From Selaginella tamariscina (lineage: Eukaryota > Streptophyta > Lycopodiopsida > Selaginellales > Selaginellaceae), in assembly GCA_003024785.1 (NCBI GenBank), contig PUQB01000285.1:248001-312000 (forward strand): a stretch of DNA of 64,000 bases, given 5' to 3'. Positions 1-64,000 of the stretch are shown here, in pieces. Each line of letters begins with the position of its first letter. Position 1 is the first letter of the stretch. The notes below the pieces were generated by a model. It did no database searches and was not told the origin of the DNA. It saw only the letters and a list, made by a program, of their open reading frames with translations. The position numbers and the translations under genes are program-made.

Positions 1-3000
1 TTAATTAAAGACAAAACTACTCATTAAAAGACTAAAAGTTAATTCATAATTTAAGTTGAATATTAAAAGTTGCAATTTTTTATAATTAAATTCTAATAGA
101 TAATTTAAGTTGCAATGTTTTATAATAAAAAACTTATTATTTTATTCATTTTTTTCTATATTCATAATTAAATTTAGAAACATTACACTAATAAATATGT
201 ATCATTGTGCATATAAAAAGATGTATTCTTCTTAAAACCCCTTATGAAAAATGATAATAAAAATCTTACAATGTTATGTTAGAAGTTTAAAGTTGAAAAT
301 TAAAAATGTGTTGTTTAATACTTGTTGTTTCAGCACAAACTACATTAATCCTTATTGTTTAAGCATAAATTGCATTAATAATGAGTTTCTTCACTTTTTA
401 CACATTAGAACCGTGAAAACTAATTTGAAATCTAGGGTTAAAATATTTAAACATCTTCAATGACTTCTATATACGTACAAAAAAACTTGTTAGATTTTAA
501 TATATTTTAAAATTACAAACAAAAAGAAAAGAAAAAGCTTTTTTATTTTCATCTTTTAAAACATGTCATGCAATGAAAATTTAATTAACCAAACTATATA
601 TTCATTATGTATATTTATACATTTTATATCCTCACTATTTGGTAAAAGCATTTGTATCTTGATAATAATATATTTTTCTTTTAATGAAATATTATTTCCC
701 TTGAGCTTGATCCAAACCTGTATACTTAAGTAAGACACTCTTGTGTAAGAATTATATGTAATATTTAACTTCAATAGTAAGTAAAGTGTTTTTTAAAATA
801 AATTTCCATAGAAAATTTAACATTGCTTATATATTTTGAATATTTAATTAATATATTCTTGGTTATTGGATTGCTTTTGTATATAAGGTTGTCATTTTCA
901 CATTAACAACTGATTCTTCATAATTAAGAATGATGTTTTTGTATTCCTTATTTATTGAATAATGAGATATAGCTTCTAGTCACTTTAATTCATTATATAA
1001 ATAATAATATAAATATATTTATATATAAATGTTATATCTACATGTATTATATGTCAAGGTGAATGTTAAATAAATCCTATTACAACTTCAACTTATTTTA
1101 ATTTGCAATTTAAAAATTAGTCTATTGTATTCATGATTCTTCATATATTTTTTAATAATATTTTAAACCAATGTTTCACTTTGACTTTAATTTTTTATAA
1201 AAGTTAAATATCAAACTATAAAATGGAAATAGTCAATAATGAATTTATGCTTGCTAAAGTCACAAATCACTTTACACCTATATAAAAACAAGTTTTTAAT
1301 AAATATCTTTAATAAAAACTAAGTGCTTATTAAAATTGAATAAAATATCAAAAAAGTTATATTATTGTTATACCCAATGTTCTTTAATATCATAAAATTA
1401 TTAATTTTATACTTAGTTGAACCACATAATCAATGTATATCTTCTTCAACCACTTTTTACTTATAATAATTGATGAGATAATTATTAATATATGTCTTAA
1501 GAACATCATATATTGTATTTTAATAATTCATTTGTTATAATATTTTCTTTGCACACATTATAAAGATCGTATTACCTCTTGTTCTTCTTATGCTTATCAA
1601 TTAATAAGAATTAATTATAAAGCAAAGTTATAAATTATTCTACAAATTTTTATCATTTGAATCATTATGTCTTAATATGATTAATTCTCTTAAAATTATA
1701 TTTTTATTTTTATTATTATCTTGATCAAACATAACTTTGCTTAAAACTTATTAAAATGTCACTTCATTGCTCATGAATGTTAGAATTAAATGGTGTTGAT
1801 TGATAATAAATGTGCACACTTCTAAGAATAGTATGTAAATGTGATATATTGGTGTTAAACACTCCTTTTAATAAATCAATAAAGTTGATTAATATTGGAA
1901 AGCACAAATACTATTATAAAATTAAACTTATATAAGACCTTTTGAGCCAAGCAACTTCTTCTAATAACACATTATTAAAAGCAAAGAAAGAAATATCAAA
2001 AACCTTGTACTTTAATATTGCCTTTATAATATTTAACATCGAAAGTTTAAAATGACAACACATAGAAAATCTATTATATTAGTAAGTTTTCATTTTTCAC
2101 TTCTTCAATAAATGAAAGCTTCATGGGTATTAACATGCAAACATGATGAATATGATTAAAATATAATTAATAATTTAAGAAAGAATTAAAGAAGAAAACC
2201 TATTAAAAAGGACACAAATTTAAAATCATGAAAATCAATTAAGGTTAATCCATATAAGTAATGTGGTGTGTGTGTATGTGTTAGTATATTACTATATTAT
2301 ACCATGTAATATAGTGTGTATATTACTATATGTATTATATACTTGTTGTATGTGTGTGTGTTGTTGTTCTCCTTTAACATGACTATGGAACTCTTATAAA
2401 GAAGATATAAATACATTGCATTCACATGTATACATATTGTAGACATGTGTTACATAATGTATGTCAATATATCAATTTATTATGTTATGTGTGTGTGTGC
2501 GTGCGCGCATGAGTGTCAATCTCTTCTATTGTATTGTGAACGTGTGCATGTGTGCTTATTTATGCACATGTGTATGTGTGTGTGTGTGTGTGACATGAAT
2601 GGGTGGATGGCAATATTTCTACATATGTATAAGAGTTTGTATAAGTGTGTGTAATATGTACTATCTCATATATGATAAAGTGTTTACATAATTATGTATG
2701 TGTAATTAACAGTTTATATGCATATGCATGTGCATGTGTAAAACATATAATTTATGCAATTGATGCATACATACATTCTAATTCAATTTTATTTGAAACT
2801 TTGAAATTTTTATTTCGATTTTAAATACACGCACACACAAATAATTCACAATTATTTGCATTAGTCTATGCAATAAAAATTAAATTAATACATAAATATA
2901 TAGTCAACTCCAAAGCTTACTTATTATGGTTTTTATTTATTATTCTAAATACTTCAATTAGATAAATCTTTTTCCTTACTTTCACATTTCTTTTCTATTA

Positions 3001-5184
3001 AATTTATAAATGTTGAAGTTAAAAACAAATGCAAAAGCCCACAAATTATAGTTAATTAACTTGCTCTAGATAGATATCAGTTCACCTTTTAAGTAATTTA
3101 TCATGTATTTTATTCCTAATTAACTATGTCAATCCCATTAAGCCATAGCAAAAGCAACCTTTGATATCAACATCATCAAATACAATAACTCCATAAGAAA
3201 TGTACACTAGTAGCATACAATACTTCAATTTATAAGTAATAGGTATAGATAAATTGAGATTTTTTTTTTTTTAACTCATGACATGACACCTTTAAGCTTG
3301 TTTATTCCCACTGGGGTTTGTTTATATATTTCTTATATTTATTATGTGTTTGTGACTTTCATATACATTTCTTAAAATATATAAACAAAGATAAATGTAT
3401 ATATGTTCAATACGTTTTAACTTAATTATACATTTGAGCTCTATGTTTATTTTTTAACAAGCACACATTCACACATGCACACACCATAATACAATTGCAA
3501 TGTGAACTAGTTATCTTTGGGTAAATATAAAACATGGATAAAGTGTAGCAATAAATTTTTATAATGCTTCAAGTATGCATGCATGTGAGTGTGTGTGTAT
3601 GTGTGTACGTGTGCATAAGGAGAATACATATATATAAGTATATTTGTTTATTCACTCACAATTTCTTAAAAAGGGTCATGTATGTGTTAACTAAATTATT
3701 GTTAAATCATACTTCATTAATTAATATATCGAGATCCCTATTACATATATTTTCATTGTGTAGTTTTTAAATTATGTTATTACTATTTTTCTTTGCAATC
3801 TCTTTTAACTTATTGATTATTGGGCTTTTGCAATGATAAAAGATTACAATTTATAAATAAAAAGAATTAATGATGTGCATAATAATATAAACATTAATAA
3901 AAAAAACTCTTTGATGAAAAATATATATCAATTGATATTAATATAAATTTTTTTGTTACGACATCCTTATATCATAAAATATTATTTATCAAGAGGACAT
4001 TTCTTGATATTAATTCGCATTCTCATTCTCAAATTAAATAAACAATAAATAATTGTCATATATATTATGTCAATTAAGTTATCAAATGCACATCCACTTC
4101 CTTTAAATACACTTTATAAGTTGTAGTGTTTTTTCAAATTAAAAAAACAAAAATAATTATCATTGTATTATTTATACCTTAATTATAAAAATGTACATTC
4201 GCTTCTTTTAAATATACTTTATATATTGTAGTACATAACTCTAACCCATAAATCTTAATTTAAAATATATATTTTAATAACATGCTTCTTAACAAAGTAA
4301 ATCAAGGATATTTGTACAAATAATTCTTTGTTAAACTTAATAAATAATGATTAAACAAATGCACAAGAAGGAAACACACAATCTACTATAATATTCACTA
4401 TTTTAATTATATATATAATTCAATATTTCTCTTAATTTAATATTTATTTTAAAAAAGTATTAATGTTACAACATGTTCTCAAACTTATCAAAAGTATATA
4501 TGTTCTCATACAACTCCTTTAACCAACATAATTTCCCTTCTTGTTTTGTACCACTATAACATGTAGATTAGCATTAACAAGTGAAGAAACTCATAATAAA
4601 ACCTTTATCTTAAACAAGCTATTGACTTTAAATTTGGCTATAAAAGTTGCATGGATATCTCTACACATTACTTATGTAAATTATATATCTATTTTGATTT
4701 GTATAATGTAAGGTGTATAAATGCAATATATCCTATAATGAATAGATTGTCAAAGCTTAAGACTAGCGGGTATACACAACCAAAACATCTTTAAAAAAAT
4801 ATTTAAGTTATTAATGTTTAAAGTAAGCATTATATAATTTCTTTGTTTAATACTTAATAAAATTCGTATGTGTAAAGTGATTCTTGCACTTCATGATTTT
4901 ACATGAAAGGAAATATTAACTTCAAGAGTTATCACTAGTTAAAAAGAGATTTATAATGCATTAAGATTATGAATACGTTTTGGAGAGGCATTGTAGAAAA
5001 TTTAATAGCAAGAAGGAGAAAACATACTTTTCAGAGTTATGTATCACATTGCATTATTATTTTATTAAATTTATTAAAATTTTCCTTACAAGCAATATGT
5101 AATTCTTTAAGTATGGTATTGTTAAAAAGTTAAAATAAAGATATAAATTATATTATCTTTAATTGTTTTACCACCTTCAAATAT
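1..5184. other. AT-rich intergenic DNA with GT/CA microsatellites
   Basis: No reading frame here looks like a protein; short frames arise from AT-rich sequence. Mixed TG/TA simple repeats lie at about 2262-2360 and 2480-2595, with smaller CA/GT tracts near 2826-2842, 3466-3486 and 3588-3612. I see no RNA gene and no long direct or inverted repeat. Confidence 0.7.
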
Positions 5185-5213
5185 GGGTCGATTCACACCT
5201 GCACTTATACTTA
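5185..5213 (+). repeat. Left terminal inverted repeat of the 5185-7911 transposon
   Basis: 29 bp starting GGGTCGATTCACACC. It matches the reverse complement of 7883-7911 at 28 of 29 positions. Confidence 0.8.
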
Positions 5214-5678
5214 GAGATAAGGGTCAAAAAGTGCACTTAAATTGCTCCGCACATATATTTAGGAAATAAGGGTGGCCATTCAGTTAAATTTTAAGTGTGA
5301 AAAATTTAAAGTTGTTTGTTCCGCACCTATTTTAAATTTAATGGCGTAACCATTAAAATTTAAGTGTTTCAGAAAGAAGAAAATCAAAATTTAAAACCAC
5401 CTCGGAAGGTGATATTAAATTTTAAGGGGCACTTATAAATTATTTCAAAAAGATTCTTGTGAAGATTCTTTAAGGGTCTGCGCTTCGATGTAATTGTTTG
5501 GAGCGAGCTAGATTTTAGTGCTAGATCGGCTGATGTTAGGGTGGCAATTGCAGAGGACCACGCCATCTCCTCCTACCCGCTCGCTTATTTATATTGAGAT
5601 ATTTTTTATACACTCCAGCATATGCTACATTTCAATTCTTCCCCAATAGGCAGGATTTTATATTACTGATTAATATCT

Positions 5679-6056
5679 TTCCAAGATATGTTGAAGAAGC
5701 TTTGACATACCGCATAAGAAAACCATTATAAAGTTCAACACCACATAAGCCACTGGGATTCATATTACGAAGGAGTTTAACATCCTTAATGAACTCACTA
5801 ATCCATGTAAGCGGTATAGAAACTATGGTCTGGTGATAAAAGAGTCCATGTATTTCCGGGTCCCAAGGACAAACAAACTCCCTAAACACAAAGTGTTGGC
5901 AACCACCTACAATACGTATGTGTTATATATGTGTGTGCGTGTGTGTGTAAGTTATATGTATACTTGAGGATTGGATTTGTGTTGGAAGCCAACTACTGGG
6001 TAACCAATGAAAGGATGGAGCTGTTGTCCAACAGCAAGGAGAGCTATTGTTTTTGA
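5679..6056 (-). pseudogene. L-gulonolactone oxidase-like gene fragment (captured)
   Basis: Two exon-like pieces read on the minus strand. The upstream piece (about 6056-5963) encodes a GYPVVGFQ-type motif. After a GT-rich intron, the second (about 5905-5679) encodes CPWDPEIHG, FYHQT, LCGVELYNG and RYVKASSTYLGK. These are hallmarks of the C-terminal half of plant L-gulono-1,4-lactone oxidases (FAD-linked, ascorbate-related aldonolactone oxidases). The FAD-binding N-terminus and the region after YLGK are missing. It lies inside the TIR transposon, directly downstream of the acyl-CoA dehydrogenase fragment on the same strand, so the two could be co-transcribed as a chimera. I infer a captured, non-functional fragment. 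Identification rests on remembered family motifs. Confidence 0.7.
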
Positions 6057-6077
6057 GGATGTTTAGCATACCATTTA

Positions 6078-6187
6078 GCATACCATGTAGTCTTTCAAGT
6101 AGCCGTATCCTCCATGAAGTTGTAAGACGTCGTTAGCAACATTAAAGCAACAATCGGTAGCAAATCTAGATATCAAAAGATGGTTAA

Positions 6188-6237
<50 letters not shown>

Positions 6238-7561
6238 CTTAAGTGAATGAGCATCTAAAGCAGAAGCTGCATTTGCAATCATTAATCGTGAAGCTTGAAT
6301 AGAGGTTAACATATCTGCTAGCTTAAACTGAGTGTTTTGAAACTCCGATATACTTTTCCCAAACTATAACTCTAAGAAATAAATAAAAGAGATAATTAAG
6401 TAAATAAAAGAATAGAACCTGTTTGCGAGTTGAGACATAACCGCTTGCAGCATCCAAACAATATTGAGCACCACCAACACTGCAAAGAACTTTATTATAA
6501 TACATGTTATATGTATATGTATTCATGTATATAAAGAGAACCTGCACGAACCAATGTTTATTCGGCCACCATCAAGACCTGTCATCGCAATATTAAATCC
6601 CTACCCTTCTTTGCCAAGTAGATTCTCAGCAGGCACACGTACATCTTTCAAAATTACCTGGACTATATAATAAATATATAGAGTATGTTTGTATGTATGC
6701 ATATCTCTCTCTCTCCTGTGTGTGTGTGTGTGTCTGCATGTAGCAAGTAAATATATGAACTGTGTCTGTTATTATGACAATATACCGCAGTTGTTAGTTG
6801 AGAACGCCATCCCAACTTATTTTCAAGCCGACCAAACAAAAGTCCATGTGTACCCTGTCCCAAAATAGCAAGTCAGTCTCTTTTCTCTCTCTCTCACTCA
6901 CACACACACACACACGACCTTTTCAACAAGGAAGCAAGAAATGCCTTTTGGTCCAGGACTCCCTGTTCTAGCCATCACCAAATACAAATCACTCGCACCA
7001 CCTCCACTAATAAAAGCCTATAATTAATAAATAAAGCTTCCATTAATCTTTATTATAACGATCTTAAAAGAATAGTTACATACATATAATGTGGCCTTAC
7101 AATACCTTTGAACCATTTAAACATAGTCCGTGCTATTGTTGACTTGTCTTGCATAAGTCTGAAATGCAATTAAACGTCGATAATGTAATAAAAGTAAATT
7201 ATAATCTTAATATATAATATAATAAACATTGTTTTTCCTGTAAAGATGCAGCATCACTACCACTTGAAGGTTCAGTTAAACAGTAAGACAAAAGTAAATC
7301 CTGTCATAAACATGGAACTAAGTGAGAGGTTTAACTTAATTAGAAGTTTAACCATTTGAATAAGTTGAGGAAGCCACTTTCTTCTTTGCTCGTCGTTTCC
7401 GTATCTACAATAACACAATATGTGGCATGTGTACGTATGTGCATACATATACACACATAACATAGATAAACATACTTGTCAATTAAAGAAGAACACATGT
7501 TATGAATGGTGAGATAAGCACATCACCATATGCCAGAGCCTCCAAAATAACAGCTCCATCC
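6078..7561 (-). pseudogene. Isobutyryl-CoA dehydrogenase (ACAD8)-like gene fragment, disabled
   Basis: About ten minus-strand exon pieces separated by short GT-AG introns follow the ACAD8 order: [152 protein letters not shown] and [13 protein letters not shown]. In the family this mitochondrial flavoenzyme acts in valine breakdown. Lesions are visible: a frameshift between ALAYGD and AYLTIHNM, a one-base loss before NGSK, and TAG where the family has Q after KEG. The N-terminus and the C-terminal ILEGTNE region are absent. It sits within the 5185-7911 TIR element, so it is best read as a captured fragment. Confidence 0.85.
6188..6238. repeat. (CT)n(CA)n microsatellite
   Basis: An uninterrupted CT run passes into a CA run inside an intron of the captured acyl-CoA dehydrogenase fragment. 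Similar CT/CA or TG tracts lie in its other introns near 6704-6734 and 6882-6916. Confidence 0.9.
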
Positions 7562-7882
7562 TTGGTTAATTTTAGTTATATGGTTTGTTTAAGTTTTTAA
7601 ACTTTGTGGGAATGTTGAATTTAAAAATTTGAATTTGAATTTTTGAATTTTAAGTAAAATTTAAAGGTGAAAACATATTCAAAGATGAAAACATTAACAA
7701 AATTTAAGTGTTTTATGTACGAAGAGACACGCATTTAGGTTAAAATTTGAGGACAAATTCGCTATCATGTGCGAACACAACAAGTTTTAAAATATGTAAT
7801 TAAAATCGCAAAAATCACTTTAAAATTTCTATGTGCGAATATATAAACCATTAATTTTTTAACTGTTAACACTTTAAATTTT

Positions 7883-7911
7883 TAAGTATAAGTGCAGGTG
7901 CGAATCGACCC
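7883..7911 (-). repeat. Right terminal inverted repeat of the 5185-7911 transposon
   Basis: 29 bp ending GGTGCGAATCGACCC, the inverted partner of 5185-5213. It is followed by TAT, which also precedes the left end. Confidence 0.8.
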
Positions 7912-7930
7912 TATATACTTATAATAAGTT

Positions 7931-8190
7931 TTGCCACCATTAGCATGTTGGAATATAAATATGCAACTTATTGTCCCATGCCACTTATTATTTAATGGAT
8001 TAATTTTTCACAATCACATTATCTTTAATATAAAAATGATAATTATTATATGGAAATGATATATAAACATATAGTCTATCATAATTGATCTTGTCATTAA
8101 CATGTTGAAATGTAAATATATAATTTATTTCCTTATGCCACTTATTATATAGTGGATTAATATTATTTTATAATCACATTAACTTCAACG
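7931..8190 (+). repeat. Diverged direct repeat, about 95 bp, two copies
   Basis: The segment about 7940-8035 (containing ATGCCACTTATTATTTAATG) recurs at about 8098-8185 with scattered substitutions. The two copies are about 155 bp apart. No coding potential. Confidence 0.6.
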
Positions 8191-9655
8191 TGAAAAACTA
8201 TATCTTTGCAAAGTATTGTAGGGTAAAGATATACAAATTACATAGAGTATATGTCACATACTCATTTTTATTAATGATATTAAAATATGTTTTTAAAATA
8301 AGATTTAATGGAGCTTACACAAACTCCACCAACATGTTAAGTTATGCCAATAAATATCTTCTTAAAGCCTTATTGTAGCTTGTCACATGTAATTTATTAC
8401 TAATGAAAGACATTTTATCTCTATTTATTTTAACATATTTTGTAAGTTTTTTCAATATCCCTTTTGATGCTATTAATAATTTTCATATGTTTATAATGTT
8501 TAGGAGTTCTTATGACTTTTTTGAACTTTTTTTAAAAACAAACACTAAAGACAATCTAATAGGCCAAAGTTTTTAATGTTTTAAATCACATGTGATAATA
8601 TAAACAATTTTTATATATGTTGAAATTTGAAGGGGATTTTGTCTTAGATTATTTTAATAAAATTTATCATCTTTGTTTAACATTTTTTTTAAAAATTTTT
8701 ATTAACATCTTTATTGAGGAGCCTATTCAAAACATAATTAACATATTATTGCGCATATGTTCGATGCTCAACAACTTTTCAATACCCTATATGCTTTAAG
8801 GGTTTCTCAATATTCTATTATCTTTCATACTTTGTGTTTTATTATAGCTTTAATGAATTTTCATTTCTTAAAAAAAATTTGTTAAAAATGTACATGTTCA
8901 TCTTATAATAGAAATTCAAGGGTAATATATATAAGGCATTCACATAAGAATGATTAAGTCAAATCTATAAAGATCATACAATTCCATAAAGAGACATTTC
9001 CATAAACACAATTTTGTGCTCTTTTAATTTAATTAAATTAGCTTTTTACTAGTGGGTGATTTGTAATAAATTATTTATTCTATCAATGGTTTGTTTTTGT
9101 ATTCGTTATTTAAAATTTATAATCTATGTGGCATCTACATGGCACCTATGTAGTGCCTACATGGTGGTAGCCAAATAACCGAACAATTTTGTTTGATTAA
9201 ATGGCTATTATTGAGTTAAAAAAGTTTAATTCACTATCCAAGGATACAATACTTATGGAGGAATAAGAATTTGTGGAGGCTCTTTCATGCATACACACGC
9301 CTCAAACATGTAAATAGTATGGAATTTATAAAATTATATTTATAAACTCACAGGAGGTTTATGGAGTCCATAGACCCCTTACAAATTTATAAACACAATT
9401 TTATATACATATAAATCTATATCTATGTACATTGTATACAAACCTTTAAACAAGATATGTAAATATACAAACATATATATATGGTTTCTAATTCATAAAT
9501 ATCACTTGACTAGAAGTAATTATACATACACACACATGATTATATGCATATTATACATGTTAGTATGTACAAAAACTACAAAGGTTTGTGTGAGTGATAT
9601 CTGCAACTTTTACAATGCAAAATATAATAAATTTTACTTAATTTAAACTGATTTA
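8191..9655. other. AT-rich intergenic DNA
   Basis: I see no gene here. Near 9126-9180 a short cluster of related words (TGGCATCTACATGGCACCTA and variants) forms a small imperfect repeat. The rest is AT-rich and featureless. Confidence 0.6.
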
Positions 9656-10389
9656 TGAAGATGGGATTTTAATATATAACCAGTGGTATAGGGACGTTAT
9701 ATCCTAATATATAAGGGATTAGGGTTTTAGTAATTCAGTTCAATACCAATTGTTGGTCGATCTCTTGTAATACTATTCAACTAGTATATTTTTCTTTTTT
9801 TTTTTTATCTTCTTTATTAAAAAATTTCGTTCATACTTTGTTATTGACCTTGGCCACAATAATTTGAACTAAAAGCTCTTCAACACTAGGATAATGATAT
9901 AAATACATAATCTTGTTGAGTGATTGCTGACAAGCAAAAATCAACAATGAATATGGAGGTCAGTACAAAGAGGGAAGTGCGATAATTACTGTGTACTGTT
10001 TGTTTGAGTTAATCAAGCTGTTTAAGTAGCATTACCATATTTAACGAATATTAGCCAGAAGAAATCGTGGAATGGAAATCGGGCAACACATGCACGTAGG
10101 TGAGGACGAGGGCTTTGCATCGAGACCAAAAGCAGTACAAATGGAGGTTTGGACAACCAGTTAAAACTCATTGGCCCATTGGATTTTGTTAAATATATAC
10201 CAACATTGGACTCTTCTTATGTAGTTTATGTTAAAATGAATTTATTTCCCATTTTGCAAAGCAGTTTAATAGTGTTTATTTTGCTTCTTGGCCTTCTTTG
10301 ACTTACGGTTTTCAAGTTTGTCATCATTATGCTTCTTAGATGGCTTGGCATTATGTTGGCGTGGATAGCCTAGGGAACAACATGTACGA
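9656..10389. other. Possible degenerate LTR remnant and AT-rich DNA
   Basis: The stretch 9740-9766 (TTCAATACCAATTGTTGG...) resembles 30811-30836 (TTCAACACCAGTTGTTAG...). The second lies just beyond the old Ty3/gypsy remnant, so the pair could be worn LTRs of that element. The match is short and neither boundary is clear. No gene is seen. Confidence 0.25.
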
Positions 10390-11134
10390 GTGTAACAAAG
10401 TGGTTAGGTTCTTGCACTACAATCTAATATTCCAAATAGAAGTGTATTTCTACAATATGTTGCTAAGGAAGGTGAGTATCTTTCTTTTACTTCCGACACC
10501 AAGCAATTCACATTAGAATTGGTTATTGAGATGGTTACATTGTTCATGTAAGTAGCATTTCGAAAGGAAGCAGAGCTGTTGACAATCCAAGTTGAATCGA
10601 GGGACAAGAGGTCAACACAATACTTTGACGGGTGCATTACAAGAAAGTTTATAGACATCGAGGACAAGCTCATGGAAGAAATGGATAGGTATGGGAGGGA
10701 GAAGCATAACAACCACATCACATCACTAGTTAATAAGTATGACGAGAAAGAGCACCCAAGACAAATCCAAGGTATAATCAAACAATTCCTACTCTCCACA
10801 GGTCTTTTACAGAGAGACATGGTTGAATACATGACCAGAGAGGACTGTAACAATTATTTGACTACGTACAAGAGAGACAACGATCGAAAAATTGATTTGT
10901 TTTGTGCAACACAACTGTTGTTCGTCTTTAACATTCCACATGACAGAATACTTGCCTTTGATGCTAACGCTTTACGTAATGCATGTGATGCATGTTGGAA
11001 ATGACGCACCCACAGAGAAATCTAATAACAAGCTACTAGTGAAGTCACACACGTTAGTGAAGTTCAACAATCCTAGTATAGAGGACTATTTGCAACCTGC
11101 AAAGACCTACAAGGAAGAGGACATACATATGTAA
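10390..11134 (+). pseudogene. Unrecognised coding-like block, probably broken
   Basis: A plus-strand frame encodes a hydrophilic, D/E/K/R-rich protein from about 10420 to 11004 (words such as KFIDIEDKLMEEMDRYG, RQIQGIIKQFLLSTGLLQ and DLFCATQLLFVFNIPHDRIL). It is interrupted by TAA at 10549-10551. No ATG precedes the longest open part, which begins about 10579. A second frame continues to 11134. The opposite strand is also open over 10404-10853. I do not recognise a family. Base composition is clearly richer in GC than its flanks, which favours a once-coding region, perhaps a gene from a mobile element, now damaged. There are no neighbours that inform function. Confidence 0.35.
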
Positions 11135-12299
11135 TACATATTCATATATATTAATATTGCATAATGCTGCATAACTAATGAAAAAGGACCATTTAAAACG
11201 TTAATCCTTTTGAAAAAGAAATAGGAGTCTCCATAAAAGGCAATATTTATTCTTTTCTAAATACAATTAGGATTCTCCATAAAAGGCAATTTCCCATTTT
11301 ACTTAATCAAATGTAATTTAATTGTATAATTACAGCACAATAATTTATAGTGTAAATTATATTTTTCTATACAAATAATACATATTTATATGTTAATATT
11401 ATTAATATTATTTAATATAATATTTGAATTTACATATTACATCTCGCCTACACAATATTCATATAGTTATGAAGTACAATCAATTATTACACTTATTATG
11501 TACATTACATTTAGAACATTAATACAATAATTTAACAAATATTCATTTTTTATATTATTGGATTTAGCATTACAATTCATTAACATTGGGAAGCTTAGTT
11601 TCTATCATGTTGCAAATTCCTTGTCCAACAACTTTAAAGCAAAAACACAAGATAATTAAAAATAAATCTAAAAAAAAAAACAAAAACACGACACATATAC
11701 ACAACAACACAAACCAATTCAAACAACACAGCAATGTTTACTCCTATCTCTCTGTCCCAATATCTTTTGCATGATTTTGATCTCACCCAACAACACTCTT
11801 TCAAGAACCTTCTAACCCAAAAACAAACAGAAAAACATGAACTTGTGAGGATCAAGGAATGACAAGATTAGGATGGTCAAAAGTTGGTGTAGCAAGTGGC
11901 CAAACTCATGCAATAGGTCTAGTTATTATAAGGTAAGCCTTCAAACTCGGGTTCCTCTACACTACCACGAGAACTTAAGGTTAATTTGCTAGAAAGGTTC
12001 GACGCCACAAGATCTCATTCCATAGGTTCATGAACCATGTTTGCTTGGTCATACGGACGAACCCTAGTCACTATGCAGATGATTGTTTAAGTGTGGGTCT
12101 AGTTGAATTGCTACTCACTGCTACCACTTGAGCCTAGTTTGCACCTTTGTTAGAGAAAGACTCACCGTTGTTAAAGAACTTTAAACTATTTGTTTTCAGA
12201 GTTTAAACATTGTTTGGACAAGATTCAATGACTTTAATAAGGTAATCATTTGCATCAGTATATATATCAAAGTTTTGCCTTTTGACATGTGACATGCCA
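11135..12299. other. AT-rich spacer before the Ty3/gypsy remnant
   Basis: There is no recognisable gene. AAAAGG/ATTCTCCATAAAAGGCAA words repeat at about 11230-11250 and 11272-11292. From about 11860 the composition shifts toward that of the following gag remnant, which may begin here, but I cannot identify a domain. Confidence 0.5.
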
Positions 12300-12708
12300 T
12301 AGGATAAAGAAGCTTTAATTAACCAATTCCATTAAATGCCGTATGATGCAACAATTGGTTGTTTGAACATCGTTAAAACATTTTTAGCAATCTCGTTCAA
12401 GGGAGTACACTTATGTGGCAATAGTGGCTTCACCTTGGTAGCACCAATGATAAACTATGGCCATGCTCTAGCCCCAACTCAAGGACTAATACCCATGGAG
12501 TGTGAGGCCACCCAAGCTCAGCACCAAGGTCCCCTAACTCTAACTAAGAAGCAACGTTATAGGATCAACAGTTTGTGTCTTTACTATAGTGGTCCTACTT
12601 ATATTGCAATCAACTACCCAAAACAAACTAAGGCACATGGTTAACCATGTTCGTCCTACGAATCTTCAACACATCATAGTTAACCATATTTGCCTTGAGA
12701 GTCATAAG
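12300..12708 (+). pseudogene. Ty3/gypsy gag remnant with degenerate zinc knuckle
   Basis: The frame at 12336-12644 ends in LCLYYSGPTYIAINYPKQ. This has the spacing of a retroviral CCHC knuckle (C-x2-C-x4-H-x4-C), but three of the four metal ligands have become Y (second C, H and last C). A preceding H/P/Q-rich stretch fits a gag linker. Protease, RT, RNase H and integrase remnants in the same orientation follow after LARD-like element A, so this is the gag end of one old element split by A. It is non-functional. Confidence 0.55.
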
Positions 12709-12713
12709 CCTTT
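12709..12713 (+). repeat. Target-site duplication of LTR element A, left
   Basis: CCTTT immediately outside the left LTR end (12714). The same five bases follow the right LTR at 19849-19853. Confidence 0.9.
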
Positions 12714-14452
12714 TGTCAGAGTTTTAACCCAAAGGGCCAACACGTGGCGACACGTGGCTACCAGGTGGCCATTTGGCGTCATCAACCTGTGTGAGCAACG
12801 TTAAGTTTCCCAGAACAACCCCAACGACCCCTAGGGTTAGACTCTAATGCCCAAGTGGACAAGAGACTTAGGGTTTAGCCTAAGTCTCCCTAGAGTGTCT
12901 ACCCCCAAAACCCTTGAGGGATAACCCTAGTTGATTTAGGGTTTAGCCTAAGTCTCCCTAGAGTGTCTGCCCCCAAAACCCTTGAGGGATAACCCTAGTT
13001 GACTTAGGGTCTTGCCCTAGAAGACCTAGACAGGCTCATGCCCTAACCCCCATCAAGGAGACATGTGTTCCACACATACCCCTAGACAGAGCTAAGGCAT
13101 CGTCACTTACCCCTTGAGGAATCACCCTCATCGGGAGTACAACCCCTTTAGGGCGACAAGGGGTACCCTGAACCACGACTAACCCCTAAGGGTTTGAGTG
13201 GCCAAGTTATACCCTAGACCTAGCTAGTACTTAATGAGGACACGAGTGTGCGCCGTAGGCGAACATGAGTGTCTGCTAAGCAAACTCCCTAAGGCTAGGT
13301 TTGGGATAACCCTAAGCACATGACCTTGCAAGTGCCTCATGAAAGGGCTTCTGCTAATGAGCTTAGGTTGTTCAACCTCTGGATTCCAAGGAGAACACTC
13401 CCCTAGCCAAGTGTGCCAAAGCACACCTAGTTACGAGACCTAACCTCCCTTTAGATGCCCAAGGCTTAGCACCCTAGTGCAAGCACAAGCATGTCTGTTT
13501 GCTAAAGTATCCAACCCCTTGGCGACAAGCCCATGACATAACCCCAAAGGGCGTGCCTCAGGCGTTGTACCATGTGACGTTTAGCCTAGTGTCACATCTC
13601 CATATGACACTGCCTTCCTCGATGTGGGCTATCATGCCATAGCCCTTAGATTCGAGAGTTGCACCAAGTGCCACAAACGTGGCTCTAAATGCCAACTCTA
13701 GAACCCCTCAATTATCCCTCGAGACCCGATAAGGAAACCCTTGTCAATCAAGAACCCACAACCACAGTTGGACAAAGACACGGTGCCCTAATTAGCTGTG
13801 AGTGCTGCTCTTAGCTTGACGTGGAGGAGGAGGCTGGAGACAACGACAAGACCTCCCAGGCATGGATTCGCCAACGTTAAGGGTAGGCTACCCCGAAGGT
13901 GGGACGTACCCCTGGCATTTGGAAGTTAGGGCGGCACAACAGAGGGTTGTGCCTTGACGACACAAGCTAGAGCTTGCACCAGGAGAAGAGTAACGAGCTC
14001 AGTCATGAACCATGGAACCCTCACTCCTATATACTACCTTATTTATGTGACAGAGCCCCCCCCCCCTGTTTTCCTGTTTACATAAGTGGGCTAGCACTGA
14101 AATCTCATTCCCAGAGGGAACATACTTGGTGAGTTATCCATCGACCCCTAAACCCTAACCTGTCAAACCTGGGGGTATTTCTAAGCATATTCGACATGCC
14201 GAACTCACCGAAACTAGCCATTAATCCAACCGGGACACGGAAAACCAAGGTAAGAGTTTTCTAGATGGAAGTGCTAGCTTCGCCCAGAGTTTCTTGCAAA
14301 TACCTAATGACACCTGGCCGGACCATCACTAGATATCCAAGTGCACTAAGCGGGCCTGTTTCTTCTACACCTAGGGCTTATCAACATAGTATAGTAGGTA
14401 ACAACAGTCAATGTCCAAAGTAAAGGGTCGAGTCATAGTAAAAACTATGACA
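12714..14452 (-). repeat. 3' LTR of element A
   Basis: 1739 bp, a near-identical copy of 18086-19848. It contains a tandem block of about 69-bp units (CTTAGGGTTTAGCCTAAG motif) at about 12867-13006. About 30 bp present in the partner LTR are missing here near 13838. Confidence 0.9.
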
Positions 14453-14470
14453 CACTCCTCGCCTTTGAAA
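14453..14470 (-). promoter_or_regulatory. Polypurine tract of element A
   Basis: On the minus strand AAAGGCGAGGAGTG abuts the 3' LTR start TGTCATAG. The equivalent AAAGGCGGGGAGTG is in the same place in copy B. Confidence 0.75.
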
Positions 14471-17400
14471 ATGTCAACGTCCTCGTTGACGTCCAACTCC
14501 AAGACTAGATAATGTTAGAAAAAATTAACCAAAACTAACATATCACTCTATGTGGAGTCAGCCAAAAGTTCACATAAGTTTTATTACCCCCCTTGCATTA
14601 CGCGAAACCAAGTACTTCAGAACCGTTGTTCACTGAGTCGTAAACCCAGCTGCCGGAGGCACCACCTGCGACATGAAGTCACTTGGAGACCTTTTGCACG
14701 TCTGCAAAGTCTGTCACCCGACGCACACAACACAATGGTTAATTTCTTTACTTAACTAGAATTTATATTGGAGGCCTCTAGTTAGTGTTGTTGCCGGCCC
14801 CTTGGTTAACAAGAAATAAAGACTTGCTTTATTCCTTAATATTAAACGCTGTTAATGACCTCTGTCATCTAGTGCACAACAAGCACTTCTCAACCAAACA
14901 CCTTCGCATTTCTTTGATTTTCCAATGGTCCCACATCTCCACATGTTACGATATTATAACTTACATCTCTGCATCCCTCGGTGTTTCTCAATACCCCTTT
15001 TCATAAGGGTCTGCTACTATACCTATCTCTCGTTAGTATATAGTTACGCCAGACTAAGTATGAGACTTTTTATCGGAATCAAGCTCTTTTCCGATACAAG
15101 AGTACAATTTGTAAAACCTTGTTCTTTGTTAACATATCAATCTGGCCAGAGGCGATCACAGAGGCACATGGCTGTACACATGTATACAACAAGGTCTTGC
15201 CAACCTGCCAACTGCCATCCACTTGGTGTGTTATTAACATAAATTTATTCCCGATAGGAATCAAATTCAGTCAAATTTGCAACCAAGTGTGATAGCTCTA
15301 CCATTCGTCTTTCGCAACCAACTTTGTACTCTTTCATAACACCGACCAGATAAGCTAACATATCTTTCTTATAAACTAATGTGGAAACCAGGAAATTCAA
15401 CCCATCTCTAATGCCTCAAAAAAATCTTTGTCTTAATTAGTAGCCTCATTGTACTCATTCTCCAAAGAGCACAACATACTAGGTGCCATTCAATAATTCC
15501 TAACTCCTTATCGTACTAAGTTCAAAATACAGAATTTTAAAACTTAGTTTTCACGATAAGAGTCTCCCTGAACTCGTAATATTGTACGCCTCCGTAACAT
15601 TATATTTATTTCCAACTCTTAAACTTATTTCGTAAATGTTTCTCAACACTATACCAAAGTATAGCATTTCACTAATTCGAGCAATTAGTGTTTTGACAAA
15701 CATCTTTTTAAACTAATCCTTATTCCATAAATAGTTCTAATTTCGATATTGATACTCTTGAATGGATAATGATTGTCTTTAACATTCAAATCCTAAGTTT
15801 ATAAACTAGTTGTTATACTAGCGGATATAACCTTACAATCATATCAATTTATCGAAATGTTATAACTATATTATAGACATGGTCTTAGTTTACATGAACC
15901 GAACTTCAATTTTGAGACAGAAATATAATGTTATGACAGTATTTCGAGGAACTTTGTTCAGAGACTAAGAGGAATCATGAACTAGTGTCTGGTTCATCTA
16001 ACTGATTTAGTAAGATATCAACCTCCACATAAATGTTATCATAACACTGAAGTGTTATATCAACTTCATGTTTTCGTCATACCTTATAATTCAATAGATC
16101 TCCCCAAACATGAATAAGATATCTAGTTCAGTATGTCGAAATAAGATACATTATTCATTCTAGACACCTAGTAATCCAGAAAGTACTACATTGCCCCTCA
16201 AGCAATGTATTGAGAAATGCCTCATTTCTCAACTAACTTGAAAACACGTTTCAAGTTATAACACTAAGGTAGTGCCTTACCAAAGTGTTGAACTCAAGTC
16301 CGCTTGAGTCTTTCTATTATATCATAATTTGATAAGTCATTTATAACCAATCTTGAAAAGATTGTCATAAATTTTGCCAAAGTCTAAAATATAAATATCT
16401 CAATAGATGAGGTGATAGGAAACCTCATATTTTCGAATCGAATATTGGACCATACGTTAGGAATCTTGAACTACGAATATCAAGAAGGGACACCATCTTC
16501 TTGAGCTAATCCCGCTACGCAATATCATACTTACAAGAATATTGAACTCAAGGAACACCATCAAACCTTGAGATAGAACTAACCCAAGGAATACTATCAA
16601 ACCTTAAGTTAAGAATAGTTCTATTTTTCAATATTCCAAAAGATTGAAGGTACATACTTTATTTGTTCTTTAAGTGCCCACATTTGCGACCATGATGCAG
16701 AGTCAAGAAACCATATTTTGATTAATCGTATTCGACTCTAAAATGAAATTGATATTGAAAATCAATATCAACTTCTAATTCTCATCGAATACCGACTCTC
16801 TGAAGAGGTACATGCACTTAAACCTCCAATGGAAATCCGACTATTACTAGCTCATTGGTAACTCTCAACATAAGCTCTTCTTAACCAAGGAATCACCCTT
16901 GTTCAAGAGCTCATCCCCACATTGTAAACAACGTTACAAATTTCAATATTAAAGAGTTAATAATGAAAATGCCCAAGTGTGCGCCGAACGCCTTCACTAT
17001 GCAAGTTCTTCATTACTCGGTAAACTGAAAATGTAAACGTATGTTTCCAACATTACTCTTTCTGATAGATCATGCCATCTATCCTAAAAGTTGCATTGAT
17101 AGGGATGCAACATTAAATCTGTTTACTGCCAAAATCTATTATCCTATCTCATTCTTAAGATCCCGCATGAGAGATAGCTTCATAATCAAGTTAGTTGAGT
17201 TAGCTAACTTGAATACAAAGTGCACGCTTACAACTAACTAAGGTTTCAAGTTGTACTTTGTTCAAATTAGGTGACTTGAACTCAGTAAACTATTTTACCT
17301 AATGTTACTTGTAGCTAGCGTCATCAAAATATTGCGAACATCGGACAATACTTTGACTACATTGGATCTTCAAACCCATTGCTTAACATATTTATCATAT

Positions 17401-18071
17401 GTTAATATTTAACATTTCGTTGTATTATAAGTTCATCACCATAGTCTGCTTTCTATAGTTACACTCTCGGAAACATGCACTATAATAAGAGCTTATTTTA
17501 CACTTTATGTCAAAATGTATTTTCTTATGTTTGAATATGCCCCTTTTTTTTTTCGAAGTCAAAGACGCACATTTGAACATAAGTCTTTCCCCGTTTGAAC
17601 ACTCTAGTTGAATCCGATATTGAATCTTGACATAAGCCAAAACTCAAAGGACTGTCTGTTTCCAAATCATGCGTTATCCCAAATTCAAACACCTTAAAGA
17701 AAAGAGAAAAATTTCAATAATGTGTAGACTTAGGATATCAAGACCCACTTCCAAGACTTAGTTTGTAAGCCAGAACAAACTAACACGCCACGTCTTGTGG
17801 AAGTATATGGTAAAGTAACCCAAACATTCATAAGGTAAAATAACCTGGCATACAACTTGGAAGTTGTCTTCCAAGTGTCTTCGACATTAAGTCCATAACC
17901 CACACCCACTTATTAAGTAGATGTTCTTTGAAGAGTTATAGATCTCAGGACCAACTCTCCGCGCAGAATTCAGACGTTAGCCGAAAGTGATAGAGTACTT
18001 CAAGAATTTAGAACTAACTAAACCCTGAAACACACTACAACTTTAGGCAGTCCTACTGACCGCAGAGAATA

Positions 18072-18083
18072 GGCTCCGTACCA
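18072..18083 (-). other. Primer binding site of element A
   Basis: Minus-strand TGGTACGGAGCC begins two bases (AT) after the 5' LTR end CTCTGACA. TGG complements a tRNA CCA tail. I cannot name the tRNA; it is not the initiator-Met type TGGTATCAGAGC. Confidence 0.65.
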
Positions 18084-18085
18084 AT

Positions 18086-19848
18086 TGTCAGAGTTTTAAC
18101 CCAAAGGGCCAACACGTGGCAACACGTGGCTGCCAGGTGGCCATTTGGCGTCATCACCCTGTGTGAGCAACGCTAAGTTTCCCAGAACAACCCCAACGAC
18201 CCCTAGGGTTAGACTCTAATGCCCAAGTGGACAAGAGACTTAGGGTTTAGCCTAAGTCTCCCTAGATGTCTACCCCCAAACCCTTGAGGGATAACCCTAG
18301 TTGACTTAGGGTTTAGCCTAAGTCTCCCTAGAGTGTCTGCCCCCAAAACCCTTGAGGGATAACCCTAGTTGACTTAGGGTCTTGCCCTAGAAGACCTAGA
18401 CAGGCTCATGCCCTAACCCCCATCAAGGAGACGTGTGTTCCACACATACCCCTAGACAGAGCTAAGGCATCGTCACTTACCCCTTGAGGAATCACCCTCA
18501 TCCGGGAGTACAACCCCTTTAGGGCGACAAGGGGTACCCTGAACCACGACTAACCCCTAAGGGTTTGAGTGGCCAAGTTATACCCTAGACCTAGGCTAGT
18601 ACTTAGTGAGGACACGAGTGTGCGCCGTAGGCGAACATGAGTGTTCTGCTAAGCAAACTCCCTAAGGCTAGGTTTGGGATAACCCTAAGCACATGACCTT
18701 GCAAGTGCCTCATGAAAGGGCTTCTGCTAATGAGCTTAGGTTGTTCAACCTTGGATTCCAAGGAGAACACTCCCCTAGCCAAGTGTGCCAAAGCACACCT
18801 AGTTACGAGACCTAACCTCCCTTGATAGATGCCCAAGGCTTAGCACCCTAGTGCAAGCACAAGCATGTCTGTTTGCTAAAGTATCCAACCCCTTGGCGAC
18901 AAGCCCATGACATAACCCCAAAGGGCGTGCCTCAGGCGTTGTACCATGTGACGTTTAGCCTAGTGTCACATCTCCATGTGACACTGCCTTCCCCGATGTG
19001 GGCTATCATGCCATAGCCCTTAGATTCGAGAGTTGCACCAAGTGCCACAAACGTGGCTTAAATGCCAACTCTAGAACCCCTCAATTATCCCTCGAGACCG
19101 ATAAGGAAACCCTTGTCAATCAAGAACCCACCACAGTTGGACAAAGACACGAACGTGCCCTTAGCTGTGAGTGCTGCTCTTAGCTTGACGTGGAGGAGGA
19201 GGCTGGAGACAAGCCTCAACCTCTGCCTCTTGGAACGTGCATTCCGACAAGACCTCCCAGGCATGGATTCGCCAACGTTAAGGGTAGGCTACCCCGAAGG
19301 TGGGACGTACCCCTGGCATTGGAAGTTAGGGCGGCACAACAGAGGGTTGTGCCTTGACGACACAAGCTAGAGCTTGCACCGGGAGAAGAGTAACGAGCTC
19401 AGTCATGAACCAGGAACCCTCACTCCTATATACTACCTTATTTATGTGACAGAGGCCCCCCCCCTGTTTTCCTGTTTACATAAGTGGGCTAGCACTGAAA
19501 TCTCATTCCCAGAGGGAACATACTTGGTGAGTTATCCATCGACCCCTAAACCCTAACCTGTCAAACCTGGGGGTATTTCTAAGCATATCCGACATGCCGA
19601 ACTCACCGGAACTAGCCATTAATCCAACCGGGACACGGAAAACCAAGGTAAGAGTTTTCTAGATGGAAGTGCTAGCTTCGCCAGAGTTTCTTGCAAATAC
19701 CTAATGACACCCGGCCGGACCATCACTAGATATCCAAGTGCACTAAGCGGCCTGTTTCTTCTACACCTAGGGCTTATCAACATAGTACAGTAGGTAACAA
19801 CAGTCAACGTCCAAAGTAAAGGGTCGAGTCATAGTAAAAACTATGACA
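18086..19848 (-). repeat. 5' LTR of element A
   Basis: 1763 bp. Its 5' terminus (right end on this strand) forms a perfect hairpin, GTCATAGT-TTTT-ACTATGAC. Differences from the 3' LTR are mostly one-base indels and a C-tract length change. Confidence 0.9.
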
Positions 19849-19853
19849 CCTTT
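19849..19853 (+). repeat. Target-site duplication of element A, right
   Basis: CCTTT, identical to 12709-12713. Confidence 0.9.
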
Positions 19854-19989
19854 GAGCTAACGCAACATTTTTGAAGTTCTCAGCAAGTTGGATGAAAAAA
19901 CGAGTAAATCTAGTTAAAATAGGAGTTGTTTGATTGGACAATCCCAAGCATAAAGAGTCCTTGTAAATAATTGGCTTTATTTTATTATT

Positions 19990-20210
19990 TTTAAATTGGT
20001 AAGTCCTTTGCAACACAAGCTAAGCTTTGCAAGCAAGGGTCACAAGGTCGTAGCATTGACTCTATCAGACTCTGAAGCTAACACTTGTTTCATGAATCGT
20101 ACCTTTGTGCATTGGCACTTAATTTTCTTGCAAAAGCTCCTGTACCAAGTTCTTGTTTTTATCATGGATTCTTGTCATATGGCATCATGTGTTGTTGTTG
20201 AGGAGTCTTA
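19990..20210 (+). pseudogene. Retroviral-type aspartic protease remnant
   Basis: The frame reads VVALTLSDSEANTCFMNRTFV, resembling a gypsy protease LxDSGAxxCFM core with G changed to E. Its position between gag (before element A) and RT supports the call. Non-functional. Confidence 0.45.
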
Positions 20211-20809
20211 GCCCATCTAAATGACCTTGGGAGATACTTCTTAAATAACCTCTTTCAACATGATTAGTATCTTAAGTATCCAATTTTCCTTGGTACACCA
20301 TGGTTTGAGATGCACAATCCGATCATCGACTAGTGCAAATGGTGTTTCAGCTTACTAAAAAAGGAGTTATTGTGAGTTTGCATGATCTCATTGAACAAAT
20401 TCATTTAAGAGGAGGGTAAATGGAATCCTTTATTAATTTTTGATGTGACCATCAATTTCAACATTCAAATCTAACTCGAATAAATCTCTAGTCTAGCTAC
20501 TGGCTAAGTATAATGAATTTGTTGATGTCTTCAATAGAGTCAAGGCCAATAAATTCCCAAAACATTGACAATGTCTTCAACCCCTTGGGGACCGATTTAC
20601 ATGCTTTCTCTAGTAGAGCTTGAAATTTTGGGTATATATTTAGGAGAACCTTTCCATTGAATTCATATGATATCAAAGTCTTTAATTGGTGCACTCATCT
20701 TCTTTGTCCAAAAGAACTATGGTTAATTGCGTTTGGTAGTGGATTATTGTGGGTTCAACAAAGTAATGGTATGAAATTGATACCTCTTGCCATTGATATC
20801 GAGCTTGTT

Positions 20810-21404
20810 AGAACGTTTTGTAGGGGCCAAGTACTTCTTCAAGATTGACCTACAAGATATAACTTAGTTAGGATTTACCTAAGGGACGAGTAAAAGACTG
20901 CATTTTGCATGTAGTATAAACATTTTAAGTATACAGTGATGTCATTTGGTCTCACCAATGCACTAATTGTTTTTCAATAGATAGCTTGTCACAACCTTTC
21001 CTCTCCCCTTAAGCCAACTAGGCAAAAATTTGAAAGGGCCTTTGATCATGATGACCCAGTTATGCTTGAGTCTTTTACTCATATATCCCACAATCTTTAC
21101 CCAGGTAATCAACTCACCAGGTTAGAATTATGACATAGCTAATGATATTTTTCGCAAGTTCTTAGACGTGTTTGTGATATTCTACATTGACGAAATCCTC
21201 ATATATTCCAAGACATTAGAGGAGAATAAAAAGCATGTTCAACAAGTATTACATAAATTGTGGAACCATGACCTTTATGCCAAGTTTGAGAATTACAATT
21301 TTGAACAAGACTATGTAGAGTTCTTGTGGTATATCATCTCTCCAAAAGGAGTTTCAATGGATCTTGTCAAGGTGAGAACTGTGTTGGATTGGCATGTCCC
21401 ATAG
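20810..21404 (+). pseudogene. Ty3/gypsy reverse transcriptase remnant
   Basis: KYFFKIDLQD (RT block A), MSFGLTNAL (block B, normally MPFGLTNAP), then FVIFYIDEILIYSKTLEENKKHVQQV, where the normally YLDDILIYS catalytic box reads YIDEILIYS. Stops lie between the first two blocks. The order and motifs are diagnostic of Ty3/gypsy RT. The loss of the second catalytic D and the stops show that it is dead. Confidence 0.8.
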
Positions 21405-21584
21405 TTTGTACGAAATATCCAATGTTTTCTCGACTTTGCCAACTTCTATTGCAATTTCATCAAGGACTACTCCAAAACTCGTGCTACCACTCACCGAACT
21501 CACATAAAAAGACAAGTTGTTCATGTGAACACTAAAGCTAGAATTTGCCTTCAATGCCTTGAAGTAGGCCTTCAAATTCACTTC

Positions 21585-21800
21585 AATATTGGCTCATCCA
21601 AACCTTAATAGATCTGAGATTGATACATCAAACTTTGCATTGGGTAGCATCATGTCTCAAGTTGATGAAGGTGGTCAACTTCACCCAGTAACATTTCACT
21701 CCCACAAGTTTCTTACATGAAAGATCAATTATAAGGTACATGATAAGAAGCTCTTGGCTATTATGGATTCGTTTGAAAAAATGAAAGCACTTTTTGAAAG
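21585..21800 (+). pseudogene. Ty3/gypsy RNase H remnant
   Basis: The frame reads EIDTSNFALGSIMSQ (usually ETDASDFALGAVLSQ), then LHPVTFHSHKF and INYKVHDKKLLAIM, interrupted by a TGA before KINYKV. This is the RNase H domain that follows RT in Ty3/gypsy pol. Confidence 0.7.
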
Positions 21801-22589
21801 GTTTGTCACACTAGGTAACAACCACAAGAATCTCATATATCTTCTAGTCATCGATAGTTTCATTAGGCCCAGTTCTTAGCACTGTTTAACTTTGTCATCA
21901 CATATAAACCTAATTCACAACAAGGGAAAACAAATACTCTATCATGATGGTCCTACTTAGCTCCTCATCCCGGTGACCTAGCGTTTAACCAACAAACATC
22001 ATGTTCTTTTGGTATTAGACTAGCTAAAGTTGATGGTGAATGAGGTGTTGCAAGCTCTAGTAAATTCTAACATTTTTGACATGGTTCACACTATCAATAG
22101 ATCTAGTTATTCAGGATGTTCTAAATCTAATAGAGTTTCGAGTTTTGGTTCTTAGTAGAACCTTGGTGATTACAATTGGTTAAAGTTTCAAATGGGTTGC
22201 TACTCTACAACAATCTTGTATACGTTCCAGATGGCCTATGTCATCTTCGAGTGCTTCAGGTCATGATAATCATGTTACTAAAAATTTTGGCACCCACACA
22301 AGACATTCGAGTTGGTTGTTTGGGATTACTAATGGCCCCAACTTCAAAGGTATGTAACAAACTTTATTCACACTTTTGATGTTTGTTGTTGGTTTAAAAC
22401 CCCTCGCCATCGTTCATACATGTTGTTTTAGTTATTGTCAATTCTAACTAGTCTTTAGAAGTCAATCTTCATGCACTTCATCATTAACTTTCTTCGATCT
22501 AAAAGGGTTTGATGCAACTTCATGATGTCTCATTTTCTCCTGTGTACAAAGTCTATCATAAGTGAGAAGAATGCGGAATTGGTGCTTAG

Positions 22590-23230
22590 GGAAATTTTGA
22601 ACCACATGATCTACCAAATGATATTGTCATTGATCATGAACCTCAATTTAGTGCAAAGTTTTAAAGCGATTACTTCAACTTTTGAACATTGAGTGCAAGT
22701 TGTTCTAAAGGTATCATCCACAAACCGACAGTCAATCTAAATGTATTATTCAGACTTTGGAGTAGTACCTTCGGTGCTTCAACAACTACTAATAGGACAA
22801 TTGGGTCAAACTCTTGCCCCTTGCAAAGTTTGCATATAACAACTTGGTGCATACTTATATAGTTTAGTCACCATTCTTTGCAGTTCATAGTCAACATCCC
22901 CCTTGGTCATTGTATGCTTGTGTTGAAGTTTCAGTCAACCCATCAGTAGAAAACCGCCTCAACCACCTTCAAGTTATTCACAAGAAATTGGTTCATGACC
23001 TTCACCAGGCCCAAGCCTCCCACAATGTAGCTACAAATCGACACGTTAAATTGCCCCTATTTATCAAGTTGGTGATTGGGTTTGACTTTTTCAACATAGT
23101 TTACGGACCACCTGGCCATGTTAGAAGCTCATTTATCAACGCCTTGGACTATTTCCAATCATTAATAAGGTCAACAAGGTGCATTAATTCGACAGTGAAC
23201 CCAAATATGAAGTTCATGCTATTTTAAACT
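22590..23230 (+). pseudogene. Ty3/gypsy integrase remnant
   Basis: Plus-strand pieces around 22610-22760 fit the integrase core (VIDHEPQFSAKF-like words and a YHPQTDSQS-like stretch spread over frames). 22910-23120 encodes ENRLNHLQVIHKKLVHDLHQ...RHVKLPLF, typical of the region after the integrase core. Frameshifts throughout. Confidence 0.6.
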
Positions 23231-23316
23231 ATAAGCTCCTTTGTGATAACTTTATTACCTTGTTGATTGGGTTGATTACTCTTTTAGTGATGCACTTGGG
23301 AGCATATGGAGAAACT

Positions 23317-23321
23317 TGGGT
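23317..23321 (+). repeat. Target-site duplication of LTR element B, left
   Basis: TGGGT just outside the 5' LTR. The same five bases follow the 3' LTR at 30550-30554. Confidence 0.9.
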
Positions 23322-25088
23322 TGTCATAGTTTTTACTATGACTCGACCCTTTACTTTGGACGTTGACTGTTGTTACCTACTGTACTATGTTGATAAGCCC
23401 TAGGTGTAGAAGAAACAGGCCCGCTTAGTGCACTTGGATATCTAGTGATGGTCCGGCCGGTGTCATTAGGTATTTGCAAGAAACTCTGGGCGAAGCTAGC
23501 ACTTCCATCTAGAAAACTCTTACCTTGGTTTTCCGTGTCCCGGTTGGATTAATGGCTAGTTCCGGTGAGTTCGGCATGTTGGATATGCTTAGAAATACCC
23601 CAGTTTGACAGGTTAGGGTTTAGGGGTCGATGGATAACTCACCAAGTATGTTCCCTTTGGGAATGAGATTCAGTGCTAGCCCACTTATGTAAACAGGAAA
23701 ACAGGGGGGGGGGGCCTCGTCACATAAATAAGGTAGTATGTAGGAGTGAGGGTTCCTGGGTTCATGACTGAGCTCGTTACTCTTCTCCCGGTGCAAGCTC
23801 TAGCTTGTGTCGTTAAGGCACAACCCTCTGTTGTGCCGCCCTAACTTCCAGATGCCAGGGGTACGTCCCACCTTCGGGGTAGCTTACCCTTAACGTTGGC
23901 GAATCCATGCCTGGGAGGTCTTGTCGGAATGCACGTTCCAAGAGGCAGAGGTTGAGGCTTGTCTCCAGCCTCCTCCTCCACGTCAAGCTAGGTGTAGCAC
24001 TCACGGCCAAGCAAGGCACATCCGTGTCCTTGTCCAACTGTGGCGTGGGATCTTGTTTGACAGGTTCATGTTACTGGTTCCTGAGGGTTCATTGAGGGGT
24101 TCTAGAGTTGGCATTTAGGAGCCACGTTTGTGGCACTTGGTGCAACTCTTGAATCTAAGGGCTATGGCATGATAGCCCACATCGGGGAAGGCAGTGTCAC
24201 ATGGAGATGTGACACTGGGCTAAACGTCACATGGTACAACGCCTGGCACGCCCTTTGGGGTTATGTCATGGGCTTGTCGCCAAGGGGTTGGATACTTAGC
24301 AAACAGACATGCTTGTGCTTGCACTAGGGTGCTAAGCCTTGGGCATCCGCTCAAGGGAGGTTAGGTCTCATAACTAGGTGTGCTTTGGCACACTTGGCTA
24401 GGGGAGTGTTCTCCTTGGAATTCAAGGGTTGAACAACCTAAACTGTTAGCAGAGCCCTTTCGTGAGGCACTCGCAAGGTCATGTGCTTAGGGTTATCCCA
24501 AACCTAGCCTTAGGGAGTTTGCTTAGCAGAACACTCGTGTCCGCCTACGGCGCACACTCGTGTCCTCACTAAGTACTAGCCCTAGGTCTAGGGTATAACT
24601 TGGCCACTCAAACCCTTAGGGGTTAGTCGTGGTTCAGGGTACCCCTTGTCGCCCTAAAGGGGTTGTACTCCCGGATGAGGGTGATTCCTCAAGGGGTAAG
24701 TGACATGCCTTAGCTCTGTCAGGGGTATGTGTGGAACACACGTCTCCTTGATGGGGGTTAGGGCATGAGCCTGTCTAGGTCTTCTAGGGCAAGACCCTAA
24801 GTCAACTAGGGTTATCCCTCAAGGGTTTTGGGGGTAGACACTCTAGGGAGACTTAGGCTAAACCCTAAGTCAACTAGGGTTATCCCTCAAGGGTTCTGGG
24901 GGCAGACATTCTAGGGAGACTTAGGCTAAACCCTAAGTCTCCTGTCCACTTGGGCATTAGAGTCTAACCCTAGGGGTCGTTGGGGTTGTTCTGGGAAACT
25001 TAGCGTTGCTCACACAGGGTGATGACGCCAATGGCCACTGGCAGCCACGTGTTGCCACGTGTTGGCCCTTTGGGTTAAAACTCTGACA
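23322..25088 (+). repeat. 5' LTR of element B
   Basis: 1767 bp, TGTCATAG...CTCTGACA. It contains a terminal hairpin at 23323-23342, a long G tract near 23704-23714, and two tandem units of about 69 bp near 24800-24930 containing GACTTAGG/CCTAAGTC hairpins. Short open frames within it are not conserved with recognisable proteins. Confidence 0.9.
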
Positions 25089-25090
25089 AT

Positions 25091-25104
25091 TGGTCCCTAG
25101 TCAG
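25091..25104 (+). other. Primer binding site of element B
   Basis: TGGTCCCTAGTCAG begins two bases (AT) after the LTR end. Copy A has TGGTACGGAGCC here, so one copy has an altered or deleted primer site, or the two use different tRNAs. Confidence 0.5.
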
Positions 25105-28100
25105 GACTACCTAAAGTGTAGTGTATTTTAGGGTTTAGTTAGTTCTAAATTTTTGAAGTACTCTATCACTTTCGGCTAATGTCTGAATTCTGCGTGGAGA
25201 GTTGGTCCTGAGATCTATAACTCTTCAAAGTACACCTACTTCATAAGTGGGTGTGGGTTATGGACTTAGAAGGTAGCACTTGGAAGGCAACTTCCAAGTT
25301 GTATGCCAGGTTACGTTTTCTCAGGTTACTTTACCTTATGTTGTCCAGGTTACTTTACCATATACTTCCACAAGACGGCGTGTTAGTTTGTTCTGGCTTA
25401 CAAACTAAGTCTTGTGAGATGGGCTTGTGATATCCTAAGTTCTACACATTATTGAAAATTTTTCTTTTTCTTTAAGGTGTTTGAATTTGGGATAACACAT
25501 GATTTGAGAACGTGACTATGTCCATTGAGTTTTGGCTTAGGTCAAGATTCAATATCGTTCCAATAGTGTTCAAACGGGGAAAGACTTATGTTCAGAAGTG
25601 CATCTTTGACTTCGGAGAAGGGGCATATTCAAACATAAGAATGAACACTACATTTTGACATAAAGTGTAAAATAAGCTCTTATTATAGTGCATGTTTCCG
25701 AGAGTGTAACTCTAGAAGCAGACTATGGTGATGAACTTATAATACAACGGAATGTCGAATATTAACATATGATGAATATGTTAAGCAGTTGGTTCGAAGA
25801 TCCAATGTAATCAAAGTATTGTCCGATGGATAATACTTTGATGACGCTAGCTGCAAGTAACATTAGGTGAAATAGTTTACTAAGTTCAAGTCGTTGATTT
25901 GAACAAAGTACAACTTGAAACCTTAGTTGGTTGTAGGCGCACTTTGTATTCAAGTTAGCTAACTCAACTAACTTGATTATGAAGTTATCTCATGTGGGAT
26001 CTTAAGAATGGGATAGAATAATATATTTTGGCAGTAGACGGATTTAATGTTGCATCCCTATCAATGCAACTTTTGGGATAGATGGCATGATCTATCAGAA
26101 AGAGTAATGTTGGAAACATACGTTTACATTTTCAGTTTACTGAGTAATGAAGGACTTGCATAGTGAAGGCGTTCGCGCACACTTGTGCATTTTCATTGTT
26201 AACTCTTTAATCTTGAAACTGTAACGTTGTTTGCAATGTGGGGAAAAGTCTTGAACAAGGGTGATTCCTTGGTTAAGAAGAGCATGATTTGGGATTCTTC
26301 GAACTTAAGTTGATAACTTATGTTGAGAATTACCAATAGCTAGTAATAGTCGGATTTCCATTGGAGGTTTAAGTGCATGTACCTCCTCAGAGAGTCGGTG
26401 TTCGATGAGAATTGAAAGTTGATATTGATTTTCAATATCAATTTTTTTAGAGTCGAATACGATTATTCAAAAGACGGTTTCTTGACTCTGCATCATGGTC
26501 GCAAATGTGGGCACTTAAAGAACAAATAAAGTATGTATCTTCAATCTTTCGGAATATTGAAAAATAGAACTATTCTTGACTCAAGGTTTGATTGTATTCC
26601 TTGGGTTAGTTGTTAGTTCTATCTCAAGGTTTGATGGTGTTCCTTGAGTTGGTTCAATATTCTTGTAAGTATGATATTGTGTAGCGGATTAGCTCAAGAA
26701 GATGGTGTCCCTTCTTGATGATTGTAGTTCAAGGTTCGTCCAATATCCGGTTCGAGAATATGAGGTTTCCTATCACCTCATCTGTTGAGATATTTATATT
26801 CTAAACTTTGGCAGAATTTGTGACAATCTTTTCAAGATTGGTTATAAATGACTTGTCAAAGTATGGTATGATATCTCTTCAATATTGAGTTTGGAGCGCT
26901 CAATATCAAACTTGGTTATGATCACATGAGGTGGCCGTAATCATATAATATAAAGACTCAAGTGGATTTGAGTCTGACACTTTGGTAAGGCACTACCTTA
27001 GTGTTATAACTTGAAACGTGTTTTCAAGTTAGTTGAGAAATGAGACATTTCTCAATACATTGCTTGAGGGGCAATGTGATACTTTCTGGATTGCTAGGTG
27101 TCTAGAGTGAATAATGTATCTTAGTTCAATGTACTGAACTAGATATTTTATTCATGTTTGGGGAGATCTATTGAATTATAAGGTATGACTAAAACATGAA
27201 GTTGATATAACACTTCAGTGTTATGATAACATTTATGTGGAGGTTGATATCTTACTAAATCAATTAGATGAACCAGACACTAGTTCATGATTCCTCTTAG
27301 TCTCTGAACAAGTTCCTCGAAATACTGTCATAACATTATATTCCATCTCAAAATTGAAGTTCGGTTCATGTAAACTAAGACCATGTCTATATTATAGTTG
27401 TAGCATTTCGATAAATTGATATGATTGTAAGTTTATATCCTAGTATAACAACTAGTTGATAAGCTTAGGATTTGAACGTTAAAACGATCATTATCCATTC
27501 GAGAGTATCAATATCGAAATTGCACTATTTATAGAATAAGGATTAGTTTTAAAAATGTTTATCAAACAACTAATTGCTTCAATTAGTGAAATGCTATACT
27601 TCGGTATAGTGTTGAGAAACATTTACGAAATCAGTTTAAGAGTTGGAAATAAATATAATGTTATGGAGGCGTGCAGTATTCTAATTCAGAGAGACTCTTA
27701 TCGTGGAAACTAAGTTTAAAATTTGTATTTTGAACTTAGTGAGATAAAGAGTTAGGAAGTATTGAATGGCACTAGTATGTTGTGCTCTTTGGGGAATGAG
27801 TACAATGAGGGTACAATTAAGACAAAGATTGTTGATTGAGGCATTAGAGATGGGTTGAATTTCCTGGTTTCCACATTGTTTATAAGAAAGGTATGTTAGC
27901 TTATCTGGTCCCTGAACTGGTCGGTGTTATGAAAGAGTACAAAGTGGTTGTGAAAGATGAATGGTAGTGCTATCACACTTGGTTGCAAATTTGACTGAAT
28001 TTGATTCCTATCGGGAATAAATTTATGTTAATAACACACCAAGTGGATGGCAGTTGGTATTGGCAAGACCTTGTTGTATACATGTGTACAGCCATGCGCC

Positions 28101-28784
28101 TCTGTGATCGCCTCTGGCCAGATTGACATGTTTACAAAGAACAGGGTTTTACGAATTGTACTCTTGTATCGGAAAAGAGCTTGATTCCGATAAAAGTCTC
28201 ATACTTAGTCTGGCGTAGCTATATACTAATGAGAGATAGGTATAGTAGCAGACCCTTATGAAAAGGGGTAATGAGAAGCACCGAGGGATGCAGAGATGTA
28301 AGCTATAATATCGTAACATGTGGGACCATTGGAAAATCAAAGAAATGCGAAGGTGTTTGGTCAAGCATTTGAGAAGTGCTTGTTGTGGTTAGACGACAGA
28401 GGTCGTCAACAGCTTTAATATTAAGGAATAAAGCAAGTCTTTATTTCTTGTTAACCAAGGGGCCGGCAACAACACTAACTAGAGGCCTCCAATATAAATT
28501 CTAGTTAAGTAAAGAAATTAACCATTGTTTGTGCGTCGGGTGACAGACTTTGCAGACGTGCAAAAGGTCTCCAAGTGACTTCATGTCGCAGGTGGTGCCT
28601 CCGGCAGCTGGGTTTACGACTCAGTGAACGACGGTTCTGAAGTACTTGGTTTCGCGTAATGCAAGGGGGGTAATAAAACTTATGTGAACTTTTGGCTGAC
28701 TCCGCATAGAGTGATATGTTAGTTTTGGTTAGTTTTCTCTAACATTATCTAGTCTTGGAGTTGGACGTCAACGAGGACGTTGAC

Positions 28785-28804
28785 ATTTTCAAAGGCGGGG
28801 AGTG
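28785..28804 (+). promoter_or_regulatory. Polypurine tract of element B
   Basis: AAAGGCGGGGAGTG directly precedes the 3' LTR start TGTCATAG. Confidence 0.75.
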
Positions 28805-30549
28805 TGTCATAGTTTTTACTATGACTCCCCTTTACTTTGGACGTTGACTGTTGTTACCTACTGTACTATGTTGATAAGCCCTAGGTGTAGAAGAAACAGG
28901 CCCGCTTAGTGCACTTGGATATCTAGTGATGGTCCGGCCGGTGTCATTAGGTATTTGCAAGAAACTCTGGCGAAGCTAGCACTTCCATCTAGAAAACTCT
29001 TACCTTGGTTTTCCGTGTCCCGGTTGGATTAATGGCTAGTTCCGGTGAGTTCGGCATGTCGGATATGCTTAGAAATACCCCAGGTTTGACAGGTTAGGGT
29101 TTAGGGGTCGATGGATAACTCACCAAGTATGTTCCCTCTGGGAATGAGATTTCAGTGCTAGCCCACTTATGTAAACAGGAAAACAGGGGGGGGGCCTCTG
29201 TCACATAAATAAGGTAGTATATAGGAGTGAGGGTTCCTGGGTTCATGACTGAGCTCGTTACTCTTCTCCCGGTGCAAGCTCTAGCTTGTGTCGTCAAGGC
29301 ACAACCCTCTGTTGTGCCGCCCTAACTTCCAGATGCCAGGGGTACGTCCCACCTTCGGGGTAGCTTACCCTTAACGTTGGCGAATCCATGCCTGGGAGGT
29401 CTTGTCGGAATGCACGTTCCAAGAGGCAGAGGTTGAGGCTTGTCTCCAGCCTCCTCCTCCACGTCAAGCTAGGTGTAGCACTCACGGCCAAGCAAGGCAC
29501 ATCCGTGTCCTTGTCCAACTGTGGCGTGGGATCTTGTTTGACAGGTTCATGTTACTTGGTTCCTGAGGGTTCATTGAGGGGTTCTAGAGTTGGCATTTAG
29601 GAGCCACGTTTGTGGCACTTGGTGCAACTCTTGAATCTAAGGGCTATGGCATGATAGCCCACATCGGGAAGGCAGTGTCACATGGAGATGTGACACTGGG
29701 CTAAACGTCACATGGTACAACGCCTGAGGCACGCCCTTTGGGGTTATGTCATGGGCTTGTCGCCAAGGGGTTGGATACTTAGCAAACAGACATGCTTGTG
29801 CTTGCACTAGGGTGCTAAGCCTTGGGCATCCGCTCAAGGGAGGTTAGGTCTCATAACTAGGTGTGCTTTGGCACACTTGGCTAGGGGAGTGTTCTCCTTG
29901 GAATTCAAGGGTTGAACAACCTAAGCTGTTAGCAGAGCCCTTTCGTGAGGCACTCGCAAGGTCATGTGCTTAGGGTTATCCCAAACCTAGCCTTAGGGAG
30001 TTTGCTTAGCAGAACACTCGTGTCCTCACTAAGTACTAGCCCTAGGTCTAGGGTATAACTTGGCCACTCAAACCCTTAGGGGTTAGTCGTGGTTCAGGGT
30101 ACCCCTTGTCGCCCTAAAGGGGTTGTACTCCCGGATGAGGGTGATTCCTCAAGGGGTAAGTGACGATGCCTTAGCTCTGTCCGGGGTATGTGTGGAACAC
30201 ACGTCTCCTTGATGGGGGTTAGGGCATGAGCCTGTCTAGGTCTTCTAGGGCAAGACCCTAAGTCAACTAGGGTTATCCCTCAAGGGTTTTGGGGGTAGAC
30301 ACTCTAGGGAGACTTAGGCTAAACCCTAAGTCAACTAGGGTTATCCCTCAAGGGTTCTGGGGGCAGACATTCTAGGGAGACTTAGGCTAAACCCTAAGTC
30401 TCTGTCCACTTGGGCATTAGAGTCTAACCCTAGGGGTCGTTGGGGTTGTTCTGGGAAACTTAGCGTTGCTCACACAGGGTGATGACGCCAATGGCCACCT
30501 GGCAGCCACGTGTTGCCACGTGTTGGCCCTTTGGGTTAAAACTCTGACA
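28805..30549 (+). repeat. 3' LTR of element B
   Basis: 1745 bp, nearly identical to 23322-25088 except for a 23-bp deletion near 30015 and single-base indels. Confidence 0.9.
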
Positions 30550-30554
30550 TGGGT
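30550..30554 (+). repeat. Target-site duplication of element B, right
   Basis: TGGGT, identical to 23317-23321. Confidence 0.9.
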
Positions 30555-33320
30555 AATGCTCAATAGTCATTGCCACAATCCATGCTTAATACTCAAATAA
30601 GCCTATATCCCACTATGGTCGACTCATGGAGGATGAACCACTAGAATATATCAAGTTGATAATAATGTTATTATGGAAATATGCTATACTAAAATAATTT
30701 AAAATTATGAGTTATTTAAATCTAGAACCAGAAGTTCAAATTCATATATATAACTAATGATTTAGGAATGTTTTAAAGATGTTAAAGTTAGAGTTTCACT
30801 ATTTCCGTTCAACACCAGTTGTTAGTTAATCTCATATGTAAGCATATGAGCTTTTTGGAGCTTATTCTACTTTGTAATGAACTTCTTATTCATTAAAAGG
30901 CATCTAGAATAAATATATAAATAAATATAGAAAGTTAGAGTATACTATAGGAAAATTACATAATCTACCCTATTTACATATATACCTTATATATTAAAAT
31001 ATATTTAAAAATATAAAAATAAATTTTAAAAAATGAATAGTAGTGTATGATGTATAGATATGTATATGTAATATATACATGCATAGTGACACAGGAGCAA
31101 TGACATGGGTCTCCATGTGTTAGTGCCATGTGGCATGGAGATTGTGTATATAATCTCCAAATACAATACCTTTTACCAATATATCTTTTTTCATTGGGGG
31201 TGCATTTTTTTTCTCTTTTTTATTTATGGTAATAGATATGGAAACAACTTTTTATATCATGATATATATTATTGACACACATACCAAGCTTTTAAAGCAA
31301 CTCACTAAGTAAAGATGCATTTTCATATATACTTATCATGTCGGTGACATTAATTTATATTTAATTATATCATCTTGTATCTGGCATGTGACAAGGTTCA
31401 AAGCATGGTAAAACCATATATTTATAAGTTCAAGTTTCAAAATAAGTTTTTCACTTTTGTGTTGAATATTTTAAATACCATGGATGTTAAAGTATAATAA
31501 TAATTTATATAATATTTTGTTCAATCTTATGTCTTTTGAATTTTTGTTAATTTAAATTAATTATTGAATTTAATTATATTATCTTGCAACACTTTTGTTT
31601 TAATTTTTGTTATAAAGGTGTGAGGGTGTTATATATTTGATTGAGCGTTAAACTCATTAATCTTTTTATATCATTTATAAACTAATGATTTAATAAAAAA
31701 TTGAATTAAAACATTTAAGATATGATTTTTTATGAACTTTAATCATACTAAGTAGGCTTAATGTTTACATTATTTTGAGATTTACATATATGAATATATA
31801 TTCAAATCTTAATTATATCTCTATAATTAAAGGCATTGTATATATATAATTCAAAACTACTTAATGAATTAGGATTATCATTGAATTTACTATGTATTGA
31901 AAAATGTTACAATATATTTAAATGTTGTCCTATCTTTTTTGTGTAGAAATTTATTAAACATATGATTAGGTTCAAATCTGTTAATAATTTATTTCTAATG
32001 TACAACATCTTTGTTAGAGTTCCTATGATGTTTTATAATTAAGTTTGTGTTAGTAACAAGTTTGTTACATAAGTGGTTGATCTTTATACAAGTACTAAAT
32101 TTTAATTATAGTGGTCTTTAAATATTTTAACTATAAAATTCAAAACTCCTAAGGGTATGCATTTTAGAGATGTTGTATTATATTATTATTATTACATATT
32201 AATTAACACTTAAAATAGAACTTTTAATAAATTAAAATTAACATAAAAATAACAGGTATGTGGAGATTAAGAGTAATATATATTATGAATCATAATTAAA
32301 AAATCATTGATAAAATTTCATTTTAGAAGAATTATACAAACATGCATTAACTTACATGCATAATTAGGTCTACATATAAACATGAACCTACATAAAATAT
32401 GTATCTATTATAGCTTTAGAAACTTAAAATTATTAATATACATTGATATTAGTTTAAACTATTATATTGTGATTATAATTATACATATATTTATTGCACA
32501 CAAAAGACACACACACACGGTATATACATGCTTGTTTATATATATATAATTACATACATTTTAGCAATTTACAGATATCTGCTTAGTCAAAGACGATTAA
32601 TGATAAAAATTATATATTTGAACTAAATCTTATGATAACTTTTTGCAAATATCTACTATTGAAATTATAGTTTTATAATTTGAGATATAATGAAATTCTA
32701 AAGATTTTTATTCAATATATTTAGCTGGAAACTTGATGTGAATGAGCACACAATTTACACACACACACATATAAACAGTTTTATATACGTGAAACACACA
32801 CACACACACACACGGAATCCGATGTATTCTGTAGCATATATATTTTTGTTGTAATACAAATTACAGAAGGATATATATGTCGAATATTTACATACTTATA
32901 TTTATCTATTTACACAATACAAAACAAATAGTATATAAAATACAAATATAACTCTAAAAATGTACGATTCATGTGTATCTCTATGTTTAATAGTTTAATT
33001 ATTCCGTAACTATAGTACATTTATTTATCAAGTATATTTCAAGTTAAACATTTTGAAAATAATTATCAAAAGCATTTTAATCTAAACATTTTAATTTTAA
33101 AGACATTAATCAAAAAGATTTTAATCTACAAAACATTTTCTTATTAAATATATTCAAATAATTAAATCAATACTGATCGAATAATAAATAAAATTTATAA
33201 TAATAAATAAATAATGTAATAAAAGATTGTGATTATTATTTGATGAAAAGCAGCTCAGTAAATTAAGCCAAAAAAATGAAATTAAAAAAAAAAAAACAAT
33301 TGGGTTTTTAATAAATTGCA
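30555..33320. other. AT-rich intergenic DNA with a possible LTR scrap and CA repeats
   Basis: 30790-30900 resembles an LTR end (see 9656-10389). 31080-31180 contains GACACAGG...GTGTTAGTGCCATGTGG, related to repeats near 57290, 59810 and 63210. CA microsatellites lie at 32504-32518, 32756-32770 and 32791-32814. No gene is seen. Confidence 0.6.
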
Positions 33321-34434
33321 ATGGTGCTTCCCGCTGCACGCTTTCGTACGATTTCCGTTGCGAAGTATGTGTACGGACCGGAGCTAATCTGATCCCGCGG
33401 CAATGAAGAATATGAACGAGACCTACTTGACAGTCCTCCACATGTAAGCCTACTTCTGTGGAACAGACTTGCAGAGGACTGGGTACACCTGACAGGGAAA
33501 AGTCTCCCAGGCTATACAAGTGCTGCAAATTTCATGGCACGGCTATATACCTGCGGGGTTATTGTTCGGCACTTCCGGCGTTCTCTTCCAAAGGTGCTCG
33601 AGATAACAGGCGAGGCAGTGGATCATTACGTGAGGTATTTGCAGGAGCCGGTCGCGTCACCAACACATCAGGTGTTTGGAGGATCCTAAGCATAACATGG
33701 AAGGCATACGTGAAGTGAAGTTTGTGTCCCCTTGGTGCAAGAAGTGGTTTGAACAGGAGTTCTATAGAGCTAAGCTGGAGAAACGACTGGATCTCCTATA
33801 CAGGACCAAAGTTGATTTAAGTGGTGGTGGCGAGTTCACTCTTTCTGATGGTTTACGAGGATTACTCTTCCACCGGCGGACATGAAGCGTCACTACGGCA
33901 ACACTTCCACCTTCACCGATTCCGACAGGGACAAGTACGCTCTTCCTCTGAGTTATAATTTTTCCTCTGGTGGATGCGATTGCTAGGGGTTTCGGTACCT
34001 CCTCCAAGTCACTTGCGGAAGGAAGCGAAGGCCCATGTGGAAGTCCATGTTGAACTTTGCGAATCAATTGGCCAGCAGAAACCAAGTCATTCCGGAGGGT
34101 CATTGTGAGCTGCCGTATACCAAGCTCAAAACACCCCAAATGGATGGTGATGGCTGAGCTATTCGGCGACTCCTTTGGAAGAGGCGAAGCAGTTGATTCT
34201 CCCTAGACCGAAAACCGCAAATGTGGTACCTCATTATCGCTTGGAGTTAAAGCAGGTAATGGACAACATGGAGTGTGCTGCTTGTGAGGGCCGGCCTCTA
34301 TTCGATGAAGAAGAAGAGTGTGAGGAGTGTGGGCTAAGCTGTGATGAATGCAAAGTTGGTACCACCGTGAGTCCGACTCATCAAGCTCATCATTTTCTAT
34401 CGTACTCTTCTTACATCCCTTGTCAAGTTTAAAA
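33321..34434 (+). pseudogene. Unrecognised GC-richer coding-like island, several broken frames
   Basis: The first frame runs from ATG 33321 to TAA 33687-33689 with one in-frame TGA at 33390-33392. It includes SLLLWNRLAEDWVHLTGKSL, FMARLYTCGVIVRHFRR and EITGEAVDHYVRYLQEPV, resembling a helical domain. Further coding-like pieces follow in other frames: 33699-33885 (PWCKKWFEQEFYRAKLEKRL), about 33882-33990 (MKRHYGNTSTFTDSDRDKYA), about 34020-34150 and 34175-34432. The last has a Cys-rich, acidic tail with CAACEG, CEECGLSCDEC. I do not recognise the family. The block may be exons of one gene with introns, or a decayed gene of a mobile element. It lies just outside the left inverted repeat at 34619. 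Confidence 0.4.
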
Positions 34435-34618
34435 TATGTACATGGTACATAAAAGGAAATAACTATATCATGTACAATAGAAACTATTTCACAAATTAAG
34501 TATGTTGATCTACTATCAAATATAGAGATTCTTGTTTCACAAGTTTACTATAATACATGATACGCTCTATTATCAAAGACACAGATTTCCACTTTTAGGT
34601 ATCACAAAAAGTAGAATG

Positions 34619-34645
34619 ATGCAAGTTGTAACTAAAATGGGCATG
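34619..34645 (+). repeat. Left inverted repeat of the 22.4 kb candidate element
   Basis: 27 bp matching the reverse complement of 56996-57022 at 25 positions. It is preceded by AATG. Confidence 0.65.
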
Positions 34646-35215
34646 GCTATAGTCCCATTTCCTAATAATTAGCAATTTTTATTTAATTAGCATTTTCTAA
34701 TATTAAAGGAATATTCTTTAGAATATATGTTTGAAAAGAAATATTCTTTAGAATATTCTATTTTGTATTCTACCCTTTAATAAATTATAGCATTCATTGA
34801 ACAAAAATTAATAACATTATAAAAGTAGAATGTATTAAATTATATAATATATTGCCTAATATAACAATTAAGGAAGAGCATAAGAGGTACATTATATAAA
34901 TATTGATGTTGTTATTAAAATATTAATATTTAAATATAACATTATTAATTAAAAATTTGTAGTAGTAATAATATATATATAAAATCCTATAATAATATAG
35001 TCAATCTTCCATATTTTTTTAAATTTATATAGTTAAGTATACAATTTGGTACTATTATTAAAGAGTTTATAATAATTATGAATATTAAATATATGATATT
35101 TTATAATTTTGTAATTGCTTTAAGCTTCAGAAAACATACATTCCCTTGCAGTTTTGTTAATCGTGACTTTATCAACGCTTCTTGACATCCACCCATATCG
35201 AATGGATTTAACATT
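34646..35215. other. AT-rich subterminal region of the candidate element
   Basis: Non-coding, very AT-rich, with repeated GGAATATTC/AGAATATTC words (about 34706-34765). Similar words occur at 39960-40450 and near 56830-56860 by the other end. Confidence 0.5.
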
Positions 35216-38200
35216 TATAAAACATGCTGGGTCTTTTTGATTGGAGACCATGTTTTCTCTAGGCATCCATTATATCTTTCGCTCTCCTTCTCGTGTCGCC
35301 TTTTTTGTGGTTTGAACCATGCAACCTTAACAATACTATTTTTTGTGATTACTTCAGGTGTGTCGATAATTTGACCCATCCAAATAGGCTGATTATATGA
35401 CGCATCTGGAGTAATGAGAACCATCATTAGTTTTTGAAGATCCTTGCAGCAATCAAAGTATGCTTTAGGTTTTTGGTTCCTTTGTCCAACAAAGTGTGGG
35501 GTTTGCACTTCCACATCACTACTGGCTTCTATGTCGTCTGTGCTCAGTGATGTCATTTCAATCTCCTCTCGCCACCTTGTTTTAGGCCAAAAGGGTGTTG
35601 CAATTCTGTACTTGTGACAGTAGGCCCTTCCAACTCTCGAACAACAGTCTCCCAATAGTTGACCACATGCTTATATAGTTCTGAGTAACCAGTTGCCTTA
35701 TCAGAATTCTTTGGCATCGATTTTTGAACCCATGCCACATATTTTTTGATGCCATCAATAATAACCTCTTGTTCCTTGAGCTGGGCACTCAATGGAATAG
35801 GGTCTGGTTGTCCTTCTGGGAGAAGTGGCTTTCCATCCTCTCCACTTTTGAAGAGCATTAAGCCCTCTTTCGGTAACCACTCCTGCTCTGATGGCCGTAA
35901 CTTGTACTGCATAATAGGTATACCATCTCGTATGGAGAAAAAGAATTGTAGCGGCACAAGGTGACCAACTAAAGAATCACTCCCTTCTTTTATATACTCC
36001 TTGAGAAATTTTTTGAAGTCTGGCACCTCAGTCACAAGCAAAGCACAACTTTTTTTGGAGATGCAATTTTCAAAAAGATTCATCATATGCGGTAAGGTAA
36101 GTGCACTTGTCCTTTTTGTAGAGTTGGAGACCTTGCTGAAGAACGCATCAATATCTTCATGAGTGTGACCAACCATAAGGAAACTGAGCGTGATTGTTTC
36201 AAACACACCTTTGGCAACAAGCATTGACAAGTATGCTAGCACATATCTAGAAAATAAAAGTAAGTATGAGCTTGAGAAACCCTTAAGTAAAATGATTTAC
36301 CTATTTTTGTTCTCGCCTGCACAATTATCCATCTGTAAAAGCAAATGACGAGGAAGCTTATTTGATGTTGAGGACACATGTACACTATTTGAGCTAGATC
36401 CCTCCACTGAACCTGAACTCTCAACAGGGCCATCTGTTTTTTGTGCAGGTTGCTGACAATGCCTCTCATATTCCCAAGTAGCCTCAAGTGCAGACGTGTT
36501 CATGAGAGCATTATGTAAAGGTTGAAGGTGTTGTTTCTTCACTTTGAGATCACTGATAGGACTTGTCTGTGAGTGGGCTTCAAGGTTTCTGAAACACATG
36601 GCTAACGACCCAATAGTGAAATTGGAGTCGCTAGACCAATGTGGAAGTGAAAAGTGTCCATATGACTCACAACCGTGTCCATGTGTTAGCACACCTGTCA
36701 ATGAAATCGGAAGTTTCATGACATTTCCAAGGCACTTTGGTGTTGCAAAGAGCTTTGGAATGCTGGTCTTTGAATGATCCATCTTGTCATGGATCAAGCA
36801 CAGGTACTCTGATGGGCGTGACACAGAAAGCATGCGGTGTGCATAGTACTGAGACCGGCAAGTTTGTTGTGCAATCATGTGGGCCTCCATCTTCCTTTGA
36901 ATGGTAGTGATCTCCACCAAGGTTTTTGCACAAGCCTCTGCAGCCTTCAATGATGTACAAGTGTCACACTTAGAAAAGCTAGAGTGTTTTGCAATCTCCA
37001 CATCCTTAAAATGAGTATTCCATATGTTGTTGAAGGTACCAGTGCAGATTGCTTGGAGCCCCATCAAACTGAGGCACTTGTTCACATGTTCACACATTTC
37101 AATTGAGTGTAGATTGAAGGTAAAACCTTGAGATTTTCCCTGACCCCTGCATTTGTGGTTCGCATTTGTGATTTGTGAGGCATCCTGTCTGCATTTGCTT
37201 CCACAAAAGCCTTGAGTATCTCTATGGCTGCCATGATGTGAGAGCGGGTTTTGACCAAGCGAGTGTTCCCATGAACTGAGGTTCGCGCTCCATCTAGCCA
37301 CTCATCCCTCCGACGGTAGAACGTGGTCTTTGGGATCCCGTATATACTGTACCAAGCTTTGAAGCAGATGGCCACCTTATTAAATACCATGGATGTACTC
37401 TGATAACCTGTGTCCGAGGCCATTCCATCAATACACCCAGTTAGTGCAGCATATACAAACTCATGCCTTTGCTTTTGGGTGAGCATACGAAAGACATGTC
37501 TACATTGGGTAATTTCATTCCGGTCTGCCATCTGACAACACTTCTTCTGCAACAGTCAATCGTGGAAATGCTCGTAACACTTTCGGAAGATGTAGGATCC
37601 ATCTTTACCCTCTTGCTGAAACTTGCAGGGGAAGATCTACAACCCATGAATCGCCTTTTTCTTACAATAGGACCAATGCAAGGAACCTCTTCAAATATGA
37701 GTTGTTCTTCCGGGTTGTTATTATTGAAATCCAACCCAGAATATGTTGAACCATCTTGCCGTCTTAATTCAGATGTTCGCCACCTCACGAGGGATCCAGG
37801 ATACAATGTGCCATTAGGTGAAACCTCTGTCACAACTACACCCACGAAGTCGGACCCTAGTTTCTCTTCTGACACTGCTTCCATTGGATTTATAGCTGTG
37901 ATGATGCCTCTTCCGACTTCAATCTCACGAAGAAAGAGAATCACCTCATCCATCACAGCAGGCAAGCCATCATCTGGTAAACTCGTGCTACTATTTGTTT
38001 GTGACTCTGCATATTCTGTGTCAGCCTTGACTTCATCCAAATTCCACAATACAGGAGAACCCTCCTCAAATTCCATTCCCAGAACCTCAACATGCTTGTA
38101 AATGGTGTTCACCCATACGTACACACAAGATCCTTGGGCAATATTGTGACATGATGCATTATTATCTCGAACTTCCACAGTTCCAGTGCCAACTATCTCG

Positions 38201-38253
38201 TTGTTCCGAAGAAGACATACTTTATCTCCAGTATTAAACATATTGTCCTGCAC
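35216..38253 (-). CDS. DUF7869-type protein, candidate RNase H-fold transposase (frames broken)
   Basis: Minus-strand gene from ATG 38253 to stop near 35216. The N-terminal about 230 residues (FNTGDKVCLLRNNEIVGTG..., LYPGSLVRWRTSEL) are of unknown fold. A central segment carries FRMLTQKQRHEFVYAAL, IPKTTFYRRRDEWLDGAR and a KCDTC zinc-type motif after HSSFS. The conserved core has LIHDKMDHSKTSIP, LLQMDNCAGENKNR and SFLMVGHTHEDIDAFFS, the acidic signature of DUF7869 proteins, which suggests an RNase H-like fold. The C-terminus ends PIWMGQIIDTPE...VKVAWFKPQ. A 54-bp GT-AG intron (36247-36300) splits MDNCAGENKNR from YVLAYLSMLV. Frames change near 37500, 37090 and 35575, so it is either a pseudogene or affected by sequence errors. 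A divergent ParB-like gene lies beyond the palindrome arrays. A transposase role is inference. Confidence 0.7.
36247..36300 (-). other. Intron in the DUF7869-type gene
   Basis: On the minus strand AATAG|GTAAATCA...TTTTCTAG|ATATGTG. It joins the MDNCAGENKN-R codon across the junction and keeps the conserved core in frame. Confidence 0.8.
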
Positions 38254-38395
38254 ATAAATAATTGTATTATTTATGATATCTGTTTATGCAATATTTCTAA
38301 GAAATCTGAATTACGGTTACTTAATAATATGCATATGCAATAATACATAATTATGTTTAGAGATAATATCTCATGTTTGATTAATACAACTTGAT

Positions 38396-39240
38396 GGGCG
38401 GGATTAATCCCGCCCACGAATCCCTCCGACGAGGAACGGTCGGCGGGATTAATCCCGCCGCCGACTCAACCCCTTCGGAGAGAGTCGGCGGGATTAATCC
38501 CGCCTTGGACTCCCTCCGACAAGGAAGAGCCGGCGGGATTAATCCCGCCGACTCCTCCTCGGGGAGTCCGGCGGGATTAATCCCGCCGACTCTCCTCGGA
38601 GGAGTCGGCGGGATTAATCCCGCCGGACTCCCCCGTCGGAGAGAGTCGGCGGGATTAATCCCGCCTTGGACTCCCTCCGACAAGGAAGAGCCGGCGGGAT
38701 TAATCCCGCCGACTCTCTCCGACGAGGAAGGGAGTCCGGCGGGATTAATCCCGCCGACTCATCCTCGCCGGAGAGAGTCGGCGGGATTAATCCCGCCGGA
38801 CTCCCCCCGAGGAGGAAGAGGCGGCGGGATTAATCCCGCCGGCTCTTCCTTGTCGGAGGGAGTCCAAGGCGGGATTAATCCCGCCCACAATTCTTACGAC
38901 GGTGGCGGGATTAAACCCGCACATAACTCTCTCCAAAACTATGATTTCAAAGAGATCTCGGGATAAATCCTGTCCCCAAATCCTTAAAACAGGGATGTGG
39001 TGGCGAGATTAATCCCGCCACCCCTTCCCTGCCTCCTAAAATGGTTGGCGGGATTAATCCCGCCGACAACTCTTTCTAATAAATTCTGGTAACTCTTCAT
39101 CAGTTGAGAAGGTTATCGGCGGGATTAATCCCGCCACTCTTTTTCAGTGGCGGAGAAGCATTGCCCGAGAGATGGTGGCGGGATTAATCCCGCCACCTCT
39201 TCGAAGAGGCGAAAAAGAAATGGCCGGATTAATCCCGGCC
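38396..39240. repeat. Palindrome array 1 (GGCGGGATTAATCCCGCC), about 45-bp spacing
   Basis: Twelve exact 18-bp palindromes lie at centres near 38405, 38450, 38495, 38540, 38578, 38615, 38656, 38701, 38746, 38788, 38831 and 38876, i.e. every 37-45 bp, usually 45. Three more exact copies (near 39054, 39125 and 39185) and several decayed ones (near 38912, 38965, 39011 and 39231) follow. Spacers are built from GACTCCCTCCGACAAGGAAG-like words in both orientations, some themselves palindromic. The array lies about 140 bp upstream of the DUF7869-type gene start. Open frames through it (GGINPA/AGLIPP peptides) are by-products of the repeat. Confidence 0.9.
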
Positions 39241-39840
39241 CCGGTTAACCTAGAATATTAAGTTAAAAGGATATTTAAACGGGATAAATCCCTAACGGAA
39301 TATATTATAATCCTAATGCATTCCTAAACCCCTAAATTGTAATTTTAAGAGAGAATGTAAGAGAGTGAATCTTTATAAGTATTTTTAAATTTGTTTATAA
39401 TACTTACTTGTAAACAGCACTGAAGGCGCCGTGCTTTCCTATAAAGAATAGCACCCAATTTAATCTCGCTCCTGAGATGATCACTATGAAGAAAAAAGAA
39501 GATCTAAAGAGTGAAAAATACAGAAATGAAGAAACCCTTGCCGGAGAAAGAACCAGATCTGAATTTGAGTGGGAAATTAAATGCATTTTCAAATTTACAT
39601 GTCAGACCGACAATACATATGTCAGAAATTCAAATTTTTTAAAAAGAACAGAAAATAAAATTTAAGATGAGTTGACACAAATATCCGACACTCTGACATA
39701 TATACTCTCCAGTTCCAATGAGTATTTTAAAATTGCATTTAATGTTATTCAAGTGATTCAAGCTGTTTAATATTACGAAATTTTAGACTATATTCTACAT
39801 TCTTAGTATTCAAGTATATTTATATTATATATATATATAA
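39241..39840. other. AT-rich DNA, no gene seen
   Basis: One further decayed palindrome (CGGGATAAATCCCT near 39279-39292). Short frames on both strands at 39404-39665 show no recognisable product. Confidence 0.5.
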
Positions 39841-39849
39841 ATATATACT

Positions 39850-40610
39850 TATACAATAAATAAATTGATATATTATTATGTATCATTTAAAATATATTCA
39901 TAGTCTGTTTATTATTATTTTTCTTAATTACTCGAGTATTTAGTTTTCATTTCCTAGTATCAATGGGATATTCTTTAATATTTTATTAATATTTGAAGAA
40001 TATTCTAATATTAAACCTGATTATCATAATTAAATTAGTCTTGTTCTTAATTATTGCAGTAATTATTCTACATTTGTATATATTAATGGGATTTTCTCAA
40101 TTAATTTGTTATTATTTCAAGAATATTCATGTGTTAAACCTTATTATCAATATTAAATTAATACACACTATGAACATATTTTAAATTATACATAATAATA
40201 CATCATTTTATCTAATATATAGTCATATATAGTTTTAATAATATATATATTAATATCATTTCCTTAATTACTTGAGTAATTAATCTTCTTTATATTAATG
40301 GGATATTCTTTATTATTTTCTTATTATTCCAAGAATATTCCAATATTAAACATGATTATGATAATTAATTTAGTTAATTATTTGAGTACTTAATTTACAT
40401 TTGTATATATTAATGGGATTTTCTCAATTAATTTCTTATTATTTCAAGAATATTTCAATGTTAAACCTTTTTATCAATATTAAATTAATATATATTATTA
40501 AAACTATATATGGCTATATATTAGATAAAATCATATATTATTATGTATAATTTAAAATATGTTCATAGTGTGTTTATTAATATTATTTTCTTAATTATTC
40601 GATGTTTGTT
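39850..40610. repeat. AT-rich direct and inverted repeat cluster
   Basis: 73 bp at 40164-40236 recur inverted at 40500-40572 with about 3 differences, enclosing 263 bp (a MITE-like foldback). In addition, the segment about 39955-40160 (ATGGGATATTCTTTAATATT...) recurs directly at about 40298-40495, and the flank at 39880-39930 recurs at 40538-40600. No coding potential. Confidence 0.7.
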
Positions 40611-40694
40611 TTGCACACATATATAAACACAATCATAAATTTACACACGCATTACAAGAACTTACAAAAACACATATGCACACACATGCACAAC

Positions 40695-41470
40695 CCTAAA
40701 CCAAACTGAAGAAATATGTTGCTTCTTTATTGAAAACATCATGTTCAACGCATGTATGATATATGTACTCAATCTGTGTGTATGTAACACATTGAATTTA
40801 CATGTGTAATATTTATATTAAGCTTGTTGGGAGCAAACCCTAAACCCTAAACCCTAAACCCTGTGTATACATGTGTGTACAAAAATAATTTTTCAACACT
40901 CTCTCTTCACACCATGCATGATCCATCCTAAACCCTAAACCCTAATATGTAACACAATGAATTTACTCATGTAATATGTATGTATGTCTGTGTGTATACA
41001 CGTGTATGTATATATGTGTACTCTGTATGTATATATGTGTACTTTCTGTCTTCTCTCATACATACACACCATGCATGATCCATGTTAATATGTACTGTCT
41101 CTCTTCTCTCAAACATACACACCATGCATGATCTATAATATGTACTCGGTCTCTCAATATTATGTACTAATATGTATGTATGTCTGTGTGTATAATACAC
41201 ACCATGCATGATCCATAATATGTACTGTCTCTCTTCTCTCATATACTATGTATGTATATCTGTGTATAATATGTGTAAGTATATATGTGTACTAATATAT
41301 GCAATGTGTACAAAAATAATTTTTCAACACTCTCTCTTCTCTCATACATACACACCATGCATGATCCATCCTAAATCCAAAACCCTAAACCCTAAACCCT
41401 AAACCCATGTAATATGTATGTATGTCTGTGTGTATACACGTGTGTATGTATATATTATGTGTATTAATAT
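40695..41470. repeat. Telomere-like CCCTAAA runs and tandem repeats
   Basis: CCCTAAA runs, the plant telomere motif on the C-rich strand, lie at about 40838-40861, 40928-40944 and 41378-41405. Between them an imperfect tandem unit containing CACACCATGCATGATCCAT and CTCTCTTCTCTCATACATA occurs about five times (40900-41365). This is an interstitial site, not a chromosome end. Confidence 0.8.
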
Positions 41471-41800
41471 ATGCAATGTGTATGTATGTATTGATACACA
41501 TGAAACTTTAACACTCTCATGGACACACACATGTTAAATCCCTGCATGATTTATATTTTTGGGGTGTATGTGATACACCCACGCACACGCACGCGCTAAT
41601 AATATAATATAATGAAAGAATATTCGTTTAGGGCGAATCTATATTTATTTTTTTTTAGGGTTTAAGTATATTCTTCAGAAGGAATATTCTATTAGGGTTA
41701 ATATATATATTTAATTCCTTTAGGGTTTAGGTATATTCTTAGGGTTTCAAGAGGCGGCGGCTGTGAAATCGGCGGCGGCGGCTGTGCACACAGGTGAGAT
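41471..41800. other. Short AT-rich spacer with GGCGGCGG island
   Basis: TTTAGGGTTTA words recur in the G-rich orientation at about 41655-41740. A GGCGGCGGCTGTG motif occurs twice at 41753-41790. No gene. Confidence 0.5.
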
Positions 41801-42094
41801 CTGTGTGTGTGTGTGTATGTATGTATGTATATATGTATAGGAGTGTGCGTATAATTTATTTATTAGTTTTATCTCTCGCACACACACGCACACTCCTGTG
41901 TATGTATATGTGTGTGTGGGGTGTGTTTGTTTATCTGTATGATTTTATTTGTTTCGCTCACACACGCATACACACGATATACATATACACATATATATAT
42001 ATACCTATATACATATATACATACATATATTATGTGTACCAGTATCTATAAATTTTTTTTATTGATCTATCTCTCCCACACACACGCACACTGC

Positions 42095-42170
<76 letters not shown>

Positions 42171-42881
42171 ATCAATGCATATTAACAAATAGTATACAAC
42201 ACTAGTTTATATATATGCTTATATATTCATATGGGTTATATATATACACACATATATATATGTGTGTGTTTATCTGTATAATTTTATTTATTTATTAGTT
42301 TTATCTCTCGCACACACACGCACACTCCTGTGTATATATATGTGTGTGTGTGTGTTTGTTTATCTGTATGATTTTATTTGTTTCGCTCACACACGCATAC
42401 ACACAATATACATATACACATATATATATACCTATATACATATATACATACATATATTATGTGTACCAGTATCTATATAATTTTTTTTATTGATCTATCT
42501 CTCCCACACACACGCACACTGCTTTACATATATATATATATATATATATAATCAATGCATATTAACAAATAGTATACAACACTAGTTTATATATATGCTT
42601 ATATATTCATATGGTTATATATACACACACATATATATGTGTGTGTTTATCTGTATAATTTTATTTATTTATTAGTTTTATCTTTCGCACACACGCACAC
42701 TCCTGTGTATATATATGTGTGTGTGTGTGTTTATCTGTATGATTTTATTTGTTTCGCTCACACGCATACACACGATATACATATACACATATATATACCT
42801 ATGTACACACATATATTATGTGTACCAGTACTGTATAATTTTATTTATTTATCTATCTCTTGCACACACACGTACACTCCT

Positions 42882-42940
<59 letters not shown>

Positions 42941-43010
42941 ATATATATGTGTGTGTTTTTATCTGTATAATTTTTTTATTTATTAATTTTATCTCTCGCA
43001 CACACGCTAA
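41800..43010 (+). repeat. CA/TA minisatellite: tandem copies of a 310-420 bp unit
   Basis: A unit starting TGTGTGTTTATCTGTATAAT and including TTTATCTCTCGCACACACAC, CCAGTATCTATA and AATCAATGCATATTAACAAA is repeated from about 41850, 42265 and 42640, with a partial fourth copy from 42950. It includes long (CA)n(TA)n at 42096-42170. Open frames are repeat artefacts. Confidence 0.85.
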
Positions 43011-43018
43011 GCCCCTCG

Positions 43019-44640
43019 AGCGGCGGGATTAATCCCGCCGCTATAGGTTTATGGCCTCGGCGGGATTAATCCCGCCGCTATATGGTTGGGGCCATGGCGG
43101 CGGGATTAATCCCGCCGCCGAGGCCCTTCACGCAGGCTATGGGCGGCGGGATTAATCCCGCCGCTCTAGGACAAACCGAAGAGCGGCGGGATTAATCCCG
43201 CCGCCCATGGCCTGCGTGAGGGGCCTCGGCGGCGGGATTAATCCCGCCGCTCACCCATGCCCTGCGCGGAATGCGGCGGGATTTATCTCGCCGGCAATGG
43301 CCTGTGTGAAGGCCCTAATGGCGGGATTAATCCCGGCGGATTCCGCGCAGGGCATTTACAGGGGATGGGCGGCGGGATTAATCCCGCCGCTCATGAGGCT
43401 AACCGAAGAGCCTGCATGAAAGATCCTGCACGGAAGGCTAACCGAAGAGCCTGCATGACATGTCCTGCGCGTAAGGCGGCGGGATTAATCCCGCCGCCCA
43501 GGGAATTCACGCAGGACATGAACGGCGGGATTAATCCCGCCCCACGCTCATGCCCTTCGCGGAGGGCGGCGGGATTAATCCCGCCGCTCAGGCACTTCCG
43601 CAGGATATAAGCGGCGGGATTAATCCCGCCCCCACCCATCCCTGTTCAAAATGCCGCAGCCAATATATATGTGTGAGCGCATGATTTACGAGAGGGCGGC
43701 GGGATTAGTCTCTCCGAACCTTCATTGCCCGGTGGCGGGATTAATCCCGCCACCCTTCTTTTTTCCTCCATTGGTATGTTGAATCAATCCCGACTAACTC
43801 TGTCTGAGACGGAGAAGGTTTACAAAATACCAATGGAGGGAACTGAGAAGGGTGGTGGGATTAATTTCACCATCCCTTACATGGTGGGCGGGATTAATCC
43901 CGCCGCGTACGCATGCCCTGCGCGGAATCGGGCGGGATTTATCCCGCCGCCATTGGCCTGCCTGAAGGGCCTAGGCGGCGGGATTAATCCCGCAAGATTT
44001 CGCACAGGGCATTGGCGTTCGGCGGGATTAATCCCGCCGACTAAGGCCCGAGTGAAGGGCCTGGGAGGCGGGATTAATCCCGCCGCGACGCAATTCCCTG
44101 GCGGAATCGGGCGGGATTTATCCCGCCGCCATTGGCCTGCCTGAAGTGCCTAGGCGGCGGGATTAATCCCGCCCGATTCCGCGCAGGGAATTGGCGTCCG
44201 GCGGGATTAATCCCGCCGCATAGGGACCGAGTGAAGGCCCTGGGCGGCGGGATTAATCCCGCCGAGTCTTCAATGCCTGTTGGAGGAATGAATCCCGCCA
44301 CCCTTCGCTTTTTTCTCCATTGGTGAGTCGGACCAATCCTAAACGTTTCTGTCTGAGACGTAGAAGGTTTTCAACATACCAATGGAGAGAATTGGGAAGG
44401 GTGGGGAAATTCATTTAACCATCCCTTACATGGTGGGCGAGATTAATCCCGCCCCCTTTCTGGAGTCACTGAAGGGGTGTGAGAAATAAATCCTGCCCAG
44501 TTCTCTCTGAGACCGAGAAGGGTGGCAAGATTAATTCCGCACTCCCGTTCAAGGCCTCCAGAAAGGTGGCGAGATTAATCCCGCCCACTCTTTCAGGAGG
44601 CATTGAAGGGGTGGCGAGATTAATCCCGCCGCACCTTCCA
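43019..44640. repeat. Palindrome array 2 (GGCGGGATTAATCCCGCC), about 45-bp spacing
   Basis: About nineteen exact palindromes, plus decayed ones. Early centres are near 43030, 43067, 43107, 43153, 43193, 43239, 43379, 43486, 43532, 43576 and 43621; later ones are near 43742, 43895, 44027, 44074, 44160, 44207 and 44253. Usual spacing is 37-46 bp. Spacers differ from array 1 (ATGGCCTGCGTGAAGGGCC, GCGCAGGGCATT words). A 170-bp module with inverted arms CTCCATTGGTA/TACCAATGGAG occurs twice (about 43741-43900 and 44290-44450). The array ends about 330 bp before the ParB-like gene start. Confidence 0.9.
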
Positions 44641-44744
44641 TGTGAATATATATGTGTATTAGTATATATAAGTTGCATATCTCATTTTATTTACTTTTAT
44701 CATCTTATTATAATATTTCGAGTAAAAGCTAGGAATCTATGTAA

Positions 44745-44831
44745 AACTGTCCAGAGCTCACATTTGTGGTGGTTCTAAAACGAAATGTTATCTTTCTTTT
44801 GCACTAGCACAAATGTGAGCTTCGGACAGTT
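44745..44831. repeat. 24-bp foldback upstream of the ParB-like gene
   Basis: AACTGTCCAGAGCTCACATT... (44745-44768) pairs with 44808-44831 at 22 of 24 positions around a 39-base loop. It lies about 140 bp upstream of the ATG at 44974, in the promoter or leader. Confidence 0.75.
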
Positions 44832-44973
44832 AATTACGTCTACTTCTCTCTGTGTATTATTTTTGTATATTCGGGTTTATACAAGTGTGTGTGCGTTTTT
44901 ATATGATTTGTATTCATAGTGTATTATTTTGCAGAAGGACGATTTGATCAAACAAGGAGATCGAGTCATTAGT

Positions 44974-46997
44974 ATGGAGTCGTCGTCAAATTCTGGGTAA
45001 GAATTAAAATAAAATCTGTTATACTCGGATACTTGAACTAATCATTTTTGTATTCAGATGTGGAATTGAGGTGACATTAAAGACAAGAGCAGGAGAAGAG
45101 ATGGGCAGGGGGATTCTGGAATCAACTTGGCCATATTTTAAGATAAATGGGAAGCGCATTGGAGCAACCATGGCTGCTGTCAAATTAACCTCTGTCACAT
45201 CTCATGGACAAGCAAAACAATGGAAAGTAGATTCGCTAGTCAAGCACCCGAAAGCAGGCTGCGAACCCAGATTGGACGATTCTCGACACATATGCCTTGT
45301 TCCATCCAATGTCACGTTCTCGGATCCAGAGGTCGTCAGTTACAACATTAATTTCGGGTGGTTTTGTCGACTTGTGGATAATGACGTTCACGTGTTCACT
45401 AATGATGTTGACCTTGGAGTTCTTCTTCAACTCAACGAAAGCCCATCTATGGAGGGGATCCATCTGGATGTCTACTTCGAAAATCTTCAGACTCATCGAG
45501 TAGGTGTATTGTCAGGAGATATTGCTTCACAATACAGAAAATCAGCAAGTGAAGCAATCTTCCCTCTTCACATTGAAGAAGAACACAGCGACATCATAAT
45601 GGAGATTGAGAGGGTGGCTCGGTCTCAGGTTCTCTACAGATCACGTTCAATTTGCTTAGGGAGCTTTGGGAGCTGGAAGAGTGTACCGAGAACACTAGAA
45701 CAGCTGCAGTCGGGGATCACACATGTTGATTCGGATCGCAAAAGAAAATCATCAATCGTTTTGTCAGCTGCACCTGTGGCATCTCATGCTGCAATAAGTC
45801 ACAAGGAAATGATGTTGGATGATAAGATTTATCCTTGTAGGGTTAAATATTGCAGCGTCAACCCAAACTTCAATTACAGGCCACTCAACCAGGAACGTGT
45901 AGCTGAGCTCATGGAGAAGATGAAGGACGACAATTCTTATACCGTTCCACATAATGCTGTTTTGTGTCCATACTATGAAAGAAGGAAGGGCGCTGACAAA
46001 GTCTGGATCACAACACCAGAACAACTCATGAAGATTCAGACGGAGAATAGAAAATCTATCAAGTACTACATCATTAGTGGCCAGCACACAATAACGGCAG
46101 CCCAACGACTTCTCGATGAACACAACAAAGGAACGATGGCAACAAAACTTTCCGAGCATACCCGTGAGAAGCTGACAAAAAGATCGGCGTTTTTAGCTAA
46201 GCCGAATCTCACAATCGAGCAGTACCATAAGTTATCGGCGGAATGGGACGCTGCCGACACCAACCACTACAACAGCAAAATATGGGAGAAGTTTAAACAC
46301 ACGCGAGCCGTGTGGGAATCTCTTCAGCGACCACAAAGAGCTACCGCAGGAATACACAATCTGCGGAATACCGGGTAAGCAAATTGTTTGGGCGGGATTT
46401 ATCTCGCCGGTATATTAATCTGTCTTTTTCCTCAGAGAGTTGAAGAAATTGCAGCAGTTGATTTTGCCCAGGTGGGCGGGAAGGAAACATCCTTTCTGAT
46501 GATGTTGATTTCTTGCCCCGAAGATAATCTTTGCCAAATGGTTGGGGATTATGGAATCCTTTTCAAAAGGAACACTGAAGAAGAAGCAGACAAGTGAAGG
46601 GGAGCCCTCAGAAAAGTCTGCAAAGAAACCCAGTAAGACGCCGAAGGCTAAGTCTGTTCAATCTACAAAGGATGTAGACAACGATTTCAAGCTCACATGG
46701 TTGAAGCCTTTAAATGGAACAACGATGGAGGAGATGGAAGTCTTGGCTGATTTGGTGATCGATGGCAAACTACAAATTAATAACAGCAGCCCAACCTCTC
46801 CTTTTCATCTCAAGGCAATGGAGTTGAAGACGGTCAGGCATTTCAAGGAGTGGTTTGGGAATACACTGCCACAAACTGGGTTGGACCTCGACTTCAACAT
46901 ATGAAGAGGTCAGCAAATATTTGCATGTGACGAACGATGATATGCTTGTCGAATGGGTGAACCAATCGGAAGATCTGGGCAAGAATCTATTGCACGC
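44974..46997 (+). CDS. ParB/sulfiredoxin-domain protein, 5' part (split by retrotransposon)
   Basis: Exon 1 (44974-44996, MESSSNSG) joins exon 2 (45058-46374) through a GT-AG intron. Exon 3 starts about 46438. Residues about 8-250 have no family I recognise. From about 45835 a ParB-like core is visible: NPNFNYRPLNQERVAELMEK (box I-like) and YYIISGQHTITAAQRLL (box II-like, cf. GERRxxAA). In ParB/Srx proteins these bind DNA and nucleotide. A helical region (IEQYHKLSAEWDAADTNHY) and a Lys-rich linker (KKPSKTPKAKS) follow. A frame change lies near 46590. Coding runs into the Ty3/gypsy insertion at 46998 and resumes at 54227. The gene is divergent from the DUF7869-type gene with the palindrome arrays between. 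The domain call rests on motifs, not a search. Confidence 0.65.
46375..46437 (+). other. Intron of the ParB-like gene containing a palindrome copy
   Basis: GTAAGC...TTTTTCCTCAGAG. It carries GGGCGGGATTTATCTCGCC (46391-46409), a decayed copy of the array palindrome, so the motif is not confined to the two arrays. Confidence 0.65.
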
Positions 46998-47769
46998 TGT
47001 CACGGGAAAATTTGGACCATCACCTTGGTAGCCCCTGGTATGCATGTAGTGGACTAAGTCTTTTACTCGTATTATACTAGTCTTCTACTCGTATTATACG
47101 TCTACATTTCACTTTACTATTCACCTTCTTTGTCTTTTCTTGCATGGTCAAACTAGTCAACATTATTATGTTAATCCATATGATTATGCGCTGCTTTGAC
47201 CATGCACATTTTCTTTGTCTTCTTCCATGCAACCTTCCTAGTCACCTTCCAAGTCAAAGTCAAGTCACCCTCTTCCATAAACCCCCATCATTTATGGGTC
47301 AAGCCACCTTCTTCCATAACCCCAATCATTTATGGGTCAAGCCCACCTTCTTCCATAACCCCCTACCATTATTCTTATGTAACCCCATCTTACACCCTCT
47401 CTTACATCCCTACCCTACCCTACATGCATTCTTTATATTATTTGGGTATATAAGGAACCAAGGCTTAAGGGTTTCAGGAGAGAGGACACATATAGATATA
47501 GAGATATAGAAGAGAGTTCTCTAGTTTCTTCTTTTCTTTTCTTACTTTGTAAATAGTGTGTGATGACATTATTTTGTGTGTGCTCTTATGATGAAATATA
47601 AAAATTAGTTAGTGTATCTTTCGTGTCATGAGTTTCATCTCATATTTTCCCTTTCTTTTCTATTCTTTTATTCATGTGTGTGATCATTAGCAAGGACTAC
47701 TACGATGCGCTATCACTAAAGCCATCAAGTCCCGAAACATACGAGTCCCCGAATGATTTTCCTTCGACA
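46998..47769 (+). repeat. 5' LTR of the Ty3/gypsy element
   Basis: 772 bp. It contains TTCCATAACCCCCATCATTT tandem units (about 47268-47360; one fewer than clean copies in the 3' LTR) and a TATA box at about 47447-47455. Confidence 0.9.
47447..47455 (+). promoter_or_regulatory. TATA box of the 5' LTR
   Basis: TATATAAGG, with transcription expected about 30 bp downstream near the GGTTTCAGGAGAGAGG stretch. It is conserved in the 3' LTR near 53907. Confidence 0.6.
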
Positions 47770-47775
47770 TGTTTT

Positions 47776-47789
47776 TGGTGCGGTGAGCG
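47776..47789 (+). other. Primer binding site of the Ty3/gypsy element
   Basis: TGGTGCGGTGAGCG begins six bases after the LTR end. TGG fits a tRNA CCA end; the tRNA is not identified. Confidence 0.5.
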
Positions 47790-47811
47790 TGGATGCTAAT
47801 GTGCATTGTTT

Positions 47812-48126
47812 ATGAATGAGCCTGAGCGTCCTTTCTGGAGAAGGTTCTTTCAACTTTCAAGGTCTCTTCAAAATCAAATATTGAAGTGTTGTTTTGAGCA
47901 TCCACATGGGTTTGCTTTAAATAACAAGTTGGTGGTCATTCAAGCGTGGGGATTTGAAGAATTCAAGTTTGGAATACAACTTGCAATTGCGAATGTGCTT
48001 TTGAGGAGGCGAGAGGTGAATCGAGCATGGATCAAGATTTGGCACCCATGTGATAGTGGTGATATCGATGAGGCACACGTTTGTGTATGGATCTTCCATA
48101 CATTGATCCTCACATCGCAGTCGTGA
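47812..48126 (+). CDS. Unknown small ORF in the retrotransposon leader
   Basis: About 104 residues from ATG 47812, rich in W, R and hydrophobics (PFWRRFFQLSRSLQNQIL, WGFEEFKFGIQLAIANVLL, AWIKIWHPCD). It lies between the primer site and the extra RNase H. I know no family. It could be a real leader protein or a remnant of a gene acquired together with the RNase H. The minus strand is also open across it. Confidence 0.3.
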   Translation: MNEPERPFWRRFFQLSRSLQNQILKCCFEHPHGFALNNKLVVIQAWGFEEFKFGIQLAIANVLLRRREVNRAWIKIWHPCDSGDIDEAHVCVWIFHTLILTSQS

Positions 48127-48232
48127 CAATATCTCGATGGATTCATCCAAGTCTTTGGGAATCTTGTGGAGTGTGGAGTTTGGTGAAGCAAGAGTATTGC
48201 GCGCGTTGTGAGAGGTTCGGTTGTGCTTGTTA

Positions 48233-48688
48233 ATGTGGCAAGTCAACTTTGATGGAGCATACAAGCCAAAGAAGCAAGTTGCGAGTGTAGGGGTCGTGCT
48301 AACTGATCCAGTAGGGAAGCGAATCAAAATTTCTGAGCCAACTTCTAGTGCTAATTCTTGCAATCAAGCGGAGTATTCTGCATTGATTCGAGGATTGAAG
48401 GAGGCAAGGAAACAAGGAGCGAAAAACGTGGTTGCGATTGGTGACTCTAAGTTGGTGGTGAACCAAGTGCAAGGTCAGTGGAAAGTGAGAAAGCCTGAGT
48501 TGTTGGTGCTTTCTGAGCGTGTTCAAGATCTCAAAAGGGGATTCGACACTTTTGAGATAAAGCACGTTCCTCGAAGAGAGAATCTAGAGGCTGACGAGCT
48601 TGCACAGAGGGGGGCATTGCCTCGTCAAAGTGACGTCTCTTCATCTACTTGTAATCAGGTGAAACCTTTGCCATTTTTACACTTGTAA
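48233..48688 (+). CDS. Extra RNase H domain upstream of gag (RVT_3-like)
   Basis: 151 residues with a complete RNase H tetrad: D7 in NFDGAYK, E47 in NQAEYSAL, D71 in AIGDSKLVV and D121 in LEADELA, plus HVPRREN before the last Asp. This is the plant/archaeal-like 'RVT_3' RNase H pattern, not the Ty3 pol-linked type. It cleaves RNA in RNA-DNA hybrids. It ends TAA two bases before the gag ATG (48691), in a different frame. Position ahead of gag is unusual; captured RNase H domains in plant Ty3/gypsy elements that I know of lie within or after pol. Probably an acquired domain serving minus-strand template removal. Confidence 0.8.
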   Translation: MWQVNFDGAYKPKKQVASVGVVLTDPVGKRIKISEPTSSANSCNQAEYSALIRGLKEARKQGAKNVVAIGDSKLVVNQVQGQWKVRKPELLVLSERVQDLKRGFDTFEIKHVPRRENLEADELAQRGALPRQSDVSSSTCNQVKPLPFLHL

Positions 48689-48690
48689 AG

Positions 48691-49239
48691 ATGGTGTCTA
48701 TTCCAGTATATCATGGTCTGCAAAATGAGGATGCAGATCGGTATTTACGTTCATTTAAGCGAGCATGCATTTCGAATGGAGATAGAAGTTCTACCACTTG
48801 GGCAGAACTTCTACCATCCTTTTTGGAGGATGGAGCATTGAAGTGGTTTGAACGTCAAACTAGTGATGTTAAGGCTAGTTGGGAGAGGTTGAGTGAGGCT
48901 TTTCTAGGAGAGTATGGAAAGCCAGAGACATTGGATGAGGTCATGAAGCAATTGGATCAATTGAGGCAAAGTGAAGAAGAGAGTGTCAAGGCATTCAGTG
49001 AGCGTGTGTTGGAACTCCAATGTAAGCTACGAAGTGGTTTGGGAGTGGAGGCCTCCGAAGGACAGGAGGATGCATCCAAGGAGTCCAAACCAGCTGTGGG
49101 GATAGATGCATTGGTGTTCAACAAGTTTCTTACTGGATTGAAGCCGGTATTACGCCAGAAGGTAAAGAACAAAGAGCCTAGTAACTTGCAGGAAGCTGTG
49201 AAGATTGCTATGAAAAAGGAGGCACTTCTCATGGATTGA
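48691..49239 (+). CDS. Gag (capsid part)
   Basis: 182 residues with the retrotransposon gag pattern: ADRYLRSFKRAC, WAELLPSFLEDGALKWFERQ, SWERLSEAFLGEYG, SVKAFSERVLELQCKL, FLTGLKPVLRQKV and LQEAVKIAMKKE. It forms the particle shell. It stops at 49239. The nucleocapsid and protease continue in another frame from about 49240, so either a frameshift or a sequence indel separates them. Confidence 0.85.
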   Translation: MVSIPVYHGLQNEDADRYLRSFKRACISNGDRSSTTWAELLPSFLEDGALKWFERQTSDVKASWERLSEAFLGEYGKPETLDEVMKQLDQLRQSEEESVKAFSERVLELQCKLRSGLGVEASEGQEDASKESKPAVGIDALVFNKFLTGLKPVLRQKVKNKEPSNLQEAVKIAMKKEALLMD

Positions 49240-50190
49240 TGAAGCCTCAATCTCAACGTAGCACCACAACCAAGGTTGGCACCAATTCTACAAACACCCC
49301 AAGTTGTGATTCCTGCAACCGTTCCAGTCAAATCATCTGAGTTGGAGAGTAGTATTGCCAAATTAACTTCAGATCTCAACGAACTCAAGTTGCATTTGCT
49401 TCAAGCAAAGCCAACAGGACCAAAACCTCCAAGGCCACCTAGGGATCGAGCTAATGTCACTTGTTACATTTGTAAACAACAAGGTCACTATGCCACTGAA
49501 TGTCAACAACCACGACCACAGGTGACATGTTTTACATGTAAACAGGTGGGACACTATGCAAATGAGTGTCCTCAGAAACCTCAATCAACTCCTGCACCAC
49601 AACAGAGGGACCAACCTAGTGTTCATTTGGTGGAGTTAACAACCGAGCAAGGTGACTTGGATCTCTTAGGTCTTAAGAGAGCCAGAGGGGAGCAACAAGT
49701 GGAGCAACCTGAACAAGTGGAGACACGTGCAAGCAAGAAGAAAAGGAAGGAAGGTACCAAGCCACGACGTAAGGTTGGTATACAGGATATGGGGATTGGC
49801 AAGGGGCAGAAGGAATATTCAATTGTCGAGGATCTAGGAGATACTCGTGCCAACATTACAGTTGCACAATTATTGTCAAAATGCCCAAGCTTGAGGAGAG
49901 AGCTTCGACAAGGGATTAGTACTCGTGCAAAGAAGGTACGTCCTAGTGGTGAGGATGAGGTGATGCGAAATGTACAAGTGATAACAAGAGAATCCAATAC
50001 GAATGCCGTGGCACCAATTGTGGATGTGGTAGTAGATGGAATACGTGTGCAACGTGTTTTAGTAGATGGTGGTGCAGAGATCAATGTCATGAGTAGCTGG
50101 TTGATGGAGAAACTTGGTCTCAAGTGCAACCAACCATCGAATTGGAGGATTAGGGTGGCCGATGATCGACGTGTCAAGCCAGTGGAATGA
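49240..50190 (+). CDS. Gag nucleocapsid (two CCHC knuckles) and protease
   Basis: Two intact CCHC knuckles, CYICKQQGHYATEC and CFTCKQVGHYANEC, follow a Pro-rich linker. A Lys/Arg-rich linker (RASKKKRKEGTKPRRK) and a helical segment (ITVAQLLSKCPSLRRELRQ) precede a protease core RVLVDGGAEINVMSSWLMEKLGL, where the usual D-[ST]-G-A reads D-G-G-A, as in many plant gypsy elements. It ends at 50190, overlapping the next frame (ATG 50187) by four bases. Confidence 0.85.
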
Positions 50191-51776
50191 TTATTGACTT
50201 GCCGATCACAGTGCACGGGATAACTACCTCTATAGATGTGCATGTCATGCAACTACGACGGGATGCACATGGTTATCCTATGATCTTGGGTCGACCTTGG
50301 CTTTATAAGGTTGATGCTAAGAATTATTGGAAAAAGGGGGAGATGACTATTGGTCATAAGTCAAGACGAGTGACAATAGCCATCAAGGAGAACACAACAA
50401 AGGTTGTAGATGAGGAGTCATCTTCCAGTGAGGAATATGATTCTAGCAGTAATAGTGAGGTGACAACCTCAGATTCTGAGAGTGAGCAAGAGGAGAAGGA
50501 ATTGTATGCCCTCAAGGCGATTCCTAAGGTTGCTACGCGTGTGGAGCCTCACGATAGACATGAGGTCTATGATCAACAACTCACCCAGGAGCAGGAGGCT
50601 CAAGGAGGGGTAGTAGGGGTTGTTGAAAAGGGGCAGGAAGCAAGTAGTGGCAACAAGTTTGAGGCAAAGGAAGTGGAGCGACGAGCTCTTTTGGAGAAGA
50701 TGCTTAGTTCAAGTTTGACTCCTGAGGAGAAGGAGCAATACATGAGCATGCTATTGAAGTTCCCCAAGTTGTTTGCGACATCATATGAGGAGCTTCGTCA
50801 AGTAGATATTGTGCAACATGAGATCCCACTTAAACCAGGTATGAAGGGAGTTGCACAAAAGGCTTATAGGATGGGTCCTTTGAAACAGAGCATAGTTTAT
50901 GAGGAGCTCATGAAGCTACAGCGTTCGGATTTCATTTTTAAGGTGGAAACGTCAGATTGGGTTTCTCCTGTGGTGGTAGCCCCAAAGAAAAATGGTAAGT
51001 GGCGAGTTTGTGTCAACTTCAAACGATTAAATGATGGCACACATCGAGATCATCACCCCATTCCTTTCATGGATGAGATACTGGATGAAGTGACAGGGCA
51101 TGAGATGTACACATTTTGTGATGGGTACTCTGGGTATTTCCAAGTCAGGATTCGAGAAGAGGACCAACTGAAGACTACCTTCACCACACCATGGGGAACC
51201 TTTGCGTATAGGGTGATGCCGTTTGGACTCACAAATGCTCCAGCAACGTTTCAACGATTGATGAACAAGGTGTTTGAACCATATCTTGGTTCATTCATTA
51301 GGGTTTACCTCGATGACTTTTGCATCTATAGCGATAGGATGAGCCACTTGGAGAAGGTACAACTAGCATTCCAAAGGATGGATGATGCAAAAGGATGCTT
51401 GAACCCGGAAAAATGTCAGATTGGTAGTACTAAGGGCACCTTAGTAGGACATGTGATCTCAAAGGATGGCATTGAGCCAAGTCAAGACAAGGTGGACAAG
51501 CTACTCATGTTGCCAACTCCGACTTGTGTCAAGGAGGTACGAAAGTTTGTAGGGTTGGCAGGGTACTATCGTAGATTTGTGGAGGGATTTGCAGAGATGG
51601 CATATCCATTGAACCAGCTACTTCGTAAGGGAGTTGCATTTCAATGGACTTCTTCATGCCAAGCATCATTTGAGAGGCTTAAGATCGCACTAAGTTCACA
51701 TCCGATTTTGGTGGCACCTAAATGGGAGAGTTATTTTATGTCAATCTCAGCGTTGGAGAAGTTTCAATCACTGTGA
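50187..51776 (+). CDS. Ty3/gypsy protease end and reverse transcriptase
   Basis: 529 residues. PMILGRPWL marks the end of the protease. An acidic Ser-rich linker (SSSSEEYDSSSNSEVTTSDS) follows. RT blocks are clear: SDWVSPVVVAPKKNGKWRVC, FCDGYSGYFQVRI, VMPFGLTNAPATFQRLMN, the catalytic FIRVYLDDFCIYSD, LVGHVISKDGI and VRKFVGLAGYYRRFVEGFA. All three catalytic Asp are present. The frame ends early in the RNase H region, where the reading frame shifts. Confidence 0.9.
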   Translation: MIIDLPITVHGITTSIDVHVMQLRRDAHGYPMILGRPWLYKVDAKNYWKKGEMTIGHKSRRVTIAIKENTTKVVDEESSSSEEYDSSSNSEVTTSDSESEQEEKELYALKAIPKVATRVEPHDRHEVYDQQLTQEQEAQGGVVGVVEKGQEASSGNKFEAKEVERRALLEKMLSSSLTPEEKEQYMSMLLKFPKLFATSYEELRQVDIVQHEIPLKPGMKGVAQKAYRMGPLKQSIVYEELMKLQRSDFIFKVETSDWVSPVVVAPKKNGKWRVCVNFKRLNDGTHRDHHPIPFMDEILDEVTGHEMYTFCDGYSGYFQVRIREEDQLKTTFTTPWGTFAYRVMPFGLTNAPATFQRLMNKVFEPYLGSFIRVYLDDFCIYSDRMSHLEKVQLAFQRMDDAKGCLNPEKCQIGSTKGTLVGHVISKDGIEPSQDKVDKLLMLPTPTCVKEVRKFVGLAGYYRRFVEGFAEMAYPLNQLLRKGVAFQWTSSCQASFERLKIALSSHPILVAPKWESYFMSISALEKFQSL

Positions 51777-52100
51777 TCCTGATGCAGAAGGGGAGAAGCG
51801 GATACTTGTTTCCATTTATTATGCAGGAAGGCAATTACAAGGGCCAGAGCTCAACTACCCATTGTTGGAGAAGCAAGCAGCAGCAATCATATATGCAGTG
51901 GAGAAGTTCAAGCATTACTTGTGGGGGCGCCACTTTGTTTTCCTCATCAACAATGCAACACTTAAGTACATTGCCAATAAGCCTGGGCTCACAGGGAAGT
52001 TTTCTAGGTGGATCACGACCTTGGCTGAGTATGATTTTGAGTTTCAACATGAGAAGAGCACAAGAGCGGGTTTAGCAGAAATGTTGGACCAAGGTGACAT
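51722..52100 (+). pseudogene. Pol-linked RNase H domain lacking catalytic acids
   Basis: It follows RT in a shifted frame: FYVNLSVGE stands where Ty3 RNase H has xxTDAS, LEKQAAAIIYAVEKFKHYLW keeps the Glu, FVFLINNATLKYIANK stands for the usual TDHxxL, and RAGLAEMLDQ for the ADxLSR end. At least two, probably three, of the four metal-binding acids are replaced. Together with the intact RNase H ahead of gag this suggests the domain is now a structural tether. A frame change at about 51800 complicates the reading. Confidence 0.65.
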
Positions 52101-52239
52101 TGAGAAGTTCCATTATCTTTTGGAAGTTTGTGCTCTTTCACCCGACATGGAGGATTATCAAGAAGTCTACAATTTCTTGATGGATGGGAAGTTTCCAGAA
52201 GGATGTACAACAACCCAGAAGAAGACGATCATGCGACAA

Positions 52240-53060
52240 TCTCGACCTTATATGGTAATGGGTGAGTTACTTTATAGGATAGGGCGAGATGGTGTGCTTC
52301 GACGAGCGGTGGGTCGTCAGGAGAGAAAACAGATCATGGAGCAATGCCATGAAGGATTTTGCGGTGGACACTTCTCACACGACTACACTTCCAAGAAGAT
52401 AGTCAATGCAGGATATTATTGGCCGACCCTCTTCAAGGATGTTAAGGAGTGGTGTCGGACTTGCCAGGTTTGTCAGACTTTTGGAAGAAGAGTGTGTACA
52501 AGGGACCTTTGCATCCTATTTTACCAACAGGTCCATTTGAGAAGTGGGGAATAGACTTTGTTGGTCCCTTGCCAGTGGCTTCTTCACAAAAGAGATACAT
52601 TATTGTGGGTACTGACTATCTAACGAGGTGGGTGGAAGCAGTCTCTGTTCGAGCTTGTACCAAGGAGGTCGCAACAAATTTCATCATCCAGAACATTGTC
52701 ACCAGGTTTGGGTGCCCATTAGAGATAGTAACAGATCAGGGTTCTCATTTCTGCAATGAAGTGGTGGAGCTTCTTCTTTCTCAATTGTCCATCACACGGC
52801 GACAATCAACAAGTTATTACCCTCAAGCTAATGGACTGGTGGAACGAACAATGGAGTGTTGTGCAATATATTAGCTAAGCTTGCGGTGGATCATAAGAAG
52901 GATTGGGACAAGTGGTTACCAGCAGCACTTTGGGCTTTCAGGACAACACACAAAGTTGCTACCAGGTACACACCATTTCAATTAGTTTATGGTATAGAAG
53001 CAATACTCCCAATTGAGCTGGAATACCAAGCTTGCGTCTAGCATTGAAGCATGGGCTTGG
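52240..53060 (+). CDS. Integrase (zinc finger and DDE core), frames broken
   Basis: HHCC zinc finger: CHEGFCGGHFSHDYTSKKI...GYYWPT...WCRTCQVCQ. The DDE core follows in other frames: GIDFVGPLPVA (D), IVTDQGSHFCNEV (D), and SYYPQANGLVERTME (E). Then WDKWLPAALWAFRTTHK and ATRYTPFQLVYG. It inserts the cDNA. Frame changes occur near 52480, 52860 and 53040. Confidence 0.85.
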
Positions 53061-53396
53061 AGATGGTGAGGACTTGCAAGCAAGGTTGGTTCAGTTGGAG
53101 AGCATGGATGAATCACGAAGACAAGCCTTGCAACTTGTGGAGCAATGCAGCAGAAGTGGAAGGCCAAATTCGATAAGAAGATTCGAGAACGACCACTCAG
53201 GTGGGTGATTTAGTGATGCGATATGATAGTCGATTGGATAAGACCTTCTCAAAGAAGTTCTTACCAAGATGGGATGGACCTTTCATCATTGTGGAGGTTT
53301 ATAAGAATGGGTCATATCTTTTGCAAACTTGGATGGAGAACAGCATGGCACACGGGTTAATGGTTACAGGTTGAAGCGCTTTCATGTTCGACAGTA
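53061..53396 (+). pseudogene. Integrase C-terminal GPY/F-like module, frames broken
   Basis: VGDLVMRYDSRLDKTFSKKF, then LPRWDGPFIIVEVYKNGSYLL matches the GPY/F module of Ty3/gypsy integrases, and RLKRFHV ends the protein near 53396. No chromodomain is seen. Confidence 0.7.
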
Positions 53397-53438
53397 GCTA
53401 TGAGTTTTCAAACAACCCGCATCGCGTGGCAATGCGTG

Positions 53439-53456
53439 TTGTTTGGGTGGGATTTA
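53439..53456 (+). promoter_or_regulatory. Polypurine-like tract before the 3' LTR
   Basis: TTGTTTGGGTGGGATTTA abuts the LTR start TGTCACGG at 53457. G-rich core GGGTGGGA. Confidence 0.5.
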
Positions 53457-54226
53457 TGTCACGGGAAAATTTGGACCATCACCTTGGTAGCCCCTGGTAT
53501 GCATGTAGTGGACTAGTCTTCTACTCGTATTATACTAGTCTTCTACTCGTATTATACGTCTACATTTCACTTTACTATTCACCTTCTTTGTCTTTTCTTG
53601 CATGGTCAAACTAGTCAACATTATTATGTTAATCCATATGATTAGTGCCTGCTTTGACCATGCACATTTTCTTTGTCTTCTTCCATGCACCTTCCTAGTC
53701 ACCTTCCCAAGTCAAAGTCAAGTCACCCTCTTCCATAACCCCCATCATTTATGGGTCAAGCCCACCTTCTTCCATAACCCCCATCATTTATGGGTCAAGC
53801 CCACCTTCTTCCATAACCCCCTACCATTATTCTTATGTAACCCCCATCTTACACCCTCTCTTACATCCCTACCCTACCCTACATGCATTCTTTATATTAT
53901 TTTGGGTATATAAGGAACCAAGGCTCAAGGGTTTCAGGAGAGAGGACACATATAGATATAGAGATATAGAGAAGAGTCTCTAGTTTCTTCTTTTCTTTTC
54001 TTACTTTGTAAATAGGTGTGATGACATTATTTTGTGTGTGCTCTTATGATGAAATATAAAAATTAGTTAGTGTATCTTTCGTGTCATGAGTTTCATCTCA
54101 TGTTTTCCCTTTCTTTTCTATTCTTTTATTCATGTGTGTGATCATTAGCAAGGACTACTACGATGCGCTATCACTAAAGCCATCAAGTCCCGAACATACG
54201 AGTCCCCGAATGATTTTCCTTCGACA
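53457..54226 (+). repeat. 3' LTR of the Ty3/gypsy element
   Basis: 770 bp, nearly identical to 46998-47769. It is followed by ACGC, matching 46994-46997. Confidence 0.9.
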
Positions 54227-55311
54227 ACGCCAACGCCAAAAGGAGAACATTGGGATGACGCCTTCTCTTATGGCAGTCCTTCAGCAGCGGAGAACCGAAT
54301 TGAACCTTATAAAGGAGGATGCTACAAATCACGACAAGCCCTACGATGTTTGTTGTTAGATTCGGAGACTTTATGGGGTAACATCACTGCTTGTAGGAAA
54401 CCGTTTCAATTGTTCGTGATGGATCGGCGGGTGTCAAAAATCTTTCGACAGATAGGGACTAGAGGATCTGGTGGAGAAACTTAGCCGTGCAAGCATATAC
54501 ATAGAAGGTATTTATTATTGAATTCATGCTTGCGCTCTCATTGATACCTACTTTTTCAGGTATTTATTTCTTGATTCTTTGCTCATGTCACCGATACTTT
54601 TGCCTTCACCTTCGCCAAGAAATAGACATCGTTGGACAGGATTTTATATGAACGATGCTATCCCAAGTGCATTGATACCGTTGTTCACTTGGTTGTTAGG
54701 AATGCGCCAAATAATTTCAAGCTTCCAAATGACTGGCCAGGCATCTGTTTGCACTCCAACGGCCCTGAACCTCCATCCGATACACCGATAGGTATGAAGT
54801 GACGTATTCGACAATGTACGTTATCCAAACATTACAAGTCAAGCGGCACGGAGCATCGTCAACTTGATTAGGGGTCCTCACAGTGATGCGTGGGTTTTTG
54901 ACTACTGCACTAGGGGTCCGTCTTGAAGGAGTGTTACCTTCGGCATACATGTGTGTTTGCCGTTGAAAAGGATAAGACCATGGTTGAGGACCTGAACAAG
55001 TGGATAGATTGGGTCTCAACTGAGTACCCCAACGATTCCATAAAGGCGTATTTGAGAAAGTTCCCTCCAGATAAGTGCGATAGCTCTGAAGGTGAATCTG
55101 GTTCAATCTCGGAGTCTGAGAATGAACTTCAATCAGATATTAGACCGGAAGTTATCTCGAGAGTACAGAACATTCGCACACTCCAGGACCCATGGAAACA
55201 TCAATAGAAGATGCAGAAGATCTTGAACCATCTCACAAGCGGCTTAGACCTTCTTCGCCTCACTCAGAAGGTAATAGCGAAGAAGAATTGATAATGAATT
55301 GATAGAGTGAC
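54227..55311 (+). CDS. ParB-like gene, 3' part after the insertion (possible methyltransferase-like end)
   Basis: Coding resumes at the insertion site: GEHWDDAFSYGSPSAAENRI, LFVMDRRVSKIFRQIG and VEKLSRASIYIEG. After a GT-AG intron (about 54515-54559) come YLFLDSLLMSPILLPSPSPR, RWTGFYMNDAIPSALIPLF and NNFKLPNDWPGICLHSNGPE. After another intron or frame change come FDNVRYPNITSQAARSIVNL, DAWVFDYCTRG, ECYLRHTCVFAVEKD and LNKWIDWVS. It ends with an acidic tail, SHKRLRPSSPHSEGNSEEEL. AWVFDYCTRG...CVFAVEKD loosely resembles motif I-II of a SAM-dependent DNA methyltransferase, as in phage ParB-methylase fusions. I see no DPPY motif, so that is speculative. Several frame changes occur. Confidence 0.5.
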
Positions 55312-55589
55312 GAATAGTTGTAAATGAGTGTAACATAAGGCATTTTGTATATTTCTTTTATATTTGTATAGAAAATAATTCTCAAGGATTAATGAAGCTT
55401 TTAGTTCAAACATGGGTCACACATTAACAAGGTAATAATATACCTTGATAATTTTAAGGTCAGCTAATTATCATTTTGCAGATGTAATGAAATAATTGAG
55501 AACATGGATTTTCAGCATTGCCATGAGGTAAGAGAGGGTTTGGCGAAATTTCTTGTGCCACATGTCAGAATGACAGAGTTTCATGCAGG

Positions 55590-56418
55590 AAATGGATAAT
55601 AATGCAGCTCAAAACATCGTTACCATGGGGGCCACTTCATCATCATTTTTATTGGCTTCAGTTCCGAAATTAATTTCTTCAGCGCATGCAATATCTGAAT
55701 CTTGTAAGGATGATGTACAATTAAATGATGAAGGGATAGGCAACGAGATAGTGGCAACGATAAAAGTGAAAGGGAGCAAACAAGTGATTTGCAAAGTATT
55801 CAAGAGGCAACGCCATCTCATGTTACTCATGGCCATATTGTGTTGTTGGATGTCAATGGTGTTCTGCTTCATCGACAAAGGCCCCAGGATAGAAAAACAG
55901 AAATCAAACAAGGAGATTTCATTCCTTGTCATGGTAAATTTCGATATGATATTATTTTTCGTCCAGGGTTGGATCGTCTCTTTCAAAAGCTTAAGGAGAT
56001 GGGTGCGCTTGTGGGGATTTGGTCATGCATGCAGATTCATAACTTAACACCGCTGTTGAGTTTACTTAAGAAACATTGTAGTGTTGCAGAAGAGGTGATT
56101 CGTAAAGATTGGATTTTTGACCAGCGAATGTGTCATAAACCTCTCGAATTTCAGAATATAAGAAAGGAAAGCAAGCCATACTTCTTCAAGAATGAAAGAA
56201 TAATTGGGACTCATGGGGAGATCAGTCGCTTAAGGATAATGAAGAATGCACAGATGTTTAGTAGTAGACGACTCTCCTCAGAAGGCTATGCTCAACCAAA
56301 CATTGCTTGTATTCATCCAATCACTTTCGATCCATATTCTGATACCGATATCATGGATGAGCTAGTGAACTACTTGGATACGTGCCTCAGAAAAGAAGAA
56401 TCTCGAAAATTTTTGTGA
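55590..56418 (+). CDS. FCP1-like HAD phosphatase domain protein
   Basis: The clear part is 55789-56418. HIVLLDVNGVLLHRQRP is the HAD nucleophile motif with DxN in place of DxD, as in some plant FCP1-like proteins. Then comes FRPGLDRLFQKLKEMG and VGIWSCMQIHNLTPLLSLL (motif II region, normally WTSxxxxN), a basic middle (HKPLEFQNIRKESKPYFFKN) and the end DPYSDTDIMDELVNYLDTCL. FCP1-type enzymes dephosphorylate Ser residues on protein partners such as RNA polymerase II. The Asn substitution may reduce activity. An N-terminal acidic, Ser-rich stretch lies in an overlapping frame (55583-55790). It may be cargo of the 22.4 kb element or a host fragment caught in it. Confidence 0.65.
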
Positions 56419-56995
56419 GCAGTATCCACCGATCATACATTTCCTGAAGCTTTTCTTTCTCGTGATATTAAATTTTATAAAATGAAGGATAGCAACGGGC
56501 GCTTTATAATATTATTCTTAAGGAACGTCAGTTTTTAGATGAGCCTTTATGCAGACCTTCTCTTATCACATCTTATGTATTAACAAGGATGGCAACTCCC
56601 AATTGCATTCGTGAGAGTGTTAAGTGGTGGCAACAACATCAAGATATTGACCAAAATGATTTGAATTAATCCGGAGAGTGATGATTTAGACAAAATGAAA
56701 AGATTTCTTTGTATGATAGAAAGAAAGTATTTATAAAAATTAACATGTTGATAAGAAATGATTTCATTTGTAATTATGTTTGATAGTATTTCTTCATTAT
56801 TGTAAACTATTTTTAGAATAATATGAATATTTTAAGATATTTTAGGAATATTCCTTACTAAGTAAGGTTATTAAAGGATTAATTAATTAATTAATTAATA
56901 TTTAAGGCTTAATTACATATTAATTAAATGATTAATTAATAATTAAAACTTAAGTATTAATTAGTAATTTATTTTATATTCCCATTTTCACGTAT
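56419..56995. other. AT-rich end of the candidate element
   Basis: Possible frame-shifted tail of the phosphatase gene (EQYPPIIHF at about 56416-56445). Then very AT-rich DNA with TTAATTAA runs and GGAATATTCC (56850-56860) before the right inverted repeat. Confidence 0.45.
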
Positions 56996-57022
56996 CATGC
57001 CCACTTTAGTTACAACGTGCAT
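56996..57022 (-). repeat. Right inverted repeat of the 22.4 kb candidate element
   Basis: CATGCCCACTTTAGTTACAA... is the inverted partner of 34619-34645. It is followed by AATG. Confidence 0.65.
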
Positions 57023-57260
57023 AATGAGAAAAGATGCATAATACCGAAGCATCACAATACACGAATGTCGTGTTATGTGATTGTTGAAGCACTGCCTGTT
57101 TGCTTACAAAGATCCCAAACTGCATTGCTTAACACAAACAAATGCAATCTACCTTCCAAGCTGCATTGCCCTTTGGGGCAAATGCAGTAAATTGTTCATT
57201 GGGGGCAAATGCAGTAAGCCCCTCAATATACAAATCTTTTAAAGTAGTTTACAGTTATGC
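57023..57260. repeat. Small repeats beside the right inverted repeat
   Basis: ATCACAATACACGA/TCGTGTTATGTGAT foldback at about 57050-57081, and two GGGGCAAATGCAGTAA units at about 57175-57221. No gene. Confidence 0.55.
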
Positions 57261-57610
57261 ATGTGTGTCTATGCTACATGCAGTATACACACATGGGTGG
57301 TGACCTTGCCTCTCTATGTGTGTGCCATGTATAGCATACCCGACTATATAAGCAGGGTTTTCTCTTAGAATCTGATACAATACAGCTCTAGTTTTGTAAA
57401 CGTAGACCAAGCTTTCAAAGTGACTTGTTAACGATGGGCTGTCTTCTTGTACATTTTCGTCATCTACTTTGCCTTCTTTTGTACTCTATGTAGTGTACAC
57501 ACATCATTGCCTCTCTATTTATAACGTATGTGCCACATGGCAAGGCAACCCTACTATATAAGTAGGGTGTTTCTACGTACAAATACATTTTTAGTTTTGT
57601 AAATTAAATT
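57260..57610 (+). repeat. Two diverged promoter/LTR-like repeats with TATATAAG
   Basis: CATGGGTGGTGACCTTGCC...CGACTATATAAGCAGGG (about 57290-57358) and TGTACACACATCATTGCC...CCCTACTATATAAGTAGGG (about 57492-57568) align loosely, including a TATA-like box flanked by inverted CCCT/AGGG. Related words occur near 31080, 59810 and 63210. They may be solo-LTR or leader remnants. Confidence 0.5.
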
Positions 57611-57670
57611 ATATTATCTTTCCTCATTGATACATTTCTCTTTTGATTTTTTTCTCTTTTCTTCTCATTT

Positions 57671-57729
57671 TTTTTACTGTGTATACAACCTTAAGTATCT
57701 TTTACTGTGTATACAACCTTAAGTATCTT
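57671..57729 (+). repeat. Perfect tandem duplication, 28-29 bp
   Basis: TTTACTGTGTATACAACCTT... occurs twice in direct succession. Confidence 0.8.
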
Positions 57730-58384
57730 GACACATGTTGTTACACATAAACCAAGCTTTTAAATTAACTTGTTAAGGGTGGGTGGTCTTCTTTACATCC
57801 TCATCTTGTTCTTTGCCTTTTTGATTTCATAATATAAAGTATGCAAACTTTTCAATGTGATATAAAAAAATATATTTATTATTGGTTATACCATTTCTAT
57901 GTGATTATTGTTATTACTATTTAGTTTCTCACATGTTTGGAGAGGGCAAAGTTCAAGTGGTATAATGGATTAACATTAAAGATCCAATGAGAACATCACA
58001 AATTTAAATGTAGTAAGATTAAGGATTGAATGATATTTTTAATGTAATTCGACAACAACTTAACGAGTTTGTCATGCACTTCAGTATCAGGTTTGGTAAT
58101 CTCACCATGAACATATTTTAGTATGTCAACCAATTAAATTAAATATGTTATAGTCGAACATGCAACCTAACTTAATTAATATGTAATTAAGCCTTAAATA
58201 TTAATTAATTCATTTATATTTTTATCTTGCAACATTATAAATGTTTTTGTGTTGACTCAACGTTTTGAGTTAGTACTTGTGATAATTAAGGTCCATTTGG
58301 ATTGTTTATTTCTCTTGTTCATCATGGAGATTTAATAGGGATGCTACAACATATGTGCAAGTGCAATTACTATTTCAAGGTTAT

Positions 58385-58462
58385 CCTTATGCTCGGGATT
58401 TATGCAATTTCGAGAGTAGAACCCTTATGCTCGGGATTATCCAATTTCGAGAGTAGAACCCA
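58385..58462 (+). repeat. Tandem duplication, about 38 bp
   Basis: CTTATGCTCGGGATT...TTCGAGAGTAGAACCC occurs twice in tandem with small differences. Confidence 0.8.
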
Positions 58463-60589
58463 TATAATTCTTAAACTATTGCATATGTTCATGTTTTTAA
58501 AAGTAGAAATCAATAGAATCATAACAATTAAAACAATGCAAGTTGGCTTTAATTAGGTTCATTATTAAATATGTTATACCCCAAAACATACACGATGCAC
58601 CTATGATATTTACATAGATTAAAAGTTGTTTCAATAGATGTTGTGGTGTGTAACAATGAGGATATTGATTATGACACCTCAATTTTAAGAGCATTTATTG
58701 TAATTGCACATAAGACAAAAGGGTCTTGTGTGATGAGATTTCACCTCCATGATTCTTTTGATATGCATATAAGGGGTTGTAAGTTCTACCTAATCTTCCA
58801 TTTTTAACCTTGTTGCACAAGTGTGTGAAATTTCAGTGACTATGTTGGTTGATATCGATTCCAATATGTCTTTTAAGTTAAATGATGTTCATTATTTTTA
58901 ATATGTATTGACAAGGACTTACACATTTTATATGTAATGTTTTAGCATACAACATCAACAAAATTGTCATGAGTGATAGTTTTAAAATTCATTTCTAATT
59001 CACTCAAAGTAGTTTCTTCATAAGTTTACGATATCACCTTAAGTTACAATTGATTAAAGCAATTCAAATATGTTTGTGATTTCTTAATCACTCCTCTAGT
59101 ATTACATTTTTTTTACAGTTAGGCATTGTTGCATTGTAATTTATTTCTTTGTGCCTAAAAAAGTTTAATGTTTCATGTTTCACACATATTTTACCATTGG
59201 TCATAATTCTTAAAAAGTGTTCATTTAAAACAAGTTCTTCTATCTAATCTAAAGGATATTCAAAGTCATGACCTTCAAATGTGTAAACTTCAAAACATAC
59301 CAATTAGGATTGGGATTTTGGTATTTAAGATTTACATATGTAATATATATTGAGAGCTTGAATAGTATCTCTTTATTTAAGAAATTATATGAATATAATT
59401 CTAGTGAATTGAAGTTACCATCGAATTTATCTGAGAATGCTAGGATATAGGTCAACACCTAGATGTTATCTTAACACTTTTGTGTGTAGAGTTTATTTAA
59501 CATCTTAGTCAGGCTTAAGTTTGTCAACAATTTCTTATAATGTAAAACATCAAGCCTAGCCAAAATACGTGAATTAATGATTTAACAATGATACATTTTT
59601 CAAAGTTAATCAAGTTTGATTTACTCCACAAGTGACTAGGTCCTTAACAAGTGCTTTACCTCTAAGTATACCAAGCATAAATGGTATTTCATAAAGAGTA
59701 GATTATTCACATGGTTTAAATGAAGTTATTCATTGTTATAGATTCGTTGATTGATAAGGATAATAAAAAGTAGTATATGATTATGTATATATGTATATAT
59801 TGCATACAATATATAATGACACATGGGTTGGTGACTTGGCTACATGTGTCAGTGCCATGTGTTGCATATATGTGCAAATCTGACTATGCAAGTTAAGAAT
59901 TCCACTAGAAGAATTGGTAAATGGTACATTTTAAGAATTTATCAAGTCATTAAAAATCTATCGATACTAGATTGTGGATGATTCCATTCATGGTAGTTTT
60001 TTTGTTTAATGACTTTTCATTTTATTTTAAGGTTCTTATAATTGGGACAAGGGAAAATTATTATTTTATTATTGATGTTCTATCACCTAAATTTGATTAT
60101 TTAAAATATTTTTAATGTTTACATCAATCTCCTTAACAACATCTTGAATTTTGCACAATAGTTATTCATGAGAAATGTAACAAGAAAAGGAAGGGATTCA
60201 CTTGTGGTCATATCCTCGTGTCTCATATTTTATGAAGCAAACAATATTGCATTCTTATAATAATATTATGTTTAATAAAAGGTTATGAGTGTCAAAAACA
60301 ACATATAATTACTTATGTTATAAATTAGGGCCAAGGTATACATGAATGAGAGCAACCAAGAGAATTGATATGGTTAGCCCATGTGAGAACATGAAATACT
60401 TTGTGAAAAATTAATGACTTGTATGGTAATAGTATAACCTTCTATTAATGAATTTTTAAAATAAAGTAATACATACTCAACTACACTGCATAATGTTTGT
60501 ATTAAGTGGCCTTCATTTGAAAGATTAAATGTTCTAGTCAAGGAATTTGAAAAATTAAAAAGTATTCCTTACAATTGATGGAAGTCATT
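58463..60589. other. AT-rich intergenic DNA
   Basis: No gene seen. 59812-59905 contains GACACATGGGTTGGTGACTT...GTGTCAGTGCCATGTG, a diverged copy of the repeat near 57290 and 31080. Confidence 0.55.
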
Positions 60590-61090
60590 TACTATAATAA
60601 AAAAGATTTTTTTTAGGTTTTCTTCAACTCATAGTGACAACAAAAGGAATTATATGGGATTATGATATTGGCTTGGTAGGAAGTGCATACAATTGAACTA
60701 TTTTACAACAATTAAGTTAAAAAGAATTAGGAAGGTAGCCTTGACCACTACTATTTAGTATCTCTTACGATCGGAACTCATTCAAAGGCCGTAAGTTAGA
60801 TCTTTCTCATGAATAACAATATTGAAAATTTATATAATTTAGCAATAGAATGGCTTGTGGAACATGCTTTTGGAATGATAAAATCATGCTTTCGATTTCT
60901 TTTTAAAAGAAATGATATGAAGTTCTTGAATATGCCATAATGTGTTGCAACTTGTTTCTTATTACATAATTTATGCATTTTTCACAAAAGTAGTTTTAAC
61001 AATGAGTGGATGAACCAAACTAAAGGAGAACTAAAAGAAGCTTACAAAGACTATAAAGATTACAAGAATTACAAAAGACAAAACCTCCAA
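60590..61090 (+). pseudogene. PIF/Harbinger transposase remnant
   Basis: The plus strand reads DIGLVGSAYN (cf. the GxPGSxHD box holding a catalytic Asp, here N) near 60663-60695. Further on come AIEWLVEHAFGMIKSCFRFL (cf. VExAFGxLKxRFRxL), then CVATCFLLHNLCIFHK (cf. xACxxLHNxCI) at about 60840-60990. Stop codons interrupt it. This matches the C-terminal half of Harbinger DDE transposases. Non-functional; no terminal repeats identified. Confidence 0.7.
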
Positions 61091-63430
61091 AAGTGAGATT
61101 GCTCATGCATGTGATTACGAGTTATATGTTGTGAGAGTTCAAGCTTGAATACTCTTGTGAAAAGAGCTCAACAAGATTCTATTCAAGTTAAAGAACTAGA
61201 AACACTTGGATTCAACATGAAAGGCTTTAAATATGCAAAATGCAAAATAATATAATGCTATTGTTAGTGCTTTGTTTGTTACAAAGACAAAGGAGCTAGT
61301 TTATATAGCAATTTGGAATATTAGAATCACATAGCAATGAAGAGTGCATTGATAATGAATAACTTGTATTTTAAATAAAGAAACAACAATAAACCCTAAA
61401 TACATAAAAACAAACTAAAGTTTCTACATTAAACACAAAAATGATTTTTGTAAGTTCTCCATAATGACCACCTTTTTCTGCTTTCATTGATCCACTTTCT
61501 CAAGCAATTACTTACTTGAATCTATTAAGGCTTATAATAATGAAGATTCCTTTTCTTTACATTTGCCTTTCTTTACTTTAGTAGTACAAGAAATCTCATC
61601 TTTGATTTCTCTGTGGACTGTATTCATAAAACAAATTTTTTTGTTTTAAAGCGATCATCCATGAGATCAAAATGCTATATTGTTTCCTAATTTCTCATTC
61701 CAACACTTCACTATCTTTTACTTGTTCTTTGACTTTGAGTCTTTGTTAAAGTATGGAATATAAAGCTTTCAACTTTGCCAAAACTTTCCTTGAAATGTTA
61801 ATGCTCTGCCTTGGTGGTTTAGAGAAATCATTTTCTATCTTCCACTTGATTTATATTAAATGAACTTTCCATATAATATTCCATTTCTTATTCTTTTTAT
61901 TAAGGATTGGACCAATGCTCTCTTCACTATTGATCTCAATGGCTTGATTTTTAAAAATGTTTTTTCTTAGAGGGTTTGTTACCTTTAGGAGATGGATTGA
62001 AAGAGGGTTGTACAAAGGCAGATTGCATTGGTAGAGTAGTAAAAAAAGCCCATGTTGAATAGAAGTTTTGCATTGTAAACACTTAAAATTAACCCATTCT
62101 AATAGTTCAGTTGCTTCATACTCAACACTCTCACACAACAAAGAGGAAGAAAAAGAAAAACAACCAGTGACATTATATGAGTAGTTAATACCAAAAATGT
62201 CCCAAGCAAAATTGTTTACAACATATTGGAGGGAAATGTGTTAGTGACTAGGATATATGTATTTAAGTGAATCAAACATGTGAATCTACCACAGAGTTGG
62301 CATGAGTTTATTGGGCTAGAAATTGTGACAAGGTCCATGTGGAAATTATAGTTTCTCCAAATATAATATATCTCCAATTTTTATAAATTATATTATCTCT
62401 CAACATGAATGTATATAATAATGTTAGTCACACACATGCACTAAAGGCAATCTAGTTAATAACATGTTAAATGTTAATATTTAATTTTACATCCAAGTAG
62501 TTTGATATATACAAATTTAATTCCTATGTTAACTATTGGGCTGTATGGAATTTGAGCTCAACAGTGTGTTGTGGATAACCTCATTATCTTTATGATCAAA
62601 GGTTAATGGAGATGTTTAACGAACCAATGTTTTTGTTGATAATGTGTCAGAGTTGAACTTGTATTATTGCTTATGTAATGTTGTCAATATGATTTCTACG
62701 ACTTAGATACCGATAATATGATTATCATATAGTTTATTTTTAATATATCAAATATAAGCTATAATATTAATACCACGAGGGTAAAAGGGTCAAATACAAC
62801 CCTCACCCTCATCTTCACCCCTACGTAAGGGTGAGGTATGGTACTTATATCAATTTATTATTTCACACAAGTTTAATGCTTTGATTGATAAGGTGTGGAA
62901 TTAATTTTAAAGGTAATGATACATAAAATTAAAATATATAAATAATATTTTATATTTTGATCATTATTTATTATAAATTTTTTTAAAAAAAAAAAATGAT
63001 TTAATTATAATTTAAATTTTATATTTTACAAAGCATTTATTTATTAAGTTTAATAGTAAATATGTAAAAAATATAGAAATAACATTTTAGTTTAACATTC
63101 ATAATATATCTTAAATATATATTACATTATTGAAATATTTCTTGTAATTTCAAGAACTAAAGATGTATTGCATTAGGAAAAATTCTAATTACATAATTTA
63201 GTCTTCTTGCCATGTGGCACACCTGTGACGCATGGCAGTCACAAATGGAGTCTACATGTCATTACACATGTTTATATTGATTATAAACATGTGCATAACT
63301 AAATACTACTATGAGTATAATTGAAGTTGTCAATTATGTATAGTAGAGTATACCAATAATTATATATTTTATACATATACATTTATATTTACTAAGATTG
63401 CTCCATACATACATAAGAACTTATATTTAT
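61091..63430. other. AT-rich intergenic DNA
   Basis: No gene recognised; a 96-codon minus-strand frame at 61851-62141 shows no domain. An inverted CCCTCACCCTC/GGGTGAGG patch lies at about 62801-62836. CATGTGGCACACCTGTGACG at 63213-63232 may be a scrap of the repeat family near 57290. Confidence 0.5.
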
Positions 63431-63439
63431 ATACTAGTA

Positions 63440-63960
63440 CACATGCCCATAATTGGTAAGCTTAATTATTTTAATAATAATTTATTAATTAATGGACCTT
63501 TAACCAAATTATTATTCTTGAGTTAATGAGTTTATCCTTAAACCTAATTGTTATCGTTTAGATCTTTAATCAAGTTGTTATTTTTAATTTAATAAGTTTA
63601 TTCTTAAGCTCATATGTTTACTCATGCCTAAGTTTAACTATTTAATTATCATTAACCTAATTTTTATTCTTAACTTGATGAATTTATTCTTAAGTTGGAC
63701 TAAAAATTTAACCGAGTTGTATCATAGTTAGTTTATTCTTAAGCTAGAACCAACTAGGGATAAATGCACTAGGTTAAGTATAATAACTCAATTAAGAGTA
63801 ATTAAATAATTAAGTTCAACTTAAGAATAAACTTGTTAGATAGTAATTGGGTTAAGGACTTAATTATTTAATAATCCTTAACCTAGTGAATTTACCCTTA
63901 ATTCAATTATTATTCTTAATTTAGTGAGTTTATCCCTAAACACTTATGGGTTTAAGATTT
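63440..63960. repeat. Degenerate tandem repeat in both orientations
   Basis: Words such as TTATTCTTGAGTTAATGAGT and TTTATCCTTAAACCTAATTG recur roughly every 50-70 bp. About 63760-63855 carries the reverse-complement form. AT-rich, non-coding. Confidence 0.55.
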
Positions 63961-64000
63961 AGGATGGTATAATTGATGGAGTGTTGGTGACACATATTTA

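What the first reader, a model, noticed from the sequence alone, without database searches (positions are those of the whole stretch)
34619..57022. ParB-like protein encoded beside dozens of perfect palindromes: a parS-like system in a plant mobile element?
The plus-strand gene from 44974 carries box I-like (NYRPLNQERVAELMEK) and box II-like (IISGQHTITAAQRLL) ParB/Srx motifs. The 6.7 kb separating it from the divergent DUF7869-type gene holds two arrays with more than 30 exact copies of GGCGGGATTAATCCCGCC, and one decayed copy lies in the gene's own intron. Bacterial ParB binds short palindromes (parS) and spreads. I see the motif nowhere else in the 64 kb. A ParB-fold protein acting on its own palindrome array, for transposition, silencing or segregation, would be new to me in plants.
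Basis: partly seen in the sequence, partly recalled or inferred. Interest (0 to 1): 0.9.

Follow-up and report, generated by a model that had tools for sequence, protein, structure and literature searches.

The report
Plant transposon with self-linked palindrome arrays
The palindromes belong to an abundant, recently multiplied plant jumping gene that also carries a protein gene conserved alongside them, which looks like a transposon bringing its own switch and docking sites, although neither the ParB kinship nor the binding has been proven.

Summary
The window has 47 matches (at most 3 mismatches; 0.01 expected) to GGCGGGATTAATCCCGCC: 46 in two arrays, one in an intron of the ParB-like gene. 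All lie in one DNA transposon, 34619-57022, with 26-bp terminal inverted repeats and a 4-bp target duplication, split by a nested LTR element. The genome holds 27,128 exact palindromes and 4,444 terminal-repeat matches. Of the 11 palindrome clusters among the first 100 listed sites, 10 lie beside the ParB-like gene and/or the transposase gene; one shows neither. A family about 47% identical in protein keeps a sibling array with a changed core. The gene is under purifying selection (dN/dS 0.20-0.31). The transposase is DUF7869; 4-bp duplications and invariant acidic sites fit Sola. ParB homology is not shown: no profile, PDB or database search found it, and structure prediction never ran. An Ectocarpus Sola1 element is reported to carry a ParB-like/methyltransferase gene opposite its transposase (PMC12477816). 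Best reading: the protein binds its own arrays to control or protect the element, like Arabidopsis VANC. Segregation is unlikely. Binding is inferred.

The parts
34615..34618 (.). left target-site duplication AATG
   Evidence: read; the same AATG at 57023-57026. 9 of 18 end pairs (17 elements) elsewhere have an exact 4-bp duplication, against 0.65% for mismatched pairs
34619..34644 (+). left terminal inverted repeat (transposase side), ATGCAAGTTGTAACTAAAATGGGCAT
   Evidence: 4,444 matches in the genome at 3 mismatches or fewer, control 0
35215..38241 (-). DUF7869 transposase gene, ATG ending at 38241; broken in this copy by frame breaks near 37301 and 36296 (the 3' end of the gene is approximate)
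   Evidence: Pfam PF25273; ATG position; 105 relatives; 150 of 150 scored copies of its first 227 aa are 100% identical
38397..39239 (.). palindrome array 1: 18 copies (15 exact), 156 bp upstream of the transposase start codon
39240..43021 (.). AT-rich spacer with microsatellites and AAACCCT-type repeats between the arrays; no gene recognised
   Evidence: the two arrays are also 3.35-3.64 kb apart (last site to first site) in the 4 further copies where both lie in one locus
43022..44630 (.). palindrome array 2: 28 copies (18 exact), ending 344 bp upstream of the ParB-like start codon
44974..46374 (+). ParB-like accessory gene, exons 1 (44974-44996) and 2 (45058-46374); exon 2 holds the NYRPLNQERVAELMEKM and YYIISGQHTITAAQRLL motifs
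   Evidence: exon 2 dN/dS 0.20-0.31 between subfamilies; 88 of 96 scored copies have no stop inside the match. Most copies match only to residue 431 of 439, so this copy differs from them by an indel near the end of exon 2
46391..46408 (.). palindrome variant inside intron 2 of the ParB-like gene
   Evidence: sites also lie after exon 2 in L078 and between exons 2 and 3 in the L021 relic
46438..46997 (+). exon 3 of the ParB-like gene up to the nested element (acceptor 46436 or 46438, not settled; frame broken in this copy, exon 3 open in L069 and L070)
46998..54226 (+). nested Ty3-type LTR retrotransposon inserted in exon 3; LTRs of about 775 bp, 97.7% identical
54227..55304 (+). rest of exon 3 and exon 4 of the ParB-like gene
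   Evidence: reading frame in L069-L071
55732..56415 (+). NIF/FCP1-like phosphatase ORF near the right end
   Evidence: Pfam PF03031 E 2.4e-8; matched in the 5 C1 copies examined; no clear constraint
56997..57022 (-). right terminal inverted repeat; its reverse complement ATGCACGTTGTAACTAAAGTGGGCAT differs from the left one at 2 of 26 positions
57023..57026 (.). right target-site duplication AATG

Best explanation
The thing is a recently amplified, Sola-like DNA transposon of about 13.6-15 kb with three gene units: a DUF7869 transposase, a divergently placed ParB-like accessory gene, and a phosphatase-like ORF. Shown: the transposon's structure, the palindrome arrays just upstream of both main genes and in the accessory gene's intron, conservation of gene-plus-array across diverged families, and selection on the accessory protein. 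Inferred: the accessory protein binds the palindrome, probably as a dimer, and loads onto the arrays. There it acts as the element's own regulator, most likely keeping both promoters and the element free of host silencing, as VANC proteins do for VANDAL transposons.
For: Motif sharply bounded: 1.3-1.96 bits inside the 18-mer and at most 0.43 bits outside, in 221 instances. Arrays lie next to both gene starts (156 and 344 bp) and not at the ends: 3.8 kb from the left end and 5.2 kb from the right end without the nested element. 10 of 11 clusters lie beside one or both of the two genes. A family with a protein about 47% identical has 11 sibling sites, mostly with an ATTTAT/ATAAAT core, before exon 2 and 2 more after it, none in the reversed sequence; steps of 45 bp recur. 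Accessory exon 2 dN/dS 0.20-0.31 at dS 0.12 in four comparisons. At least 150 copies share an identical transposase N-part, so the family multiplied recently despite whatever silencing the host has. VANC21 targets are also short motifs in tandem repeats, in introns and upstream of VANA21, and related families use different motifs (PMC5735166, passages).
Against: No binding data. No recognisable DNA-binding domain by any library search. Motif and gene travel on one element, so their association alone does not show that one binds the other; the transposase could be the binder. One array (C1, about 2070.6-2072.5 kb) has no match to the accessory gene or transposase in the fetched DNA on either side. 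The divergent-family evidence rests on two damaged loci (L078, L021).
Confidence: 0.5

Rival explanations
1. The palindromes are binding sites of the DUF7869 transposase, used for autoregulation or complex assembly, and the accessory protein does something else.
For: Array 1 lies 156 bp upstream of the transposase start. Two of 11 clusters showed only the transposase in the stretch fetched. The transposase N-terminal half has a weak Transposase_23 (TNP1/En/Spm) match, E 0.099, below cut-off.
Against: Sites are not terminal or subterminal (3.8 and 5.2 kb from the ends). They extend into the accessory gene's introns in two families. Two of 11 clusters showed only the accessory gene in the stretch fetched.
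Confidence: 0.2
2. The palindromes are docking sites for a host transcription factor, making the arrays promoters or enhancers without an element-encoded binder.
For: Arrays flank both gene starts. The core contains inverted TAATCC, which resembles some homeodomain sites (recalled, not tested). One array stands without either gene in the fetched DNA.
Against: Conservation over 18 bp is long for a host site (inference); the sibling family changed the core.
Confidence: 0.13
3. The accessory protein marks the element's own DNA: a ParB-like plus methyltransferase enzyme, as proposed for the algal elements.
For: The Ectocarpus Sola1-1 product is reported as ParB-like plus N4mC/N6mA methyltransferase on the strand opposite the transposase (PMC12477816). 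By eye the C-terminal part resembles a degenerate methyltransferase (DRRV where DPPY, DYCTRGS where DxFxGxG would stand; motif names recalled).
Against: No methyltransferase in Pfam, NCBIfam or PDB searches. Profile comparison with 6 methyltransferases gave probability 0.08, below at least the 8 best of 30 shuffled controls. Expected catalytic residues absent by eye.
Confidence: 0.08
4. The arrays are passive tandem repeats, spread only because the element spread.
For: 27,128 copies in a recently multiplied family; tandem repeats arise easily; one array stands without genes in the fetched DNA.
Against: The motif stays constant while the spacers between units diverge. Motif and 45-bp steps recur in a family whose protein is about 47% identical.
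Confidence: 0.07
5. A parS-like partition system: ParB-like protein and palindromes segregate an episomal form of the element.
For: Formal likeness to clustered palindromes next to a ParB-like gene.
Against: No ParA in the ORFs scanned; chromosomal insertions with 4-bp duplications; no ParB profile match.
Confidence: 0.02

Closest known systems
Sola1-1_Ec32 of Ectocarpus (PMC12477816; passages seen)
   Same: Giant DNA transposon with a long accessory gene on the strand opposite the transposase, called ParB-like there; 21.5 kb against about 13.6-15 kb here.
   Different: The Ectocarpus protein is described with a methyltransferase domain, not detected here. No word beginning with palindrom occurs in that paper's main text. 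Direct sequence comparison was not possible.
VANDAL transposons and VANC anti-silencing proteins of Arabidopsis (PMC5735166; abstract and passages)
   Same: Element-encoded accessory protein; short motif in tandem repeats in introns and upstream of genes; motif and protein differ between related families.
   Different: VANDALs are Mutator-type as I recall; the motif there is 9 bp (YAGTATTAY), not an 18-bp palindrome. VANC binding and demethylation are experimental facts; here they are inference.
Sola superfamily DNA transposons (PMC10741241 passage; Physcomitrella Sola1 in a table of PMC9033089)
   Same: 4-bp target duplications; invariant acidic positions; size over 15 kb allowed; known in a moss.
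   Different: No Sola transposase sequence was available for comparison; palindrome arrays are not mentioned in the passages seen.
Bacterial ParABS
   Same: Box I/II-like motifs by eye; clustered palindromes near the gene.
   Different: No ParA in the ORFs scanned, no ParB profile match, no partition context; the GERRxRA-type motif (recalled) reads GQHTITA here.
En/Spm (CACTA) TnpA with subterminal repeats (recalled)
   Same: Repeated short motifs in a plant transposon with an accessory protein.
   Different: Here the arrays are internal, next to the gene starts; duplications are 4 bp.

Membership tests
Sola superfamily | 4-bp target-site duplication | tested here: met
   9 of 18 end pairs from 17 elements, 0.65% for mismatched pairs, no other length or register above 1; also the window and 2 of 4 further elements with both ends
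Sola superfamily | DDD-type transposase | tested here: inconclusive
   15-sequence alignment: invariant D365, D406 and D408, nearly invariant D212 and D215. Fold and catalysis not tested
Sola superfamily | sequence similarity to a known Sola transposase | not testable with these tools
   No Sola sequence or model was at hand; the only family match above its cut-off is DUF7869
ParB/Srx domain | profile match to ParBc or another ParB model | tested here: not met
   No match in Pfam, NCBIfam or PHROGs (one family of unknown function at E 0.21)
ParB/Srx domain | ParB/Srx fold | not tested
   Structure prediction was never accepted (queue of 100 jobs, 17 attempts)
ParABS partition system | ParA ATPase encoded nearby | tested here: inconclusive
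   Pfam scan of 8 element ORFs showed none; not every ORF was scanned
ParABS partition system | ParB binds the palindrome | not testable with these tools
   Needs experiment
ParB-methyltransferase accessory proteins of algal transposons | N6/N4 methyltransferase domain | tested here: not met
   none; profile comparison probability 0.08, on shallow alignments. The search of the whole genome with PF01555 did not complete
ParB-methyltransferase accessory proteins of algal transposons | gene opposite in strand to the transposase in a Sola-like element | tested here: met
   Window and 5 of 5 C1 copies examined carry the two genes in divergent arrangement
VANC-type anti-silencing | tandem motif arrays in non-coding parts of the element that differ between related families | tested here: met
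VANC-type anti-silencing | protein binds the motif and removes methylation | not testable with these tools
   Needs experiment

The most novel reading that the evidence does not exclude
A land-plant transposon has taken a bacterial-type ParB-like clamp protein and evolved its own dense arrays of matching palindromes next to both promoters and in an intron. The protein loads at the arrays and spreads along the element to exclude silencing, and protein and site diverge together between families: an anti-silencing system with VANC-like logic built from unrelated parts.
Probability: 0.18. Interest if true: 0.85.

Novelty: new variant of a known kind. Interest (0 to 1): 0.6.

Why it matters
How plant transposons escape silencing is known in detail from one system, VANC (recalled). 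A second, apparently unrelated system with an exact 18-bp palindrome, thousands of sites and at least 150 near-identical copies would let protein-site coevolution be tested directly, and would link land plants to the unexplained ParB-like genes of algal transposons.

Tried and rejected
ParB by sequence: no support in Pfam, NCBIfam or PHROGs, in PDB by phmmer and by profile, or in 5.8 billion proteins by the 499-aa reading and by a 3-row alignment (no hit at E 1e-3 and at E 1). The same database gave 105 relatives of the transposase, moss and liverwort proteins among them, so plant proteins are in it. No palindrome pair and no relative in IMG/VR; no match in phages.

Degenerate methyltransferase: seen by eye, not supported by profile comparison; kept only as a lead.

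Segregation (parS): rejected for lack of ParA in the ORFs scanned and of any episomal evidence. Passive satellite: disfavoured. End-recognition repeats of the En/Spm kind: disfavoured because the arrays are internal.

Paper searches behind statements on print: in a library that lacks most subscription journals. The 18-mer occurs in none of the held papers. No land-plant ParB-like transposon gene showed in those listings; that is not proof of absence. Bao 2009 (Sola) and Iyer 2011 were not held.
Full report
WHAT IS THERE. The palindrome GGCGGGATTAATCCCGCC matches the window 47 times at three mismatches or fewer, 33 exactly; shuffles give 0.01. The copies form array 1 (38397-39239, 18 copies), array 2 (43022-44630, 28 copies) and one intron copy (46391-46408).

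THE ELEMENT. On contig C1 the same ends bound elements of 14.8 kb (796442-811239), 13.6 kb (917618-931173) and 13.6 kb (1804054-1817694); a fourth (2072811-2087177) has a variant end, and for a fifth (near 904 kb) only one end was found. The window copy is 22.4 kb because a Ty3-type retrotransposon (46998-54226; LTRs 97.7% identical) sits in the accessory gene; without it, 15.2 kb. For 18 end pairs from 17 other elements, 9 have an exact 4-bp duplication at the repeat edge; mismatched pairs agree 0.65% of the time and other lengths or registers give at most 1. Of the window and the four C1 elements with both ends, three show it (window, 917k, 1804k) and two do not (796k, 2072k). About half of the ends thus lack a duplication; I did not find out why. 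The end repeat matches 4,444 times in the 300.7-Mb genome at three mismatches or fewer, control 0. If all were ends of full elements, which is not shown, this would be roughly a tenth of the genome.

GENES. The minus-strand gene (ATG ending at 38241) is a DUF7869 protein (PF25273, E 4.4e-27). The protein database holds 105 relatives, among them proteins of Riccia, Physcomitrium, Ceratodon and Calypogeia and of several animals. Across 15 sequences D365, D406 and D408 are invariant and D212 and D215 nearly so, as in an acidic-triad transposase. 150 of 150 scored genome copies of its first 227 residues are 100% identical to the window's, many in open frames of 660-680 codons (4,941 first-look candidates, only the best scored): a recent burst. 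The divergent gene has exons 44974-44996, 45058-46374 and 46436/46438 onward, with a third intron in copies L069-L071. The product would be about 1,000 residues; this is inferred, since in no single fetched copy did I establish a frame open to the end. 88 of 96 scored copies of exon 2 have no stop inside the match (6,566 first-look candidates, only the best scored). Between subfamilies exon 2 has dS 0.12 and dN/dS 0.20-0.31 in four comparisons (two close copies gave 0.48 and 0.56 on few changes), so the protein has been kept. A phosphatase-like ORF (PF03031) near the right end showed no clear constraint.

LINK OF PALINDROME AND GENE. The genome has 27,128 exact palindromes and none of the reversed control. 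The first 100 listed sites, all on C1, fall into 11 clusters, all now fetched at least in part. Six (near 8.6-13, 800, 904, 923, 1809 and 2078 kb) lie between the accessory gene and the transposase gene. Two (130 and 2057 kb) showed the accessory gene, two (178 and 319 kb) the transposase gene, in stretches too short to show both sides in each case. One (2071 kb) is against the pattern: about 16 sites at four mismatches or fewer, three of them of the form GGCCGGATTAATCCGGCC, with AT-rich DNA weakly like the window's spacer, and no match to any element gene in the 6.8 kb fetched before the neighbouring element or the 4.8 kb after that element. It may be a worn or gene-less relative; I did not settle it. 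So 10 of 11 clusters lie beside one or both genes. Across 221 instances in the window and seven loci the 18 positions hold 1.3-1.96 bits and the flanks at most 0.43; instances were chosen at four mismatches or fewer, which favours the inside, but the flanks between neighbouring units are free to vary and do. Spacing is mostly 44-46 bp.

A SIBLING SYSTEM. A damaged family represented by L078 encodes a protein about 47% identical to the window's exon 2. The DNA before its exon 2 holds 11 sites of the form GGCGGGAT-WW-ATCCCGCC at five mismatches or fewer, mostly with TTTA or TAAA cores, again with 45-bp steps, and two more lie after exon 2; the reversed sequence has none. A second relic (L021, 1817694-1820999) has 7 against 0. 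The exact ATTTAT form occurs 1,572 times in the genome (777 and 795 on the two strands), but several listed sites lie in arrays of the main family, so this number does not measure the sibling.

IS IT ParB? By eye the quoted motifs fit box I and box II of the ParB/Srx fold. No computation supports it: no Pfam, NCBIfam, PHROGs, PDB or database match. Structure prediction was never accepted. [quoted passage not shown] The length, position and element type fit. The C-terminal half here looks by eye like a worn-out methyltransferase, but profile comparison with six methyltransferases gave probability 0.08, below at least the 8 best of 30 shuffled controls, and Pfam, NCBIfam and PDB found nothing.

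MECHANISM. Arrays sit 156 bp upstream of the transposase start and 344 bp upstream of the accessory start, and sites occur in the accessory introns; they are 3.8 and 5.2 kb from the ends. This is the layout of a regulator, not of end recognition. VANC21 of the Arabidopsis VANDAL21 transposon binds a short motif in tandem repeats, found in introns and upstream of VANA21 (the transposase gene, as I recall), methylation is lost there, and VANC6 has another motif (PMC5735166, abstract and passages). Of 419 distinct palindrome instances, the commonest substitutions are C to T and G to A (position 14 46 times, position 5 34 times), as expected if the arrays have been methylated, though shared descent inflates these counts. 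I therefore favour a self-encoded array-binding regulator that counters silencing (0.5). Binding, spreading and demethylation are inferred.

PLACE AMONG KNOWN THINGS. Works like: VANC-VANDAL. Member of: probably Sola (4-bp duplication met; triad consistent; direct comparison not possible). ParB: unproven. The ParB-like accessory idea is published for algae; the palindrome arrays, their conservation with the gene, and the land-plant case are what is new here as far as the searches listed can tell.

Noticed in passing
window 46998-54226: Ty3-type LTR retrotransposon nested in the accessory gene, LTRs 97.7% identical, coding region split over several frames.
   Followed up: partly
window 12713-30555: Several kilobase-long stretches repeated directly and inverted at 90-98% identity, with 68-bp tandem repeats; looks like nested LTR elements.
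   Followed up: no
window 55732-56415: NIF/FCP1-like phosphatase ORF carried near the right end of the element in the window and the 5 C1 copies; no clear selection.
   Followed up: partly
window 40835-40862 and 41370-41406: Telomere-like AAACCCT repeats inside the spacer between the palindrome arrays.
   Followed up: no
window 45059-46372 against 35556-38283: dS between subfamilies differs by gene: about 0.12 in the accessory exon, up to 0.07 in the transposase, up to 0.03 in the phosphatase ORF, which suggests mosaic elements formed by recombination.
   Followed up: partly
L022-L056: 8 of 17 elements with clean end repeats lack a matching 4-bp duplication.
   Followed up: no
L016, C1 2070604-2072485: A palindrome array without either gene in the fetched surroundings, with several sites of the form GGCCGGATTAATCCGGCC; a worn, gene-less or differently coded relative.
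   Followed up: partly
palindromes of fetched loci: C-to-T and G-to-A changes dominate, strongest at the inner C of CCG, hinting at past CHG and CG methylation of the arrays.
   Followed up: partly
window 37444-38283 (-) and 45059-45200 (+): The N-terminal parts of transposase and accessory protein look alike by eye (GRGI...G...V) and may share a Transposase_23-like domain; the Pfam match of the transposase part is below cut-off.
   Followed up: no
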